From Athalassotoga saccharophila (GTDB lineage Bacteria > Thermotogota > Thermotogae > Mesoaciditogales > Mesoaciditogaceae), in NCBI RefSeq assembly GCF_009936215.1, contig NZ_AP019551.1, positions 651,501-715,500 on the forward strand: DNA of 64,000 nt, given 5' to 3'. The notes beneath the pieces are model-generated. The model searched no databases. It was given only the letters and a program-made list of their open reading frames with translations, and was not told the DNA's origin. This document shows positions 1 to 64,000 of the stretch, one piece after another. The translations under genes were made by a program, and so were the position numbers. How positions within the stretch are numbered: position 1 is the stretch's first letter; the number at the start of each line of letters is the position of its first letter.

Positions 1-14
1 TTAATTTTTTTTGA

Positions 15-103
15 TCACCTCCCTTATATCCCCCGCCCGCAAGGGAAAATGAAGAGATTTTTATTTGAATATATCATATCACAAATGTATGTACTTTGAT
101 CAA
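15..103 (-). promoter_or_regulatory. Promoter and ribosome site for a gene beyond the left edge
   Basis: Read on the minus strand, a TTGATC box (98-103) lies 19 bases before a TATGAT box (73-78). A strong GGGAGGTGA ribosome site follows at 15-23. No start codon is visible before position 1, so the gene begins just outside the window. The promoter spacing is long, so the exact boxes are uncertain; the ribosome site is convincing. Confidence 0.45.
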
Positions 104-120
104 CATTCATGAAATAAAGA

Positions 121-147
121 AAATCCCCGGCCGATCGCCGGGGATTT
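121..147 (-). terminator. GC-rich hairpin terminator of the toga operon
   Basis: Perfect 10-bp arms AAATCCCCGG / CCGGGGATTT (121-130 and 138-147) enclose a 7-base loop, 14 bases past the stop of the barrel-like gene. In minus-strand reading the stem is followed by the T-rich TTTCTTTATTTC. The stem is symmetric, so it could also stop plus-strand transcripts. Confidence 0.75.
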
Positions 148-160
148 GTTTTGTATTTTT

Positions 161-1114
161 TTAGAATGCGTTAACTGTGAAGGAAGATGTAACTGCAAGA
201 CCTGTGCTTGAACTATAGGAAGGATTAAGTGACCAAGTTACATTTCCCTTTGTGTTAGGAACATTGCCAGAAAGTGTCACGCCGGCTGACCATGCGGAAG
301 AACTGTAAGAGGCGCTGAGGCTTCCAGTTGCTCCCATAACTGTGAAGAGATTATTTGCTGTCAATCCAAGTTTAAGTGTGCTGAAATTCATGTTCGTAAC
401 AACTGCATTGACTTCGGTATTGCTGCCAAGATCAAACCAGCCCGTCAATGTTGAAGTGTTGGCATATTCGACTCCGAGTTGGTTACCATTCATATTCGCA
501 GCAGCACCGACTGTCCATGAAGAAAGAGAACCAGAAGCAAATTGAGCCATTCCAAAAACATTGGCAGGGCCAACTCCGACATTTGCTCCTGCGTAGTAAG
601 TTGCAGCGCTAAGATTTCCCAATGTTGAATTCATTCCACCATAGACATGGGCAGGGCCCACAGGGGCATCGGCAAATAAACCAAGAGCAGAAGAAGTTGC
701 CAATCCGCTTGATTGAACATAAAGGTTAAACGCAGAAGATGTGTATTCTAATCCATGGTTGTAAGCAGAACCGGAATAAGAAAAACTTAATGCTCCTGTT
801 CCGTTAACATTGCTTCCACCAAAAACTGTTTCACCAAATGTTGGACCAGCGTAGCCGGTTACTAAGGAAAGATTTGTCATCAAAGGAATCGTGAGGTAGA
901 AATCAGAAAGTCCCCATGGAGAAAGACTTGCACTGAAGTTGTAATCCGTTCCCGCCGCGCTAACGCTCAAAGAGGGAGAAACCGTTACACAATTGGTCTG
1001 GAATGGGTAAATATTCCAACTTATAGAACCGCTTCCAGAGAAACTTAAGGCTGCAAACGACGCAACCGCGAGAATAGCGATCGCAACTACCGACAACACC
1101 AATACCTTTTTCAT
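161..1114 (-). CDS. Putative toga outer-membrane beta-barrel (Omp-beta/porin-like) protein
   Basis: A 317-residue exported protein with a clear signal peptide (residues 1 to about 22, basic start then a hydrophobic core). The rest is rich in Ser, Gly, Asn, Thr and Tyr in alternating hydrophobic/polar stretches and ends in an aromatic residue (Phe), the pattern of a transmembrane beta-barrel. It has no enzyme motif. It follows the coiled-coil anchor gene in the same orientation, as expected for a toga pair in which one protein forms the outer sheet and the other spans the wide periplasm. A GAAGGGGG site lies 9 bases before the ATG. The barrel assignment comes from composition and context, because toga porins diverge quickly in sequence. 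Confidence 0.6.
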   Translation of the reverse strand: MKKVLVLSVVAIAILAVASFAALSFSGSGSISWNIYPFQTNCVTVSPSLSVSAAGTDYNFSASLSPWGLSDFYLTIPLMTNLSLVTGYAGPTFGETVFGGSNVNGTGALSFSYSGSAYNHGLEYTSSAFNLYVQSSGLATSSALGLFADAPVGPAHVYGGMNSTLGNLSAATYYAGANVGVGPANVFGMAQFASGSLSSWTVGAAANMNGNQLGVEYANTSTLTGWFDLGSNTEVNAVVTNMNFSTLKLGLTANNLFTVMGATGSLSASYSSSAWSAGVTLSGNVPNTKGNVTWSLNPSYSSSTGLAVTSSFTVNAF

Positions 1115-1185
1115 GCTTTAAAGCCCCCTTCTAAAAGAATTTTGAAAGTTGATAAAAATAGATTTCCAATCAAACCGTTATGCAC
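1111..1185 (-). CDS. Possible 24-residue leader peptide coupled to the barrel gene
   Basis: A GTG-started frame of 24 codons is preceded by a strong GGGAGGTGG site (1194-1202, 8-base spacing). Its TGA stop overlaps the ATG of the barrel-like gene (sequence ATGA). The predicted peptide, MHNGLIGNLFLSTFKILLEG followed by GFKA, is hydrophobic in the middle. The arrangement fits translational coupling of a highly expressed envelope gene. It may instead be chance, since the long AT-rich leader could simply be untranslated. Confidence 0.35.
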   Translation of the reverse strand: MHNGLIGNLFLSTFKILLEGGFKA

Positions 1186-1253
1186 TTTCCCTACCACCTC
1201 CCATTTTACCTGATGCTCGCCCGTCAGGAAGGAGTTTTATTACAAATTCATGC

Positions 1254-2219
1254 TTAACGATTTGGATACCAGTAATACCACACAAAATAGAGCAATAATC
1301 CAAGTGTCGCAGTTCCGATGGCCACTCCGGCAGCGCCTATCCATGTCGCGGTTGTAGCCTTATCGTTAACTGTCTTTATCTCGCTTTCGAGAGTTGCTTT
1401 GGTGTTACTTATCTGATTTGTGAGTTCCGTTCTCGTGTTGTTAAGATCGTTTCTGAGGAAACTTATCTGATTGTCGAGATAATTTCTCGTTGTTTCGAGT
1501 TGGGTTGTGAGAACCTGAATGTCATTTGCCTCTTTTGCGCTGAGATTGTTGAGAGCCGCTGTAAGAGAGGCGATATCTGTCGTATTTTTGACAACCTGCT
1601 GGTTGACAAGATCTATCTTCTTGTAAAGGAACATTGCGTTGTCATTTATCATCTGGGTCAATCTATTCGTCGTGGAAGCAACCTGTGTTTTAAACTCTGC
1701 CAAAGAATTTTGCAGACCGTTCACACTTTGCGTTAAACCCGCTATTTCCTTGTTCATGTTGGCAATCATCTGGTTATTGACATTTGCAAGGATCAATGCC
1801 TTATTCGCGGTATCAGAAGCCAGTGCCGTTGCCTTCTTTAACTGTTCTATGACAGTTGTCAAAATAGCAACCTGGTTTTCAAGCGTTACAACGATGGAAT
1901 TTGTAGATGTGAGGTTCTGTTTGAGTGTGTTGACAACATCTTGAAGTGCCTGAAGGTCGCTTGTTTTTGCCAGAGATGGATTTTGTTCGATGTAGTTGAT
2001 AAGGTTATACGCAACCTGTGCAAGCGTGTACCTGTTTACCGTTTGCGTACCCTGGAAAAGGCCATTGATTCCGCTCATGATGTTATCATTGGTTACAACA
2101 TTTACCGGCGTTGCGTAAACACTCGTGGCCGGAACATCGGTAAAAGTTGTGGCCGTAACCAATGAACCCATCAAAATAACAGCAACGATTGCTATACTTA
2201 CGATCACGGTCTTTCGCAT
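1254..2219 (-). CDS. Toga anchor protein, Omp-alpha type (SLH + coiled coil + C-terminal membrane anchor)
   Basis: The 321-residue protein has a signal peptide (about 1-23), one SLH-like segment (about 24-80, starting FTDVPATSVYATP), a long coiled coil (about 85-285) with repeated Leu/Ile/Val spacing and frequent Asn/Thr, and a C-terminal hydrophobic segment near 292-313 followed by WYPNR. This is the architecture of Thermotoga Omp-alpha, a rod thought to tether the toga to the cell wall. AGGAGGATG precedes the ATG. It lies directly upstream of the barrel-like gene and is probably co-transcribed with it. Confidence 0.8.
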   Translation of the reverse strand: MRKTVIVSIAIVAVILMGSLVTATTFTDVPATSVYATPVNVVTNDNIMSGINGLFQGTQTVNRYTLAQVAYNLINYIEQNPSLAKTSDLQALQDVVNTLKQNLTSTNSIVVTLENQVAILTTVIEQLKKATALASDTANKALILANVNNQMIANMNKEIAGLTQSVNGLQNSLAEFKTQVASTTNRLTQMINDNAMFLYKKIDLVNQQVVKNTTDIASLTAALNNLSAKEANDIQVLTTQLETTRNYLDNQISFLRNDLNNTRTELTNQISNTKATLESEIKTVNDKATTATWIGAAGVAIGTATLGLLLYFVWYYWYPNR

Positions 2220-2314
2220 TTTTGACCATCCTCCTTTTCTTTTTAAAACCTTTATATCTTAACACGGGGCAAAGCAAAGATCCCCCTTACTTCAAAAAGA
2301 TACAATTTTTTAAA

Positions 2315-2343
2315 ATTATACCACTCGATTATGAAGAATTCAA
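2315..2343 (-). promoter_or_regulatory. Strong sigma-A-type promoter of the toga operon
   Basis: On the minus strand TTGAAT (2338-2343) and TATAAT (2315-2320) are separated by exactly 17 bases. The -35 box overlaps the stop codon of tyrS. The expected start lies near 2308, giving a leader of about 90 bases before the anchor gene. The near-consensus boxes fit the high expression expected of envelope proteins. Confidence 0.75.
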
Positions 2344-3524
2344 GATCTTAAAACGATTTTGTATATCTTTCTCTTTCCGACCTTAAGGATGTCTCCATCT
2401 TTAAAATTCGTTAAACTCATCTCATCTTCAACGATTTCTTCATTTATTTTAACACCGTTTTGGGATATCAGGCGCTTTGCCTCGCTTGCCGAACTTACGG
2501 CGCCAATGTCTTTCAAAAATTGAGTTAATCTTATCCCGTTAATTCCATTTATGACAGGCACATCGTCTGGAATTTCTTTTTTGGAAAAGGTTGTTACGAA
2601 TTTTTCTTGCGCAAAGTTCGCATCCTTTTCTGAATAAAGCCATTTCACTATTTCAAATGCGAGGCTTTTTTTGAATTCCATCGGGTGCAACTTTCCCGAT
2701 TCTATATCTGATTTTGCCTTTTCTGCATCGAGATCTGTCAATAATTTCGCGTATTTGAACATCAACGTATCCGGTATCGACATGATCTTTCCGTAAATAT
2801 CATCTGGCGAGTCGGTAAGGCCTATGTAATTTCCGTAACTTTTCGACATCTTCAATGTGCCATCTGTTCCTTCTATTATTGGCATCGTAAGGACTATTTG
2901 AGGAGGCTGGCCGAATTCTTCCTGATACTTTCTTCCGACAAGAAGGTTGAACTTTTGATCCGTTCCACCGATCTCGACATCGCACTTTACGGCAACCGAA
3001 TCGTAAGCCTGCGCTATCGGGTAGAGAAATTCAACTATGCTTATCGGTTCTCCCGCTCTGTATCTTTTCTCAAAATCGTCTCTTTCGAGCATTCTCGCGA
3101 CGGTATATTTAGATGCCAGCCTTATTACGTCTTCAAATTTAAGAGGATCGAGCCATTCCGAATTGAACCTGAGTTCTGTCTTGCTTTTATCGAGAATTTT
3201 AAAGGCCTGTTCCTGATAACTTATCGCATTTTGCTTTGTCTCTTCGGCAGAAAGCATTGGCCTTGTCTTTGAACGACCAGAAGGGTCGCCGATCCTTGCC
3301 GTGAAATCGCCTATTATGAGCACGACGGTATGACCAAGATCTTGAAATTGCCTTAATTTTCTCAAAACAACCGCATGACCCAAATGAAGATCAGGTCTTG
3401 ACGGATCGACCCCGAGTTTAACCCTTAAGGGCCGGCCCATTTTCAATCTTTCGAGAAGTTCTGATTCTTCTATCAAATCTTCGGTATTTGACTTTAAGAT
3501 CTTTAGTTGATCTTCGGGCGACAA
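2340..3524 (-). CDS. tyrS: Tyrosyl-tRNA synthetase
   Basis: This cytoplasmic enzyme charges tRNA-Tyr with tyrosine. The 394-residue protein has the class I nucleotide-binding signatures HLGH (near residue 48) and KMSKS (near 232), and a C-terminal S4 RNA-binding domain (about 325-394). Length and order match the TyrRS form with a short catalytic domain plus S4. The start is TTG with AAGGAGAA upstream. It lies 13 bases after secG and probably shares its promoter. Confidence 0.95.
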   Translation of the reverse strand: MSPEDQLKILKSNTEDLIEESELLERLKMGRPLRVKLGVDPSRPDLHLGHAVVLRKLRQFQDLGHTVVLIIGDFTARIGDPSGRSKTRPMLSAEETKQNAISYQEQAFKILDKSKTELRFNSEWLDPLKFEDVIRLASKYTVARMLERDDFEKRYRAGEPISIVEFLYPIAQAYDSVAVKCDVEIGGTDQKFNLLVGRKYQEEFGQPPQIVLTMPIIEGTDGTLKMSKSYGNYIGLTDSPDDIYGKIMSIPDTLMFKYAKLLTDLDAEKAKSDIESGKLHPMEFKKSLAFEIVKWLYSEKDANFAQEKFVTTFSKKEIPDDVPVINGINGIRLTQFLKDIGAVSSASEAKRLISQNGVKINEEIVEDEMSLTNFKDGDILKVGKRKIYKIVLRS

Positions 3525-3537
3525 TCTTAATTCTCCT

Positions 3538-3780
3538 TTATCTTAATGTTAGAACGTAAGCCGTTACTATGCTCATTACCATGAATGCCACGGCAAGCGC
3601 TATAGTTACCTTTGCAAGTGTATCGAGTCCTTTTTCACGACCAAAGACGGTGTACAAAGAACCGGATCCGAAGGCTCCTCCAAGTCCTCCATGTTTTGAC
3701 ATCTTCATCATGACAACCCATATCAACGCCACGGATATCACAACATCGATTATCATAACAAAAAGCACGAGAAAACTCAA
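3538..3780 (-). CDS. secG: Preprotein translocase subunit SecG
   Basis: An 80-residue membrane protein with two hydrophobic segments (about 3-23 and 55-77) and a central Gly-rich loop with GGLGGAFGSGS, the SecG hallmark. It assists the SecYEG channel during protein export. The start is TTG after GGAAGGGAT. It is the first gene after the promoter at 3813-3841 and is followed by tyrS. Confidence 0.92.
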   Translation of the reverse strand: MSFLVLFVMIIDVVISVALIWVVMMKMSKHGGLGGAFGSGSLYTVFGREKGLDTLAKVTIALAVAFMVMSIVTAYVLTLR

Positions 3781-3812
3781 TTCTATCCCTTCCTTTCGAT
3801 AACGTCTCCATT

Positions 3813-3841
3813 ATTATACTAACAAATCGGCAAAAATACAA
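3813..3841 (-). promoter_or_regulatory. Promoter of secG-tyrS
   Basis: Minus-strand boxes TTGTAT (3836-3841) and TATAAT (3813-3818) are 17 bases apart, about 33 bases before the secG start. It lies in the short gap between the exporter gene and secG. Confidence 0.7.
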
Positions 3842-3846
3842 TATCT

Positions 3847-5298
3847 TCAAGAAAGTTTTTTTGCCAGATCAGTGTCTTCTTTCCATTCTGGCTTTTTCCC
3901 GCGCATGTAAGAAAGAAATGCGGCCGCAAGGCTTATGAACAAAGATATGTAAAACGCGACGCTTAAATCATGAATAAATGTGTTTACGAATATTCCCTCG
4001 GACCCAACCTGAATTCCCGCGAATAGAGCCTGCATCGCCTGAGGGGTCATTCCGGAAGATGTTACGGCAAATGCTATGGCTATGCTTACGACCGATCCGG
4101 CATTGTTCATCATCACGCGGGTACCTGATGCCGTTCCCCTTTTATTCGGAGGAACTGCACTCATTATGGCGTTGTTGTTTGGAGAGTTGAACATTCCAGA
4201 TCCAAATCCCATTATCATCTGCCAGAATATTATTTCAAACAAGGAAGTGTTGACATTTATGAACGTGAATCCGAAAAGCCCGACTGCCATTACGATCAAG
4301 CCGATCGAACTTAGTTCTCGCGATCCGTACTTGTCAGACAGTGTCCCGCTTATCGGTGCCGCTATCATCATCGCAACGGCAAAGGGAGTCAACATCAGTC
4401 CAGCCTCGAATGGACTCATGGATTTTATACCCTGAAGGTAAAATATCAAAAGGAAGGTAAGAGATCCATTTGCTATGCCGTTAAAGAGGGTCGATGTGTA
4501 GGCAAAGCCCATAAGCCTATTTTTGAAAAATGTTAGATCCAAAAGCGGATCCTTTGCCCTCGATTCGATGTAGACAAAAACTAACATTAAAATAGCGCCG
4601 ACTATAAAGCCAAAGACAGTCGTAGGAGATCCCCAGCCGTAAAGGCCGCCAAAACTCATGGCCATAAGTATTCCAAAGAGGCCTCCCGTTAAGGCAAGTG
4701 CACCGAACCAGTCGAATTTTTGATTCGATGGCATCTTCTCGGTTTCTTTTATCTGAAGCCACGCCCATATCGTTCCTATTATTCCAAGCGGCACGTTGAA
4801 GAAGAAGACCCATCTCCATCCAAGCGCGACCGTCAAAAGACCACCTATGACAGGCCCAAGAGTGAAGCCAACGGCAACAACCATTGCGTTTATTCCAAGT
4901 GCCCTTCCGAGTTCTTTTTTCGGAAAAGCGTCTGTGACTATGGCCGCACTATTTGCAACCATAAGGGCACCACCGACGGACTGAACAATTCTGAGTATGA
5001 GAAGTTCAGGTCCATTTTGAGAAAGACCTGCGAAAAATGATGCCAGTGTGAAGAGGGCAAAGCCTCCAACGTAAAGGTGCTTTCTTCCAAATATGTCTGC
5101 AACTCTTCCTATTGCAGGCACAAGGATAGTCACAGATAACATATAACTCATTATTACCCATATGACGAGTATCATGGAAGTATTCAATTCCTTTGCTATG
5201 TTGGGAAGCGCTATAAGCAAAGCGCTGCTGTTCATGACCGAAACAAATGCTCCAAGACTCGTTGCGGACAAAGCCTTCCACTTGTATTGCATATTCAT
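3847..5298 (-). CDS. MFS drug exporter, DHA2 (14-helix) family
   Basis: A 483-residue inner-membrane proton antiporter, probably exporting drugs or other small hydrophobic compounds. About 14 hydrophobic helices are visible. MFS motif A appears as GRVADIFGRK (near 63-72), and the typical sequence LGWRWVFFFNVPLGI follows helix 5. The length fits EmrB/QacA-like carriers. AAGGGATG precedes the ATG. No EmrA-like partner or regulator lies beside it, so the substrate cannot be inferred. Confidence 0.85.
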   Translation of the reverse strand: MNMQYKWKALSATSLGAFVSVMNSSALLIALPNIAKELNTSMILVIWVIMSYMLSVTILVPAIGRVADIFGRKHLYVGGFALFTLASFFAGLSQNGPELLILRIVQSVGGALMVANSAAIVTDAFPKKELGRALGINAMVVAVGFTLGPVIGGLLTVALGWRWVFFFNVPLGIIGTIWAWLQIKETEKMPSNQKFDWFGALALTGGLFGILMAMSFGGLYGWGSPTTVFGFIVGAILMLVFVYIESRAKDPLLDLTFFKNRLMGFAYTSTLFNGIANGSLTFLLIFYLQGIKSMSPFEAGLMLTPFAVAMMIAAPISGTLSDKYGSRELSSIGLIVMAVGLFGFTFINVNTSLFEIIFWQMIMGFGSGMFNSPNNNAIMSAVPPNKRGTASGTRVMMNNAGSVVSIAIAFAVTSSGMTPQAMQALFAGIQVGSEGIFVNTFIHDLSVAFYISLFISLAAAFLSYMRGKKPEWKEDTDLAKKLS

Positions 5299-5364
5299 CC
5301 CTTCTTGTTAGATGTCTTAAATAATTTTAGAATTTTATTGCTACATGCAAATTTCTGTTATTTT

Positions 5365-6687
5365 TCAAATTTTGTATCTTCTTCTTCCGGAAAAAACGAG
5401 TTCTATTCCATTTTCTTCCAATTTTTTCCTTACACTTTTGTCCTCTTTAACTCCGCCGGGTTCTATGACCGTTTTTATTCCGCTTCCTATTATAAGATCG
5501 GGGATTTTTAAATCTTTTATCGGGCCATCAAAGGCACAGATTGCGCCATCTAAACTTGAAGGATCTTTTTTTGCCTTCATAAGTGCAACCTCGAGTGCCT
5601 CTATTTGTTCGGCTTGACCGGATCCTAAAGAGATCATCTCGTAATCTTTGAATATGCAACAGGCCATGCTTTTGGAAAGGGAGACTATGAGGTTTGCGAA
5701 TTTGTACTGTATATCGAATTCGTTGGATAAAAACCTCATGTTCAGAAGGTCGTCTGGCGTCTGGACAAGAAAATTACCTTCGAGAAATCTGTATTCTTTT
5801 TCTATTTCTAAATGAGGTATTTCCTTTATCTTTATGAATCTCTTTATTTTAAGATCGGGATAATCTGGAAAATCAGGCAATATGACTATATCAAGATCAT
5901 TTCCATCGAGGCCTTTCAAAAGTTCTTTGCTTAAAAAATTCGCGGCAAGCACGCCTCTCGAATTTTTAAAATTGAAGTTGCTCCTTTTTACCTCCGCTAT
6001 GACACCGTGATGAACTCTTACGGCAAATCTGTAATCCAGATACCTCAAGAGCGAAAGGGCCGTGTAGATGTCTATTATGTTGTTGTAACTGAGCGTAAAG
6101 AGCGTGTCTTCATCGATAATGTCAAAAAAAGCCTTTGTTTTGGCTATCTTTGAAAGATAGGCAAGTTGCTGTGGATTTTCTCCATATCTTAGAGGGGTTT
6201 TTTCTTCGAGAATAAGGGTTTCAAATTTTTCGGAGGCAAAAAGTTCGCTCATTTCTTTGTGGATCAAAGACGTATACCTTAAGATCCTGTAGAGTGCTTT
6301 GAGAGAAAGCATTCTTCTGTCTTGAAGCGTTATATCGCCGCACTCTTCGAGTGATTCTATTATTTTGTCAAAATCGTCTGGATCGAGGACTATCACTGAA
6401 TTTCTGTAGTTTTTTACGCACGAATAAATGGCGGAAATCTTCCACTCCTCTATCGAATTGAGAATGTAATTTTCCTCTAACCTTTGATTTGCGGCGTTAA
6501 GTTCGAGCACGACGAGATCTATACCCTGAAAATCCGATCCTCCGGATTTTTTTATCTCGACACTGAGATCGAAGACATTTTTGAAATCATCAACGGTATA
6601 GACCTTCACTCCAAACTGGATCAATTTGTCTTTAAAAGCGCTGTAAGGACCATCGACCCTTTCAAAGAAAGCGTAATTTACGTTCAA
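5365..6687 (-). CDS. Degenerate PurH-like protein (AICAR transformylase/IMP cyclohydrolase fold)
   Basis: The 440-residue protein aligns along its length with bacterial PurH. LRYGENPQ (near 165), GSGQ, a C-terminal PGG and the order of segments are kept. Normal PurH makes FAICAR and closes it to IMP. Here the transformylase Lys-His pair (KHxxPCG) is replaced by VHHGVIA (His226-His227), the SAFGG stretch is absent, SNAIV is SMACC, and the cyclohydrolase motif DIGG is unrecognisable. A reduced MGS-like N-terminus remains. It is the last gene of the tsaB-to-cheW operon, not a purine operon. It is more likely a ligand-binding or regulatory relative than an active purine enzyme. Confidence 0.7.
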   Translation of the reverse strand: MNVNYAFFERVDGPYSAFKDKLIQFGVKVYTVDDFKNVFDLSVEIKKSGGSDFQGIDLVVLELNAANQRLEENYILNSIEEWKISAIYSCVKNYRNSVIVLDPDDFDKIIESLEECGDITLQDRRMLSLKALYRILRYTSLIHKEMSELFASEKFETLILEEKTPLRYGENPQQLAYLSKIAKTKAFFDIIDEDTLFTLSYNNIIDIYTALSLLRYLDYRFAVRVHHGVIAEVKRSNFNFKNSRGVLAANFLSKELLKGLDGNDLDIVILPDFPDYPDLKIKRFIKIKEIPHLEIEKEYRFLEGNFLVQTPDDLLNMRFLSNEFDIQYKFANLIVSLSKSMACCIFKDYEMISLGSGQAEQIEALEVALMKAKKDPSSLDGAICAFDGPIKDLKIPDLIIGSGIKTVIEPGGVKEDKSVRKKLEENGIELVFSGRRRYKI

Positions 6688-6691
6688 TCCA

Positions 6692-7147
6692 TCACCTCAT
6701 CGCGTTTGCAAGTTGAACTGATTCTTTGTCCGTTAGGATCTTGTCTATGTCTAATATGATTATCATCCTGCCATTCATGTTGGAAATCGCGCCTATGTAT
6801 TTGTTGGAACTGTTAGATATTTCCTCCGGAGGCTCTTCGAGTTGATTTTGGGAAAGAGTTATGACTTCTTTGACCTCGTCCACTATTATTGCGACCTTTT
6901 TGTTTCCAACATTAACGACGATTGCTTTTTGATTCTCCTTTTTTGAGGTGTCGCTGACTAAAAATTTCTTTCTTCCGTTTATGACCGGAATCGCTACTCC
7001 TCTAAAATCCATAAGTCCTTCGACAAAATCGGGAGCATTTGGGATTCTGACGATCTTTCCAACTGGTACTATGCTGTCTATTTTCATTATGTCTATCGCG
7101 TATTCCTCCTCCCCTATCATGAAATTAACCACTTTCATCTCGCTCAT
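6692..7147 (-). CDS. cheW: CheW-type chemotaxis coupling protein
   Basis: A 151-residue, single CheW domain that links chemoreceptors to CheA. It has the usual segments: an N-terminal beta-rich repeat with EEEYAIDI, then IPNAPDFVEGLMDFRG (about 36-51) and PVINGRKKF. The C-terminal IVDEVKEV region is also intact. The start overlaps the 3' end of the LexA-like gene by 23 bases, which indicates translational coupling. No cheA or receptor gene lies in the window. The protein probably serves the same motility system as the fli genes near 56-59 kb. Confidence 0.9.
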   Translation of the reverse strand: MSEMKVVNFMIGEEEYAIDIMKIDSIVPVGKIVRIPNAPDFVEGLMDFRGVAIPVINGRKKFLVSDTSKKENQKAIVVNVGNKKVAIIVDEVKEVITLSQNQLEEPPEEISNSSNKYIGAISNMNGRMIIILDIDKILTDKESVQLANAMR

Positions 7148-7703
7148 TGAAATCCCTCCTTTCCGGAATTCTTAATATACCGTAAAAACTTCCCTTTATC
7201 TCTCCGTCAATTTTGTTCCCACTTAGATCTTTAACCTCACCCGATTCGTGAATTCCAATGAAGTAATCTTCATCTTTCTTTAAAAGCACAAGTCCATTCT
7301 GAATCTCGTCGTTAAAAATAATGTAATCGCCATTTATAATCTTGTATTTAGCGATCTCCATCGCCGATTTAACGGCGAGAAGAGATTTCTCATTCGACGG
7401 AATGGCCAGATGGATTTTTTTGTTGCTTTTAATGATTTTACCACTTTTTCCGACCCATCCTATTAACTCGGCAAGGGTAATGTCAAAAGGACTTTGAGAA
7501 AGTACCTTTATTCCGCGTGATGCTTTGTCTCTTTTTATGTATCCCTTTTTCTCTATCGCTTCAACGTGCGCCAGTGCCCCACTCGGAGAAGAGAAGCCAA
7601 AATGATCGGATATCTCCCTTATGGTGGGAGGATAACCATTCTTGTTCAAAAATTCTTTTATGAAATCGTAAATTTCGCGCTGACGCTGCGTTAATTCTTT
7701 TAT
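7125..7703 (-). CDS. LexA-like repressor lacking the self-cleavage residues
   Basis: An N-terminal winged helix (to about residue 68) is a textbook LexA DNA-binding domain, with YPPTIREISDHFGFSSPSG and a following KGYIKRD wing. The C-terminal half matches the S24 dimerisation/protease domain in spacing (NGDYIIF), but the nucleophile Ser is Glu116, the catalytic Lys has no counterpart, and the Ala-Gly cleavage site reads WVGKSG. It should bind DNA but not self-cleave on RecA activation. LexA similarity extends back to an ATA codon at 7703 with AAGGGG 8 bases upstream. The first usual start codon (TTG, 7649) would cut off helix 1. The length from ATA is 192 residues, normal for LexA. Confidence 0.75.
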   Translation of the reverse strand: MKELTQRQREIYDFIKEFLNKNGYPPTIREISDHFGFSSPSGALAHVEAIEKKGYIKRDKASRGIKVLSQSPFDITLAELIGWVGKSGKIIKSNKKIHLAIPSNEKSLLAVKSAMEIAKYKIINGDYIIFNDEIQNGLVLLKKDEDYFIGIHESGEVKDLSGNKIDGEIKGSFYGILRIPERRDFNERDESG

Positions 7704-7715
7704 TCACAACACCCC

Positions 7716-8891
7716 TTAGAATGTGTGAACGACAAGACCGCTTCTTAATTTTGGCTCAAACCATGTTGATTTCGGTGGCATTATCATGCCACTGTCCGCA
7801 ACGTTAATAACGCTTTCGACACTTGTAGGGTACATGTAAAATGCTATTTTTGCCTTTCCAGCGTCGACGATCTTTTGAAGTTCTTTGGGCCCTGCCATCC
7901 CCATGAACTCTATGTCAGGATCTGTTCTTGGATCTTTTATTCCAAACAAAGGACCTAATACTCTGTCCTGAAGAATGGAAACATCGAGAGATCTTATCGG
8001 ATCTGATTCATCGACATCCCTTGCCCTTAATTTGTACCATTCTCCATTGTACATGCCTATGATGTGCGGAGCAATAGACGGGATTCCATTTCTTTTCGTT
8101 ACCTCGAAATTCGCCTCTCTTAAGGACTTCATCAATTTTGAAGTGTCAATATCCTTTTTTATTATTCTATGGTATCCGAGTATTTCGAGTTCATCGTGCG
8201 GAAAGATCGTGGCCATGAAATAATTCCACTCTCCCATACCGCCAATCTCCGATGCCACCCTTACGGAGGCCGCCGCTCTGTGATGACCATCGGCTATGTA
8301 AAAAGCATCGACAGATTTGAATGCTTCGATTATGTCGGCGATTAGTGCTTGATCCTCTATCCTGTAGAGATCGTGAATCGTTGACGGTTTGTCGGTTGTG
8401 AAGTTGTAAAGATGGGTGGAAAGATCGGATCTCATCAATTTTTTTATCTCTTTTTTCGATCTGTACATCAAGAATACCTGTTCTGTGTGTGCGCGCGTGG
8501 TGAGGATGTGCTTCATTCTCTCCTCTTCTTTTTCTTTTCTCGTCAATTCGTGCCTTTTTATCTTTTGTGGATAGTCAGATGTCTGAACACATCCAACGAT
8601 GCCACTTTGAGTGTGAGAAGAGGTCTTTTGAACGTAAATGTAGATCACAGGTCTTTCATTTCTGACAAGAAGTCCTTCATCTACGAATCTTTTTAACTCT
8701 TTTGAGGCGAGATCGTAGATATCATCTCCGTCTTTCGCGATCGCGTCGGGTCTTACGATACGCATGAATGAGTGAGAATCTTTTGCGAAACTTTTTGCCT
8801 CTTCAAGATCTACGACATCGTACGGAGGACAGTTTATTCTATTTATCTCCGTGCTTTTTGCTTCCAGCCCACCAAAAGGTCTTACGATCAT
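7716..8891 (-). CDS. DUF1015 family protein
   Basis: A 391-residue soluble protein with the DUF1015 landmarks: an N-terminal RPFGG, then CPPYDVV (about 21-27), and a central ADGHHR motif (near 205). The biochemical role of the family is not established to my knowledge; genes of this family often sit beside serine/phosphoglycerate metabolism genes, which is not the case here. Its TAA stop is embedded in the ribosome site of the LexA-like gene, and it lies 15 bases after the Mrp gene. Confidence 0.85.
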   Translation of the reverse strand: MIVRPFGGLEAKSTEINRINCPPYDVVDLEEAKSFAKDSHSFMRIVRPDAIAKDGDDIYDLASKELKRFVDEGLLVRNERPVIYIYVQKTSSHTQSGIVGCVQTSDYPQKIKRHELTRKEKEEERMKHILTTRAHTEQVFLMYRSKKEIKKLMRSDLSTHLYNFTTDKPSTIHDLYRIEDQALIADIIEAFKSVDAFYIADGHHRAAASVRVASEIGGMGEWNYFMATIFPHDELEILGYHRIIKKDIDTSKLMKSLREANFEVTKRNGIPSIAPHIIGMYNGEWYKLRARDVDESDPIRSLDVSILQDRVLGPLFGIKDPRTDPDIEFMGMAGPKELQKIVDAGKAKIAFYMYPTSVESVINVADSGMIMPPKSTWFEPKLRSGLVVHTF

Positions 8892-8906
8892 CTTATCTCT
8901 TCCCTT

Positions 8907-9644
8907 CTATCCGAGTTTTTTCATGATGATCTCAACAGATTTCTCAAAGTCTAACCTTAGTTCTCCCTCGCTTCTCGTCAAAAATAACTTTGCCATACCA
9001 TTTTGTGATATCTCTTCCAAAAGCGGAGTGCGCGCTATTATTTCAACGCCTGTCCTTTTTGAAAGTTCATCTGTACCCTGCCCGAAGAGATAATGTTTTT
9101 TGCCACAATACTTGCAGGTGTAATAGGACATATTTTCCCATATTCCTATTATTGGTACTTTCATCTTTTTTAGGAAATTTATAACCTTTTCAACATCTCC
9201 AAGTGCTACCTTTTGTGGAGTAGTTACGACGACCGCACCGTCTATTTTATTGTCGTAAACTTTTAAAACCTCAAGGGGCTCATCTCCGCTTCCGGGGGGG
9301 AAGTCCATTATCATGTAATCGAGATCTCCCCATTCGGTATCCTGCACGAACTGATCTATCAGTTTTGCTTTCAGAGGGCCTCTCCATATTATAGCCTTGT
9401 CCTCTCCGACGCCGGCCGCTATAGTCATGAATTTTAGATTTCCTATCTCCATAGGTATGAAACGCTTTCCGTCGGTTAAAATCTCCGGTTCAACATCTAA
9501 GATTATGTGATCGGTCGGGCCGTGAATGTCAACGTCTATCAATCCAACCTTGTATCCACTCAGAGACATATCAACTGCCAAGTTGACGGCAACCGTTGAT
9601 TTTCCAACTCCTCCTTTTCCACTCGTTACCATTAGAGTTTTCAC
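8907..9644 (-). CDS. Mrp/ApbC-type P-loop ATPase (iron-sulfur carrier)
   Basis: A 245-residue member of the Mrp/NBP35 branch of the SIMIBI ATPases. It begins with the deviant Walker A SGKGGVGKST (8-17). It also has DVDIHGPT, DFPPGSGDE and a CKYCG pair (near 183) that in relatives binds a bridging Fe-S cluster for delivery to apoproteins. It overlaps the HEAT-repeat gene by 4 bases, implying coupled translation. MinD/ParA alternatives are unlikely because of the CxxC pair. Confidence 0.85.
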   Translation of the reverse strand: MKTLMVTSGKGGVGKSTVAVNLAVDMSLSGYKVGLIDVDIHGPTDHIILDVEPEILTDGKRFIPMEIGNLKFMTIAAGVGEDKAIIWRGPLKAKLIDQFVQDTEWGDLDYMIMDFPPGSGDEPLEVLKVYDNKIDGAVVVTTPQKVALGDVEKVINFLKKMKVPIIGIWENMSYYTCKYCGKKHYLFGQGTDELSKRTGVEIIARTPLLEEISQNGMAKLFLTRSEGELRLDFEKSVEIIMKKLG

Positions 9645-10918
9645 GACAATTCCTCCAATCTTTGAGGGAACAATTTTGCCATCCCGTTCAACGCTTCCAT
9701 CTTCATTTCTATTGAATCTGAATTTTTGAATATATCGATAAGTTCATCTGAATCGATGTCTTTTGAGGCTATAAGCGATTTGAGAGCCTGAATTTTTATT
9801 CTCTTTGGCCCGTCGAGAAGATTTTTTATTCTCTCGTCTTTTATCTTCAATTTGGCGAGTACCTTAAGAGATTTTTCAGTCAATTCTTCGTCTTCGCCTT
9901 CTATTATCTCTAAGAGAGATTCCACATTTGCCTTTGAAGGAAACCTTTCCACAAATGGTATGACGGAGATCTTCAAATTTTTGTCATTTCCCTCGAGTAT
10001 TTCTTCTATTATTCCTTCGACGCGCTGGCTTTCGAGATTAATCAAGGTTTTTAATGTCGTTATCTTTAGCGATTTTGAAGGGTAATCGATGTATTTGAGG
10101 ATCATCTCTTCGAGTTCCTTTTTGTCCTTGCAAATCGATACGCTCTTTATAGCCGCCTCCACATTCTCAACCGGAGCGCTATCATTTATTATTTCTTTTA
10201 GGCTTTCCCATACTTCATCGCAGGAAAACCTTCCCATAAGCAATATGGCCGTAGAACTTATCTTTGAATAAGTGGATTTCGAAAGTTTTTTGATAAGCGG
10301 TAAAGATCCCTGAAAATAGGTCGCAAAGACCTTCATCGCAGACGATCTTACGTTGAATGGCAATTTTGTGTCCTCTATCACATCGACTATTATCTTTGGA
10401 TCGACCTCTTCACCGTTGACCGCACACGATCTTATAGCCTCTATTTTGACCAGCACATCGGGATCTTCTGTTAATTTTTTGGCCTTTTTTATCGCCTCTT
10501 TACATCCTATCTTTTCAAGGGTTTTTAAAGATTTTATTCTTACATTCGGAGAACTGTCTTCAAGGGTCAGTGAAAGCATCTTGCAGCCATCCTGCATCGC
10601 CATGTGTGGAAAAAGATTTATAGCCTCTTTTTTTATCCTTTCACCTCTTTTTAAAAGAGGCTCTACGTCTTTCGATTCGAGAGGATAGGAAATAGCCGCC
10701 AAATATTTTATCGCCGATATCACGAGAAACTCTTCCGGATGAGAAAGCACCTTTATTGCATCTTGAGTGTGCCATCTGTCTTTCAATCTTCTTAATTCGT
10801 TGAAAGCCACCGCGACGGTAATTGCATTTGTTGAATTGAGATCCAGCGATATATTCTTTATTCTATCTTGAAGAAGTTTTTCTTTTATGTTCAAAAAGAT
10901 CTGCTTTGTGCTTTTCAT
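9641..10918 (-). CDS. HEAT-repeat protein
   Basis: A 425-residue all-alpha protein made of about ten tandem helix pairs of 30-40 residues with the HEAT/PBS-lyase pattern (for example NVRIKSLKTLEKIG, DVLVKIEAIRSCAV). No catalytic motif or membrane segment is visible, so it probably acts as a protein-binding scaffold. It is locked by 4-base overlaps to tsaB upstream and the Mrp ATPase downstream, which suggests a link to Fe-S delivery or tRNA modification, but no specific partner can be named. Confidence 0.7.
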   Translation of the reverse strand: MKSTKQIFLNIKEKLLQDRIKNISLDLNSTNAITVAVAFNELRRLKDRWHTQDAIKVLSHPEEFLVISAIKYLAAISYPLESKDVEPLLKRGERIKKEAINLFPHMAMQDGCKMLSLTLEDSSPNVRIKSLKTLEKIGCKEAIKKAKKLTEDPDVLVKIEAIRSCAVNGEEVDPKIIVDVIEDTKLPFNVRSSAMKVFATYFQGSLPLIKKLSKSTYSKISSTAILLMGRFSCDEVWESLKEIINDSAPVENVEAAIKSVSICKDKKELEEMILKYIDYPSKSLKITTLKTLINLESQRVEGIIEEILEGNDKNLKISVIPFVERFPSKANVESLLEIIEGEDEELTEKSLKVLAKLKIKDERIKNLLDGPKRIKIQALKSLIASKDIDSDELIDIFKNSDSIEMKMEALNGMAKLFPQRLEELS

Positions 10919-11523
10919 AAATTCTCCTCTGCCGCCTTTTGAGCAACGGGCTTTTGGAGGTAGTATGGCTTTACGCTTATGTGATCATAGATATTTGAAT
11001 TGCTTTGAAATGATCTTACGACGCTTTCGATAAGATCGTATCCTGAAAAGATCGGTCCGGTTACGATGGAGGCTCCGGGTATTTTCTCCTCGGAGATTAT
11101 TTCTCCTTTGAGATCGAGCGAATCGGAAGGTTGCATCTGGCAGGACCATGCTTTTCCGTCAAATGAAGATACGTACCACCATCCCTTTCGGGCATTTCTC
11201 AAAAGCGTGACCGGCCTTTCGGATCTGAAGACTTCGTAGTACTTCAAGCCCACGATGGGTATAGAAAGTGAAAAAGCGAGGGACTTCGCCACCGCTATAC
11301 CGCTTCTAAGACCTGTAAAATTCCCCGGCCCTATCACGCATCCTATTAAATCTATTTGGGATATGTCGATTTTCTTTATTTTTAGAATCATGTCGATTTT
11401 TTTGACTAAAAGATCGGATCCTCTCTTGTTAGATGAAAATGATTGGAGTGATTCAATGTCATCTCCGGCCATTATCGCGACGGTCATCCATCGCCCCGAT
11501 GTGTCAAATGCTATGATATTCAA
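10915..11523 (-). CDS. tsaB: tRNA threonylcarbamoyladenosine protein TsaB
   Basis: With TsaC, TsaD and TsaE this protein makes the t6A modification at position 37 of ANN-reading tRNAs. It is an ASKHA-fold pseudo-peptidase that organises TsaD. The 202-residue protein starts with NIIAFDTSG and has the typical GVIGPGNFTGLRSGIAVAK segment (about 63-80). I start it at TTG (11523), which lies 5 bases after the GAGGTGA site; a GTG at 11532 is buried inside that site. It is the first gene of the minus-strand operon running down to the PurH-like gene. Confidence 0.9.
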   Translation of the reverse strand: MNIIAFDTSGRWMTVAIMAGDDIESLQSFSSNKRGSDLLVKKIDMILKIKKIDISQIDLIGCVIGPGNFTGLRSGIAVAKSLAFSLSIPIVGLKYYEVFRSERPVTLLRNARKGWWYVSSFDGKAWSCQMQPSDSLDLKGEIISEEKIPGASIVTGPIFSGYDLIESVVRSFQSNSNIYDHISVKPYYLQKPVAQKAAEENL

Positions 11524-11542
11524 AAAGATCACCTCTTAAAAA

Positions 11543-11551
11543 AGTATACCA
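11543..11551 (-). promoter_or_regulatory. Extended -10 promoter of the tsaB operon
   Basis: Minus-strand TGGTATACT is an extended -10 (TG, one base, TATACT) 20 bases before the tsaB start. No good -35 box lies at the right distance. It is divergent from the promoter at 11586-11614. Confidence 0.5.
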
Positions 11552-11585
11552 TAAACAAAGCGGGATTTGCGTGTTCAATGCTACG

Positions 11586-11614
11586 TTGACGAAAGGTAAA
11601 AATCAGTGTATAAT
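11586..11614 (+). promoter_or_regulatory. Promoter of the TPR-pilD-gltX-upp operon
   Basis: TTGACG (11586-11591) and TATAAT (11609-11614) are separated by 17 bases. A GGAGGAGG ribosome site and the TPR gene start follow about 50 bases downstream. Confidence 0.8.
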
Positions 11615-11672
11615 AATCATGAAAGAATGATTAAGAGTTAAATTTTTTGACACGGAGGAGGCGTGACCTGTT

Positions 11673-12743
11673 ATGAATGAGATTTTAATTTTAGAGATAG
11701 GAGACCAAAGGTACGGGATCGATTTTCACGATCCGTTTTTCTTTTTAATAAGGGATTTACTTTACGAAGGCACGTGGGAAGTTTTCGCCGCAGATGTCAA
11801 CAATAAAGATCATGTAGAAAGAATTCACAAACTCCAAGAAATAGAGAATAAGACGGGAAGAATTTCAGGCTCTCTTTTCCTTCCTATTTCGACTTCAGAG
11901 ATTAAATCTTACTTTAAAGAATTAGATCTCAATCCTCAAAAATTAAAGAATGCCACTCCAGAAGGCTTTTACGAACTTGCCGAAGATGAGGCCGAATCTG
12001 AAGAAATCGATGAAGCGATGAATTTAATGGATTTTGTCATAGAGACATGGCCCTCTTACGCAAGGGCTTACGAACTTAAGGGTACCTTTTTGATAGAAAA
12101 AGGTGCGCAAGAGGAAGGTATCGCCCTTTTGAAAAGGGCCATCGAGATAGATCCAACTCTTGCCGAGGCTTATTCTGAACTCGGCCAGGCTTATTACAAT
12201 CTCGAAGATTACGATAAGGCAATTGAATACTGGAAAAAGGAACTCGAATACACTCCTTACGATAAATTCGCCTATTTCATGATCGCAGATGCTTACAGAA
12301 AACAGGGAAAGATAGGAAGTGCCATAGAGATTTTGAGAAAGTTTGTGAGCGAGGACAAAAAAAGCATTCTTGCGCGTTACGAACTCATGGATCTTTACAA
12401 TCAAATGGAAGAATACGAACTTGCCAAAGAGTACGAAGATCAGATACTCAAGATGACACCTTACTATCCCGGTGACATAGAGCCGTGGGCAAAGGTACTT
12501 TTCAAAAATGAAAGATACGAAGAGGTTATAAGGGTAGTCGAGGATCACATCCAAAAATATCCCATAGATGCCCATTTCAAGATACTTCTTGTCGTTCCAT
12601 ACGCAAAGAGTGGCAGATACAACGAGGCAAGAGAAATACTCAACGAGTTCAAAGACCAAAAAGACTGGTATTATTACGGCAAAAAGGAACTGTTTGAAAC
12701 GAATTTGAGCAAAGAGGAACTCGATCTGTGTGGTATACGCTGA
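11673..12743 (+). CDS. TPR-repeat protein
   Basis: A 356-residue soluble protein. Residues 1 to about 100 form an unassigned N-terminal domain (begins MNEILILEIGDQRYGI). From about residue 110 come five or six tetratricopeptide repeats, for example AEAYSELGQAYYNLEDYDKA followed by IEYWKKELEYTP. Such arrays bind proteins. It is the first gene of the operon and its end overlaps pilD by 16 bases, suggesting coupled expression. A scaffold role in pilus or envelope assembly is possible but unproven. Confidence 0.8.
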   Translation: MNEILILEIGDQRYGIDFHDPFFFLIRDLLYEGTWEVFAADVNNKDHVERIHKLQEIENKTGRISGSLFLPISTSEIKSYFKELDLNPQKLKNATPEGFYELAEDEAESEEIDEAMNLMDFVIETWPSYARAYELKGTFLIEKGAQEEGIALLKRAIEIDPTLAEAYSELGQAYYNLEDYDKAIEYWKKELEYTPYDKFAYFMIADAYRKQGKIGSAIEILRKFVSEDKKSILARYELMDLYNQMEEYELAKEYEDQILKMTPYYPGDIEPWAKVLFKNERYEEVIRVVEDHIQKYPIDAHFKILLVVPYAKSGRYNEAREILNEFKDQKDWYYYGKKELFETNLSKEELDLCGIR

Positions 12744-13455
12744 TTCTCAGCGTTGTAAGCGTTGTTTTTGGCCTTGTGTTGGGAAGTTTTTATAACGTTC
12801 TAATCTACAGGATTCCAAGACATATTTCTCTTGTAAATCCTAAAAGATCATTTTGTCCTGCGTGCGGCCACCAGTTAAAGTGGTCCGACAATATTCCAAT
12901 TTTGAGTTACTTGTTTTTGGGCGGAAGGTGCAGGTACTGTCATACGAAGATCTCCTTCGTTTATCCCCTCGTTGAAGGAACAACAGCCATCCTCTTTTTG
13001 ATTGCCGCCCTCTTTACGAAAGACATCTTAAGTATGATATCTTTGTGGATGCTTTTCTCGGGTGGTATAATTATAACTGTAATAGATCTTCAAACCATGA
13101 TGATTCCAGACTTTGCCGTCGTGATAACTGCCATAGGGGGCTTTTTGTGGGCCTTTGTGAATGGACACGTTGTTTTGTCTTTGATCAGCGCAATTACAGG
13201 GTTTGGAATATTTTTGATCGTATATTTGGTTTCCAAAAAGGGTATGGGATTTGGAGACGTTGAGTATTTTGGCGCTTTAGGTTTATACCTTTTGCCGTAC
13301 GATCTCATATGGGCCGTTTTGTTTGCATCTATTTCCGCCATAATCTTTACCATTCCAATGCTTTTGAGAAAAAAGGCGAACAGGAAAACGCGCGTACCAT
13401 TTGGCCCATTCCTTTTTTTGGGAGTTTCGATAGCGATCTTTTTGGGAGGTAGAAT

Positions 13456-13459
<4 letters not shown>
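12728..13459 (+). CDS. pilD: Type IV prepilin peptidase / methyltransferase
   Basis: A 243-residue membrane enzyme that removes prepilin leader peptides on the cytoplasmic side and, in bifunctional forms, methylates the new N-terminus. It has about seven helices, the zinc-binding CPAC and CRYC pairs (about 38-73) of the bifunctional form, and the two catalytic aspartate regions [11 protein letters not shown] and GFGDVEYF. The start is GTG inside the end of the TPR gene. No pilin genes are in the window, so it probably serves pseudopilins elsewhere. Confidence 0.9.
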
Positions 13460-17268
<3,809 letters not shown>

Positions 17269-17283
17269 AAAGAGAGAGGTAAA

Positions 17284-20200
17284 GTGGGGATACTGAAAAT
17301 AAAAGATACACCCTATTACAGGGATCTTCTTCCTAAATTATCTTTTTGTTCGATCCTGCCTAAGATTGAGGGGTTTAAGTTTTGTGATCAATGTTTGGAA
17401 CTCTCCTTTGAAGACCTTTCCGAAAGGCCTCTTCACATAACTGAAAACGAATTCTTGCGTTTTGTAAAAGAACTATACCGCTGTTATTCGAATGGAATTC
17501 CGGTGGGAATCATCGGAAAGGAAAATGTTTTTGTCAAAAGGGGAAAGATCGTCGTTGTTCCATCCTTCAAAGATGATCTAAGTGTGGTGAATGGAAGAAT
17601 AGAAAATCCATTTTCCTTTTTCACCACTGTTAGAACATTCGCCCATGCTTTTAAAAGTTCCTCGCCATTTCTTATGAAGATCTTCAAAGAAGGGCTTCCC
17701 GCGATAATCGATCTCATGGAACGCCTTGGCCTTGAAATTCAACCCAAAAGTGCCTTCTTGCCGTCTATTGGCGTGTGGAGACACGATGTCTTTGTTGAAA
17801 AGATAAATTCAGAGAAAGGACTCGTTGAAATACCGATAGATGATGGTGGAGTTTTTTCTAAATTCCTTCAGGGCGAGATCTTTTCCTCTTTGGAAGAGAT
17901 TAAAGATCACGTCCAAAATTCAAAATACAAAATAGATCTCAACAATGCAGATCCAAGCGCATTGAGTTTTCTCTTCAAAGCGGATGAGAAAAAAAGGTAC
18001 ATCTTCAATTGCGGTAGATCCGTCGAGATGGTAACATTCGTCAAATTCCTTCACAAATTCAAGCCTGATCTTGATATCGTTGCCATTCACGATCCAGAAT
18101 TTGAATTCGAAGATGGAAAGAGAATAGAATTTCCGGTCATCTCTCGGAAGGAGTTTGAATGGTTTTTGAATACATTTTTCAATTACGAGTATGAATTCGA
18201 AGGGGACGTGGATTTACTCTTCGAAGTTACAGGCGGGGAGAATTTTGCGATTTCAAAATCTATAAGAGAGGGAGAGTGGAACTTCGATGGAAAGTGGCAC
18301 ATAAAACCGAAATTTTCGAGACCATCTCCCGTTTCGTATTTGATGAGCGCGAGGAAACTTGCGCGCAATGGAAGCAAGCCCTATTTGGGCCTTGAACTTG
18401 TGAATGCCGCATCAAAGGTTGCAGACAAAAATTTGGAGTCCTTCGAATCTTTAAGGGCATTTTTTCATAAAGTTTTAGGTGAGTACGAATTCATGGTAAA
18501 TGATTTGAAAAGAGCAGATGTCTTTGGAAGGAGAAGTTTCAGAAATGCCTACTTTTCTATAGTCATGGCTATGAATGGCTTCGATCCGGTCATCGAAGAG
18601 AATGAAACATCCGATTTAGTGAAGATATGCAGAACGTACGCGAGAGTCGTTAAAGACGGAGACGTTGAAAGGATATACAACGAAGTCATTCATCCTCTCG
18701 AGAATTTAAAAGGACACGAGGCGAGACGGATAGAGGTTATGGCAAGAAATTACGCCGGCATCATCCATCTTCAAAAAGAAGAGTACGAAGAGGCCATAGA
18801 CGCATTCGAAACGGCCCTTTCAATGGCACGTGAAGAGGATTTCAAAGATCTCATTCCTCTTGTTGAGATGAATGCCGGATATGCCTTCATGAATATATCT
18901 CCAAATACCGCCAAAGAAAGGCTTGAGGTGGCCATGAGTGAGTCTATGGAGGAAGGATTGTGGAAGACCTTCCAAACAGCAAATCTCGTGATGGCACAGA
19001 ATTTCATCGAGATGGGAAATTTTGATATGGCAAAAGAGAGCCTTGAGACGGTCAGAATGGTTGGAGACGGATGGCAAGAAGACATCCAATATCTCAATTA
19101 CAGAATGCGTATCGAAAATCTTGAAGATTTAGATCAAGATCAAGACAGCGATCTCAAATTGATGAGATTTATTTACGCCGATGATGAAGATCGCGTGATG
19201 AATCTTTTGAGATCGGAAAATATTACAGACAAAGCATATCTCCTTGAGATTGCCCAAGATCCGGTAAAGGCCATCGAGACCATCTCCCTTCCGAAGAATT
19301 CTCATGTTATATACTTCATTTCGAAATTGAAATCCTTTCGAGCCATCAGAATGATGAGAAGGTACGGTGAAAAACTTTACAGGGACGGATTTTTCACGAG
19401 GGGTATCTTCTACGAAGAGCAACTTGCAAAACTTTACAGGCAGATGGGGTGGAAGAATAGCGCGAATGTTCATCTTAGAATTGCGGCTAATATGGCCGAA
19501 AGCATAGGCCTTCAAAAGCGCGCCGAATTCATAGCCAAAAAGATAAATGGAGATATTTCCGATCTTTTGAAGATCTCGGGATTTTGTTTTTATTCTGTCA
19601 ACCTTGATTCTGTCAAGGCTGTAATGGAATCTTTAGCCTTGGACCTCTTCAAATATCTCAAAAAAAGAATACTCTGTAGAATCTCAGGAGTTGAAAATAT
19701 CGGTTATGTCTGTGAAGATGGCCATGCGTATCAGACGGAAGAGGAGATAACATTGGCTCCTTGGGTATTGGACGATGAAAAATTCGTTTACGATTTTCCA
19801 GTAAGAGGCGGGGAGATCTTGATCGAGATCGACAAAGAAGGTCTCGATCTTGATAGAGCCGTATCCATACTCGATTCTATTGTTCCGATTTACAAATTGA
19901 AATTCGAAAGAATCATAGCCTCGAAACTTTCTGACCTTGATCAACTTACAAATGTTTACACGCGCCGGTACATATTCGAAAGGCTTTACGAGGAGGTAGA
20001 AAGATCGAGAAGGTACAAGGAATTTTTAAGCGTGGCAATGGTAGATATAGATGATTTCAAAAAAGTCAATGACACTTATGGCCACGATGTTGGAGATGAA
20101 GTCTTGAGGAAAATAGCAGACACTTTGAAGTCGAGTGTCAGAAAGATAGACATAATAGGAAGGTACGGAGGAGAAGAGTTTTTGATCCTCTTTCCTCACA

Positions 20201-20418
20201 CGCAACTCGAACAATCTATCAAAAGTGCCCAGAGAATCCTTAAAAGCGTGAGAGAGAATTTCAAATGGATGAAGTTAACACTCTCGATAGGCATGGCAGA
20301 GATGACACCTTCATGCGATGACGTTGAAAAACTTGTGAAATGTGCCGATATAGCCCTCTACAGGGCAAAGGCTGCGGGAAAAAACAGAATTTCAAAATAC
20401 ACTGAATCGGAGGTATAA
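17284..20418 (+). CDS. Large TPR-linked diguanylate cyclase (GGDEF domain)
   Basis: The protein has 1,044 residues. The last 180 or so form a GGDEF domain with DxLTNVYTRRY, DIDDFKKVNDTYGHDVGD and an active-site GGEEF. An RKID inhibitory site lies five residues before GGEEF, so it should make cyclic di-GMP under product inhibition. Residues about 390-620 form TPR-like helical repeats (NYAGIIHLQKEEYEEAIDAF). Residues 1 to about 350 match no domain I recognise; they are soluble, with no membrane segment. The start is GTG. It lies between the helicase and upp and ends 3 bases before upp. Input is probably cytoplasmic, through protein binding. Confidence 0.85.
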   Translation: MGILKIKDTPYYRDLLPKLSFCSILPKIEGFKFCDQCLELSFEDLSERPLHITENEFLRFVKELYRCYSNGIPVGIIGKENVFVKRGKIVVVPSFKDDLSVVNGRIENPFSFFTTVRTFAHAFKSSSPFLMKIFKEGLPAIIDLMERLGLEIQPKSAFLPSIGVWRHDVFVEKINSEKGLVEIPIDDGGVFSKFLQGEIFSSLEEIKDHVQNSKYKIDLNNADPSALSFLFKADEKKRYIFNCGRSVEMVTFVKFLHKFKPDLDIVAIHDPEFEFEDGKRIEFPVISRKEFEWFLNTFFNYEYEFEGDVDLLFEVTGGENFAISKSIREGEWNFDGKWHIKPKFSRPSPVSYLMSARKLARNGSKPYLGLELVNAASKVADKNLESFESLRAFFHKVLGEYEFMVNDLKRADVFGRRSFRNAYFSIVMAMNGFDPVIEENETSDLVKICRTYARVVKDGDVERIYNEVIHPLENLKGHEARRIEVMARNYAGIIHLQKEEYEEAIDAFETALSMAREEDFKDLIPLVEMNAGYAFMNISPNTAKERLEVAMSESMEEGLWKTFQTANLVMAQNFIEMGNFDMAKESLETVRMVGDGWQEDIQYLNYRMRIENLEDLDQDQDSDLKLMRFIYADDEDRVMNLLRSENITDKAYLLEIAQDPVKAIETISLPKNSHVIYFISKLKSFRAIRMMRRYGEKLYRDGFFTRGIFYEEQLAKLYRQMGWKNSANVHLRIAANMAESIGLQKRAEFIAKKINGDISDLLKISGFCFYSVNLDSVKAVMESLALDLFKYLKKRILCRISGVENIGYVCEDGHAYQTEEEITLAPWVLDDEKFVYDFPVRGGEILIEIDKEGLDLDRAVSILDSIVPIYKLKFERIIASKLSDLDQLTNVYTRRYIFERLYEEVERSRRYKEFLSVAMVDIDDFKKVNDTYGHDVGDEVLRKIADTLKSSVRKIDIIGRYGGEEFLILFPHTQLEQSIKSAQRILKSVRENFKWMKLTLSIGMAEMTPSCDDVEKLVKCADIALYRAKAAGKNRISKYTESEV

Positions 20419-21045
<627 letters not shown>

Positions 21046-21093
21046 ATTTGTGATATAATCATCTACTAAATTTGGTGAGGGTGAAGTGATCTT

Positions 21094-22389
21094 ATGCATA
21101 ACAGAATACGTTTCTGGGAAAATGTGAGTGGGTATCTCTTCATCCTTCCGGCCCTGATAATAATGTCTATCTTCGTTTTCTGGCCGGTTGGGTATTCCTT
21201 CTATCTCTCCTTCTTTAACTGGGATTACGCCCATCTCAAAAATCCAAGTTTTATAGGTTTACAAAATTACATCCAACTTTTTGAGTTAAACACGCCTCCG
21301 CCCTATTCATTCTTCAAAGCCCTTCTTTTTGACGGTTTCTACATATCCGTAACGTTCCTTGTACTCTTCTCCTTATACATCTTCGTTAACTGGCTGATAT
21401 CAAAGAAGATCAGAATTTTTGAAGCGATCTATGTTGTTACGACGGTGCTTTCTTTAGCCTTCTTCGGAGAAATTTTGAAATCTTTAAACGTAATTCCATA
21501 CGTGGTTTTGATCTTTTTAGGTCTGGCTGTAGGACTTGTTGCCTTCAGAAAAAGTCAATTCATTTCGAGAATGGCAGGCCATCTTTTTACCCTCTTTTTG
21601 ATAAGCGGTGCGATTTATGTTACGTTGAGATTTGCCTTTCCAAGCAATTACGGAATATACCAATGGCTCAACGCTGTAAAAGAAAGCAGCGATTTCATTA
21701 AATCCATATGGAATACGGCATATTACGTCATTCTCTATGTTCCTGCAGACATAATACTCGCATTGCTTGTGGCTTTGCTTTTGAACAGACTTAAATTTTT
21801 CAAGGCCATTTTGAGAACTTCCTATTTTATGCCCTTTGTTACATCTATTGTTGCCATAAGCCTTGTCTGGCAATGGCTTTATAACGATCAGTACGGCCTT
21901 ATAAATTATCTGCTTTCTTTGATAGGCATCTCCCCCGTCGCATGGCTTAAGAGCGATGTGTGGACTATCCCTACGATAGCCATAATGTCTGTGTGGAAGA
22001 CAATCGGATACAATGCCATAATCTTTCTTGCCGGTCTTCAATCGATAGACAGATCTTATTACGAGGCCGCAGATATAGACGGGGCAACGACCTCTCAAAA
22101 ATTGTGGTACATAACATGGCCTCTTCTCTCTCCGATGACCTTTTTCGTTTTGATCGTTTCAGTCATAGGGGCATTCAAGGTCTTCACCGAAGTCTACGTC
22201 CTATATCAAGCCGTTCCGGGCCCTTACAACAACTCTGGATTGACGATAGTTTATTACATCTTCCAGACCTTCTACACGAACCAGCAGATGGGTCTTGCAT
22301 CTGCCGCGGCATACATACTATTTGCGATAATTTTGGTCTTTACCCTTATTCAATTTAGAGTCGGCCAGAAAAGGGTTGAGTACTTATGA
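21094..22389 (+). CDS. malF: MalF-type sugar ABC transporter permease
   Basis: A 431-residue inner-membrane permease of the maltose/oligosaccharide class. It has about eight hydrophobic segments and the ATPase-coupling EAA loop YYEAADIDGATTSQKLWYIT (near 326). It ends in a 4-base overlap with the MalG-type gene. A possible promoter, TATAAT after TTTGTGA, lies about 40 bases upstream of the start. No binding protein or ATPase gene accompanies the pair, so those parts must come from elsewhere. Confidence 0.88.
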   Translation: MHNRIRFWENVSGYLFILPALIIMSIFVFWPVGYSFYLSFFNWDYAHLKNPSFIGLQNYIQLFELNTPPPYSFFKALLFDGFYISVTFLVLFSLYIFVNWLISKKIRIFEAIYVVTTVLSLAFFGEILKSLNVIPYVVLIFLGLAVGLVAFRKSQFISRMAGHLFTLFLISGAIYVTLRFAFPSNYGIYQWLNAVKESSDFIKSIWNTAYYVILYVPADIILALLVALLLNRLKFFKAILRTSYFMPFVTSIVAISLVWQWLYNDQYGLINYLLSLIGISPVAWLKSDVWTIPTIAIMSVWKTIGYNAIIFLAGLQSIDRSYYEAADIDGATTSQKLWYITWPLLSPMTFFVLIVSVIGAFKVFTEVYVLYQAVPGPYNNSGLTIVYYIFQTFYTNQQMGLASAAAYILFAIILVFTLIQFRVGQKRVEYL

Positions 22390-24749
22390 AGATCAAAGGC
22401 ACGGTCATCGAGATAATCCTTTACATAATAGCCTTTGCTGGCGCGGCGATAATGCTTATGCCTTTCATATGGATGGTCGTTACTTCATTGAAATTGCCCG
22501 AAGAGGTTCAGGTATTTCCGCCCACATGGGGAACGGTCAATGCCCTGCCGGTAAGAGATATAAATGCCTCGATAGATCATTCGAGTTATTCGTCCGTCAA
22601 TTATTCTGCACTTAGCCTTCAGCAATTTTTGAATGTGAGCCAGGCAAACACATCGAGCGCTTCCAATGTTTTGACGGTCAATTTTGCCGGTACCCCTCCG
22701 TTAAGAGGCACGATATATCTGACTTTGGGAAATGGCGGCCCGATAAAATATGCAACGGGCATAAACTTTCAAAGTGCGGAAGATGTCATCAACGTTGTCG
22801 ATTCTAAAATATACCCGTCGAATTATCAAAACCAAATAAGTGAATTGAAATCCCTTTCTTCAAATCCACAGGAATATATCAAGGCATTTTTCAACATTTT
22901 CAGGTACGGGTCAAAACCTATTTTCTCAAGGATAGACTTCATTGATAATGCCGAAAAGGCCATAGATTCGGCGACATCAACGGCAAAAATCTTCATGCCG
23001 GCCCTTCTCCGAAATCCATCTTTGTCCTCTTCGGGAACGGAACAACAATTCGTCAAGGAATTTCTTTCTTCAAATGAATTTTTCGCACAAAGTCAAATTC
23101 TTGCCTCATCTCTGATTCCTTACAAAAAAGGCACCGGTACTCTCGCATCGGATCTGCCGGTCGTGGAAAAATTATTCGATAACTTCTTTAGCAAGGCCGA
23201 TCTAAAACAGATTCTAATTCAAAAATTCGGGAAAGTCGATCCCGCCTTGGATAACGTTGTCAATTTCTACGAGCAAAGAATGATAAACCCGATCGCAGGA
23301 TACTACAATTTGATGAAATCCTACGATGATGTCTTCAACTTTTACCAAAATTCGATGAATTTAACTACCGATTCTGAGATGATCTTTACCTTCTTCACAA
23401 AAAAGGATCAGATCCAAAGGCTTGAGAGTGCGATAAAAGGCTCAACGCTTCCTTCGACATACATGAATATAGCCCTTGATATAGTTAGATCTGGAGATCT
23501 TTCGCATTTCATAGATAATTTTATAAATTCGACGAACGAGATGTTAAAGTCCGATCTCGCATCCATTGGATTGAATAAAGATCAAGTTGACAGCGCATTC
23601 AGAGGGATATCGAGTGTCGTAACTAACATGAAGATATTGTATGGAGTCCTAAATCCAGATGAAAAGGTAGAACTTGACAGGATGATAAGCGAATATTCTG
23701 GAAACTGGAATGAACTGTCACAAAAGATTTCTGAAAGATTCGGATCGGAACATCCAAATAGCACAGGGGTTTTGACGGGCAGTTCAGGTCAACTTGCCTA
23801 TATTTCGAGTGGTTTTTCTTCGTACAAAGATCCATCGGCAGTCGAGAAAATGCTTGAAGTTGCCTGGTTGAATTACAGGGTAGTTTCTCAAATTACCGAT
23901 ATTTACAACAACACGTATTACACGATGAAGATCATAAAGGCACCATCGATAATTTCAAGCATTCAGTACTTCCCTTCGAATGGAAGTGTCAAGATCTTTT
24001 TGAAAAACATAAATAGCGTCTGGTTTACGACGCTTCCCGTCAAGGTTTCGGTACATTTCACCATTTCTGAGATCTTTGCAAATCTTTTTGAGGCTTACGT
24101 TCAGGCATGGAATGCCGCTCCATTTGCAAGGTATTATTTGAATACAGTCTTTGTCGCCGTTGTAACGACCTTTTTGAATATCGTCTTTGGAGTTATGGCG
24201 GCCTTTGCCTTTTCAAAATTGCACTTTGCCGGCAGGAATTTTTTCTTCATGCTCTTCATAGCAACCATGATGATTCCCGGAGAGGTATTGCTCGTTCCGA
24301 ATTTCATAACGATAGTGCATTTCGGCTGGCTTAACACTTATTATGCCCTCATAATCCCGTGGGCCGTTAGCGCCTTTACTATATTTTTGATAAGACAGAA
24401 TTTCATGACCATTCCGGATGAACTTTTAGATGCGGCAAAAATAGACGGCGCTTCAAGGTGGAGATTTTTGTGGACTATAATGGTGCCCCTTTCAAGGCCA
24501 GTCATAATAACCGGCGCACTTTTGAATTTCGTCGGAAGTTGGAATGCCTTCTTGTGGGTCCTTATAGTCACGAATGAACCTTCGATGAGAACTTTGCCGG
24601 TTGGACTTCAAAATTTCAGCAGCAATGCCGGAACGATTTACAACCAGTTGATGGCCGCCTCGACATTCACAATGCTTCCGATCGTCATATTGTTCCTCTT
24701 TGCCCAAAGATATTTCATCGAAGGCATTGCGAGAACCGGAATAAAATAG
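22386..24749 (+). CDS. malG: MalG-type permease with a very large extracytoplasmic insert
   Basis: At 787 residues this is far longer than the usual 280. One helix near the N-terminus (about 8-30) is followed by about 520 mainly alpha-helical external residues (roughly 45-565). The ordinary five-helix permease core comes next, from about residue 590, with the coupling loop LLDAAKIDGASRWRFLWTIM (near 678). The frame is continuous with normal codon use, so this is not a frameshift fusion. Thermotoga maritima MalG is known to be similarly oversized. The insert may help dock the binding protein across the toga periplasm. The stop abuts that of the opposing permease gene. Confidence 0.88.
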   Translation: MKIKGTVIEIILYIIAFAGAAIMLMPFIWMVVTSLKLPEEVQVFPPTWGTVNALPVRDINASIDHSSYSSVNYSALSLQQFLNVSQANTSSASNVLTVNFAGTPPLRGTIYLTLGNGGPIKYATGINFQSAEDVINVVDSKIYPSNYQNQISELKSLSSNPQEYIKAFFNIFRYGSKPIFSRIDFIDNAEKAIDSATSTAKIFMPALLRNPSLSSSGTEQQFVKEFLSSNEFFAQSQILASSLIPYKKGTGTLASDLPVVEKLFDNFFSKADLKQILIQKFGKVDPALDNVVNFYEQRMINPIAGYYNLMKSYDDVFNFYQNSMNLTTDSEMIFTFFTKKDQIQRLESAIKGSTLPSTYMNIALDIVRSGDLSHFIDNFINSTNEMLKSDLASIGLNKDQVDSAFRGISSVVTNMKILYGVLNPDEKVELDRMISEYSGNWNELSQKISERFGSEHPNSTGVLTGSSGQLAYISSGFSSYKDPSAVEKMLEVAWLNYRVVSQITDIYNNTYYTMKIIKAPSIISSIQYFPSNGSVKIFLKNINSVWFTTLPVKVSVHFTISEIFANLFEAYVQAWNAAPFARYYLNTVFVAVVTTFLNIVFGVMAAFAFSKLHFAGRNFFFMLFIATMMIPGEVLLVPNFITIVHFGWLNTYYALIIPWAVSAFTIFLIRQNFMTIPDELLDAAKIDGASRWRFLWTIMVPLSRPVIITGALLNFVGSWNAFLWVLIVTNEPSMRTLPVGLQNFSSNAGTIYNQLMAASTFTMLPIVILFLFAQRYFIEGIARTGIK

Positions 24750-26936
24750 TCACGGTGAAAACTTTTTTATGAATTCGAAGATCTTTCTTACACTTTGATT
24801 ATGGAAGACCTCATGGAATGCCCTGACTGCGAGTACGGAAGATTGTGCCTCTTCGAAGATGAGATCTGTCTTTAAGCCTAAAAGGCTGTCGCCCGTATTC
24901 CAGTCAGTCGAAATTCCTACGATTACGAGATCGTATTCTTTAGAAAGTTCGACGATCTTTTGCCATGCCGAAGGGCTGTATTCTATTAAAATCTCTCCGT
25001 CTATTTTCAGAGTTTCGAGAATGTGCGCGAGGACCTTTTTGTACTCTTCGATTTCTTTTTCATTCTCTTCGTAAATTATTTTAAGAATTGTAACCTTTGC
25101 ATCGTAGGCATCTGCTATCCTTTTGACAAGATCGGCGGCCATCTGAGAGTAAATACTTCCGCTATAGGGGAAGAGAATGCGTTTGAATTGATTGCCTGTG
25201 AATTTCATTATACCGACATCAACGGGAGACCTTTCTAAAATCTTTTTTTCCCACTTGCTGAAGGCCTTTTTTTCTTCCTTCCATTCCATTAGGATCATAT
25301 CGATCTTGTTTTGAATTGCGAACTCATCGACTATCTTTTCTCTGTCCTTTGAAAGAATGACGTGTAAATCTACATTTGTCTTTCTTTCATTTCCGACCAT
25401 AGAGACGATCTTTCTTATTCTTTCGAATTTTTCTACCGATCCTTTTAAGGTTTCGTAGTTATCCTTATCACTTACGATGTCAGGTATATCTATTATCCCT
25501 ATTGGAATTGCGTTTTCATTTGAAATATCGAAGGAAAAATCTAAAAGAGATTTGGCCTTCTCTTCATCTTCTAAGACGGAAAGTACCTTGAAATTGTTTT
25601 TGACTTTAACCTTCAAAAAGGGCAAGGGCTCATTTGAGATACCCCTTGGAGCCGTTTTTAACCTTGGACTGAGAAGGTAATAGACAATTCCAATTGCCCA
25701 AAGCGCCATTACAAAGCCTAAAGCGAGTCTATCCGTGTAAAGCAAGATGAAGATCATGACAACGTTAAAGCCTATGGCGAAGATCGGAATGTATGGATAC
25801 AGGGGAGTTTTAAATCCATTTTCGGTATTCAAATTCATCTTTCTTGCATATATGAGAGACAGATTTATGAACGCGTATCCTGTAAGGGTTAAAGAACTTG
25901 CTATTATCGAAATTTCTTCGATATTTTGAGTTATCGTTGCTATTAGAATTATAATCGATGCCACGACAATGCTAAAAATTGGAGATTGGGTTTTTGGATT
26001 TATAGATTGGAAAAAATAAGGAAGTTTTTTATCCCTCGACAAAGCAAAGGAAGTTCTCGACGATGCGAGCAAAGAGGTGTTCATGCATGAAAGCGTTGCG
26101 AGAATGCCCGCTCCCGCGAAGATATATCCTCCAATCGGGCCTCCGATTATTTTGGCCGTGTTTATCATGAAATTGCCGGCATTTTGAGCCGTTATAGTGT
26201 TTACGTTTAAAATCGCACTTCCTATGAAAAAAGCGAGAGTTTTGATAACAATAACGACTACCATCGATATCATTATCGCAAGTGGAATAGTCCTCTTTGG
26301 ATTCTTAACCTCTTCTCCGAGCGTTGTAACGGCGTCAAATCCTATGTAAGTCATGTAAAGGATGCTCATGGTCTGAAACATCGGGACGAAACCGTTGGAG
26401 AAAAAGGGAGTTACATTTTTCACCTCTGCGAATTTGAAGCCGTAAATTATGTACCCTATCAAAATAGCGACGAAGATCGTCACAATCGTATTTTGAAGAA
26501 GCGCTGAATTTTTAATGCCACTTATCTGGTTCGATGTTACGTAAATTATCAAAATCAGCGATCCCACTATCCCGGGCAGGAAGGGAATGAAGTAGTTGAG
26601 AAAGTTTCCAAATCCTATCGCAAACAAAGAGGCAGATAGAGCGTACCCTATCCACAAGATCCATCCAGTAAAAAAACCTATGAAATTATTCCCAAAGGTT
26701 GCCCTAACGTAAGAGTATCCACCGCCGGCTTCCGGGACAAAGGTCGAAAATTCAGCAAAAGAAAATGAAGTCAAAAAGGTCGCTATTCCAGCAAGAAAGA
26801 TCGCAAGAGTTGCCGATGGTCCGGCCATTTTAAAGACCGTTCCGGCAAGCACAAAAATTGCTCCTCCTATCATGGATCCAACACTGACCATCGTTGCCGA
26901 ATAAAGGCCAAGCGTTCTGTTAAGTTTTTTGCGCAT
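24750..26936 (-). CDS. APC-family amino-acid permease fused to a cytoplasmic universal-stress-like domain
   Basis: The protein has 728 residues. Residues 1 to about 440 form a 12-helix APC transporter (SVGSMIGGAIFVLAGT in helix 1, and PEAGGGYSYVRATFG). Residues about 455-728 are hydrophilic with UspA-like alpha/beta features (IVGISTDWNTGDSLLG near the end). Such APC-Usp fusions are known; the C-terminal domain may bind nucleotide and gate transport. Its start overlaps the YbhN-like gene end by 17 bases. Confidence 0.85.
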   Translation of the reverse strand: MRKKLNRTLGLYSATMVSVGSMIGGAIFVLAGTVFKMAGPSATLAIFLAGIATFLTSFSFAEFSTFVPEAGGGYSYVRATFGNNFIGFFTGWILWIGYALSASLFAIGFGNFLNYFIPFLPGIVGSLILIIYVTSNQISGIKNSALLQNTIVTIFVAILIGYIIYGFKFAEVKNVTPFFSNGFVPMFQTMSILYMTYIGFDAVTTLGEEVKNPKRTIPLAIMISMVVVIVIKTLAFFIGSAILNVNTITAQNAGNFMINTAKIIGGPIGGYIFAGAGILATLSCMNTSLLASSRTSFALSRDKKLPYFFQSINPKTQSPIFSIVVASIIILIATITQNIEEISIIASSLTLTGYAFINLSLIYARKMNLNTENGFKTPLYPYIPIFAIGFNVVMIFILLYTDRLALGFVMALWAIGIVYYLLSPRLKTAPRGISNEPLPFLKVKVKNNFKVLSVLEDEEKAKSLLDFSFDISNENAIPIGIIDIPDIVSDKDNYETLKGSVEKFERIRKIVSMVGNERKTNVDLHVILSKDREKIVDEFAIQNKIDMILMEWKEEKKAFSKWEKKILERSPVDVGIMKFTGNQFKRILFPYSGSIYSQMAADLVKRIADAYDAKVTILKIIYEENEKEIEEYKKVLAHILETLKIDGEILIEYSPSAWQKIVELSKEYDLVIVGISTDWNTGDSLLGLKTDLIFEEAQSSVLAVRAFHEVFHNQSVRKIFEFIKKFSP

Positions 26937-27945
26937 TCTCTGTCTCCTTTCCTTTTGCCCTGAATTCGAAAAACATCGTTACGATGCCAAGCAAAATGGG
27001 AAGGTAATATGTGGATATTCTCCATATCAAAATTCCTGCCATAACTGCTGGCGGACTTCCATATATCGAGAAAACGAGATAAAAGGCTCCTTCTATGCCG
27101 CCGGAAGATCCGGGAGTTGGAAAGTAATAGACAATGAAAGACAACAATATAAAGATAGCGCTCAAAGACCAGAATGAAAGAAAGAATTGAGCCCCATTTT
27201 CGTATGAAGCAGCCATTATCGATCTGTAAAGTATGTAATAAAGGATACCTAAATCCAAAATTCCAGTCATGGCATCGAAGATTATCAAAAGAGGTTTTTT
27301 CATCCATATCATGTGCATCGCATCGTAAAATTGCCTGACGTTGTTTTCGAATTTAGTCAAGATTTCGACATCATCTTTTTTAAACAACTTGAAGATCCAT
27401 TTCAAAATGCGTGATTTTTTTACAAAATTCACAAGGCCAATTCCAACAGGCGGCACAAGAAGCATTAAGACAATCGCAAAAGAGACGATAACCCCAACTA
27501 AAATAATTGCCCATACGATCTGGCTTAAGACGGGAATTCCTATTTGAACGTAGAAAAGGTATCTTTTCAACAACAAAATCGATGAGATCGAAAGAAAGAT
27601 CATCATCGTGCTCCACCGGGTCAATATTATGGCCGAAGAGATTTCAGGCTTTACCTTCCACTTTGAAAGATGGTATATCTGAAATGGCTGGCCTCCGGCA
27701 GAAGAGGGTGTTATATAGGTATAGAAATATCCTAAAATCGAATTTGATAGCGCGATCTTCCAGTTGATATGCTCATCAAGAAAATGAGTCATTACCCATG
27801 TTCTGACGGTGTCTATGAATATAATACCCATGAAAAGTGCAAAACCTATGAGTATATCAATTGGAGATAAAGACAAGATCTTCAATATCTGTGTGCTGTC
27901 TTTGGCAAAGATCAAAAATACCGCGAAAACAGAGGCGGTTGACAA
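26920..27945 (-). CDS. YbhN/UPF0104 family membrane protein (lysylphosphatidylglycerol synthase-like TM region)
   Basis: A 341-residue integral membrane protein with about eight helices. The family landmark NSILGYFYTYITPSSAGGQPF (split here as NSILGYFYTY then ITPSSAGGQPF) lies near residue 70, and FPTPGSSGGIEGAF lies near 281. Relatives include the membrane half of MprF and AglD, linked to lipid transfer or flipping. The listed TTG start has no ribosome site. The open frame continues upstream to about 28020 without ATG, GTG or TTG and would add a basic segment, so the true N-terminus is unresolved. It is coupled to the APC permease downstream. Confidence 0.75.
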   Translation of the reverse strand: MSTASVFAVFLIFAKDSTQILKILSLSPIDILIGFALFMGIIFIDTVRTWVMTHFLDEHINWKIALSNSILGYFYTYITPSSAGGQPFQIYHLSKWKVKPEISSAIILTRWSTMMIFLSISSILLLKRYLFYVQIGIPVLSQIVWAIILVGVIVSFAIVLMLLVPPVGIGLVNFVKKSRILKWIFKLFKKDDVEILTKFENNVRQFYDAMHMIWMKKPLLIIFDAMTGILDLGILYYILYRSIMAASYENGAQFFLSFWSLSAIFILLSFIVYYFPTPGSSGGIEGAFYLVFSIYGSPPAVMAGILIWRISTYYLPILLGIVTMFFEFRAKGKETENAQKT

Positions 27946-28039
27946 TAAAGCTATGAAAAGACTTCTGTAAAGTTTTTTTCTTTCTTTCTTGGATTCACCG
28001 CTAACTTCTGAGCCCTCCCTTTAAAAGTTTTATCAATTT

Positions 28040-28067
28040 ATTTTATCATAACACGAAAAATCAACAA
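28040..28067 (-). promoter_or_regulatory. Possible promoter of the YbhN-APC operon
   Basis: Minus-strand TTGTTG (28062-28067) and TAAAAT (28040-28045) are 16 bases apart. An AGGGAGGG ribosome site (28013-28020) follows about 20 bases later. Confidence 0.5.
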
Positions 28068-28084
28068 TGAAGCCGAATGCTTAT

Positions 28085-28170
28085 TTACCGAAGCGGAGAG
28101 CAGGATGCCCTCGAGATGGCCGGCGCTGCGGATCGAGGACAGACATCGAGCGGGGCACCTGCCGGAGCCA
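28085..28170. ncRNA. Candidate structured RNA (GC-rich island)
   Basis: About 80 bases of strongly GC-rich sequence stand in an AT-rich gap. Pairing is extensive: GCAGG (28100-28104) with CCTGC (28158-28162), GCCC (28107-28110) with GGGC (28153-28156), CTCGA..TG with CA-TCGAG (28110-28118 with 28144-28150), and an inner CCG/CGG hairpin (28120-28131). In thermophiles with moderate GC, such islands are typically functional RNAs. I cannot match it to SRP RNA, RNase P, 6S or tmRNA, and the strand is unknown. Confidence 0.4.
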
Positions 28171-28350
28171 AAATGGTGTTTTACACATGATCAGGTATAG
28201 CATTTTCCACAACAATCATCAAAAAAACAAAGATAATCAATTTAATTTTACGATTTTAAGACTAAATTTAGGATAATCAAGATATTTTTCAGAAAAAAGC
28301 TTAAAATCGCCAAATTCGGTATTTGCATTTTTGTACTTTTATATGTTTTC

Positions 28351-28370
28351 ATTTAGTTGTATTTAGTTTT
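28351..28370 (+). promoter_or_regulatory. Direct repeats, possible DeoR-type operator
   Basis: ATTTAGTT occurs at 28351-28358 and again at 28361-28368, one helical turn apart, with ATTTGG following. The repeats end directly at the ribosome site of the uronate isomerase gene. A DeoR-family regulator is encoded in the same operon, and such regulators often use short direct repeats. Confidence 0.35.
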
Positions 28371-28386
28371 ATTTGGAGGCGCAAAA

Positions 28387-29634
28387 ATGAATATAAAGAA
28401 AGAAGAAGTAAGCAAGATCGTCAAAAAGGCCGTCGATGAGGTCCAAATAGTCGATCTCCATACTCATATCTTCGATCTGAGATTCAAAGACTTATTGTTG
28501 TGGGGAATCGATGATCTCCTCACCTATCATTATTTGATAGCCGAAGTTATGAGGTTTTCTGAAATGCCTTACGATGAATTTTGGAAGATGACAAAAACAG
28601 AACAGGCAAATCTCATATGGAAAACGTTGTTCATCGAAAATTCTCCCTTAAGTGAAGCGGCAAGAGGCGTTATAACGGTTTTGAAATCTGTCGGACTCGA
28701 TCCTTCTAAGCGTGATATAGATGGATACAGAAGGTTTTTTGCATCTAAAAAGGTTGAAGAATACATCGATATAGTTTTCAAAACGGCCCATATAAAATAC
28801 GTTGTCATGACAAATGATCCATTCGTCGAAGATGAAAGAAAGATCTGGATCAAAAATGAAAAAGGGGATATCAGATTCAAAAGTGCGCTTCGAATAGATC
28901 CGCTTCTTGTCAAATGGCCGTCTTCTTATCTTAAACTCAGAGAATGGGGATACGATGTCGAAGAGAAATTGACAGAAAAGACCTTCTCTGAGATCAAAAG
29001 ATTTCTTTCTGATTGGATAGATCGCATGAATCCCCTTTACATGGCCGCATCTCTTCCGCCAGAATTCAAGGTTCCTTCAGATACGGAAACTGCCTTGATA
29101 ATAGAGAATGCCATAATTCCTGTCTCTTACGAGCATAACATACCCTTTGCGATGATGATAGGTGCCAAAAAACTCACAAATCCTCAATTAAAACTTGCCG
29201 GTGATTCGGTCGGGAAGGCAGATATAAACACCGTTGAGTATCTTGCGAGAATGTACCCTCACAATAAATTCCTTATCACGATGCTCTCGAAGGAAAATCA
29301 GCACGAACTCGTCGTTGCCGCGAGGAAGTTCAGGAATATCCATGTTTTTGGTTGCTGGTGGTTTTTGAATAATCCATCAATAGTCGATGAGATCACTCGA
29401 GAAAGAATGGAAATGTTAGGATTGAGTTTTACACCTCAGCACTCGGACGCGCGCGTGCTCGATCAACTCATATACAAATGGGATCACTCAAAGAAGGTTA
29501 TAGAAAAAGTGTTGATAGATAAATATCTCGATATTTTGGAAGATGGATGGACGATCACCGAAGAGGAGGTAAAAAGAGACGTTGAAAAACTCTTCGGTGG
29601 AGAATTTGAAGCATTTTTGAAGAGGAGATTTTGA
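28387..29634 (+). CDS. Uronate isomerase-like amidohydrolase
   Basis: A 415-residue metal-dependent TIM-barrel protein. Classic uronate isomerase converts glucuronate to fructuronate and galacturonate to tagaturonate. The metal motif DLHTHIF is near residue 22. The C-terminal part (TPQHSDARVLDQLIYKWDHS and the LFGGEF ending) matches a divergent uronate isomerase branch, shorter than E. coli UxaC (470). Start chosen at ATG 28387 because GGAGG lies 8 bases before it. First gene of the uronide region; its stop overlaps the ATG of the regulator gene by one base. Confidence 0.75.
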   Translation: MNIKKEEVSKIVKKAVDEVQIVDLHTHIFDLRFKDLLLWGIDDLLTYHYLIAEVMRFSEMPYDEFWKMTKTEQANLIWKTLFIENSPLSEAARGVITVLKSVGLDPSKRDIDGYRRFFASKKVEEYIDIVFKTAHIKYVVMTNDPFVEDERKIWIKNEKGDIRFKSALRIDPLLVKWPSSYLKLREWGYDVEEKLTEKTFSEIKRFLSDWIDRMNPLYMAASLPPEFKVPSDTETALIIENAIIPVSYEHNIPFAMMIGAKKLTNPQLKLAGDSVGKADINTVEYLARMYPHNKFLITMLSKENQHELVVAARKFRNIHVFGCWWFLNNPSIVDEITRERMEMLGLSFTPQHSDARVLDQLIYKWDHSKKVIEKVLIDKYLDILEDGWTITEEEVKRDVEKLFGGEFEAFLKRRF

Positions 29635-30422
29635 TGTTAGAAGAGACTCGAAAGGCCCGCCTTATAGACATAATAAAGGAAAAGGGAGAGGTTACGGTAA
29701 AGGAACTTTCTGAAATTTTGGGTGTAACGGGTACAACCATAAGAAAGGATCTCTCAGATCTTGAAAGCATTGGAATGGTAGTGCGCACACACGGTGGGGC
29801 ATTGCTTCCATCTCATACAAAGGTTGAGTGGGGTTTCATTCAGAAATCTCAACAGCACGTTGAAGAAAAATCTGCCATAGCCAAAAAAGCGCTTGAGTTT
29901 GTAAAGCCCGGAGACAGCATAATCTTGGACAGCGGCACTACAACCTTAGCGATGGCAAGAGAGATAAAGAGGATAAAATTGCTTCCTTTAACGATTGTAA
30001 CGAATAACTTTTTCATAGCGACAGAACTCGTCGGAACAGGTGTCGATCTCATAGTGATCGGTGGAATTGTAAGAGAGAATAGTTTTTCTTTGATAGGCGC
30101 ATTCGCGGAAGAGAACATAAAAAAGATATACGCAGACAAAGCCTTTGTCGGGGCGACGGGATTTTCTAAAGATGGATTTATGACTCCGAATGTCAACGAG
30201 GCAAAGATAAAGTCTTTGATGATCTCTCAATCGAGCGAATCTTTTGTCATAGTTGATTCTTCAAAATTTGAAAGACCGTCATTTGCGATTTATGCGAATT
30301 TGAATCAAATAGATCACGTTATAACCGATTGGAAAGTGTCGGAAAGTGCAAAGACAATACTTGTAAATGCCGGTGTGGATTTGATTGTTGCGAAGGAGGA
30401 CGAAAATGATCTTAAAAGATAA
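29634..30422 (+). CDS. DeoR-family transcriptional regulator
   Basis: A 262-residue repressor-type regulator. The N-terminal winged helix, ELSEILGVTGTTIRKDLSDL with a following THGGA (residues about 21-52), is the DeoR signature. Residues about 75-240 form the sugar-phosphate-sensing ISOCOT domain (DSGTTTLAMA, GGIVRENSFSLIG). It lies between the isomerase and the fused aldolase gene, overlaps the latter by 17 bases, and probably controls the whole region in response to a phosphorylated intermediate. Confidence 0.92.
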   Translation: MLEETRKARLIDIIKEKGEVTVKELSEILGVTGTTIRKDLSDLESIGMVVRTHGGALLPSHTKVEWGFIQKSQQHVEEKSAIAKKALEFVKPGDSIILDSGTTTLAMAREIKRIKLLPLTIVTNNFFIATELVGTGVDLIVIGGIVRENSFSLIGAFAEENIKKIYADKAFVGATGFSKDGFMTPNVNEAKIKSLMISQSSESFVIVDSSKFERPSFAIYANLNQIDHVITDWKVSESAKTILVNAGVDLIVAKEDENDLKR

Positions 30423-32535
30423 CATTGTAACGGTTGTCCAGCCGATGGCCTTCCCGGGACGGCAGAACACGAACTCAATGCAAAGGGGAGAACCAAGCGA
30501 AAAATATCTTATGGATTCGCTCAAAACTATTGCATCGGACAATTACTTCGGAGGAATAGAGATAACTCGTATAAAGGATCCCGTTTTGAGAAAGAAAGCG
30601 ATAGATTTTCTCAAAACGACAAAACTTCACATTTTCTTCGGAGCCCAATTTGTCCAGTCGTTGAACGAAGAAGGATACGCTCCGACAGATATTTCCTCGA
30701 TAAACGAACTTGACAGGGTAAACGGTGTGAATCGTCTCAAAGAGTTGATCGATCAGGCATACGAATTCAACGCCGAAGGATTTACATTCAGATCCGGGCG
30801 CGATCCCGGTATAGAATTGCGCGAGACGGCAAAACTTTCTTTGGTAAGATCAATTCATGAACTTTGCGAATATTCTGATCGCGTGGCAAAGACTCTAAAG
30901 AGGAAGCCGATGAAACTGATCTTGGTCATGTTCGATAGAATCAACGATCCGAGAGGGCGCTTTCACGATCAGTTAATAGGACCCACACTCGAGGCGATAG
31001 AGATAGCAAGGCGTGTAAGAGACGAGTACCACCACGATGAATTCGGACTTCTGTACGATCTTACCCATATGCTTCTTATAAGGAATACAAAATCGATAAT
31101 CGATCACATAAATCTTGAAATACAAGCGGGAGATCAAACAAAAAAATATGAGAATTTGGTCAAGGCTGAAGAGGTTGAAGAGCCTGAATTTGCAGAGGTT
31201 TTGCAGTATCTCAAGCCATACCTTTTCCATGTACACATAGGAAATTGCGTGCTTGATCCCAGCGATCCCAATTACGGCGATGCCCACATATCCTTTGCAT
31301 ACCCAAACGGCGCGATTAAATTGAGAGAGGTTGCCGATTTTGTAAAAGCGCTCCACGAAATGGATTACACAGGACCAATCGGCTTCGAAGTCATGCCGCG
31401 CGGTCGCGAGGGAAGTGTGCCAGTATTGCAGCATTCCAAATCCTTCTACGATGATGCCAGAACGTGGCAAGATGTCATATATGGAGTTGGAAAGTACAGA
31501 TTTGTAACTCGAGAATATTTTCCCGAATGGGCATTCTACAAATTGACAGATCTCAGAGTTAAAAATCCCGAAATAATAGAGGAGACTCTGAAGGCAAGAA
31601 AGAGAAGAAAATCACTGACCGAAGATGGTTACCTTGTCATCCTCGCAGCCGATCATCCGGCCCGTCGCGTTACGGGCGTGGGAGATAATCCAACACTGAT
31701 TGGCGACAGGCTCGAATATTTAGGGAGGATTGTAAGAGTTTTGACATACGGATACGTTGACGGTGTCATGGCCACGCCCGATTTGATAGATGAACTTGCG
31801 ATGATAGATTATCTTTACAGAAAATCTGGAAGAAAGAGTTTCTTGGATAACAAGGTAATAATGGGCAGCATGAACAGATCGGGCCTTGCGGGAATTGAAT
31901 ACGAGATGGAAGATGTCATAACCTCTTACTGGCCGAAAGACCTTGTGAGGTTTAACCTCGATGCCGGAAAGTTGCTCTTCAGACTTGACACGGGAAAATA
32001 TTCGAGATGGTCTTTGAAGACGCTCGAAGAGTGTGCGGCAGCCGTAAGAGAATGCAACGAATTAGGCCTTCCAGTGTTTTTAGAGCCTTTGCCGGTAACA
32101 AGAAAGGATGAGAGTTCATCGTACGAGGTTATAGCAGACGCAAATGAATTGATCAAGATCGTCGGAGTTGTTTCGGCGATAGGAGGAAGCAGCGCAAAGA
32201 TGTGGATAAAGATTCCTTACGTTCCAAATTTCGAAAGAGTTGCAAGATCGACGACATTGCCGATTCTTATCCTTGGTGGAGAATCAAAAGAAGATCCAAC
32301 CTACACGATGGAAAATCTCTCGAAGGCACTCGAAAGTGGGCCTAATGTAAGAGGTGCACTTATCGGACGAAATGTGCTCTTTCCAGGCGATGACGATCCC
32401 GCGGCCGTGTCTTACGGCGTCTTTAGAACTGTCCATGATGGGCTGAGCGCTGCGGAGGCTTTGGAAGATTTGATAAAGCGCAGGAATGACAACTTTGACG
32501 AATTGAAAAAAGTATTCGAAGAGACTTTAGAGTGA
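30406..32535 (+). CDS. Fusion of a xylose-isomerase-like TIM barrel and a Cgl0159-type class I aldolase
   Basis: The protein has 709 residues. Residues 1 to about 390 resemble the sugar phosphate isomerase/epimerase TIM barrels (LLYDLTHMLL, HVHIGNC, GFEVMPRG with a likely metal Glu). Residues about 405-709 match the Cgl0159 family, aldolases of the IolJ/LacD/DeoC class found in inositol clusters (ILAADHPARRVTGVGDNP, VIMGSMNRSGLAG, ILGGESKED). Lys602 in WIKIPYVP sits where the Schiff-base lysine is expected. Start at ATG 30406 after AAGGAGG. The fusion suggests two successive steps of one sugar pathway; substrates are unknown. Confidence 0.75.
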   Translation: MILKDNIVTVVQPMAFPGRQNTNSMQRGEPSEKYLMDSLKTIASDNYFGGIEITRIKDPVLRKKAIDFLKTTKLHIFFGAQFVQSLNEEGYAPTDISSINELDRVNGVNRLKELIDQAYEFNAEGFTFRSGRDPGIELRETAKLSLVRSIHELCEYSDRVAKTLKRKPMKLILVMFDRINDPRGRFHDQLIGPTLEAIEIARRVRDEYHHDEFGLLYDLTHMLLIRNTKSIIDHINLEIQAGDQTKKYENLVKAEEVEEPEFAEVLQYLKPYLFHVHIGNCVLDPSDPNYGDAHISFAYPNGAIKLREVADFVKALHEMDYTGPIGFEVMPRGREGSVPVLQHSKSFYDDARTWQDVIYGVGKYRFVTREYFPEWAFYKLTDLRVKNPEIIEETLKARKRRKSLTEDGYLVILAADHPARRVTGVGDNPTLIGDRLEYLGRIVRVLTYGYVDGVMATPDLIDELAMIDYLYRKSGRKSFLDNKVIMGSMNRSGLAGIEYEMEDVITSYWPKDLVRFNLDAGKLLFRLDTGKYSRWSLKTLEECAAAVRECNELGLPVFLEPLPVTRKDESSSYEVIADANELIKIVGVVSAIGGSSAKMWIKIPYVPNFERVARSTTLPILILGGESKEDPTYTMENLSKALESGPNVRGALIGRNVLFPGDDDPAAVSYGVFRTVHDGLSAAEALEDLIKRRNDNFDELKKVFEETLE

Positions 32536-32545
32536 GGTGATTTGG

Positions 32546-32980
32546 ATGATATTCGATATGAAAGAAGAAAATTTGATCTTTGTAAGATTTGACACGGGTG
32601 ATGATTTTTTTGAGTCTTTGTATTCGGTCGTCGAAAAATATTCCATGAATGCCGGCGTTATTCTTTCGGGGATGGGCATGCTCAAAGATTTTGAAATAGG
32701 ATGGTTCAACATGGAAAAGGATCAATACGAAAAGATAAAAGTAGAAACGCCCCACGAACTTGTGGCGCTGACGGGTAACATAGCAAGAAAGGACGGAAAA
32801 CCCTTCGCCCACATCCACGTTGCCCTCGCAGGCCCGGATAAAAAGTTAGTCGGTGGTCATCTTTTTGGCGCAAAAGTAAACATAACGAACGAGATCTTCA
32901 TTTACAAAATAGATTCAATGAAATTCGAAAGAGTCGCGTACGGATCATTTAACAAGTTGGAAGGAAGGTATTTCAAATAA
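32546..32980 (+). CDS. PPC (DUF296) domain protein
   Basis: A 144-residue single-domain protein of the plants-and-prokaryotes-conserved fold. It has the central GMGMLKDFEIGW, FAHIHVALAG and GGHLFGAKV segments whose histidines line a trimer pocket in relatives. Many bacterial copies have no known function; some cluster with sugar or nucleotide genes. Start at ATG 32546 after GAGGTGA. Tight linkage to the fused aldolase (10-base gap) suggests a metabolite-binding or catalytic role in the same pathway. Confidence 0.8.
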   Translation: MIFDMKEENLIFVRFDTGDDFFESLYSVVEKYSMNAGVILSGMGMLKDFEIGWFNMEKDQYEKIKVETPHELVALTGNIARKDGKPFAHIHVALAGPDKKLVGGHLFGAKVNITNEIFIYKIDSMKFERVAYGSFNKLEGRYFK

Positions 32981-33012
32981 CCCGAAAGGGAATTTTTAAG
33001 GAGGTGTTGTTT

Positions 33013-34320
33013 GTGAAAAGGGTATTTGTGATATTGTCAGTTTTACTTGTTGCAGTGATGTTCGTCGCTTTTTCCCAGCAAATAACTTTGACCTTTGCTT
33101 ATTTCACAGATGGGCCGGATCTTCCTGTCATTCAATCGTTGATAGCACAGTATGAGCAACTTCATCCGGATGTAAAAATAAATCTGTTGAATATACCGTA
33201 CAGTGATTACGCTCAAAAACTATCAACGATGATTCAAGGTGGAACACCACCCGATATTGCAAGAGCAGGGGACATAATACCTTATCAAGATGTTGCTTTA
33301 AATATAGCGCCATATATCACATCTTTTACAGGTGAGAGCGTTGAAGAATGGGTAAAAAATCATAGCGGTTTTACATCTATGGAGTACTGGTACGATACAA
33401 GGCATGAAGTTCTTGGCATTCCATGGGATGCCGGTGCTCATGCGTTATTTTACAACAAAGATGAGTTTGCAAAGGCTGATATCACAGCACCTTCAACAAC
33501 TCCATGGACATGGGCGCAATGGGAATCTGCAATGGAAAAAATAGTCAACAGCGGCGCTGCTAAATATGCTCTTACTTATGAAAAAACATCTTACAGATGG
33601 TCGAACTTACTTTATCAGGCCGGAGGTCAGATATGGAATGAAAATGGTCAATGTGTCATAAATAATCCTGAAGGAGTAAGAGCCTTGTCCTTTTTCGTGT
33701 CTTTGTTTAGGAAGAATCTTATTCCTGAATCAGTATGGGTGGGCAATACGCCAGCCTTCAGTTACTTCCAAAATGGTCTTGCTTCAATGTTTTACTCAGG
33801 AACATGGATGATTCCGGAACTAATGCAAAAAGGGACTGTGAATTTCAAGTGGGGAGTTATGCCACTTCCAATGGATAAAGTTAATGCTGTAATGACCGGG
33901 CCAAAAGTTATTCTCGGATTTAAGAGTACAAAATATCCAAAACAAGTTGCAGAGTTCATGTTGTGGTTGACCTCTAAACCAATATTGACACAGTGGTGCC
34001 AAAAACTTGGTGCCATTCCAGCGAATCATCAATTACTCCAAGAAGGCATAGATTATGGAAATCCAGAATTGAACTCGGTAATGCAGATAATTCTTACAGA
34101 TCTTAACAAAGGGACTCAAGTACAAGGTAACTGGCCTGCCAATTTTGAGAGAGACTGGATTGTTGGTAATACGGCTGTTATAACTCAAACCTACTATCCA
34201 CGTCTTGTTCAAGATATAGTTAACGCTATTTCTGGGACCATGACACCTCAGCAAGCACTTAATGACGTTGCAAGTTATTTTAACCAGCAAATGGCAAATT
34301 TAAAAACATCTTCTAAGTGA
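33013..34320 (+). CDS. ABC transporter sugar-binding protein (family 1)
   Basis: A 435-residue secreted receptor. A basic start and hydrophobic core (about 1-22) form a signal peptide. The mature part is a periplasmic-binding-protein fold of the MalE/UgpB class (LLNIPYSDYAQKLSTMIQGG, PDIARAG, WDAGAHALFYNKDEF). GTG at 33013 lies six bases after AAGGAGGTG. The likely ligand is a uronic-acid-containing oligosaccharide, from the neighbouring glycosidases. From here to about 38590 the DNA is visibly more AT-rich than its surroundings. Confidence 0.88.
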   Translation: MKRVFVILSVLLVAVMFVAFSQQITLTFAYFTDGPDLPVIQSLIAQYEQLHPDVKINLLNIPYSDYAQKLSTMIQGGTPPDIARAGDIIPYQDVALNIAPYITSFTGESVEEWVKNHSGFTSMEYWYDTRHEVLGIPWDAGAHALFYNKDEFAKADITAPSTTPWTWAQWESAMEKIVNSGAAKYALTYEKTSYRWSNLLYQAGGQIWNENGQCVINNPEGVRALSFFVSLFRKNLIPESVWVGNTPAFSYFQNGLASMFYSGTWMIPELMQKGTVNFKWGVMPLPMDKVNAVMTGPKVILGFKSTKYPKQVAEFMLWLTSKPILTQWCQKLGAIPANHQLLQEGIDYGNPELNSVMQIILTDLNKGTQVQGNWPANFERDWIVGNTAVITQTYYPRLVQDIVNAISGTMTPQQALNDVASYFNQQMANLKTSSK

Positions 34321-34326
34321 AAAAAT

Positions 34327-34349
34327 TCCGGCAGCTTCATGCTGCCGGA
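34327..34349 (+). repeat. Hairpin between binding-protein and permease genes
   Basis: Arms TCCGGCAGC and GCTGCCGGA (9 bp) enclose TTCAT. No T-run follows; the ribosome site of the permease comes instead. This is the usual position for a processing or mRNA-stabilising stem that keeps the receptor more abundant than the permeases. Confidence 0.65.
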
Positions 34350-34365
34350 TTTGGAGGTTTAATTC

Positions 34366-35238
34366 ATGAAATTAAGAAAATTTATTCCCTATATTTTTTT
34401 GGCTCCTGCTTTTTCCATATTTCTCATATTCATAATATATCCGGGTGTATTGGGATTTATAGTTTCTATGTATAGAACTCCTTACTCATTTGGTCAGAGT
34501 GTATTTGTTGGATTTAACAATTACCTTTCGATTTTTGAAACAACGAGTTTTTTAGATGCTCTTTTAAGGACCTTTTTGTTCAGTTTACTCGTAGTACCTA
34601 CGATTTATTGCTTTTCATTGGGACTTGCCCTTTTGATGACGTCACCAAGCGTTAAAGCAAAGTCTGTTTTGCGAGTCTTCTTTTTTCTACCAAGTGTTCT
34701 ATCCGGAGTTATAACTGCTTTGATATGGGATTGGATGTTAAACTACGATTTTGGATTTCTAAACAATTTATTTACAGTCTTGGGTTTACGAAATTTACCA
34801 TTTCTTTTAAACCCAACTTATGCTTTTTTATCTCTTGTTTTGATAATGTCGTGGGCTGCTTCAGGGTTTTTCATGGTAATTTTCATAGCCGGAATTCAAT
34901 CAATACCTCAAGAACTTTATGAGGCAGCCGAAATAGATGGTGCAAGTACTTTCGAAAAATTCACTTTTATAACCTTGCCCATGCTAAAACCCACCTCTAT
35001 ACTTGTCATAATTCTTTCGACAATACAAAGCATGCAACTTTTTGATATACCCTTTGTCTTAACAGGTGGTGGTCCCGGAGAGTCTACAACTTTTGCCGTT
35101 GAAAAAGTTTATAACACGGCATTTATAAATCTTAATATGGGTTTAGCCTCAGCGATGTCTTTTATTCTATTCTTAGTCTTTTTAACGATAGGAATTTTAC
35201 AATTTAAAGTTTCAAGAGAGGGGCAATTTTTAGCATGA
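34366..35238 (+). CDS. ABC sugar permease, MalF/UgpA class
   Basis: A 290-residue inner-membrane permease with six hydrophobic segments. The coupling loop reads LYEAAEIDGASTFEKFTFIT (near 185-204), and the class motif GGGPGEST is near 238. It ends in a 4-base overlap with the second permease. No ATPase is encoded nearby, so a shared MsmK-type ATPase is expected. Confidence 0.9.
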   Translation: MKLRKFIPYIFLAPAFSIFLIFIIYPGVLGFIVSMYRTPYSFGQSVFVGFNNYLSIFETTSFLDALLRTFLFSLLVVPTIYCFSLGLALLMTSPSVKAKSVLRVFFFLPSVLSGVITALIWDWMLNYDFGFLNNLFTVLGLRNLPFLLNPTYAFLSLVLIMSWAASGFFMVIFIAGIQSIPQELYEAAEIDGASTFEKFTFITLPMLKPTSILVIILSTIQSMQLFDIPFVLTGGGPGESTTFAVEKVYNTAFINLNMGLASAMSFILFLVFLTIGILQFKVSREGQFLA

Positions 35239-36053
35239 AAAAATCAGTAAAATCAATCTTTTTAAATGTTTTGACTTACATATTGTTGTTCTTATTCTTT
35301 TTTCCAATCTTTTGGCTTGTACTTTCTTCTTTTAGACCATCTTACGATCTTTACGCTTATCCTCCGAAGTTGTTATCTACAGATTTGACTTTTGAAAATT
35401 ATATAAATGCATGGACATCTGGAGATTTTCCACTTTACTTCATGAATTCAGCGATTGTAACGGTTTCTTCGACGATTCTAACAGTCGCAATTAGCATGAT
35501 GGCTGGTTTTGCTCTCGCAAAATATAAATTTTTCGGTGGAAATGTACTTTTTTGGACAATGTTAGCCACCTTGATGTTACCACTTCAGGTTATCATGATA
35601 CCTATTTTCATAGTATTAAAGAATTTTCACATGTTGAACTCATATCTTGGCCTTATAATACCGCCTGCCGCCACACCTACAGGTATTTTCCTTGTCAGGC
35701 AGTATCTCGTATCTTTGCCAAATGAACTTATTGAGTTTGCGAGGATTGATGGAGCTTCTGAATGGAGGATTTTTTGGTCAATAATTCTTCCTCTTTCTAC
35801 CCCAGTTATAGCGACTTTAACAATTTTTTCGGTAATGTGGAGATGGAATGATTTTCTATGGCCTTTAATAGTCATAAGCAATGAGAAATTGTATACAGTT
35901 CAACTTGCCTTAGGCATGTTTTCAGGACAGCATACTATAAACTGGTCAGGATTGCTTCCTATGACGGTTCTTTCAATGATACCAATAGTTGTTGTTTTTA
36001 TTGCTTTCCAGCGTTTGTTTATAAAGGGAATTTACGCTGGTTCTGTGAAATAA
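35235..36053 (+). CDS. ABC sugar permease, MalG/UgpE class
   Basis: A 272-residue partner of the preceding permease with six hydrophobic segments. The coupling loop LIEFARIDGASEWRIFWSII lies near 165-184, and the ending FIKGIYAGSVK is typical of MalG-class permeases. It is ordinary in size, unlike the 787-residue MalG near 23 kb. A PIG-L deacetylase gene follows after 14 bases. Confidence 0.9.
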   Translation: MKKSVKSIFLNVLTYILLFLFFFPIFWLVLSSFRPSYDLYAYPPKLLSTDLTFENYINAWTSGDFPLYFMNSAIVTVSSTILTVAISMMAGFALAKYKFFGGNVLFWTMLATLMLPLQVIMIPIFIVLKNFHMLNSYLGLIIPPAATPTGIFLVRQYLVSLPNELIEFARIDGASEWRIFWSIILPLSTPVIATLTIFSVMWRWNDFLWPLIVISNEKLYTVQLALGMFSGQHTINWSGLLPMTVLSMIPIVVVFIAFQRLFIKGIYAGSVK

Positions 36054-36067
36054 GGAGAAGAGTATCA

Positions 36068-36742
36068 ATGGATAAAGTTGATATTTTAGCCATAGGCCCA
36101 CATCCAGACGATGTTGAAATAGGATGTTCCGGTTTTATTCTTAAGGCAAAGTCTGCCGGGTACCAATCACAGATTGTCGTTGTCACCGATGGACAGGCCG
36201 GTCTAAGTGGAAGTCAAGAAATGAGAATAAAAGAAGCGACAGAATCTGCTATGTTTTTAACCGGTAAAGAACCAATTTTTCTACATGAAAATGATGGTCT
36301 GCTTGATGATACTTTAGAACTCAGAACGAAAATCGCAAATTTGATAAGAACTTTTAGACCAAAGATTGTTATTTCGCCATTCAATAAGGATAAGCATCCA
36401 GATCATGTTGTTCTTTCCGACATTACGAGAAAGGCTATATTCATGGCACGGTCAAATATAAAAGCCCTTGAGAATGTAAGACATCAGATTCAAGTTCATC
36501 TCGAGATGATTCTTGATCCGATATCGGCCGGACAAGACGAAAAAGTGATAATCGATCTGTCTGATGTTTGGAATGATAAATTAAAATCTCTTGATTTTCA
36601 TAGATCTCAAAAAGAGGTTATATATAATTACTTTAAATTCGATCAAATGATCTCAGAAAATTTTGGGCTGGCACATTGTGAATTGTTCAAATTAAGAAAT
36701 TCTATTCTTAAAAATATAAATTCATTTATAGGGGATGAATAA
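36068..36742 (+). CDS. PIG-L/LmbE-family deacetylase
   Basis: A 224-residue zinc-dependent N-deacetylase fold. The metal motif GPHPDDVEIGCSG (about 9-21) and the second ligand region KDKHPDHV (near 115) are intact. Relatives deacetylate N-acetylglucosamine-containing compounds such as bacillithiol precursors or chitooligosaccharides. Its position between sugar permeases and a glycosidase points to an acetylated sugar substrate, perhaps a glucuronate/N-acetylhexosamine disaccharide. It overlaps the next gene by 8 bases. Confidence 0.85.
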   Translation: MDKVDILAIGPHPDDVEIGCSGFILKAKSAGYQSQIVVVTDGQAGLSGSQEMRIKEATESAMFLTGKEPIFLHENDGLLDDTLELRTKIANLIRTFRPKIVISPFNKDKHPDHVVLSDITRKAIFMARSNIKALENVRHQIQVHLEMILDPISAGQDEKVIIDLSDVWNDKLKSLDFHRSQKEVIYNYFKFDQMISENFGLAHCELFKLRNSILKNINSFIGDE

Positions 36743-38591
36743 GGTGAAATTGTCGAAATGCTCTATAGAATCGGATGTGATCAAAGATTTTTATCTATCA
36801 AATGAGTATTTGACTGTCAAGTTTGAATATTCAAGTATAAAGGGTATTTTTGGATCTGACAATGGTAAGTATATTGACTGGATTTCTTTTTCAGATAAAT
36901 TTGAAGAGGCAGTTTATTATCCCAATTCAATAACATTTGATAAAAAATTATCAGTGATTCTTTCAACTGAACCTGCTTTGGCGGTGTCCGTAAAAGGTCA
37001 AATTAAAATGAAATTGAAGGTCTTATTTGAAAAGCAATTAAGGATACCTGTCGTAGAAAAAATCCTAAGTTCGATCGAAAAATATGAAGTACATCAAAAT
37101 AAAAATGAAATTATAATAAAAGGCAAATCTAAGCGAATTTCGATTGTCGTTGAAGGAGCAAAATTCAACGTAAGAAGAAGTGGTGATATCTTGGCGTTTG
37201 ATATAAATCCTTCAGATGAGGCATGGATTTTGTTTTATTTTGGAGATAAAAGACCATCTGCTTCGAAAATAAAGGAATCTCATGGTAAATATTTGGAGTA
37301 TCTTTCGAATATTTTTAATTCAGAAGACGAACTTATAAATTCCTTATTTGTTTTTTCTTTGCATACTGCAATCTCTAATCACAAAATAGGAATTGAAAAT
37401 GATTTTTCTGTTCTTTACGCAGGGCCAAGTTATGCTTTGCCCGCTAGAACTTATTATAGAGATTCTTTCTGGACTTCCAAAGCACTTTTACCATTTAAAC
37501 CATCGATCGTTAAAGATCAAATACAAGTTCTTTCAGACGGAATAGATGAAAATGGAAATGCTCCAAGTGGTATTGTTTTTGCTTCAAAAGAAGAATTTGA
37601 ATTGTCAAGAAAATTCGCGAATCTTGATCCTAAAGTACGGCAATTTCAAAGAAGGCCGCAAGATTGGTGGTCAGATCACTGGGATTCTCCTTATTTTTTT
37701 GTGCTTTTAGTGTATGATTATTTAAGATGGACCGGCGATCGAGAGATTTTAACTGAGGATATTTTGAAAAAGATAAGGGTTATTCTCGATAAATTTGAGC
37801 AGGATAAATGGATTTTCTTTAAGGATGAAGATGTAAAAGATTGGTCTGATAACGTTGTAAGATCTGGTTTTGTTACTTATGATCTTTCACTTTATGCTGG
37901 CTCTTTAATTAGCGCATCGAAGATTTTTGAATCAATTGATCAAAATACATCGGCAAAGTATATAGAAGGATATAAGACCATAAAACGGTTTATGAATGAT
38001 GAAATATGGAAGGCAGATCATTTCGCCGATTATATCAACGAAAAAATCGGTAAAATCGAAGATCATATCAATATTGATACTGTAGTAACTTTACTTTACG
38101 ATATTCCTGATAACGATGAAACATTTATCGATACTTTGAAGAGATATCTTTTTACTAAGAATAACGATGAGCAAAGATTTGGAGATTGGGGAATATTGAG
38201 TGTATGGCCATTTTATAAATATAAAGAAGATCTCAAATTCAAAAGTGCTTTTCCTTATAGATATCATAACGGCAGTGACTGGCCTTATTGGGATGGGATA
38301 ATAGCCAAAATTCTTCTAAGTAGATCGGACCCTGAATGGAAATATGCTTTGTTAAGATCATGGGAATATTCGCTTTCAAACAAATGGTATCTTCCCGTTG
38401 AATATTATTCGCCTCCATTTGGTCGTGGAGGATTATTGCAAGCATGGAGTGCCACACCTGTTTGGGCAATAGTTTCTGGTGGATTCGGCATAGAACCAGA
38501 TATAAATGGAAATTTCTCTTATAAAACTCCTCCATGGGGAAAGTCTACCTTGAAATTCAAATTGCATTCCAAAGATATAGAGATAAATTAA
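36735..38591 (+). CDS. Probable (alpha/alpha)6-barrel glycoside hydrolase
   Basis: A 618-residue cytoplasmic protein (no signal peptide). Residues about 1-180 look like a beta-sandwich domain. From about 200 the pattern is that of six-hairpin glycosidases: LPARTYYRDSFWTSKALLPF, WWSDHWDSPYFFVLLVYDYL and RYHNGSDWPYWDGIIAKILL, rich in aromatic and acidic residues lining a sugar cleft. It recalls glucoamylase or debranching-type enzymes, but I cannot assign a GH family. It shares the AT-rich composition of the ABC genes and is followed by beta-glucuronidase. Confidence 0.65.
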   Translation: MNKVKLSKCSIESDVIKDFYLSNEYLTVKFEYSSIKGIFGSDNGKYIDWISFSDKFEEAVYYPNSITFDKKLSVILSTEPALAVSVKGQIKMKLKVLFEKQLRIPVVEKILSSIEKYEVHQNKNEIIIKGKSKRISIVVEGAKFNVRRSGDILAFDINPSDEAWILFYFGDKRPSASKIKESHGKYLEYLSNIFNSEDELINSLFVFSLHTAISNHKIGIENDFSVLYAGPSYALPARTYYRDSFWTSKALLPFKPSIVKDQIQVLSDGIDENGNAPSGIVFASKEEFELSRKFANLDPKVRQFQRRPQDWWSDHWDSPYFFVLLVYDYLRWTGDREILTEDILKKIRVILDKFEQDKWIFFKDEDVKDWSDNVVRSGFVTYDLSLYAGSLISASKIFESIDQNTSAKYIEGYKTIKRFMNDEIWKADHFADYINEKIGKIEDHINIDTVVTLLYDIPDNDETFIDTLKRYLFTKNNDEQRFGDWGILSVWPFYKYKEDLKFKSAFPYRYHNGSDWPYWDGIIAKILLSRSDPEWKYALLRSWEYSLSNKWYLPVEYYSPPFGRGGLLQAWSATPVWAIVSGGFGIEPDINGNFSYKTPPWGKSTLKFKLHSKDIEIN

Positions 38592-38604
38592 GGAGATGTT
38601 TGAA

Positions 38605-40299
38605 TTGTTAAGACCACAGATGAATCTTTGCAGATCGACAGTCGAACTTTCTGGGATGTGGAAAATACGCGCTCACGGTAAGGAAAGGCCGATTGCTGTT
38701 TCTGCCAGTTGGAATGAACAGTACGAAGATCTTTTCTTTGAAGAGGGACCGGTCGAGTATATCTACGATCTGGATGTGCCATATGAATGGAAGGATAAAC
38801 GTGTTAGATTTTATTTTGGTGCCGTGAATACAAAGAGCAGGGTATATGTAAACGATGATCTGGCAGTATCCAATGCCATTGGATATCTCCCTTTCGAATG
38901 CTACCCAAAATTGGAATACGGATCTACGAACAAAATTCGCGTCGAGGTTGAGAATAAATTATCAAAGGATGATCTGCCAGCCGGTCGAATGCCAGGCTTT
39001 GAGAGGGCCGGCAACTTTCCTCCGGCAAATTTCGACTTTTTCCCGTACGGCGGAATTATAAGGATGCCATACGCAGAAATTTCTTCAAAGGCCTCTGTTT
39101 TGGACATCAACCTCAGATGCGATAAATCCGTTCCTTCCAAAAAAATGGGTCTTGTAGAGATCACAATAGAAATGACAAAAGAGTGTATCGGGAAGAATAT
39201 AGAGGTGTCGATTAATGATCTCAAAATCGCAAAAAAGATAACATCTACAAATGAAAGTTTTGATTTCGAGATCAAAAATGCCCATTTCTGGGATTTAGAC
39301 GATCCTTATCTTTACGAGGTAAGATCGAGGATTCTTTATAAAGATGAATTGATCGACGAGTACAGGATAAAGACGGGCATAAGGACTATATCGTTAGACG
39401 ACAAACATATAATCTTGAACGATAAACCCGTCAAATTGCTTGGCTTTGGAAAGCATGAAGAGTTCCCGGTCGAAGGGCAGGGCACCTTTAAGCCTTTGAT
39501 CGTTAAAGATTACGATCTTCTAAGGTGGATAGGCGCGAATTCTTTCAGAACCTCACATTATCCTTATTCCGAAGAATGGCTCGATATGGCAGATGAACTT
39601 GGCTTTCTTGTCATAGACGAAGCGCCACACGTCGGGCTTGAGAAGTACCATTACGAAAATGAAAAGACCGTTGATCTGTGCGTGGAGGATATCAAAAGGC
39701 TTATCGACAGGGACAAAAACCATCCGTCCGTTATCATGTGGAGCGTTGCCAATGAGCCGGATTCTGCGCACCCAAAATCGGACGGATTTTTCAAAAGATT
39801 GTACGATACGGCTAAAAGTGCCGATCCGACAAGGCCGGCAACGATGGTAAGTTGCGTGCCTTTTTGCGAAAAATCGGGAGGGCCGGATGTGGCAATGAAG
39901 CATTTCGACGTCATAAGCGTGAATCGCTATTATGGCTGGTACAATCATCAAGGAAAGATAAAGGAGGCCGAGAAGTTGCTCTCGGACGATTTAGATGCGC
40001 TTTACGAGACTTACAAAAGGCCCGTGATTTTGACGGAATTCGGTGCCGATGCGATATCTGGTTTTCACGCAAACCCGGCGCAGATGTTTTCGGAAGAGTA
40101 CCAGTCCGAATACATCGAGAGGTTGTTTGAAGTTGCGAGTAAAAAGGATTTTGTAACGGGCATACATGTCTGGGCCTTTGCCGATTTCAAAACGGCCCAG
40201 AATGTTCACAGGCCGCTTTTCAATTACAAAGGAGTCTTTACAAGGGACAGAAATCCCAAGATGGCTGCACATACTTTAAAAAGATTATGGAGGAGGTAA
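38605..40299 (+). CDS. uidA: Beta-glucuronidase (GH2)
   Basis: Cleaves terminal beta-glucuronic acid from glycosides. The 564-residue protein starts MLRPQMNLCR as family members do. It has sugar-binding, Ig-like and TIM-barrel domains in order. Glu384 in ANEP is the acid/base and Glu478 in TEFGAD the nucleophile. Asn540-x-Lys542 in FNYKGVF is the N-K pair that reads the carboxylate of glucuronate, which argues against beta-galactosidase. Start at TTG 38605, because the in-frame ATG at 38596 lies inside the AAGGAG ribosome site. No signal peptide, so it acts on imported disaccharides. Confidence 0.92.
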   Translation: MLRPQMNLCRSTVELSGMWKIRAHGKERPIAVSASWNEQYEDLFFEEGPVEYIYDLDVPYEWKDKRVRFYFGAVNTKSRVYVNDDLAVSNAIGYLPFECYPKLEYGSTNKIRVEVENKLSKDDLPAGRMPGFERAGNFPPANFDFFPYGGIIRMPYAEISSKASVLDINLRCDKSVPSKKMGLVEITIEMTKECIGKNIEVSINDLKIAKKITSTNESFDFEIKNAHFWDLDDPYLYEVRSRILYKDELIDEYRIKTGIRTISLDDKHIILNDKPVKLLGFGKHEEFPVEGQGTFKPLIVKDYDLLRWIGANSFRTSHYPYSEEWLDMADELGFLVIDEAPHVGLEKYHYENEKTVDLCVEDIKRLIDRDKNHPSVIMWSVANEPDSAHPKSDGFFKRLYDTAKSADPTRPATMVSCVPFCEKSGGPDVAMKHFDVISVNRYYGWYNHQGKIKEAEKLLSDDLDALYETYKRPVILTEFGADAISGFHANPAQMFSEEYQSEYIERLFEVASKKDFVTGIHVWAFADFKTAQNVHRPLFNYKGVFTRDRNPKMAAHTLKRLWRR

Positions 40300-40303
40300 T
40301 GGT

Positions 40304-41689
40304 ATGAAGATCACATTCGTAGGAGCGGGAAGTGTAAGATACACGTTGAAATTAGTTGGCGATCTGGCAAAGACGAAAGAATTATCAGGAACTGTTGTTT
40401 CCTTGATGGATATCGACGAAAGGCGTCTTGATGCCATATACAGTCTATCTCAAAGGTACACATCTGAGATAGGCGGTAATTTGAAGTTCGAAAAGACGAC
40501 GAATTTGGAGAAGGCCCTCGATGGTGCGAACTTTGTCATAAACACGGCCCTCGCACGTGGAGAAGGTCATCAGGACGGGTATGTCCAGTACGAGATAATG
40601 AGAGATATCGGTCAAAAGCATGGATATTACCGCGGAATAGATTCTCAAGAGTTCAACATGGTCTCCGATTATTACACGCTTTCGAATTACAATCAACTCA
40701 AACTCCATTTGGACATCGCAAAAGCAGTCGAGAGGATATGTCCGGACGCATACCTTATCCAAACTGCAAACCCGGTCTTTGAGATAACACAATTGGTATT
40801 GAGGCAGACGAAAGCAAAGATAATAGGATTCTGTCATGGATTCGGAGGCGTTCATGAGGTTTTCAAAACTTTGGGCCTTGATGAGAAGGAAATAGACTGG
40901 CAGATAGCCGGAGTCAATCACGGGATATTTTTAAATAGATTTATATACAAAGGAAAGAATGGATATCCCATTTTGGACGAATGGATAAAAGAAAAATTGC
41001 CAAAATGGGAATCGACGAGTCCGTGGGACATGCAGATGAGTCCTGCGGCGATGGACATGTACGAATTTTACGGGATGATCCCGATAGGCGACACCGTAAG
41101 GAATGGAACGTGGAAGTATCATTATAACCTCGAGACCAAGAAAAAATGGTTTGGAAAATTCGGAGGGATAGACAACGAAGTTGAGAGACCGAAGTTTTAT
41201 GAAGAGTTAAGACAGATAAGAGAAAAGATAATAGACATTTCAAAAGATCCATCCCTTAAGTTAACGCAATCATGGCCAGAAGAATTTCCGAAAGATAAAT
41301 TGAGTGGCGAACAACAAATACCATTCATAAACGCAATTGCAAATGGAAAAGAGGCAAGACTGTATCTTAACATTTTGAATAAAGGCACGATAAAGGGAAT
41401 TCCAGACGATGTTGTTGTTGAAGTGCCTGTCAGGGTAGACAAAAAAGGGATTCATCCAGAAAAGATAGATCCTGATTTGACGGATAGAATAAAGAAGATG
41501 TATCTGACGCCGAGGATAATGAGGATGGAAATGGCACTCGAGGCCTTTATAACCGGAGACAGACGGGTACTCGAGGAGATTTTAATAAGGGATCCAAGGA
41601 CGAAGTCTGAGAAACAGGTGAAGGATGTCTTGGACGAGATAATGAATTTGCCTTTCAATTCTGAGATGAAAAAACATTACAGATCGTGA
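40304..41689 (+). CDS. GH4-family glycosidase, probably alpha-glucuronidase
   Basis: GH4 enzymes use NAD and Mn(II) and a redox elimination mechanism. The 461-residue protein has the N-terminal nucleotide motif GAGSVRYT (7-14), the TANP segment, and FCHGFGG, whose Cys is a metal ligand, with GVNHG following. Thermotoga species have several alpha-glucuronidases of this type, and the beta-glucuronidase and uronate isomerase neighbours support that specificity over alpha-glucosidase or alpha-galactosidase. It starts 4 bases after the beta-glucuronidase stop and overlaps the AEC carrier gene by 4 bases. Confidence 0.85.
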   Translation: MKITFVGAGSVRYTLKLVGDLAKTKELSGTVVSLMDIDERRLDAIYSLSQRYTSEIGGNLKFEKTTNLEKALDGANFVINTALARGEGHQDGYVQYEIMRDIGQKHGYYRGIDSQEFNMVSDYYTLSNYNQLKLHLDIAKAVERICPDAYLIQTANPVFEITQLVLRQTKAKIIGFCHGFGGVHEVFKTLGLDEKEIDWQIAGVNHGIFLNRFIYKGKNGYPILDEWIKEKLPKWESTSPWDMQMSPAAMDMYEFYGMIPIGDTVRNGTWKYHYNLETKKKWFGKFGGIDNEVERPKFYEELRQIREKIIDISKDPSLKLTQSWPEEFPKDKLSGEQQIPFINAIANGKEARLYLNILNKGTIKGIPDDVVVEVPVRVDKKGIHPEKIDPDLTDRIKKMYLTPRIMRMEMALEAFITGDRRVLEEILIRDPRTKSEKQVKDVLDEIMNLPFNSEMKKHYRS

Positions 41690-42594
41690 TATACAAAATT
41701 CTTTCATACCTTGTGATAATAGCAATAGGATATTTTCTTAAATCGATCAATTTTTTGAATGAGACAGAAGGAAGGGCCTTTTCGAAGATAGTCATATACA
41801 TAACGCTTCCTGCCGTCATAATTCAGGCCGTTACAAGCGTAAAACTTACCCTTCCGCTTTTCTCGTTGACGGCCTTCGGAATTTTGACGACACTCACACT
41901 TATGATCGCGGGCTTTTTGATCTTTCGAAGATCGAATGCCGCCCGCGGTACAAAAGGATCTTTGATCTTGACATTCAACGGCCTGAACTTGGGGTTGTTT
42001 GCGTATCCTTTTGCCCAGTTATTGTGGGGAGGGAAGGGCCTTGCTTACATGTCGATTTTCGACATGGGAAATGGCCTCATGATATACACGGTAGGATATG
42101 CGATAGCGATACTTTTTTCTGAGGACGGATTCAGCACAAAAGAGGTTATCAAAAAGGTTTCGACCTTCCCGCCTTTGCTTGCGATATTTGGAGCCATAAT
42201 TTTGAACCTTTCTTTATCGAATGCAGATATACTTTCTGAATTTCTTGGAATATTCAGCGGGGCAAATGCATTTTTGTCTCTTTTGACGATAGGCATCTTT
42301 TTGAACTTTGAAAGGTTAAGGGTCGAATTCAGGAATATGGCAAAGGCCATTTCTTTTAAATATCTCATTGGTGCCGCGTTAGGCGTGACATTTTACTTTG
42401 TGCTAAGGATATTTGAGCCATCAAATGCGCTGATGGCTCAAGTTGTGCTTTTGAGTGCCCTTATGCCTGCACCGCTTTTGACGCTTTTGTACTCGATAGA
42501 CAAAAAACTCGATCCTGAACTTGCCGGCGGTACGGTAACGACAACCGTTATCGTAAGTTCGATATTTCTTTTGTGCTTTGGAGGCATTGTATGA
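41686..42594 (+). CDS. AEC-family (auxin efflux carrier-like) transporter
   Basis: A 302-residue membrane protein with about ten hydrophobic segments and the AEC start pattern (SYLVIIAIGYFLKSINFLNE then FSKIVIYITLPAVI). Members carry organic acids such as malate or malonate. In this setting it may export an acidic end product or move uronate-derived acids. It has a GTG start coupled to the GH4 stop and an ATGA overlap with the kinase gene. Confidence 0.85.
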   Translation: MIYKILSYLVIIAIGYFLKSINFLNETEGRAFSKIVIYITLPAVIIQAVTSVKLTLPLFSLTAFGILTTLTLMIAGFLIFRRSNAARGTKGSLILTFNGLNLGLFAYPFAQLLWGGKGLAYMSIFDMGNGLMIYTVGYAIAILFSEDGFSTKEVIKKVSTFPPLLAIFGAIILNLSLSNADILSEFLGIFSGANAFLSLLTIGIFLNFERLRVEFRNMAKAISFKYLIGAALGVTFYFVLRIFEPSNALMAQVVLLSALMPAPLLTLLYSIDKKLDPELAGGTVTTTVIVSSIFLLCFGGIV

Positions 42595-43889
42595 AGATAT
42601 ACGATGGTGTGATTGACTGGGGAATCAAAAGGGCACGTGATTCAAAGATGATAGCCCTTGGCTTTCACTCGGTCATAGATGGTCTTGTAAAGGTCGATCC
42701 GCAAAAGTTTGGCAATTTGGATCTCGCAATTCCACGGGAACTTTCAGCGCTTCCTGATTCGATAAAGTGTATCGATGATTTTTGGAAAGGTCTGATTTTT
42801 TCTTTCGTCAATGGAAGTGCTCTTCAGTTGATGATCGATTCGAAGGAAGTTTACGAATGGATAATGAAAACCTTTGGGACTGGCACTTTAAGGCTTGGCG
42901 GGACATCGGCCAACATGGCAAAGGGCCTTGTGCCATTTCCCTTTGAAAAGATTTTAGTCTACGTGTATCCTTTAGAAAAGGAGATTGCAAACCTCTTTCC
43001 GAATTCTAAAAACCTTTTCGTCGTCGGAAAGCATGGCCTTGATCATCCCATCAACGCGTATGACGGAGAAGGAATCGAGGCCATACACTGGATTTTTGAA
43101 TTTTCTCAAGGCCAATCTATGACGATTAAGGGCAAAATTTACACCTGTCCGAGATCCAACAGGTTCATAGCCTCATGGAATCCCGTCAATTCAAAGTTGG
43201 AAGTAAGAGATCCATTCAAATCTTACGTCATAGAACATGCGCAAGATATCTCTCATTTCCTTGTTTCTGGCTTTCACATCATGCAAGAGATTTATCCAGA
43301 CGGAGAGACGGTCGATGATAGAATCGATAAACTTTTGGAATTTGTAATGGCCTTAAGAGAGAAAAATTCGAGGATGAAATTTCATCTCGAATTCGCCTCG
43401 ATAAGACGTGATGGTGTAAGAAAGGCTGTGGAGGAGAAATTATTTTCAAGATTCGATAGCCTTGGCCTTAACGAGGTCGAACTTTCATGGGTTGCAAGGG
43501 ATATTGGGTACGATGAAAAAGATATTTTGAATCTGGACGTTGAAAGGATATCTCAGATAATATCCAAAATCATGAGAGGGAATCTTTCGAGAGTGCATTT
43601 TCATGCGCTTGGCTTTTATCTACTTGCATTGAAGGAAGGTTACAATCTTGAATCTCAAAAAAAGGCCCTTGCCTTTGCGTCTCTTGCGGCGGCCCAGAGG
43701 GCAATGGATGGGGAGATAAATTTGGAAAGATTCAAGTACATGTTGGATATTCCCGAAAAGTACGATTACAAAGAATGGGAAGAAGATGGAATTCATTTCA
43801 TTCTCTTTCCGACGAAGGTCGTTCCATCTCCCAAAATAACGGTTGGCCTTGGCGATACGATATCTTCTTTGGGCTTCGTGCTGGGATGA
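42591..43889 (+). CDS. ADP-dependent sugar kinase (ADP-glucokinase/phosphofructokinase family)
   Basis: A 432-residue ribokinase-like enzyme. The family signs are the Mg-binding HLEFAS (HxE) and LNEVEL (NxxE) motifs around residues 265-300, GGTSANMA near 105, and the C-terminal catalytic GLGDTIS with the aspartate base. Such kinases use ADP as phosphate donor in archaeal glycolysis; bacterial members are uncommon. Its place at the end of the uronide operon suggests it phosphorylates a pathway intermediate rather than glucose or fructose-6-phosphate. ATG at 42591 follows GGAGG. Confidence 0.8.
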   Translation: MKIYDGVIDWGIKRARDSKMIALGFHSVIDGLVKVDPQKFGNLDLAIPRELSALPDSIKCIDDFWKGLIFSFVNGSALQLMIDSKEVYEWIMKTFGTGTLRLGGTSANMAKGLVPFPFEKILVYVYPLEKEIANLFPNSKNLFVVGKHGLDHPINAYDGEGIEAIHWIFEFSQGQSMTIKGKIYTCPRSNRFIASWNPVNSKLEVRDPFKSYVIEHAQDISHFLVSGFHIMQEIYPDGETVDDRIDKLLEFVMALREKNSRMKFHLEFASIRRDGVRKAVEEKLFSRFDSLGLNEVELSWVARDIGYDEKDILNLDVERISQIISKIMRGNLSRVHFHALGFYLLALKEGYNLESQKKALAFASLAAAQRAMDGEINLERFKYMLDIPEKYDYKEWEEDGIHFILFPTKVVPSPKITVGLGDTISSLGFVLG

Positions 43890-43920
43890 ATTGGCAGGTG
43901 GAGTAAAATTGAGAATTAAA

Positions 43921-43945
43921 AATTGAAAATTGGCAATTCTCAATT
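43921..43945. repeat. AT-rich repeat, copy 1
   Basis: This 25-bp sequence (core TTGAAAATTGGCAATTCTCA) recurs at 47045-47069 with one mismatch (G against T at base 13). It is part of a larger inverted repeat, ATTGAGAATT (43908-43917) with AATTCTCAAT (43935-43944). The two copies flank the toxin-antitoxin and transketolase genes. Confidence 0.7.
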
Positions 43946-44050
43946 TGCAATTGTAAGTTTATGGTGTTTACCCCTCACTCGTCTAATCCTTTAAAATTCT
44001 GAACAGATGAAACACCACGACTTTAATGTAATGAAAAGTAGGAAGTGTTA

Positions 44051-44086
44051 ATATGGTATACTTAAAATATAAGTAATACCATATTT
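44051..44086 (+). promoter_or_regulatory. Palindromic operator/promoter of the toxin-antitoxin pair
   Basis: ATATGGTAT-A-CTTA is mirrored by TAAG-TA-ATACCATAT, an imperfect 36-bp palindrome that ends 20 bases before the antitoxin start. A further ATTTTAAGTAAG follows. Antitoxins of this class bind such palindromes to repress their own operon. Confidence 0.6.
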
Positions 44087-44106
44087 TAAGTAAGGAGTTG
44101 GTTTTT

Positions 44107-44385
44107 ATGCCGAAAAATTTGAATGTTTCTAAAATAACAAGGAAAGGTCAGGTAACCATTCCAAACTCAATAAGGAAATCTCTTAACATATCTCCGAATG
44201 ATGTCGCAGAGTTCAAAATAGTAAATGGTGAAATTTATTTAACAATAAGGCCAAGCAATCTTTCCATGTTAGAAAAGAATTTTGGCAAAGTTAAACCACT
44301 TACGAGGCCCGAGAATTTCAAGGAGATTCGAAAAGACTTCGAAGAAAAAGTGGGCGATGAGGCAGAAAAAGAGATGAAAAAATGA
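44107..44385 (+). CDS. AbrB/SpoVT-type antitoxin
   Basis: A 92-residue DNA-binding antitoxin. The N-terminal swapped-hairpin domain has KITRKGQVTIPNSIRKSLNI (residues about 8-27), and the Lys/Glu-rich C-terminus would wrap and block the toxin. ATG at 44107 follows TAAGGAGTT. It overlaps the PIN toxin gene by 4 bases. It probably represses itself through the palindrome just upstream. Confidence 0.88.
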   Translation: MPKNLNVSKITRKGQVTIPNSIRKSLNISPNDVAEFKIVNGEIYLTIRPSNLSMLEKNFGKVKPLTRPENFKEIRKDFEEKVGDEAEKEMKK

Positions 44386-44783
44386 GATTCATAGACACAA
44401 ATGTGTTTTTAAGATATTTTACGGCAGACGATCCTGAAAAATCAAAAAATTCTCTTGAATTGCTAAAGAAGATCGAAAATGGGGAAGAGATGGTAACAAC
44501 CTCCTCTCTTGTTATCTTTGAGACGATCTTTACGCTTGAACATTCTTACAAAGTCCCAAGGTCTGATATTTTACAATTGTTAGAACCAATCTTGAATCTT
44601 AAAGGACTTTCTCTCGAAAATAAATCAACTTTCATAAAAGCGCTAAAGATTTATTCAGGAGGAACCTTTTCTTTTGCCGATGCTTTTAACGTTGCAGTGA
44701 TGAAAAAAATGAATATAAAAGAAATATACAGTTATGACAGAGATTTTGACAAGATCGATGAAATAAAAAGGATAGAGCCATAA
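44382..44783 (+). CDS. PIN-domain ribonuclease toxin (VapC-like)
   Basis: A 133-residue metal-dependent RNase fold that cleaves RNA when its antitoxin is degraded. Acidic residues are in place: Asp4 in FIDTNVFLRYF, a Glu near 44 (IFETIF), SFADAFNVAV near 99, and DRDFDKID near the end. Length matches VapC. It forms a classic module with the AbrB-type antitoxin. Confidence 0.88.
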   Translation: MRFIDTNVFLRYFTADDPEKSKNSLELLKKIENGEEMVTTSSLVIFETIFTLEHSYKVPRSDILQLLEPILNLKGLSLENKSTFIKALKIYSGGTFSFADAFNVAVMKKMNIKEIYSYDRDFDKIDEIKRIEP

Positions 44784-44797
44784 AGAGGTGATTTGAA

Positions 44798-47020
44798 TTG
44801 AATTTTGAAGAACTTGAAATTATAAAGGATGTAACGGGCCAGTTGATAGACTTTACGCTTAATTTAAGGCAGAGTGGCCATCCAGGAGGATCAAGATCGA
44901 AGATGCACTCATTTTGGTCTATGGTCTTTTCGGATTATTCTCACTTTGATTTTATCCATCCTGAAAATCCTCTTTCGGACAGGTTTATTCTTTCTGCCGG
45001 CCATACGGTCCCTTTGATCTACGCTGCGCTAACTGTGATCGGGGAATCTTTCAAAAAAAGATTCGAAGAAACAAAAGATGAAAGGTTCTTTATAGATCCG
45101 TCCAAGATCGTGCTTTTGGACGATCTCTTGAAATTCAGACACAGAGATGGCCTTTCGGGTCATGCCGAGTTTTCGGGAAAGACTTTGTTTTTGAAATTCA
45201 ACACGGGCCCTGCCGGCCATGGTCTCCCCGCCTCCGTTGGAGAGGCTCTTGCTCTCAAACGTGCGGGATTAGATGTGAGAGTATGGTTAATCGAGGGAGA
45301 AGGCGCTCTAAGTGCGGGTGCCTCTCACGAGTCCAAAAATTCCGCATACGGTTTGGGGCTTGACAATTTGTACTGGCTTATAGACTGGAATGACTTCGGA
45401 ATAGACGATCATCCGGTAAGCAAAGTCATCCACGGTACGCCAGATGATTGGTTTAGACCTTACGGATGGAATGTCGCCGGATGCGAGGACGGACATAACT
45501 GGGAAAAGATCTTTGATGCTTTCAAAAGGATAGAATCTCAAAGAGGAAAGAATCTTCCAAACGCGATATGGTTTAAGACAAAAAAGGGTTACGGCTACGG
45601 CCTCTACGACAACAAATCCCATGGGAGCCCTCACAAGGCAAATTCGGAGATCTTCTGGCGGACGAGAGATGAGTTCATTGAAAAATACAAAGTTGATTTT
45701 GAAGGATACGGTAAACCCGCACCGGATGGAGATGAATTCGTAAAACAAACGAGGGTGAATTTAAAAAAGGTCATCGATGTGATCCTTGAAAATGATGGTC
45801 TTGTTGAGAAGATTACCGACGAACTCATCCAAAAAAGAGCCGTAATTTCAAAAAGATCCTTTGTTTTAAACTCGCGAATTTTCGATGATGAATCTCTTTT
45901 CGATTATAATTCATATCCTAAAGAGATCTTTTTTGACCCGGGATCTAAGGTTGCGAACAGACAGGCGCTTAAGTCCTGGGGGGCATGGATAAATGCCGTA
46001 AGTGCTAAAAAATACGGAAGACCGTTATTTTTAGCGGCCTCTGCCGATCTGACCGAATCAACGAATCTCTCCGGATTTGGCGAAGGATTTGGAGATTTCA
46101 AAGGATACGGATGGTACGATAGAGATTCGAATTTGGAAGGCGTACTTTTGCCTCAAGAGATTACAGAATTTGCGAATGCAGGCATTTCCGCAGGTGTTGC
46201 GAGTGTAAATTTGTCGGATAAGCCTTACGAGAAATTCAATGGTTTTTGGATGGCAACCTCCACGTACGGAGCATTTGCGTATTTGAAATACGGACCTTAC
46301 AGGTTATTTTCTCAGATGGCACAAGATTGCCCGATAAAACTTGGTAAAATTTTGTGGGTTGTGGGCCATTCGGGTCCCGAGACGGCAGACGATTCGAGAA
46401 CCCATTTTGGAATTTTTTCGACGGTTGTCACACAATTATTCCCAAAAGGTCATATAATCAACGTATATCCGTGGGAGGCAAATGAGGTGCCCGTTTTGTT
46501 AGGGGCGGCGCTTTCGAAAGATGTACCTATCGTCGCGCTTCATCTGACAAGGCCTCCTATTGAGATACCGGACAGAGAAAAGATGAAACTTCCATCTCAC
46601 TTTGAGGCCGCAAAAGGTGCTTACCTGATAAGAGATTTCAAATCAGGAAAGCGCGATGGTACTATCCTTGTAAGGGGCACCATGACGACATATAATCTTT
46701 TAAAAATTCTCGACATTTTAGACAGGTACAACTTGAAGATCGTCTCAATCCCTTCAAAGGAACTCTTCGATATGCAGCCGAAAGAGTACAGAGAAAAGAT
46801 ATTACCGTGGGAAGATTGGGAGGAGTCAATGGTCATAACGAATGAATCTTTGAAGGCCGTCGATGACTGGATAGCGACGAAAAAGTATATTCAGTATTGT
46901 ATGTCTTCTGACTGGGACAATCGCTGGCGCACAGGCGGTACCGTGGATGAGGTCATGAACGAGGCACATCTTTCATCCGAGTACATTCTCGAGGGCATAG
47001 AAAGGTTTGTCAAAAGGTGA
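44798..47020 (+). CDS. Divergent transketolase-like enzyme
   Basis: The protein has 740 residues, about 80-100 more than usual. N-terminal thiamine-diphosphate half: GHPGGSRSKMHSF, GPAGHGLPASVGEAL and GEGALSAGASHES with DWNDFG about 30 residues on, where the usual GDG is GEG. Pyrimidine half: FLAASADLTESTN and LPQEITEFANAGISAG with the activating Glu; a C-terminal domain follows. It probably transfers two-carbon units between sugar phosphates, but the divergence and its place after the uronide cluster allow another acceptor. TTG start after GAGGTGA, 14 bases after the toxin gene. Confidence 0.78.
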   Translation: MNFEELEIIKDVTGQLIDFTLNLRQSGHPGGSRSKMHSFWSMVFSDYSHFDFIHPENPLSDRFILSAGHTVPLIYAALTVIGESFKKRFEETKDERFFIDPSKIVLLDDLLKFRHRDGLSGHAEFSGKTLFLKFNTGPAGHGLPASVGEALALKRAGLDVRVWLIEGEGALSAGASHESKNSAYGLGLDNLYWLIDWNDFGIDDHPVSKVIHGTPDDWFRPYGWNVAGCEDGHNWEKIFDAFKRIESQRGKNLPNAIWFKTKKGYGYGLYDNKSHGSPHKANSEIFWRTRDEFIEKYKVDFEGYGKPAPDGDEFVKQTRVNLKKVIDVILENDGLVEKITDELIQKRAVISKRSFVLNSRIFDDESLFDYNSYPKEIFFDPGSKVANRQALKSWGAWINAVSAKKYGRPLFLAASADLTESTNLSGFGEGFGDFKGYGWYDRDSNLEGVLLPQEITEFANAGISAGVASVNLSDKPYEKFNGFWMATSTYGAFAYLKYGPYRLFSQMAQDCPIKLGKILWVVGHSGPETADDSRTHFGIFSTVVTQLFPKGHIINVYPWEANEVPVLLGAALSKDVPIVALHLTRPPIEIPDREKMKLPSHFEAAKGAYLIRDFKSGKRDGTILVRGTMTTYNLLKILDILDRYNLKIVSIPSKELFDMQPKEYREKILPWEDWEESMVITNESLKAVDDWIATKKYIQYCMSSDWDNRWRTGGTVDEVMNEAHLSSEYILEGIERFVKR

Positions 47021-47044
47021 ACGGACAAATTATTGACAATTGTT

Positions 47045-47069
47045 AATTGAAAATTGTCAATTCTCAATT
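47045..47069. repeat. AT-rich repeat, copy 2
   Basis: This matches the 25-bp element at 43921-43945 at 24 of 25 positions. It also sits within a local inverted repeat, TTGACAATT with AATTGTCAA. It follows the transketolase stop by 24 bases. Confidence 0.7.
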
Positions 47070-47100
47070 CTTACGTGCTACGTGCCAAACTACGGGGCGA

Positions 47101-47129
47101 TTCGAGATTTGAACTCTATTTGGTATAAT
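47101..47129 (+). promoter_or_regulatory. Promoter of the Trk potassium operon
   Basis: An extended -10, TGGTATAAT (TATAAT at 47124-47129), lies 21 bases before the first trkA. A weak TTCGAG box lies 17 bases upstream. Confidence 0.6.
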
Positions 47130-47150
47130 TAACCCAATGAGGCGATAGAT

Positions 47151-47795
47151 ATGTACGTTATAATAGTCGGATGTGGATATTTCGGGGCATCCTTGGCCCT
47201 AAAACTTGCAGATGAAGGAAATGATGTTGTAGTTATCGATAAAGATAAAACGTCATTTTCCAAACTTGGAATGGCTTTTAACGGACTTACGATCATAGGA
47301 GTTGGCATCGATGAGGATGTTCTCAAGAAGGCTGGAATCGAGAAGGCCGATGCCGTTATCGCGGCAACACGTGACGACAACACGAATATCATGATAGCCG
47401 AAATTGCCAAGAAGATTTACAAAGTGCCGAAAGTGATCGCGAGGGTCTATCTTCAATCGAAAGTTGGAATTTACAAAGATTTTGACATCGATTTTGTCTG
47501 TCCCACGACGATAGGCGTGGAAGAGATGTACAACATGATCTTCTCTGATGGTACAAAATTGCGTGCGAATGTCGGCGATGGCTTTTCGATTTTTGAAGTT
47601 GTTGTGCGTAAGGACAAGAATTTCAAAGTGGAAGAGATTGAGTCAAAATTCGATGTTAGAATTTGTGCTGTAAAAAGAGGTAATTTCGAGATCGCATCTG
47701 AAGATCTCAATTTACAAAAAGATGACGTAGTGGTGATTTTATCCGATCTGGAAGAAGCAAAAAAAGTTTCAAAATACTTCGGTGATGTCGAATGA
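47151..47795 (+). CDS. trkA: TrkA/KtrA-type potassium channel regulator, first subunit
   Basis: A 214-residue cytoplasmic gating subunit. The RCK/KTN nucleotide-binding domain starts VIIVGCGYFGASLALKL with VVVIDKD at the second strand. A C-terminal TrkA_C domain begins near residue 135. Relatives bind NAD(H), ATP or ADP to open the TrkH/KtrB pore. Two single-unit TrkA proteins are encoded in tandem here rather than one fused protein. It overlaps the second by 4 bases. Confidence 0.92.
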   Translation: MYVIIVGCGYFGASLALKLADEGNDVVVIDKDKTSFSKLGMAFNGLTIIGVGIDEDVLKKAGIEKADAVIAATRDDNTNIMIAEIAKKIYKVPKVIARVYLQSKVGIYKDFDIDFVCPTTIGVEEMYNMIFSDGTKLRANVGDGFSIFEVVVRKDKNFKVEEIESKFDVRICAVKRGNFEIASEDLNLQKDDVVVILSDLEEAKKVSKYFGDVE

Positions 47796-48478
47796 AAATA
47801 ATAATTGTCGGCGGCGGTAAAGTAGGGTACTATCTTCTCAAGACACTTTACGGTAAGAAACATAAGATTTCGATAATAGAAAGAGATCCCGTCAAATGTG
47901 CCCGAATTGCCGAAGAAATGGGCAATGTGAATGTCATAAACGGTGACGGTACTGAGGTAAAAGACCTTAGAGAAGCAGGCGCTGAAGACGCGGATGTGAT
48001 TGCGGCCGTCACCGGGAAGGATGAGGTAAATCTCATCTCTTGTCAGATCGCCAAGAAAAATTTCAACATTCCAAAAACGATAGCAAGAGTTAACAACCCA
48101 AAAAATGAAGTCGTGCTCAAATCTTTGGGCGTTGACAATGTCGTTTGCTCGACGGCCTTCATTGCAAATGTAATCGAGCAGGAGGTTGTGCTCGGGGCGA
48201 TAAGATCACTTTTGACATTTTACCATGGCGATCTCAACATTTTGGAAATAAAGGTACCTCATAACTCTCCATCCAATGGAAAAAGGATCATGGATATCAA
48301 ATTGCCGAGAGACAGCATAATCATAACTGTCATAAAAGCAGATAAACCAATAGTTCCGAGAGGTGATACGCAGATAGATGAAGATGATCTTGTCATAATA
48401 ATGTCGAGAAAGGACAAGATTGATGAGATAAAAGCCATTCTTGTCGGGACAGGTGATGAAAATGAGGCAAAGAATTGA
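47792..48478 (+). CDS. trkA: TrkA/KtrA-type potassium channel regulator, second subunit
   Basis: A 228-residue paralogue of the preceding protein: IIIVGGGKVGYYLLKTL nucleotide-binding loop, SIIERDPVKC, VNGD-like INGDGTEV, then a TrkA_C domain (about 145-220). The pair probably forms the hetero-octameric or paired ring under TrkH. Its 3' end overlaps a small membrane-peptide gene by 17 bases. Confidence 0.92.
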   Translation: MKIIIVGGGKVGYYLLKTLYGKKHKISIIERDPVKCARIAEEMGNVNVINGDGTEVKDLREAGAEDADVIAAVTGKDEVNLISCQIAKKNFNIPKTIARVNNPKNEVVLKSLGVDNVVCSTAFIANVIEQEVVLGAIRSLLTFYHGDLNILEIKVPHNSPSNGKRIMDIKLPRDSIIITVIKADKPIVPRGDTQIDEDDLVIIMSRKDKIDEIKAILVGTGDENEAKN

Positions 48479-48578
48479 AAAGATAAAAGATACCTCGATA
48501 GGGATTTTAATAGAGGTAGGATATTCTGTCCTCCTCATTGGAGTTGCTTTTTTGATAGGATATTTAATCGTCCGCTGA
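48462..48578 (+). CDS. 38-residue single-pass membrane peptide between trkA and trkH
   Basis: ATG at 48462 follows AGGTGATGAAA. The frame encodes MRQRIEKIKDTSIGILIEVG followed by YSVLLIGVAFLIGYLIVR and stops at TGA 48576-48578. It has a basic N-terminus then one hydrophobic segment. It fills exactly the space between trkA and trkH, starts inside trkA and ends 1 base before trkH. Small membrane subunits accompany other K+ pumps (KdpF), so an accessory role in the Trk complex is plausible. Confidence 0.65.
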   Translation: MRQRIEKIKDTSIGILIEVGYSVLLIGVAFLIGYLIVR

Positions 48579-48579
48579 T

Positions 48580-50079
48580 ATGAGCAAAAATATCGTCTAT
48601 TCTGATTTAAAAATAATAAATTATTACACCGCAAAAATAGTTGAGACGATGGGATGGGTAATGACCATTCCGCTTGTTACTGCTTTGATCTTTGAAGAAT
48701 GGAATACGGCAATAGATTTTGGAATAGGGATGGCCATCTCTTTTATTTTTGGATTCACGCTTGAGATTTTGTGTCGTGATCATGAAAAAGAGTTGGACTG
48801 GATTCACGGGATGTTCATAGCGGCATACGCGTGGATAATTCTTACGATCATCGATGCAGTTCCCGGATATCTTTCCGGACATTACCTTTCTTTTCTGGAT
48901 TCAGTCTTTGATGTCATGAGTGGATTCACTACAACGGGTCTTGTGCTTATTCAAAGAATGTACGATCTTTCGATAGGAATGAACATGTGGAGGGCACTTC
49001 TTACCTTTGTTGGCGGTCAGGGTATGATCGTTCTTTCTTTGAGTTTTCTCATAGGCATGCGCGGTGGCTATGCAATGTACATAGGGGAAGGAAAAAGCGA
49101 GAAACTCCTTCCGAGTTTTACAAAAACTGCGAGGGCAATATGGGATATAAGCCTTATATACCTTGCCATCGGAACTATCGCATTGTTTATAGCAGGTCTT
49201 TTTATAGGGCTAAAGCCTGTAAACGCACTTTTGAATGGTATATGGATCTTCATGTCGGCATGGAGCACGGGAGGCTTTGCCCCACATTCGCAAAATATTC
49301 TTTATTATCACAGCATGCTTTACATGCTTATAACGATGGTGATCTTCATAATAGGTTCTTTCAATTTCGCACTTCATTATGCCGTAATGAACAAAAACAG
49401 AAAAGAAATATATAAAAATATAGAAACACAGTCTTTTTTCATAACCGTTCTTATAACCTTTACCATAGTTGCTATTGGTCTTGTTAGAAATAACGTCTAT
49501 CCGAATGCGGTCATCCTTTTTACCAAGGGATTTTATCAGTTGATCTCCGCACACACGACAACCGGTTTTATGAACATATATCCATCACAGTTTGGATCAT
49601 GGGGAACACTTGCAATGGTCGGCATAACGATCGCAATGCTCATAGGTGGGAGCACAAGTTCGACTGCTGGGGGGATAAAGGGAATGAGAATCGGCATAAT
49701 CGCAAAATCTTTTGCCTTCGAGACAAAAAAACTTTTCATGTCATCGAAATCGGTCAAGGTGCAAAAATTCCATAATCAGGAAGATATCGATCTCGATAAC
49801 GAGATCGTCAAAAATGCCATGGTCATAACGATGATGTACATTCTTTCATTCATTGTAGGTCTTATAATAACGCTCATTTACAAATATCCGATAGAAAAGG
49901 CCGCATTTGAAGTTGCATCGGCTCTTGGAAATGTCGGACTCTCGACCGGTATTACCTCTCCTTCGATGCCGGACGTGCTGAAGGTACTTTTTATAATCTT
50001 GATGTGGGTTGGCAGGCTTGAATTCATGGCCGTTATAGCCTTTGTTGCCTATCCATTTTTGGGGGCAAAAAGAAGATGA
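48580..50079 (+). CDS. trkH: TrkH/KtrB potassium uptake pore
   Basis: A 499-residue membrane protein of the SKT superfamily with four pore-loop units. Selectivity-filter-like segments are visible as SGFTTTGL (near 112), SAWSTGGFAPHS (near 226), SAHTTTGFMNI (near 320) and GNVGLSTGIT (near 448). With the TrkA subunits it imports K+. It overlaps the following gene by 4 bases. Confidence 0.93.
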   Translation: MSKNIVYSDLKIINYYTAKIVETMGWVMTIPLVTALIFEEWNTAIDFGIGMAISFIFGFTLEILCRDHEKELDWIHGMFIAAYAWIILTIIDAVPGYLSGHYLSFLDSVFDVMSGFTTTGLVLIQRMYDLSIGMNMWRALLTFVGGQGMIVLSLSFLIGMRGGYAMYIGEGKSEKLLPSFTKTARAIWDISLIYLAIGTIALFIAGLFIGLKPVNALLNGIWIFMSAWSTGGFAPHSQNILYYHSMLYMLITMVIFIIGSFNFALHYAVMNKNRKEIYKNIETQSFFITVLITFTIVAIGLVRNNVYPNAVILFTKGFYQLISAHTTTGFMNIYPSQFGSWGTLAMVGITIAMLIGGSTSSTAGGIKGMRIGIIAKSFAFETKKLFMSSKSVKVQKFHNQEDIDLDNEIVKNAMVITMMYILSFIVGLIITLIYKYPIEKAAFEVASALGNVGLSTGITSPSMPDVLKVLFIILMWVGRLEFMAVIAFVAYPFLGAKRR

Positions 50080-50549
50080 AAGATCTCGCCTTTTTTGTAT
50101 TTATGATCTTTTTTGTGTCCGTGATTTTTGCCATGCCGACTATATCCGATATGATAAACAATCCGTCAACGTACGATGGAAAATTTTTGACAGTCCAGGG
50201 TCAGGCCGTCGGAAGTATAATGAGAAGAGGAGATTATGCCTGGGTAAACATGACAGACGGTTCTCAGACTCTCGGCTTTTGGATGCCTTATTCCCTTGCG
50301 ACGCAGATAAAGTACACGGCGAGTTATAATTTCAAAGGCGATCTTTTGACAGTTGAAGGGACCTTCGTTGCCATGTCTTTGAAACATGATGGAGATATGG
50401 AGTTTGACGTTTCAAAAATAGTTAAAATCGTTCCGGGCGGCAGAATTGCCCACAAAATCGATCTCGATAAAGTTATCTTTTTGATCTTTTTATCTTTGAT
50501 AGTCTCGCTTTTGTGGATTTTGAAAAAAAGGATATTCTCCAAGGTGTGA
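50076..50549 (+). CDS. Exported, membrane-anchored OB-fold-like protein
   Basis: The protein has 157 residues: signal peptide (about 1-19), an extracytoplasmic beta-rich domain (about 25-125) with the pattern of nucleic-acid-binding-type OB folds (GKFLTVQGQAVGSIMRRGDY, then LLTVEGTF), and a C-terminal helix (about 131-150) ending in basic residues. Similar small OB proteins occur in Thermotogota near transporters; their role is unknown to me. Overlap with trkH implies co-translation. Confidence 0.6.
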   Translation: MKDLAFFVFMIFFVSVIFAMPTISDMINNPSTYDGKFLTVQGQAVGSIMRRGDYAWVNMTDGSQTLGFWMPYSLATQIKYTASYNFKGDLLTVEGTFVAMSLKHDGDMEFDVSKIVKIVPGGRIAHKIDLDKVIFLIFLSLIVSLLWILKKRIFSKV

Positions 50550-50592
50550 AGAAAAAATTCGCAGTAGATTTTCAGAATTAACGCGTGTTTTT

Positions 50593-50625
50593 AAAAAAGT
50601 GCGAAGAAAATCTTCGCACTTTTTT
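50593..50625 (+). terminator. Terminator of the Trk operon
   Basis: A 15-bp perfect stem, AAAAAAGTGCGAAGA with TCTTCGCACTTTTTT, encloses an AAA loop and ends in a T-run. It lies 44 bases after the OB-like gene. Confidence 0.92.
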
Positions 50626-50680
50626 GCTTGGCGATGAGAGAGATCATTTTGAAATCGTTGAAAAGGCTCATCTTTTTATG

Positions 50681-50697
50681 TTGGCACGATTGTTGCT
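50681..50697 (+). promoter_or_regulatory. Sigma-54 promoter
   Basis: TTGGCACG (50681-50688), four bases, then TTGCT (50693-50697) match the -24/-12 consensus TTGGCACGnnnnTTGCW exactly. It lies between the Trk terminator and the SPW-like gene, with GGAGGTG and ATG at 50737 downstream. A sigma-54 activator with intact GAFTGA is encoded 2.4 kb downstream. I found no second match of this quality in the window by eye. Confidence 0.85.
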
Positions 50698-50736
50698 AAT
50701 CAAAATTGGAAAGAAAATTCGATGGAGGTGATTTGT

Positions 50737-51060
50737 ATGACATGGAGAGGCTGGATAACTTTGATAATAGGAGGAATATGGCTTATAATAGCGTCATTTA
50801 TTCCTCTCGGTGGAATGGGAAATCTCGTCAACGATCTGCTCGTTGGAATAATAGTGGCGATATTTGGATTTTTGATGATTCCAGAGCATGCGGCATGGCA
50901 GGGATGGATCATAGGTTTGATAGGCGGTGTATGGATGATTATAGCGGCCTTCATCCCCGGGATTACCCACTCCTACGTTGCCAATCTTGTCAATAATTTA
51001 ATAGTTGGTATCATAGTGCTTATCGTCTCTTTGTTCGAAAGGCCAAAGAAAACGGCATGA
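50737..51060 (+). CDS. SPW-repeat-like four-helix membrane protein
   Basis: A 107-residue hydrophobic protein made of two similar halves: WRGWITLIIGGIWLIIASFIP and WQGWIIGLIGGVWMIIAAFIP, each followed by a second helix containing NNLIVGIIV or NDLLVGIIV. This internal duplication resembles the SPW repeat family of small membrane proteins with unknown function. ATG at 50737 follows GGAGGTG. It is a single gene between a sigma-54 promoter and a terminator, so it is the direct target of that promoter. Confidence 0.75.
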   Translation: MTWRGWITLIIGGIWLIIASFIPLGGMGNLVNDLLVGIIVAIFGFLMIPEHAAWQGWIIGLIGGVWMIIAAFIPGITHSYVANLVNNLIVGIIVLIVSLFERPKKTA

Positions 51061-51079
51061 ATTCGATCTGAGTTTTGAA

Positions 51080-51103
51080 GAAGACTGGCATATGCCAGTC
51101 TTC
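51080..51103 (+). terminator. Perfect 24-bp palindrome terminator
   Basis: GAAGACTGGCATATGCCAGTCTTC is followed by TTTTAT, 20 bases after the SPW-like gene stop and 35 bases before the kinase gene. Confidence 0.8.
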
Positions 51104-51137
51104 TTTTATGTTAGGATCGATATGAGGGGATGAGAAT

Positions 51138-53087
51138 GTGCCTGTCGAATTTTACTTCAATTTTGCAAGTTTCATCGCCAATTTGATCTTGTTCTTTGTG
51201 GCTTTGAGGTATTACTTTTACGCCAAGAAAACTCTCAATCCTTACCTTATTTTAATGGTTACAACATCTTTTCTGTGGAATGTGGCGCTTTTTTTCGATA
51301 TGATCGATCTAACTACTTCAACGGCACTTCTGTCCGTTTTCTTTATTCTTTTTGGGATCATTCCAGTTCTTATGATATCTTACGCATTTAGATTTAAAGT
51401 ACTTTATTTTTTTGAATTCGGAATACTTTTGGTTGGTTCAATTTTAACCTACTTTTTTCTATTTTCGAAGACAGATCTCGTCTCTTTAGGAATACTCTCA
51501 ACGTTAAACGTTGTCTTTTCGATATTTTTCATGACCAAAAAGTATACAGACATAATTTCTTTTTTTGCAAGATCTAAGGTACAAACTTACATCGTTTTTT
51601 ACGGTCTTTTCGAAGTGCTTGAAGTTATAATTTTTTGGCTATGGATTTATCATAACGTTATGTGGCCATACATTTCGGTGATGAATTCCATTCTAATTCC
51701 GATCTATCTTTACACGATAGTTGATCTTGTCTACGAGATAAGAATGGTCCAGATTTCGAAGGCTTTTTTGAAGAATATTCTTTACGGATCGATGATCTCT
51801 CTTTTGATATCTTTTATTTTGATAATAAGTTATTACACCAATTTTTATTTCTCAAAAAGTTCGAGTTTGATCCAATTCTTTTCGATATCCTTTATCGTGA
51901 TATTTTTGTCCTTTTTGGTCTTCGGAGATTACCTTCAAAAGATAGACGAGTTCTTTGAGAGAATTTTACGCACAGGACGAGGATATAAAAGAGAGAAGAC
52001 CATAAATTTTGTCAGAAAAAGTCTCGAAATAGATTCTCTCGAAGATCTTGAACCTCTTATAGTCGATTACGCGTCGAGTGTTTTGAACACAGAAGACATA
52101 GAGTTATTCTTCAAAGACGATGATGGCAATTACAGATCCTTAAAAAGGACTCTAAGTCAAAAAGAAATTCCGTGTGGCGATATATTGAAGGTCGTGGACC
52201 TTTACAGCCTTCCATCTGCGGGGGTATTTTCTGAAAAAGAGTTGCTTGTATGGATGAAGAATGCCGGTAAGGTTGAGGGGTTCATGGTCTTGGGTCATAA
52301 AAAAAGCGGAAGGTACTCTTCAGAAGATCTTGAGTGGATCGATACGCTGTCAAATCACCTAACCTTCTTTCTATCGAGATACAGAAGCATTCAAAGGGTT
52401 ATGAAGATCGAAAAGCAGATGATCTTTCAAGAAAGAATGGCAGCCCTTGGTAAACTCTCTTCTGGCGTTACTCATGAAATAAGGAATCCTCTTAACATAA
52501 TTTCCACATCTATCCAGATGTTAAAAAAAGGCACAGATCCACATCAAAATGAGAAATTGTGGAAATACATAGATGAGGAACTTTCAAGAATCAATTCGAT
52601 TCTCGAAAATTTCCTCTATTTTGCCCGTCAAAAACCCCCCGTCGTGGAAGAAGGCGATCCCGTCGAGATAGTCAAAAAGATCGCCTTACTTTTAAGTGAA
52701 AGCGCTTCGAAAAGATCTATCGAGATAAGAACCTCTTTTCCTTCTCCCTTCCTCGCGAAATTTGACAAGTCAATGCTTATGGAGATACTCCTTAACATAG
52801 GTACAAACGCGCTCGATGCCGTTGATGAGGGAAAGTGGATATCTTTTGAAGTTGAAAAGTTTGAAAATCATTTTAGAATTTCTGTTTCTAACAATGGCAA
52901 AGTTATTCCACAGTCCGATCTTCAGCGTATCTTTGAACCATTTTACACCACAAAGGAAAATGGAACGGGTCTTGGACTTTCAATAGTTTACAACTATGTA
53001 AATGCCATGGGTGGCAAAATCGACGTTAAGAGCGATGAAGACGAAACGAGATTTTCTATAACTCTTCCGGTGGAGGTGAAGGCATGA
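51138..53087 (+). CDS. Membrane-bound sensor histidine kinase
   Basis: The protein has 649 residues. Residues about 1-260 hold seven or eight membrane helices, which probably form the sensor. Residues 285-420 look like a GAF-type domain. HisKA follows with the phosphorylated His in SSGVTHEIRNPLNIIS (near 443). HATPase motifs include NIGTNALDAV, a GNGKV-like turn, EPFYTTKENGTGLGLSIV and a final GG segment. The layout recalls the PrsK-type kinases of sigma-54 systems. GTG start. It overlaps the response regulator by 4 bases and should phosphorylate it. Confidence 0.92.
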   Translation: MPVEFYFNFASFIANLILFFVALRYYFYAKKTLNPYLILMVTTSFLWNVALFFDMIDLTTSTALLSVFFILFGIIPVLMISYAFRFKVLYFFEFGILLVGSILTYFFLFSKTDLVSLGILSTLNVVFSIFFMTKKYTDIISFFARSKVQTYIVFYGLFEVLEVIIFWLWIYHNVMWPYISVMNSILIPIYLYTIVDLVYEIRMVQISKAFLKNILYGSMISLLISFILIISYYTNFYFSKSSSLIQFFSISFIVIFLSFLVFGDYLQKIDEFFERILRTGRGYKREKTINFVRKSLEIDSLEDLEPLIVDYASSVLNTEDIELFFKDDDGNYRSLKRTLSQKEIPCGDILKVVDLYSLPSAGVFSEKELLVWMKNAGKVEGFMVLGHKKSGRYSSEDLEWIDTLSNHLTFFLSRYRSIQRVMKIEKQMIFQERMAALGKLSSGVTHEIRNPLNIISTSIQMLKKGTDPHQNEKLWKYIDEELSRINSILENFLYFARQKPPVVEEGDPVEIVKKIALLLSESASKRSIEIRTSFPSPFLAKFDKSMLMEILLNIGTNALDAVDEGKWISFEVEKFENHFRISVSNNGKVIPQSDLQRIFEPFYTTKENGTGLGLSIVYNYVNAMGGKIDVKSDEDETRFSITLPVEVKA

Positions 53088-54418
53088 ACACAGTGCTTTT
53101 CGTCGACGATGAAGGTTACATGTTAGAACTCATGAAGATGAACTTTTCAAAGAAATACAATGTTTTGACGGCACAAAGTGGTCTTGAGGCCCTCGATGTA
53201 ATTCGCAAAAATCGTGTAGATCTTGTTGTGACGGATATAAAGATGCCAAAAATGGATGGAATGGAACTTTTAAAAATTGTAAGAGATCAGTTCGATCTGC
53301 CCGTCATAATAATCACGGCCTTCGGAACGATAGAAAATGCCGTTGAGGCCATCAAAAAGGGAGCCTACGATTACATAACAAAGCCCATAAACTTGGAAGA
53401 TCTTGAGACAAAGATAGACAGAAGTATAGAATACGTCAACATAAAAAGAGAAAATTCGATATTGAGAGAGAGAATAAAGAGATCTTCGAATATCATCACA
53501 AAAAGCGAAAAAATTCTCAAAATCCTCGATAAAATTCCACAGTACGCGAATCTCGATCTTCCAATTCTCATTCTCGGAGAGAGCGGGACTGGGAAGGAAC
53601 TTATTGCGCGCGCAATTCATGATCAAAGTTCAAGGTGTACCGGCCCCTTCATAGCGGTTAACATGTCGGCAGTTCCGGCAGAACTTTTCGAAAGCGAATT
53701 TTTCGGATACGAACAGGGAGCCTTTACGGGAGCAAATTCAAGAAAGATCGGAAAATTTGAGGCGGCCAACGGTGGAACACTTTTTCTCGATGAAATAGGG
53801 GATATGCCACTCGAAGATCAGGCAAAGTTGCTCAGGGTACTTCAGGACTTCAAAATAACAAGGCTTGGAAGCGTTGAGGAAAGGAAGGTTGATTTTAGGC
53901 TTATAAGTGCCACGAATAAACCACTCGAGAAGATGATAGAAGAAAAAAAGTTCAGAGAAGATCTTTATTACAGGATAAATGTCATAAGAATAGAGATTCC
54001 ACCGTTGAGAGAAAGACCAGAAGACATCGAACTTCTTTCAAATTATTACGTGAACAAATACGCAGAACAGATGAAAAAAAGTGTCGGGATTTCGCCAAAA
54101 GCGATGGAGATGCTGAAGTCTTACAAATGGCCCGGAAATGTTCGGGAATTACAAAATGTGATCCTGAGGGCTGTCTTGAATGCAGAAGGCGAGATAACGG
54201 CAAAAGATCTGCCATTAGAAGTCTCTGGAGACGAGATCACCGATTACAAGACCTTTCTACTTAGAAAACGCATCGAGAGGGATAAACTTTACCGCCAACT
54301 CGAGAATCAATTCGTTTCTTCACTGCTTTTTAAGGCTGGAGGAAATGTTTCAAAGGCTGCGGAAATGGCTAAGATGGACAGGCGCCTTCTTCAAAATATG
54401 ATAAAACATCTCAGTTGA
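53084..54418 (+). CDS. NtrC-family sigma-54 activator (response regulator)
   Basis: The protein has 444 residues. The receiver domain (1-120) has phospho-acceptor Asp in [12 protein letters not shown]. The AAA+ domain (about 140-370) has Walker A GESGTGKE, the sigma-54 contact loop GAFTGA (in [13 protein letters not shown]) and DEIGDMP. The short Fis-type helix-turn-helix ([25 protein letters not shown]) sits at the end. It is paired with the kinase and probably activates the promoter at 50681. Confidence 0.94.
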
Positions 54419-54443
54419 ATTTTTATCCTTATTATGATAGAAT
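54415..54443 (+). promoter_or_regulatory. Promoter of tRNA-Leu
   Basis: TTGAAT (54415-54420) and TAGAAT (54438-54443) are 17 bases apart, 10 bases before the tRNA. The -35 box overlaps the stop codon of the response regulator. Confidence 0.75.
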
Positions 54444-54453
54444 AAAATAGCAT

Positions 54454-54543
54454 GCCGAGATGGCGGAACTGGCAGACGCGCTGGACTCAAAATCCAGTGA
54501 ACCGGAAAGGTTCGTGTGGGTTCAATTCCCACTCTCGGCACCA
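54454..54543 (+). tRNA. tRNA-Leu (anticodon CAA), CCA encoded
   Basis: The acceptor stem GCCGAGA pairs with TCTCGGC, followed by A and an encoded CCA (54541-54543). The anticodon stem GGA-CTCAAAA-TCC gives CAA, which reads UUG. The long class II variable arm (around ACCGGAAAGGT) and the T-arm GTGGGTTCAATTCCCAC are clear. Confidence 0.97.
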
Positions 54544-54545
54544 TT

Positions 54546-54563
54546 AGCGGTCTTAAGACCGCT
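54546..54563 (+). terminator. Terminator after tRNA-Leu
   Basis: The perfect palindrome AGCGGTCTTAAGACCGCT is followed by TTTTAAATTT, 2 bases after the tRNA CCA. Confidence 0.85.
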
Positions 54564-54629
54564 TTTAAATTTATGGTTCAAAGTGGTAAAATGATCATCG
54601 AGGAATCCAAAAATGAGGGGGTCGCATCA

Positions 54630-55916
54630 ATGCTTATTACAAACGTTAAGATCGTTACCAACGATCTTGAAACCGGAATGATAGAAGACGGTGCGTTAGA
54701 GATAAATGGAGACGAAATAGTAGATATAGGCAAAAAAGAAGATTTGGAGAAAAAATATCTCCAAGTTGAAAAGGAAATCATAGATGGCGCAGGAAGAGTT
54801 GTTTTGCCTGGCTTTATAGACGCTTACGTGAATTTCGAATCCTTGATCTTTCCCGATTTTGGGGTAGAAGAAAGGACTGGGATTTCTCACGAAGACTTGA
54901 AGAAAAAGATATACGATATTTTTCAGAATATCTTCAACGATGAGGTTTTCTTCACAGTTACAGAAAAGGTTGCGTGGGAGGGATTAAGACACGGTATAAC
55001 TTGTGTTGCCGGATCGATAGAGAGATATTTGCACAAAATAGAGGTTGAAAAAACTCTTGAGGCCGTATCGAATATCTGGCCTTTTAAATTCGCAGTCGGC
55101 GAAAGTGTCCAGACTCCGGAAGACCTTCAAAGGCTTTTGAAATCCGGGGAAAAGCCAAAGTACATTCCGCTCAATTCGATAACGAATTTCGATGATTATT
55201 CGATGAGTTTGCTCAGAGATTTCGCAAGGTCAATAGACGCATTTGTCGTCATACTCTTATCTGACGAAAAGAGAGAAGAACAGGAGGCCTTTGCCAAATA
55301 CGGCATGTCTAATCTCGAAAGGTTAAGACATCTTAATCTGCTCGATGATAAAATGCTTATAGTCAACGCAAGACATTTTACGGAAACGGATCTCGATGTT
55401 ATGGCCGCATCTGGCACGATGGCTATCTATTGCACAAGGCAGATGATGACACATGGAAGCCAATTTCCGAATATAGATGGAATGATGGGAAGAAGCATAA
55501 ATGTATCCTTGGGTACAGGCACTATACCAGACCTTTCTATTCTCATGGAGGCTCAAGTTACATTTTTACTTAGAAAAATGTTAAAAGAAGGCGAGGACTT
55601 CGATTCGATATATCAAACGAAAAAGATGTTACTCGAAAACAGTTATCGGCTCGGTACAAAACTCTTTGATAAACCGATGGGCAAATTGATACCCGGCTAC
55701 GCGGCAGATATGGCTATATACGATTGTGATTGTTCTCTTGGAAATGGGAAAAGACCTGTTTTGAGGAAGTTGATCTTCGATTTTCTAAGAGACGCGAAAG
55801 TTTACATGACGATTGTGAATGGTAAGATCGCATACGATTCCGGAAGAACATACGAAAGCGATCTTGAGGATAGACTTGAAGAGATAAGAAGGAAAGTGAT
55901 ATCCAATCTAAGATGA
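54630..55916 (+). CDS. SsnA-like amidohydrolase-fold protein with all metal ligands lost
   Basis: A 428-residue protein that aligns with SsnA/chlorohydrolase-type enzymes end to end: MLITNVKIVTNDLETGMIED start, VVLPGFIDA, and GKLIPGYAADMAIYD and VNGKIAYDSG at the end. Active members hold metal through HxH, two later histidines and an Asp. Here HxH is Tyr66-Val-Asn68, the two histidine segments read VVILLSDE and IVNARHF, and the Asp of GTDG is Gly297 (LGTGT). It is unlikely to hydrolyse anything. ATG at 54630 follows GAGGGGG. A 4-base overlap ties it to fliF. Confidence 0.78.
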   Translation: MLITNVKIVTNDLETGMIEDGALEINGDEIVDIGKKEDLEKKYLQVEKEIIDGAGRVVLPGFIDAYVNFESLIFPDFGVEERTGISHEDLKKKIYDIFQNIFNDEVFFTVTEKVAWEGLRHGITCVAGSIERYLHKIEVEKTLEAVSNIWPFKFAVGESVQTPEDLQRLLKSGEKPKYIPLNSITNFDDYSMSLLRDFARSIDAFVVILLSDEKREEQEAFAKYGMSNLERLRHLNLLDDKMLIVNARHFTETDLDVMAASGTMAIYCTRQMMTHGSQFPNIDGMMGRSINVSLGTGTIPDLSILMEAQVTFLLRKMLKEGEDFDSIYQTKKMLLENSYRLGTKLFDKPMGKLIPGYAADMAIYDCDCSLGNGKRPVLRKLIFDFLRDAKVYMTIVNGKIAYDSGRTYESDLEDRLEEIRRKVISNLR

Positions 55917-57481
55917 ATTTCAAAGACGTTTGGTCAAAGATAAAACAATTTTACAACGATCGTTTTAAACCTTTGAGCACAAATCAAAAGATTTTGTGGA
56001 TAAGTCTTTTTGCCGGAATTATAGTTGTTTTTTCGATCTTGATTTACATTAATTCCATTCCAAAGTACGTCGTTCTTGTTTCAAACATATCAGATACAAA
56101 TGCCGGCAGCATAATAAACGATCTTCAAAAACTCGGAATTCCCTATAAGGCAGGCCCCAATGGCACTATATACATTCCGGCTTCCCAAAACGTTTACGAG
56201 GTCAGAATGAAACTCGCCACAGATGGCCTTCTCGGACCCACTGCCGGCGTTCAGGGATACAGTCTTCTTACGAACAATTCTCTCGCTTCTCTTGGAATGA
56301 CGAGTTTTGACAGACAGGTCGAGTACCAGATAGCACTTGCCGGCGAACTCGAGGGAAGTATAGATATGCTTTCGCCGGTTCAATACTCGAAGGTCTTTCT
56401 TTCTTTGCCAAAGTACACCTATTACGTCCCGGGTCAGGAAGAAAAGCCTACCGCCTCAGTTTTGGTCGTTTTAAAGCCCAACATGCAACTTTCTCAAAAT
56501 CAGATCCTCGGTATTGCCAACCTTGTTGCGGGGGCAGTTGGCAATATGTCGATATCCGATGTGAAGATCGTCGATCAGTATTCGAACGTTTTAAGTAACG
56601 AAATAGATCTTTCTCAAAATGCGATGGTTGCGACCTCTAAACTTCAACTCCAGCAAATGGTTGAAAAGTATTACGTTTCAAAGGTTTTAGGAGTCCTTTA
56701 CAATGTTTTTGGCTACGGAAATGTAGCGGTGGCGGCCAACGTTCAACTTGACTGGCAACAGATAACAGAGGAAAACAAAACCTACGTTCCTTACGATGCT
56801 AAGAATAACACCGGCGTCATTTCAAACCAGCAACAGCAAACAAGTGTCTCTTCCAATGGTGTTCCTTCTGGCCCTGTAGGTATGGCTTCGAATATACCCC
56901 CGACTTATGTCAGTACAAATCCTTCTTCGACCGTATCGAGTTATTCGAACACCATAACGAATTACGACGTCTCTCAGGTTTACCAAAAGATAATAAATGA
57001 TAAATCTGGAGACATAAAAGATTTAACGATGACGGTCTTTTTGAATTCGACGAATACCTCTCTTATTCCAACGATTCAATCTGCCGTTGCCATGTCTGTG
57101 GGCGCTTCGACTTCAAATATAAAGGTTCTGGCCATGCCATTCAACAACAGCGCTGAGGTAATGGCGCAGAAAGCCCTTCAACAATCAGCAGAAGCGCAAA
57201 GATTTAGACTTATAGTGATATATTCGATTCTACTTTCAATACTTTTAACGGTCGCGATCTTTTACATGACAGTCAGAATGAGAAGAAGAAAGAAGATAAA
57301 AGAAGTGGAGGAAAGAAGGAAGAGGATAGAGGCGGAGGCCGCAGAAATTGCAAAAAAGGCCCAGCAGGTCGAACCTCAAAATGGAGAGATGCTTAAACTT
57401 GAAAATAACGTTACCGCGTGGATAGACAAGGATCCAGAAGATGTTGCCCAGATAATAAAGTTGTGGATAAATAAGGAGTGA
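55913..57481 (+). CDS. fliF: Flagellar MS-ring protein FliF
   Basis: A 522-residue inner-membrane ring protein on which the flagellum is built. Two hydrophobic segments (about 27-48 and 435-458) bracket a periplasmic ring-building region. The early sequence VSNISDTNAGSIINDLQKLG and FDRQVEYQIALAGELEGSI is typical of FliF. The C-terminal charged tail would bind FliG. It overlaps the SsnA-like gene and lies 3 bases before fliG. Confidence 0.95.
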   Translation: MNFKDVWSKIKQFYNDRFKPLSTNQKILWISLFAGIIVVFSILIYINSIPKYVVLVSNISDTNAGSIINDLQKLGIPYKAGPNGTIYIPASQNVYEVRMKLATDGLLGPTAGVQGYSLLTNNSLASLGMTSFDRQVEYQIALAGELEGSIDMLSPVQYSKVFLSLPKYTYYVPGQEEKPTASVLVVLKPNMQLSQNQILGIANLVAGAVGNMSISDVKIVDQYSNVLSNEIDLSQNAMVATSKLQLQQMVEKYYVSKVLGVLYNVFGYGNVAVAANVQLDWQQITEENKTYVPYDAKNNTGVISNQQQQTSVSSNGVPSGPVGMASNIPPTYVSTNPSSTVSSYSNTITNYDVSQVYQKIINDKSGDIKDLTMTVFLNSTNTSLIPTIQSAVAMSVGASTSNIKVLAMPFNNSAEVMAQKALQQSAEAQRFRLIVIYSILLSILLTVAIFYMTVRMRRRKKIKEVEERRKRIEAEAAEIAKKAQQVEPQNGEMLKLENNVTAWIDKDPEDVAQIIKLWINKE

Positions 57482-57484
57482 AAA

Positions 57485-58498
57485 ATGGCCGATAACAAAA
57501 AGGAAATTTCTAACAAGCGTAAGGCAGCCATTTTTCTGCTTACAATAGGCCCAGAGAGGGCGGCCAAGATCTTGAAGAATTTAAGCGAAGAAGAAATAGA
57601 GTCTCTCACGCTCGAAATTGCGAATTTGAAAAACATCTCCGAATCGGAGAGACAGGAAGCATTGAGAGAATTTTCTGAAATGATGCAGGCCAAAGAGTAC
57701 ATAAACAAGGGGGGAATAGAGTACGCAAAGGAAGTACTTGAAAAGGCTTTAGGCCCGCAAAAGGCTTACGAGATCATAGGAAAATTGACTTCAAATTTGC
57801 AGGTTAAACCCTTTGATTTCATGAAAAAATCGGACGTCGCTCAACTTGTGAATTTTTTGCAAAATGAACATCCACAGACGATAGCGCTCGTCCTTGCGTA
57901 TCTTGAGCCGAAGCAGGCGGCCCAGATAATAATTTCCTTTCCGGAAGAATTACAGGCCGAAGTTATAAAAAGGCTTTCCCTGCTTGAAAGGGCCTCTCCC
58001 GAGGTTGTAAAACAGATAGAGAAAAATATGGAGAAGAGGCTTTCTTCTTTTGTTACACAGGATTTCAGTAATGTCGGCGGAATAGATGTCGCCGTTGAGA
58101 TAGTCAATGCCCTTGACAGAACGGCCGAGAAGAGAATTTTGGACGACATTCAAAAGACAGATCCAGATCTTGCCGAGGAGATAAAGAAGAGGATGTTCGT
58201 ATTTGAGGATATACTCCAACTTGACGATAGATCTGTCCAGTTGATAATGAGAGAGGTGGACACGCACGATCTTGCCCTTGCAATAAAGGGAACAACAGAG
58301 GAAGTCAAGAACAAATTGATGTCGAATATGTCCAAAAGGGCTGCCGCTTTGCTCGAAGATGAATTAAAATATATGGGACCGGTTAGGGTCAAAGATGTTG
58401 AAGCGGCGCAGCAAAAGATCGTCGCGATAGTAAGAAAACTTGAGGATGCCGGAGAAATAGTCATAAGCCACGGTGGGGGAGAGGATATAATTGTCTGA
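57485..58498 (+). CDS. fliG: Flagellar motor switch protein FliG
   Basis: A 337-residue rotor protein that contacts FliF, FliM and the stators. The armadillo-like middle domain includes FLQNEHPQTIALVLAYLEP (near 120, containing the EHPQ motif), and the C-terminal domain carries the charged stator-facing helix around LQLDDRSVQLIMREVDTHDL. Length matches other FliG. It overlaps fliH by 8 bases. Confidence 0.97.
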   Translation: MADNKKEISNKRKAAIFLLTIGPERAAKILKNLSEEEIESLTLEIANLKNISESERQEALREFSEMMQAKEYINKGGIEYAKEVLEKALGPQKAYEIIGKLTSNLQVKPFDFMKKSDVAQLVNFLQNEHPQTIALVLAYLEPKQAAQIIISFPEELQAEVIKRLSLLERASPEVVKQIEKNMEKRLSSFVTQDFSNVGGIDVAVEIVNALDRTAEKRILDDIQKTDPDLAEEIKKRMFVFEDILQLDDRSVQLIMREVDTHDLALAIKGTTEEVKNKLMSNMSKRAAALLEDELKYMGPVRVKDVEAAQQKIVAIVRKLEDAGEIVISHGGGEDIIV

Positions 58499-59153
58499 AA
58501 TCATAAAAAAGCCACCCGTTTTTGAAGATAAAATAAAGATCGGATATCAGGAAAAGAAACAAGAAGAAAAGGTCGATCCTTTAGAAGAGGCCGAAAAAAG
58601 GTCAAAGTTCATTCTTGAAAGCGCAAAGAAAGAGTACGAAAGGATATTGAGTTCGGCCATTGCCAAGTCCAAAGAAATAAAAGAAGATGCTTACAATCAA
58701 GGGTACAAAGCAGGATACGAGAAAAGCCTTGAAGAATGGAAAAAGAAATTTTTAGAACTCGATTCTTTTATCGAGAAAGTAAAAAAAAGTATCGATCAGT
58801 CCGTCGATGATATTACCCCTTATTTGCTTGAACTTTCCATAAGTGTTGTAAGAGAGATAGTCCTTTCAGAAGTAGATCCATCGTCCATTTCTAAAAAGAT
58901 AGAGAGAGTAATGCAAATGGTCAAATCCTCGAAGAATGTCAAGTTGTATGTTCCACCAAACCTTCCCGAGGAGATCTTAGAAGATCTAAAGCATAGATCC
59001 ATTGAAGTGATCGTCGATCCCGCTTTCGGACCTGATGATTTAAGAGCAGAGGTGGATTTTGGCGTAATGGATCTGAGAGTCGATTCGCAGTTAAATGCCT
59101 TTGAGGATTTGATGAGAAAGAGTTTTGGCGTAAATGGTGGCAAAAATGGCTGA
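58491..59153 (+). CDS. fliH: FliH-like flagellar export ATPase regulator
   Basis: The protein has 220 residues. The Lys/Glu-rich N-terminal half forms a helix (about 20-105) with GYKAGYEKSLEEW, and the C-terminal half matches the FliH/HrpE/V-ATPase E-subunit domain (LSISVVREIVLSEVD, VDPAFGPDDLRAEVDFGVMDLRVDSQL). FliH binds and controls the FliI ATPase. fliI itself does not follow here, which is unusual. TTG start overlapping the fliG stop. Confidence 0.88.
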   Translation: MSEIIKKPPVFEDKIKIGYQEKKQEEKVDPLEEAEKRSKFILESAKKEYERILSSAIAKSKEIKEDAYNQGYKAGYEKSLEEWKKKFLELDSFIEKVKKSIDQSVDDITPYLLELSISVVREIVLSEVDPSSISKKIERVMQMVKSSKNVKLYVPPNLPEEILEDLKHRSIEVIVDPAFGPDDLRAEVDFGVMDLRVDSQLNAFEDLMRKSFGVNGGKNG

Positions 59154-59412
59154 CTACTTTTTCTCTTACGGGAAAAAAGATCAAAAAGATCAAGCACGTA
59201 TTGAAGATCTCGTTCATGAACTTACACGCCTTATCGCGATAGAAATAGCCAACGAAATAAGAAATCAGATAAAGACTTCTGATAAGAGAGACAAAGACGT
59301 TGATTTAAAGAAAATACTCGAGGAGGAAATATCGAAATTCGATTCAATAGAAGAGGTCAAATATCTTGGAGAATATCTCGTCAATTTGTGGAGAAAAACA
59401 CATGAATTTTAA
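59146..59412 (+). CDS. Small acidic/basic helical protein of the flagellar operon
   Basis: 88 residues from ATG 59146 (an in-frame ATG at 59134 would add four). It is highly charged and predicted helical, with no cysteine or membrane segment; one phrase is LVHELTRLIAIEIANEIRNQ. It begins inside the fliH 3' end, so it is translated with it. I do not recognise the family. Its place suggests a flagellar or export accessory protein. Confidence 0.6.
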   Translation: MADYFFSYGKKDQKDQARIEDLVHELTRLIAIEIANEIRNQIKTSDKRDKDVDLKKILEEEISKFDSIEEVKYLGEYLVNLWRKTHEF

Positions 59413-59426
59413 ATGGAGGTTTTTGA

Positions 59427-60014
59427 ATGTCAAAGTATAACAAATTTTTGTGGATAATGGTTGGAGTACTCGTTGTCGTTATGGTAGTCCAGTTCGTAAT
59501 AACTGCCAACAGAAAACCACCATACGAACAGATCGCTTATCAGGCAGAGTACATTTTCACCTATTCAACTCCTGTTGTAATAAATGACAGCGTCAAACTT
59601 TATTATCCAAATTCGAACGATCTTCAAAAGGCGCTTGATGAATACAACAAATTAAGTCCTCAAGACAAATTCAAATCTTACCAGCAGATGTTCGATAACC
59701 TTTCAAAATCGACCAAACTCAGCCTTGTTCCGATAAGTTACGATTCAACGGCCATCGTTTTGAATCCGAATACGCTTCAGTTCACAGAGCACAGCGTTGT
59801 CGATGGAATAGTGACCGTAAAGGGATCGAATTATTACGTTTCGATGGGCAAGGTTGGAATGAAACTCGATAAGAATTCCGTTGTGACCTTTGAATTTCCT
59901 CAGGACAGCAAGATAATCTCTGTAAACCCAACTCCAACGACGATTTCTAATTCATCTCTTACATGGGAAGGTCCTATGGATCTATCCTTTCCGGAGGTGG
60001 TATTCACACGGTGA
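59427..60014 (+). CDS. Unknown membrane-anchored extracytoplasmic protein
   Basis: A 195-residue protein with a basic start, one hydrophobic helix (about 8-27) and a beta-rich remainder ending in DLSFPEVVFTR. There are no cysteines and no motif I can assign. The ribosome site is TGGAGG before ATG. It lies 14 bases after the small flagellar-operon gene, and its stop overlaps the next gene by 4 bases. A periplasmic assembly role alongside FliF is possible. Confidence 0.6.
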   Translation: MSKYNKFLWIMVGVLVVVMVVQFVITANRKPPYEQIAYQAEYIFTYSTPVVINDSVKLYYPNSNDLQKALDEYNKLSPQDKFKSYQQMFDNLSKSTKLSLVPISYDSTAIVLNPNTLQFTEHSVVDGIVTVKGSNYYVSMGKVGMKLDKNSVVTFEFPQDSKIISVNPTPTTISNSSLTWEGPMDLSFPEVVFTR

Positions 60015-60499
60015 TTTTGGCTTGGTTTTTGATCGGAGCCTTAACGGGCGGAATTTCTGGGGGAGTTGTTTATTTTTTGATCTCGAAAATTCGTGATCGT
60101 GGAAAGTACGATAATTTAGACATAACCGAAGATGTGTCCCGCCTTATAGGAAAGATCCAGCACGTTACAAACACTAATGTCGATACTCTCGACAAAAAGA
60201 TATCCGAATTGAGAAGTGCGATTTATCATGCAAATGAACTTTATATCAGGTTAAATGAGAGTATGGCAGACAGAATGAATAAGATTTCCGAAGTTCCTCA
60301 AAATTTGATTCACGAAAGTCCCATTCATGTTGAATCAAAAGAGAGTGAGGAGATCTTTAACGATTTGGATAAAGAGGAAAAGGTTCTCGATCTTGCAAAA
60401 AAAGGATGGAACGACAAAAAGATAGCCGAGAGTTTGGGTATAGGTGTCGGAGAGGTGGAATTGATACTTAACCTTAACTCGGACAAAATTCATATCTAA
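60011..60499 (+). CDS. Membrane-anchored protein with C-terminal helix-turn-helix-like segment
   Basis: 162 residues from GTG 60011, which overlaps the preceding stop; GGAGGTGG lies 10 bases upstream. It has an N-terminal glycine-rich membrane helix (about 3-23), a coiled region, and a C-terminal DLAKKGWNDKKIAESLGIGVGEVELI that looks like the HTH end of DUF6115-type proteins found in flagellar regions of Bacillota. The function of that family is unknown to me. Confidence 0.6.
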   Translation: MILAWFLIGALTGGISGGVVYFLISKIRDRGKYDNLDITEDVSRLIGKIQHVTNTNVDTLDKKISELRSAIYHANELYIRLNESMADRMNKISEVPQNLIHESPIHVESKESEEIFNDLDKEEKVLDLAKKGWNDKKIAESLGIGVGEVELILNLNSDKIHI

Positions 60500-60512
60500 A
60501 GGAGGAATTTTT

Positions 60513-61913
60513 ATGCCAAAAAAGAAAAGTGACTATTCACAGATGAAAAAAGATCTCGAGTTTGAGTACAAAAGTGCGTGGATCGATCTCGATGAAAAAA
60601 AGGTAGATGAATTTTCAAAAGAATACATACAATTCATGTCCCGTGGCAAAACCGAGAGAACATTTGCCGAAGAGAGCATCAAGTTGCTTGAAAAAAATGG
60701 CTATAAGTCCATTGAAAAGGCAGATTTGAAGGAAGAGATAAAGGCATATTATCTTTACCGCGGGAAGGCACTTGCGATCTTCAGGATACCAAAAAAATTC
60801 GCCGGAGGCCTTAACATAATAGCGTCCCATATAGATTCTCCAAGGATCGATCTCAAGCCCAAACCCGTTTATGAAGATTCAAATATGGTGCTTGCAAAAA
60901 CACACTATTACGGTGGTATAAAAAAATATCAGTGGTTCAACATACCTCTTGCCATAGTCGGTGTGGTCGTAAAAAGAGATGGAAAGATCGTGAAAGTAGA
61001 TATCGGGAATGAACCGGGAGATCCGGTCTTTGTGATGAGCGATTTGCTGCCACACCTTGATAGAAATGAAAACAAGAAGGTCTCTGATATAACCGGAGAG
61101 ATGCTCAACCTCATAATAGGATCGAAGCCTATAACTTTTGAAAAGATGGAAGGCGCTTTGAAGTTGAACGTGCTCAAATTGCTCAATGATAAGTACGGAA
61201 TCGTTGAGGAAGATCTTGTGAGTTCGGAACTCGAGATAGTGCCGGCCTTTGCACCAAGAGAGATAGGCTTTGATAGAAGCATGATAGGCGCTTACGGCCA
61301 TGACGATAAGATATGCGCCTTTGCAAGTCTTAAGGCCATTCTCGATAGTCAAAAGATTTCAAGGCCAACAGTCATTCTTTTCTTTGACAAAGAAGAGATA
61401 GGAAGTTATGGAAGTACGGGAGCATCGCACCAGTTCTGGATGTCATGGATAAAGAAGATCTTGAAAGCGCGGAATATAGAAACGGATGTTACCTTCGAAG
61501 ATATAATCGAGGACACGGCCGTTCTCTCTTCCGACGTGAACGCGGCCTTCGATCCGACCTTCAAAGAGGTTTTTGAGGTCAACAACACGCCATACCTTGG
61601 CAAAGGTGTTGTCATCACGAAGTATACCGGCGCACGCGGAAAGTCAGGATCGAGCGATGCCGATGCCGAATTCGTCGGACGCGTAAGAAAGATCTTAAAC
61701 GATAACAAGGTAGTCTGGCAGACGGGTGAACTCGGGAAGGTCGACGTTGGAGGCGGCGGCACGATAGCGCTCTTCTTTGCCGAGTATGGTATGCATGTAC
61801 TCGATGTCGGACCGGCCTTGCTTGGCATGCACTCTCCATTCGAGATCGTATCAAAGGCCGATCTTTACCAGACATATCTTGCGTACCTTGCCTTTATAAA
61901 AGATTACGAATAA
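60513..61913 (+). CDS. M18-family aminopeptidase
   Basis: A 466-residue cytoplasmic metallo-aminopeptidase that removes N-terminal residues from peptides. Two metal sites are intact: IIASHIDSPRIDLKP (near 108), GAYGHDDKICAF with the bridging Asp (near 254), and FFDKEEIGSYGSTGA with catalytic Glu (near 291). The closing segment is LGMHSPFEIVSKADLYQTY. The ribosome site is AAAGGAGG. The gene ends the plus-strand run before recJ. Confidence 0.93.
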   Translation: MPKKKSDYSQMKKDLEFEYKSAWIDLDEKKVDEFSKEYIQFMSRGKTERTFAEESIKLLEKNGYKSIEKADLKEEIKAYYLYRGKALAIFRIPKKFAGGLNIIASHIDSPRIDLKPKPVYEDSNMVLAKTHYYGGIKKYQWFNIPLAIVGVVVKRDGKIVKVDIGNEPGDPVFVMSDLLPHLDRNENKKVSDITGEMLNLIIGSKPITFEKMEGALKLNVLKLLNDKYGIVEEDLVSSELEIVPAFAPREIGFDRSMIGAYGHDDKICAFASLKAILDSQKISRPTVILFFDKEEIGSYGSTGASHQFWMSWIKKILKARNIETDVTFEDIIEDTAVLSSDVNAAFDPTFKEVFEVNNTPYLGKGVVITKYTGARGKSGSSDADAEFVGRVRKILNDNKVVWQTGELGKVDVGGGGTIALFFAEYGMHVLDVGPALLGMHSPFEIVSKADLYQTYLAYLAFIKDYE

Positions 61914-61943
61914 GTTTGTTATGAGTTTTAACCTCTTTTGTTA

Positions 61944-61949
61944 TATAAT
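61944..61949 (+). promoter_or_regulatory. Possible -10 box of recJ
   Basis: TATAAT stands 33 bases before the TTG start of recJ. No convincing -35 box is seen. The surrounding AACCTCTT...AAGAGAGGTTTTTT could also fold as a weak terminator for the aminopeptidase gene. Confidence 0.45.
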
Positions 61950-61982
61950 CTCTTCGAGAGAATGACAAGAGAGGTTTTTTCA

Positions 61983-64000
61983 TTGAAAAGTGAATGGAGG
62001 ATAGTAGATTCTGATAAAGATTTAGAGCAGATCTTAAGCAAAAAATTCGATGTAAGTGCTTTTCTTGCAAGATTGCTTTCAAAAAGGGTAAAAAATATCC
62101 AGGAGGCTGAAGAGTTACTCTTTCCAGATCGAATAAAACTTGGCAATCCTTACGACATGTTCGGAATGTACGATGTTGTAAAAGAATTGATCAAGATCAG
62201 AGAAAGGAAAGAACCTCTTGTTATATACGGTGATTACGATGTCGACGGTGTTACCGGTACGGCATTGTACTATTTACTTTTGAAAAAGTGGGGATGGAAT
62301 GTTGAGTACCACATTCCAAGCAGGCTTGAAGAAGGGTATGGTCTTAGCAAGGAAAGCATAAAGAAATTTTCAGATGAGGGAAAGAAAAATTTTTTAACGG
62401 TCGATTGTGGAATAACCTCTATAGATGAGGTAAGGTATGCAAATGATCTGGGATGCAAGATCATAATAACGGATCATCATGAGCCCAAGGACACGCTTCC
62501 GGAGGCCACTGCCATAGTGAACCCAAAATGCCCTCAGGACACTTATCCTTTTAAATCCTTTTCCGGTGTAGGCGTTGCCTACAAGGTAGTCGAGGCTTTA
62601 AAAGAGTACCTTCAGACCGGCGATGATCTCGAAAATTATCTTGATATAGTAGCCCTTGGAACGATAGCGGATATTGTCCCTTTGATGGGAGAAAATAGAT
62701 ATTTTGTCCACAAAGGTATTCAACTGCTTTCTTTGAAAAACAGGGTAGGACTTTCTGCACTAATGGAGGCATCGAATGTAGATTTTGAAAATATAAAAAC
62801 CCACGACGTGGGTTTTAGAATAGCGCCAAAGATAAACGCAGTCGGAAGAATAGACAATGCAGTTACAGCCCTTCAGTTGATAATCGAAGAAGATTCGAAA
62901 GAGGCCGCAAAACTTGCCGATGAACTTGTACGGAAGAATCAAGAAAGACAATTCATAGAAAATCAGATATATCAAGAGGCTATGGCAAGCCTCGACAATC
63001 TCGAAATCGACAAATTAAAGGCTCTTGTCATAGATCACAAAAACTGGCATCCGGGCGTTATAGGTATAGTTGCATCGAGAATACTTTCAATATACCACAA
63101 GCCAACCTTTATGATAAGTGTAGATGGAGATATGGCAAGAGGATCTGCGCGAAGCGTCGATAACGTCAACATAATAGATGTGCTAAGTAGGGCAAAGGAT
63201 CTCCTTGAGGAATTTGGCGGTCACAAAATGGCGGCCGGATTTTCTCTTAGGGCCGAAATGATAGGCGCTTTTAAAGAGAGAATAAATGAGATTATGGCCG
63301 ATTACGATTCCGAATTGTTAAAGAGTGAATTACTTATAGACGATGAGATCTCTTTGGAGGATATAAATGAAGAATTTGTAAATGGCATAGAAAGGCTAAA
63401 ACCATTTGGAAATGGAAATACCGAACCGGTCTTTCTCATAAGAGATCTTAGAATAGAGCAGTTAAAGCCAGTTGGAAAGAACAGTTTTAAGGTATTGCTT
63501 AGATCCAAAGAAAGCAGAATGGAAGGCGTAGGATTTGGCCTTTTGGAACTGACGAATACTTTTAGATTTTCTCCCGGGTACAAAACGGCCGATGTCGTTG
63601 CCAATGTGTGGATAAACTCATGGAATGACACAAAAAGATATCAGTTGAACATAATAGATTTAGACGTAAAGGATAACGTCGTTCATCGCGATCATCATTT
63701 CGATGAGTTAGAGATAGAAGGCATGATAAATCAAAACTCCTTTGTGATCGGTTCTGCCGACGTAATCGAGAAGATGATCGTCCAAATGTCTAAAAAAGTT
63801 AAAAACATTGTCGTCGTTCTTCCGACCAATTCGATGCTTGCCGACCTCTTTAGTTCTGTTAAGCATTCCCTTTCGAATTTCAGACTCGGGTACGTTGATG
63901 CCCTTCACCAGCCATTTGAAGAAATGGACATCGTCTTTACAAATGCGCTATCGCTTGGCAGGATTAAAAATTCTTCGAATCTTGTCATCTGTGAGCCCCA
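61983..64000 (+). CDS. recJ: Single-strand DNA exonuclease RecJ (runs off the right edge)
   Basis: A 5'-3' exonuclease of recombination and mismatch repair. The first 672 residues are present. DHH domain: YGDYDVDGVTGTALYY (near 81), TVDCGI, IITDHHEP, then VALGTIADIVP (near 227). DHHA1: HPGVIGIVASRI, RGSARS and FGGHKMAAGF. An OB-like domain and a further region of uncertain fold follow to the edge. TTG at 61983 is preferred, because AGAGAGG lies upstream; an in-frame ATG at 61962 has no ribosome site and would sit at the likely transcript start. Confidence 0.93.
   Translation, partial: MKSEWRIVDSDKDLEQILSKKFDVSAFLARLLSKRVKNIQEAEELLFPDRIKLGNPYDMFGMYDVVKELIKIRERKEPLVIYGDYDVDGVTGTALYYLLLKKWGWNVEYHIPSRLEEGYGLSKESIKKFSDEGKKNFLTVDCGITSIDEVRYANDLGCKIIITDHHEPKDTLPEATAIVNPKCPQDTYPFKSFSGVGVAYKVVEALKEYLQTGDDLENYLDIVALGTIADIVPLMGENRYFVHKGIQLLSLKNRVGLSALMEASNVDFENIKTHDVGFRIAPKINAVGRIDNAVTALQLIIEEDSKEAAKLADELVRKNQERQFIENQIYQEAMASLDNLEIDKLKALVIDHKNWHPGVIGIVASRILSIYHKPTFMISVDGDMARGSARSVDNVNIIDVLSRAKDLLEEFGGHKMAAGFSLRAEMIGAFKERINEIMADYDSELLKSELLIDDEISLEDINEEFVNGIERLKPFGNGNTEPVFLIRDLRIEQLKPVGKNSFKVLLRSKESRMEGVGFGLLELTNTFRFSPGYKTADVVANVWINSWNDTKRYQLNIIDLDVKDNVVHRDHHFDELEIEGMINQNSFVIGSADVIEKMIVQMSKKVKNIVVVLPTNSMLADLFSSVKHSLSNFRLGYVDALHQPFEEMDIVFTNALSLGRIKNSSNLVICEP

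Follow-up and report, generated by a model that had tools for sequence, protein, structure and literature searches.

The window analyzed here, a 64,000-nucleotide stretch of the Athalassotoga saccharophila chromosome, contains a run of 13 tightly packed genes, all on the + strand (positions 28387–43889), beyond which lies the gene of a divergent transketolase (44798–47020). In our judgement the chances are about even that this operon and the adjacent transketolase gene constitute a module for breaking down hexuronate without passing through KDG, with kinase, aldolase, TIM-barrel and transketolase steps in that order. Computation established which genes are present, how well they are conserved, which active-site residues they encode and how they are distributed among genomes; the hydroxypyruvate and transketolase steps, read from gene context, are the least certain.

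According to this proposal, (i) the ABC importer would bring in glucuronides, which the GH2 and GH4 enzymes would cut, (ii) a Bh0493-type isomerase would convert free glucuronate (or galacturonate) into D-fructuronate (or D-tagaturonate), (iii) an ADP-dependent kinase would phosphorylate the ketohexuronate at C1, (iv) a Cgl0159-type aldolase domain would cleave the 1-phosphate into dihydroxyacetone phosphate and tartronate semialdehyde, (v) the fused TIM barrel would turn tartronate semialdehyde into hydroxypyruvate, and (vi) transketolase would irreversibly transfer two carbons from hydroxypyruvate to an aldose phosphate, with loss of CO2 (turning, e.g., glyceraldehyde 3-phosphate into xylulose 5-phosphate). 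The net outcome would be pentose phosphate and CO2 from hexuronate, involving neither a redox step nor KDG. We hold this redox-neutral conversion as a whole (ADP as the donor, isomerization on the same polypeptide, irreversible decarboxylation by transketolase) to be slightly less than evenly probable. No description of such a pathway was found in the open-licence PMC papers searched, and the glucuronate route of the cluster is apparently undescribed so far.

Every gene of the run named in the first-pass annotation was found on the + strand. From the uronate isomerase gene to the gene of the ADP-dependent kinase (ADPK) the intergenic gaps are all ≤45 bp and several genes overlap, and it is therefore likely that they form a single operon. 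It includes the gene of a DeoR-family regulator (29634–30422; PF08220 and PF00455), which all intact core clusters examined contain as well. Genes for the regulator, the TIM-aldolase fusion protein, ADPK and transketolase occur together in six further intact clusters (61–96% identity for the fusion), and this recurrence of the core argues that the gene run is not due to chance. Alignment of four upstream regions revealed an imperfect tandem repeat, TTTTCATTTAGTTGTATTTAGTTTTATT (28346–28373, + strand), at the 3′ end of a conserved block (about 28322–28373) that is common to three genera and located just 5′ of the first gene. The repeat is a candidate operator of the DeoR regulator; no such repeat was recognized upstream of the kdgA operon of the same genome.

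The first gene of the operon (28387–29634) encodes a Bh0493-type uronate isomerase (UronIso; PDB 2q08/2pnk). The protein, already described as uronate isomerase-like in the first-pass annotation, is indeed close to the solved Bh0493 (E=5.2e-162 over 409 residues, positions 5–413 of 415), and was matched by no Pfam or NCBIfam model. This close homology to a characterized enzyme suggests that UronIso converts hexuronate into fructuronate or tagaturonate. It is the sole Bh0493-type copy in the genome, in which the classical UxaC (PF02614) was not found. A homologue in another phylum (L112, genome G106) lies within a UxuA-isomerase-SDR-KdgK-KdgA operon, a context in agreement with this activity, and a search for uronate isomerase relatives on plasmids found none.

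ADPK (42591–43889) matches PF04587 with 259.8 bits (cut-off 27). With the ADP-dependent glucokinase/phosphofructokinase family it shares, besides the profile, the GXGD catalytic aspartate (D422), D30 and the conserved catalytic arginine R191 (R206 in AncMsPFK). In contrast, the F6P/glucose pocket residues, mapped by hand from alignments, are replaced (N32→H26, N34→V28, E90→Q79, Q116→T105, K179→A164, N181→H166, R212→N197). Neither the PFK signature (K179/N181/R212) nor that of GK (E90) is present, A164, H166, N197 and Q79 standing in their place; a histidine like H166 has been reported for TlGK. Neither F6P nor glucose suits this pocket, but the new set of residues does not vary within the clade. 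Together with the inositol precedent described below, these replacements lead us to predict a ketohexuronate 1-kinase of new specificity. Of the 14 genomes with the fusion (intact or as a fragment) and the 13 with ADPK, 11 have both, which gives a Fisher p of about 1e-10, uncorrected for relatedness.

The fused TIM and class I aldolase protein, also recognized at first pass, was confirmed as PF01261 plus PF22649. Its C-terminal part (31531–32535) is a Cgl0159-type class I aldolase (PF22649, E=1.8e-67; PDB 3fok, E=4e-54), whose K602 aligns with a lysine of LsrF that we take to be the LsrF Schiff-base lysine. In actinobacterial inositol clusters, Cgl0159 homologues are encoded directly 3′ of iolC (the 5-dehydro-2-deoxygluconokinase gene), a precedent with which the ADP-dependent kinase and Cgl0159 cleavage steps of the first-pass annotation agree. 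The IolC/IolJ substrate, 2-deoxy-5-keto-D-gluconate, is 5-deoxy-D-fructuronate, and fructuronate 1-phosphate is therefore its 5-hydroxy analogue, identical in configuration at C3 and C4; DUF2090, a related aldolase domain, has been proposed for the deoxy analogue (PMC9007349). By this precedent, the aldolase domain is predicted to split ketohexuronate-1-phosphate into dihydroxyacetone phosphate and tartronate semialdehyde.

The N-terminal part of the fusion (30406–31530) is a xylose-isomerase-like TIM barrel (PF01261, 38.1 bits against a cut-off of 31.1), in which residues of metal-site type (D177, D218, H275/H277 and E328) are invariant among 13 relatives. Gene context points to a role in the interconversion of tartronate semialdehyde and hydroxypyruvate, and we predict an isomerase of this type. 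In Enterococcus gilvus, a relative of the domain is encoded between a Gcl-like gene and genes for a hydroxyacid dehydrogenase and glycerate kinase, beside allantoin genes, which is the place of Hyi in the gcl-hyi-glxR cluster of E. coli; further relatives adjoin HpcH-type aldolase and GyaR-like genes. The module would thus share tartronate semialdehyde/hydroxypyruvate chemistry with the gcl-hyi-glxR glyoxylate/allantoin cluster, and would differ from it in that tartronate semialdehyde arises by aldol cleavage of a uronate; no tartronate-semialdehyde reductase of the PF14833 family was found in the genome.

The dedicated transketolase (PF00456, + strand) is encoded in the cluster at all nine loci where its position is visible, and a second transketolase, of ordinary type, is encoded at C1:886161. 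The former retains H28, H69, H122, H275, R388, S421, E457, H524, D532, H536 and R585 (invariant in eight sequences), among them the catalytic histidines, the ThDP glutamate and the phosphate-binding Arg, Ser, His and Arg. On the strength of gene context, the enzyme is predicted to use an aldose phosphate as acceptor and hydroxypyruvate, which as a transketolase donor is known mainly as a laboratory device, as ketol donor; the vague earlier statement that transketolase handles the products can be sharpened in this sense. Hydroxypyruvate formed by the same front end might instead pass through a D-2-hydroxyacid dehydrogenase and glycerate kinase to 2-phosphoglycerate, leaving transketolase only the pentose/triose by-products. 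We regard this as unlikely, albeit plausible. The genome encodes a MOFRL glycerate kinase and, in G016, a glycerate kinase gene adjoins that of transketolase, which leaves room for reduction to glycerate; the hydroxyacid dehydrogenase genes next to the TIM-domain relatives, in Enterococcus together with glycerate kinase, point the same way. However, no hydroxyacid dehydrogenase was seen in the Thermotogota core clusters, while transketolase is always present.

UxuA, UxuB, KdgK and KdgA are not encoded in the cluster. This absence, on which the first-pass annotation built its case, holds for the window but not for the genome, since a complete canonical kdgA-kdgK-uxuA-uxuB operon is located on the same chromosome some 530 kb away (C1:148092–151626), adjoining a GH10 xylanase gene. 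Its UxuA is an equivalog (419 bits, cut-off 200), the SDR D-mannonate oxidoreductase scores 422 (cut-off 281) and the KDPG aldolase (Eda) 181 (cut-off 156), and the KDG kinase assignment is probable. A complete pathway elsewhere had been named at first pass as one half of the case against a KDG-avoiding route, and all four genes, kdgK probably, are there.

The KDG operon lacks an isomerase gene of its own, and the isomerase of the window may therefore feed the KDG route. In Athalassotoga, this isomerase and the hydrolases could supply uxuB-uxuA-kdgK-kdgA, with the fusion, kinase and transketolase acting on another sugar acid, for instance one arising from inositol degradation. The absence of a UxaC match, the G106 homologue within a KDG operon, and the clusters in which the core adjoins inositol genes and no isomerase gene (in g36, IolM and IolN equivalogs lie beside the core) are all consistent with this division of labour, which we nevertheless consider improbable. 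Isomerase and fusion occur together in seven other Mesoaciditogaceae genomes in which UxuA was not found, the ADPK and transketolase genes being clustered with them on every contig that is long enough to include these genes; in Athalassotoga the isomerase gene is the first of the core operon; and inositol products are themselves ketohexonates, so that two substrates would converge. PF03786 (UxuA) is present in only one of the cluster-bearing genomes (G000) and absent from G008–G014, G086, G087, G097 and G099, several of these assemblies being incomplete. Over the whole phylum, the anti-correlation of UxuA and the fusion is not significant (Fisher p=0.69), and we therefore use only the pattern within the family. 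A hexuronate route avoiding KDG thus gains comparative support from the seven relatives, whereas the A. saccharophila genome itself holds a complete KDG route.

The order given in the first-pass annotation, in which the TIM domain epimerizes fructuronate to another ketohexuronate before the kinase and the fused aldolase act and transketolase recycles trioses, is in our opinion quite improbable. The domain belongs to the ketose 3-epimerase fold family and has weak matches to IolO (5-keto-L-gluconate epimerase, NF041099; E=0.001) and TM_0416 (E=7.6e-6), but the IolO score of 18.5 bits is far below the cut-off of 300. An epimerase role is unlikely because the relatives, in unrelated clusters, adjoin producers of the tartronate-semialdehyde type and D-2-hydroxyacid dehydrogenase genes. 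The known aldolase substrate and D-fructuronate agree in configuration at C3 and C4, which likewise speaks against the epimerization step, and the kinase, a separate protein, would have to come in between two reactions of one fusion protein. On the other side, and against the isomerase reading, the hydroxypyruvate isomerase model (Hyi, TIGR03234) did not match the domain at E≤0.001. Isomerase and epimerase could not be told apart by comparing the TIM profile with E. coli Hyi, the UxuA of the same genome and a further PF01261-like protein, the profile being no nearer to Hyi than to the latter. An AlphaFold2 model of the fusion (six sequences) had a mean pLDDT of 37 and was discarded.

Direct removal of C1–C2 from the ketohexuronate by transketolase, modelled on the sulfo-transketolase degradation of sulfoquinovose and leaving a four-carbon uronate semialdehyde to the TIM, kinase and aldolase domains, would suit the constancy of transketolase in the Thermotogota core and the PF01261 isomerases and decarboxylating steps of tetronate pathways, but is very improbable, as the Cgl0159 aldolase has its C6 precedent beside iolC, would need decarboxylase activity, and occurs in other phyla in fusions that no transketolase gene adjoins. 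The latter fusions adjoin aminotransferase and GHMP kinase genes, which also speaks against the main proposal. A fusion neighbour at L128/L129, taken by eye for a transketolase, is actually a PLP aminotransferase, and the transketolase linkage is therefore claimed for Thermotogota only.

The proposed kinase-aldolase-transketolase route resembles the lower myo-inositol pathway (IolB, IolC, IolJ/DUF2090/Cgl0159-type, IolA) in leading from a uronate isomerase through a 5-ketohexonate kinase to an aldolase that yields dihydroxyacetone phosphate and a C3 semialdehyde. It would differ in that the substrate has one hydroxyl more, phosphorylation is by a kinase of the ADP-dependent family, the product is tartronate and not malonate semialdehyde, and the fused TIM domain and transketolase replace IolA. 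With the Ashwell/KDG pathway (UxaC, UxuB, UxuA, KdgK, KdgA) it has the entry step from hexuronate to ketohexuronate in common, whereas the cluster lacks reduction, dehydration and KDPG cleavage. The inositol/hexuronate network of Thermotoga maritima (IolG, IolM, IolN, IolO; UxaE), of which IolM and IolN have their counterparts beside the g36 core, also has ketohexonate intermediates; in T. maritima these go to KDG through UxaE/UxuBA, whereas here they would go to the kinase, aldolase and transketolase.

If the proposal is correct, glucuronate and galacturonate, major acids of plant cell walls, have a further route beside the KDG and oxidative ones, which would link the pentose phosphate pathway of the deep-branching Thermotogota with the degradation of hexuronates and inositol and explain how uronates could be used by relatives without UxuA. 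The ADP-dependent kinase family would gain a class of substrates in addition to glucose and fructose 6-phosphate, and hydroxypyruvate a physiological role as transketolase donor.

The GH2 enzyme (38596–40299) is a beta-glucuronidase candidate, in which the N-K pair reported at first pass was located as the carboxylate-binding N543-x-K545. The catalytic Glu pair is present (NEP at 386, EFG at 481), and the best NCBIfam model is that of beta-glucuronidase (489 bits, under the cut-off of 544). The GH4 enzyme (40304–41689) is nearest to the solved group 1vjt/6kcx/7brf (E=3.5e-200, vs 4.6e-165 for 1obb, AglA); its NCBIfam name is AglA and the 1vjt group is labelled 'alpha-glucosidase' in the PDB. 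We take 1vjt to be TM0752/Agu4B, and the CHGF (C-H-G-F) motif at 177 to be of alpha-glucuronidase and not alpha-glucosidase type; the enzyme may be an Agu4B-like alpha-glucuronidase, which we consider more probable than an alpha-glucosidase. A 618-aa probable glycoside hydrolase (36735–38591; weak DUF608/GH116 signal) has a relative in locus L064.

Transport is represented by an AEC-type carrier (41686–42594; PF03547) and an ABC importer of sugar/oligosaccharide type (binding protein and two permeases, 33010–36053; PF01547, PF00528), in place of which related genera have a DctP/DctM TRAP transporter (L053/L054). A. saccharophila is a bacterium of hot springs. The PPC/PCC (DUF296) domain protein (32555–32980; PF03479, E=5e-32) is also found in inositol-linked clusters of another family (L116/L117). 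An accessory LmbE/PIG-L-type deacetylase (36068–36742; PF02585), for which the BshB1 model scored below its cut-off, is seen in clusters of the same genus.

The run of genes reported in the first-pass annotation was recovered in full: every named gene is present, and 13 genes, all on the plus strand, occupy positions 28387-43889; several of them overlap, and no intergenic gap exceeds 45 bp. Their order is as follows: a Bh0493-type uronate isomerase, a DeoR regulator, a fusion of a TIM barrel (PF01261) with a Cgl0159-type aldolase (PF22649), a PPC protein, an ABC binding protein, two permeases, an LmbE-type deacetylase, a 618-aa probable hydrolase, GH2 and GH4 enzymes, an AEC carrier and an ADP-dependent kinase family protein (ADPK). 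A gene for a 740-aa transketolase lies beyond, after a MazE-type antitoxin/PIN pair. The source genome comprises 2,044,999 bases in three contigs, of which the chromosome, C1, accounts for 1,957,762 bp; the window corresponds to C1:651501-715500. The GH2 enzyme carries the N-x-K pair (N543, K545) previously attributed to a beta-glucuronidase, and the GH4 enzyme has CHGF at 177, its closest solved relatives being the 1vjt group and not AglA (1obb).

Several minor features of this region were also recorded. The 618-aa ORF (36735-38591) matches no family over the cut-off, gives a weak DUF608/GH116 signal, has a 37% relative in another sugar cluster (locus L064, 4252-6060) and is possibly an uncharacterised glycoside hydrolase. 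The antitoxin (MazE/AbrB-type, PF04014) and PIN-domain toxin genes occupy 44107-44783; the PIN gene also occurs in a relative of the same genus (L113) but was not seen in L053-L057. The AT-rich upstream region (the window has 40.5% G+C) contains an 82-bp block of 71% G+C (28088-28169), with no counterpart seen at that position in L051, a close relative.

In a search of 103 Thermotogota genomes, 12 proved to hold an intact or almost intact fusion, and two more hold fragments of it. Gene neighbourhoods revealed that the cluster is a conserved unit: the genes for DeoR, the fusion, the ADPK and the transketolase form a constant core in seven genomes (the source genome G000, G010, G011, G014, G087, G097 and G099). 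Of the 103 genomes, 13 have an ADPK-family gene, and the fusion is present in 11 of these (Fisher p about 1e-10, uncorrected for shared ancestry). In the Mesoaciditogaceae the core begins with the uronate isomerase and includes the PPC gene; the genus Athalassotoga adds an ABC importer and hydrolases, in place of which two other genera carry a DctP/DctM TRAP transporter. Two genomes of this family, G015 and G016 (L061 and L062), contain decayed operons with an intact transketolase gene, in which fragments of the fusion, and in one case of the ADPK, are left; at one of these loci a glycerate kinase gene adjoins the transketolase gene.

Inositol-type genes adjoin the core in two genera, g36 and g32, the latter case lying at the end of a contig. 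In g36, where the matches to IolM and IolN exceed the model cut-offs, inositol carbon may therefore join the same route through ketohexonates. Genes for IolM, an IolG-like protein and IolN lie beside the kinase/fusion/transketolase core in this genus (L056, L057, L116 and L117). The PPC/PCC (DUF296) protein accompanies both hexuronate clusters (window 32555-32980) and inositol-linked clusters (L116, 121-627; L117, 576-998), pointing to a metabolic or regulatory role common to both.

The first-pass annotation had also suggested that the canonical KDG route is missing. This holds for the window, which contains none of uxuA, uxuB, kdgK and kdgA, but not for the genome: kdgA, kdgK, uxuA and the gene of an SDR D-mannonate oxidoreductase form a complete operon with a GH10 xylanase gene approx. 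530 kb away on the same chromosome (C1:148092-151626). That operon has no isomerase gene, a search of the whole genome found no classical UxaC, and the window isomerase is the sole Bh0493-type copy in the genome, so that it may supply both routes. Outside the phylum, a homologue with 44-46% identity is encoded between a UxuA gene on one side and UxuB/KdgK/KdgA genes on the other (L112), which supports hexuronate isomerisation as the role of this family.

Among the 103 genomes, 17 have a UxuA (PF03786) match above the cut-off. Eight Mesoaciditogaceae genomes hold both isomerase and fusion, and of these only that of A. saccharophila has UxuA; it was not found in the other seven, four of which are 96-99% complete. 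Across the phylum, the anti-correlation between UxuA and the fusion is not significant (p=0.69), and the argument for a stand-alone route therefore rests on the pattern within the Mesoaciditogaceae.

The ADPK is a true member of PF04587 and, judging from its family, would use ADP. The residues of AncMsPFK (PMC7948494) were mapped onto it by hand via an alignment. D36, R206 and the GXGD aspartate are kept (as D30, R191 and D422), whereas seven residues in contact with or around glucose, F6P or the phosphate of F6P (PMC7948494) are replaced: N32 by H26, N34 by V28, E90 by Q79, Q116 by T105, K179 by A164, N181 by H166 and R212 by N197. These seven replacements are invariant among seven cluster kinases (44-88% identity to the window protein), which indicates a pocket rebuilt for a substrate other than F6P or glucose; we infer that this substrate is a ketohexuronate.

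The C-terminal domain of the fusion matches Cgl0159 (PF22649, E=1.8e-67; PDB 3fok, E=4e-54); K602 falls opposite the LsrF lysine in the alignment. Cgl0159 homologues are encoded directly after iolC on actinobacterial plasmids, and the step after iolC is the cleavage of 2-deoxy-5-keto-D-gluconate 6-phosphate. A DUF2090 domain, which we take to be the functional counterpart of the Cgl0159-type domain, has been proposed for this cleavage on the basis of fitness data (PMC9007349). By our reasoning, 2-deoxy-5-keto-D-gluconate is structurally 5-deoxy-D-fructuronate, and D-fructuronate 1-phosphate thus differs from the known substrate by one hydroxyl, with the same C3/C4 configuration. The epimerisation formerly assigned to the TIM domain would then be unneeded, and the aldolase domain would yield dihydroxyacetone phosphate and tartronate semialdehyde. 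The whole module is built like lower inositol catabolism.

In the TIM domain, D177, D218, H275/H277 and E328 are invariant among 13 relatives. On profile evidence, from both searches and comparisons, the domain belongs with the PF01261 enzymes, but these profiles do not tell its specific reaction apart. It fails the IolO model (18.5 vs 300 bits) and gives no match to the Hyi model. Gene context is more informative. A relative in Enterococcus gilvus (E=9e-24), located beside allantoin genes, is flanked on one side by a TPP enzyme gene (best NCBIfam model glyoxylate carboligase, with 636 bits against a cut-off of 791) and on the other by D-2-hydroxyacid dehydrogenase and glycerate kinase genes; the same allantoin setting in E. 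coli contains gcl-hyi-glxR. Standalone relatives in the Thermotogota family f8 (genera g25/g26) adjoin a glyoxylate-reductase-type gene (473 bits in L064, cut-off 455), and several also adjoin HpcH/GarL-type aldolase genes. These contexts fit the isomerisation of tartronate semialdehyde and hydroxypyruvate, and an isomerase of this kind would be well placed in one polypeptide with the producer of tartronate semialdehyde: the TIM domain would convert the aldolase product to hydroxypyruvate.

Hydroxypyruvate is an established ketol donor for transketolases, and its predicted use here would give the constant transketolase gene a defined role. The tartronate-semialdehyde reductase family PF14833 was not found in the genome. 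The window transketolase is divergent (best NCBIfam model 124 bits vs a cut-off of 488) and additional to a second one at C1:886161. It keeps H28, H69, H122, H275, E457, H524, D532 and H536, as well as the phosphate-binding set (R388, S421, H524, R585), and a phosphorylated sugar is therefore the expected acceptor.

The cluster is thus probably an undescribed, conserved hexuronate module of deep-branching Thermotogota; no description of the pathway was found in the open-licence literature. We consider it likely that the module degrades hexuronates without KDG, and put the complete scheme, with hydroxypyruvate and transketolase as its last stages, at about even chances.

Three genomes from other phyla also carry the fusion (43-48% identity in the better-conserved part), two of which have a Bh0493-type isomerase at a different locus. 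In these two genomes, both of another phylum (L128, 7124-10910; L129, 9335-14176), the neighbours of the fusion are genes for a GHMP kinase and for a PLP aminotransferase that has a long N-terminal extension. A transketolase is not among these neighbours, so its link to the fusion is, as far as seen, limited to Thermotogota; the aminotransferase might convert hydroxypyruvate to serine. In A. saccharophila itself, overlapping genes for a PfkB-type kinase and an LsrF/DhnA-type aldolase (L014, 6991-8899), near ABC transporter genes, possibly represent a second kinase/aldolase sugar route.

Follow-up and report, generated by a model that had tools for sequence, protein, structure and literature searches.

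A probable sigma-54 two-component circuit dedicated to an SPW-repeat membrane protein in Athalassotoga saccharophila

Comparative analysis of a 64,000-nucleotide stretch of DNA from Athalassotoga saccharophila (hereafter called the window) indicates that it probably encodes a dedicated two-component circuit acting through sigma-54 and serving essentially a single target, the gene for a small SPW-repeat membrane protein. The wiring proposed in the initial annotation, leading from a sensor kinase via an NtrC-type activator and a sigma-54 promoter to the SPW gene, appears strongly supported by comparative genomics, because the promoter and two upstream palindromes are conserved among relatives, co-occur with an orthologue of the activator, and are all absent in one family member (G008). 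This kind of circuit is known in principle, and the new aspects are the effector family (SPW) and an undescribed sensor domain of the kinase. The relevant features of the window are as follows.

50545..50563, plus strand: candidate distal enhancer (UAS) TGTGAAGAAAAAATTCGCA, one mismatch to TGCGAA-N7-TTCGCA, centre at -129 from the -24 GG
50600..50618, plus strand: candidate proximal enhancer (UAS) TGCGAAGAAAATCTTCGCA, perfect palindrome, centre at -74 from the -24 GG
50681..50697, plus strand: sigma-54 (-24/-12) promoter TTGGCACGATTGTTGCT, -24 GG at 50683-50684 and -12 GC at 50695-50696, conserved in relatives
50737..51060, plus strand: SPW-repeat membrane protein of 107 aa (PF03779), two SPW repeats, four main transmembrane helices
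51076..51106, plus strand: intrinsic terminator between the SPW and kinase genes, hairpin with T-rich tail
51138..53087, plus strand: sensor histidine kinase of 649 aa, about eight transmembrane helices, GAF-like region, HisKA (His446), HATPase_c
53084..54418, plus strand: NtrC-type response regulator of 444 aa, receiver (Asp51), AAA+ domain, Fis-type HTH

The exact consensus -24/-12 promoter noted in the initial annotation is indeed present at 50681-50697, with a predicted transcription start at about 50707-50708, and exact copies of TTGGCACNNNNNTTGCW occur three times in the 2.04-Mb genome, compared to about 0.4 expected from the base composition. The SPW gene starts with the ATG at 50737, preceded by a ribosome-binding site (GGAGGTG at 50724-50730), and its product scores above the curated Pfam cut-off of PF03779 (40.6 vs. 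31.5 bits, E 3.7e-10). The stem of the hairpin at 51076-51106 covaries in two relatives (G003 and G002), where different letters still pair and the T-run is kept, which identifies it as a real RNA terminator and the SPW gene therefore as a single-gene unit. The earlier statement that an SPW-like gene stands alone before the next terminator thus holds, and in most relatives the gene likewise constitutes a transcription unit by itself.

Two 19-bp palindromes of the type TGCGAA-N7-TTCGCA, located shortly before the promoter, are recognized as candidate enhancers; the pair is an addition to the initial annotation, which had not reported it. The perfect form is found only once in the A. saccharophila genome, as the proximal copy (0.1 expected). 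In an alignment of the DNA upstream of SPW from two families (11 genomes, some of them with SPW located far from the kinase gene), conservation is confined to blocks formed by the two palindromes, the promoter, and the ribosome-binding site, while the remainder is scrambled. Allowing for up to two mismatches, the proximal palindrome is present in all 12 SPW promoter regions (in at most 2% of trials with shuffled sequence), and the distance between the palindromes amounts to 55-57 bp in all nine pairs found, being 55 bp in A. saccharophila. The centre of the proximal copy is placed at -72 to -74, -84 to -85, or -96 to -97 relative to the -24 GG, and this natural variation of enhancer positions among relatives offers material for studies on activator geometry in thermophiles. 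Helical phasing of the registers near -73, -85, and -97 was considered, but is not claimed, as the steps of about 12 bp do not represent clean turns. In the relative G006, both palindromes are present and the promoter (ACGGCATGAGTTTTGCT) is weaker, and the kinase-linked SPW gene of G002 is preceded by one palindrome alone, which carries two mismatches. Palindromes with the same pair spacing are also found before the second SPW copy of a relative; a second copy with the palindrome-promoter module is located at G003:C13:1-282. Extra palindromes less than 250 bp from the contig ends of G004:C50 and G002:C39 probably represent the upstream parts of further second SPW copies, and duplications of the module may have broken these assemblies.

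The description of the other two genes as coding for a multi-helix kinase and an NtrC-type activator with a GAFTGA motif is confirmed by their domains and key residues. The regulator contains a complete Walker A motif and the GAFTGA sequence at residues 212-217, and an 11-residue recognition stretch in its Fis-type HTH is invariant across nine orthologues. No Pfam family matches the sensor domain of the kinase above the cut-off (GAF_2 is matched weakly, E 0.015), and the structural model of the kinase, which is of low confidence (pLDDT 69, pTM 0.37), was used for helix counting only. Calling the circuit "self-contained," as was done initially, is appropriate for its regulon, but not for its layout, since rpoN is located elsewhere, kinase and activator form a transcription unit of their own, and the linkage to SPW is absent in more distant relatives.

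A. saccharophila NAS-01 is an anaerobic, thermoacidophilic hot-spring bacterium affiliated with the Mesoaciditogales, the deepest-branching order of the Thermotogota, and does not belong to the genus Thermotoga. Its published genome consists of contigs of 1,957,762, 43,703, and 43,534 bp (PMC7163026). The initial annotation had made its proposal dependent on the presence of rpoN, and a profile search detected a full rpoN gene 18 kb downstream of the window (Sigma54_DBD, E 9.2e-48 at C1:733099-733563). It had also stated that sigma-54 is not a general feature of the well-studied Thermotoga species, which is correct for T. maritima, a species not among the control genomes with a match, yet the sigma-54 DNA-binding domain is matched in 69 of 103 Thermotogota genomes (65 of them above the curated cut-off). 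Sigma-54 is therefore patchy in this phylum, and the locus appears to document a complete enhancer-promoter architecture in its deepest branch.

Full-length orthologues of the kinase show 61-90% identity within the genus and 45-47% in most of the family, with none recorded outside of it, and those of the regulator are distributed in the same way; a profile of the regulator C-terminus gives strong matches in only nine of 103 genomes, namely those containing a regulator orthologue. In all nine of these, the palindromes and a -24/-12 promoter precede SPW, the promoter being weakest in G006. The SPW gene adjoins those for kinase and regulator only in A. saccharophila (G000), G002, and G003, is separated from the kinase gene by two other genes in G001, and shows no such linkage in the other genera. 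In G008, the tenth family member, the kinase, the regulator, the exact palindrome, and the sigma-54 promoter are all missing, and none of 29 further SPW loci (paralogues or from other lineages) shows a palindrome with up to one mismatch in the flanking DNA, covered over up to 1.5 kb on either side. The association of module and regulator (9/9 vs. two of the remaining genomes) corresponds to a Fisher p value of about 3e-6, which should be read with the reservation that related genomes do not represent independent cases and the negative cell count is approximate. A search for the combination of palindrome and promoter in 85,000 genomes returned five matches, from two relatives of the same genus, from G013 and G019 of family f5, and from one member of the Lachnospiraceae; the latter lies inside a flagellar gene cluster and was taken as a chance match.

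As judged from these data, the membrane kinase, equipped with an eight-helix sensor and a GAF-like region, would respond to some cue, possibly the membrane or envelope state proposed in the initial annotation, by phosphorylating Asp51 of the regulator, whose dimers may then bind to the two enhancers 55 bp apart and assemble the AAA+ ring. Within its own family, the window-type regulator is very likely the protein binding the palindromes. Its GAFTGA loop would open the E-sigma54 bound at 50681-50697, and transcription from near 50708 would read the SPW gene alone and end at 51076-51106, with kinase and regulator being made from a transcript of their own. The SPW four-helix protein should be the output of the circuit, most likely acting as an effector of envelope or inner-membrane stress, since genes under sigma-54 control tend to be related to the cell exterior (PMC3162934) and the nearest analogues are envelope circuits.

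The SPW protein itself is predicted by AlphaFold2 to form a four-helix bundle (mean pLDDT 87). A structure search with this model returned only generic four-helix bundles, the best one (VIA-align Z 9.6) being a designed protein, and Foldseek recorded nothing below E 0.3; because of the generic nature of these matches, no function is read from the fold. A literature search encountered family PF03779 in a single modelling study, with no known function given (PMC8078820), and retrieved no paper naming the "SPW repeat" and no regulator reported for any SPW gene. Members of the family are present in both Bacteria and Archaea, with neither a function nor a regulator found for them in the literature searched, and the circuit would therefore provide the first experimental handle on SPW proteins: a conserved switch that is private to one target offers a direct route to the inducing signal and hence to the function of SPW. 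A protective role of the protein is plausible as a tentative assignment. A more far-reaching interpretation, which we regard as rather doubtful, would place SPW in a novel class of small stress effectors (or kinase tuners) of the inner membrane, under the control of a private one-gene sigma-54 regulon in the Mesoaciditogales, with family f5 having kept the module and swapped its activator for an unrelated one.

One alternative concerns the role of SPW, which may serve as a feedback or sensing partner by dampening or tuning the membrane-located kinase, making the circuit autoregulatory and SPW no stress effector. The restriction of the apparent target set to one small membrane protein would fit this arrangement, as would the membrane-embedded kinase and the neighbouring positions of both genes in the genus. 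However, many Thermotogota contain SPW without the kinase or the regulator, which argues for a role independent of the window kinase, and the linkage is lost outside of the genus, so that we consider a tuning function unlikely. There is also a small chance that metal, metalloid, or oxyanion stress, and not general envelope stress, is what the circuit responds to. This is suggested by the congener G001, where the interval from SPW to the kinase gene (contig C54) is occupied by inserted genes for an SBF/ACR3-type transporter and a pyridine-nucleotide disulphide oxidoreductase and a ChrB_C gene is oriented divergently from SPW, and by ArsR-like and ACR3-like genes, as read from their sequences, near the SPW genes of G008 and G057. 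Yet the latter two SPW genes lack the palindrome-promoter module, no metal-type genes adjoin SPW in G004-G007 and G009, and the neighbours of the window locus are involved in K+ transport, an amidohydrolase, and flagella instead.

Another NtrC-type regulator, encoded at C1:639649 together with a PAS kinase and present in the family of A. saccharophila as well as in f5, might be the true activator of SPW, with palindromes and promoter being real. The occasion for this consideration are the f5 genomes G013 and G019, where SPW is preceded by a single palindrome and a promoter, both of them perfect, but where neither the window-type regulator nor its DNA-binding domain was found. Both are metagenome-assembled genomes (MAGs) of 90 and 71% completeness, and the chance of missing the regulator in both amounts to about 3% from these figures. 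In f5, the site is either read by another regulator, or the window-type gene falls into assembly gaps. The nearest NtrC-type regulators in f5 are relatives of the C1:639649 protein, and because f5 keeps the module without a window-type regulator, this alternative retains a slim probability. It is opposed by the observations that G008 retains a regulator of the C1:639649 type, yet lacks the exact palindrome and promoter, that the window-type regulator tracks the module in nine of nine cases within the family and adjoins SPW in G000, G002, and G003, and that the recognition helices of the two regulators differ (one of the two reads STLHNKLNQW). Two other candidates for an f5 counterpart were rejected, the kinase-regulator pair of G019:C18 for its HAMP-type kinase and different HTH, and the activator of G013:C98 for containing GAFTDA instead of GAFTGA; the latter activator-like protein is probably unable to contact sigma-54. 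The proximal palindrome, which has A/T flanks and an RNA fold of -18.8 kcal/mol, could double as terminator of the upstream gene, but the idea that the palindromes are mere terminator hairpins and the promoter match is fortuitous is extremely improbable and largely refuted by the conservation pattern, since their letters, copy number, and spacing are conserved beyond pairing alone, the T-run is missing after them in several relatives, and the true terminator after SPW covaries, unlike the palindromes.

The proposed circuit resembles the ZraS-ZraR/ZraP system of Enterobacteria, an envelope-stress-linked sigma-54 circuit consisting of a membrane kinase, an NtrC-type regulator, and a small adjacent envelope protein (PMC4987338), in that kinase and regulator control one small envelope protein encoded beside them. 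ZraR, however, additionally activates zraSR through a divergently oriented sigma-54 promoter, whereas only SPW is preceded by one at the Athalassotoga locus, and ZraP is a periplasmic zinc-binding chaperone rather than an integral membrane protein like SPW. A similar comparative signature, in which an activator motif and a -24/-12 motif are matched to a kinase-regulator pair, is known from the PEP-CTERM targets of Proteobacteria, which are mostly organized as single-gene operons and whose motifs match the distribution of the transmembrane kinase PrsK and the NtrC-like PrsR (PMC1569441); the RpoN dependence of this system has been shown (PMC9850573). PrsKR acts on secreted PEP-CTERM proteins, of which a genome often encodes many, as opposed to one or two SPW genes in the Athalassotoga-type circuit, and no PEP-CTERM tail is recognized on the SPW protein by sequence reading. 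The equivalog cut-offs of ZraS and ZraR are widely missed (149.5/479 bits for the kinase, 341.9/760 for the regulator), and the scores also stay below those of PrsK and PrsR (TIGR02916/TIGR02915; 78.9/300 and 401.5/502.6 bits). Because all four family cut-offs are missed and the target differs, the circuit belongs to neither system. Small membrane proteins are also governed by sigma-54 in the PspF/phage-shock circuits, but PspF contains no receiver domain and is not paired with a kinase; no PspA-like gene was seen at the SPW locus.

The search for further -24/-12 sites recommended in the initial annotation yielded 12 relaxed perfect sites in the A. saccharophila genome, compared to two for a control pattern. 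Perfect intergenic sites precede SPW, two genes for secreted proteins (872-874 kb), another one for a secreted protein (1873 kb), and a fatty-acid synthesis cluster (1650 kb). The exact SPW palindrome is found at none of the other intergenic sites, and the remaining sigma-54 regulon looks separate from the SPW circuit, with the reservation that the regulon was searched by sequence patterns and weak targets may be missed. The perfect site TGGCACGAATGTTGCT at C1:1649840 is located 45 bp before fabF, followed by genes which, named by sequence reading, occur in the order fabF - DegV-like - fabZ - fabH - fabK-like, and suggests that fatty-acid synthesis may be under sigma-54 control in A. saccharophila. 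Identical perfect promoters at C1:872201 and 873458 precede the genes for the two secreted proteins, one of them weakly CBM39-like, with a WxLIP-like protein encoded adjacently, and three palindromes of the type TGGAAAG-NN-CTTTCCA upstream of the promoter at C1:873458 possibly represent a second enhancer type. The site at C1:1873142, on the minus strand, precedes the gene for a secreted protein near an activator-like gene pair at 1873.8-1875.5 kb. Within the window, positions 47151-50549 contain the genes of a TrkH K+ channel and two regulators of the TrkA type, which lead into a 157-aa gene without known family just upstream of the candidate enhancers.
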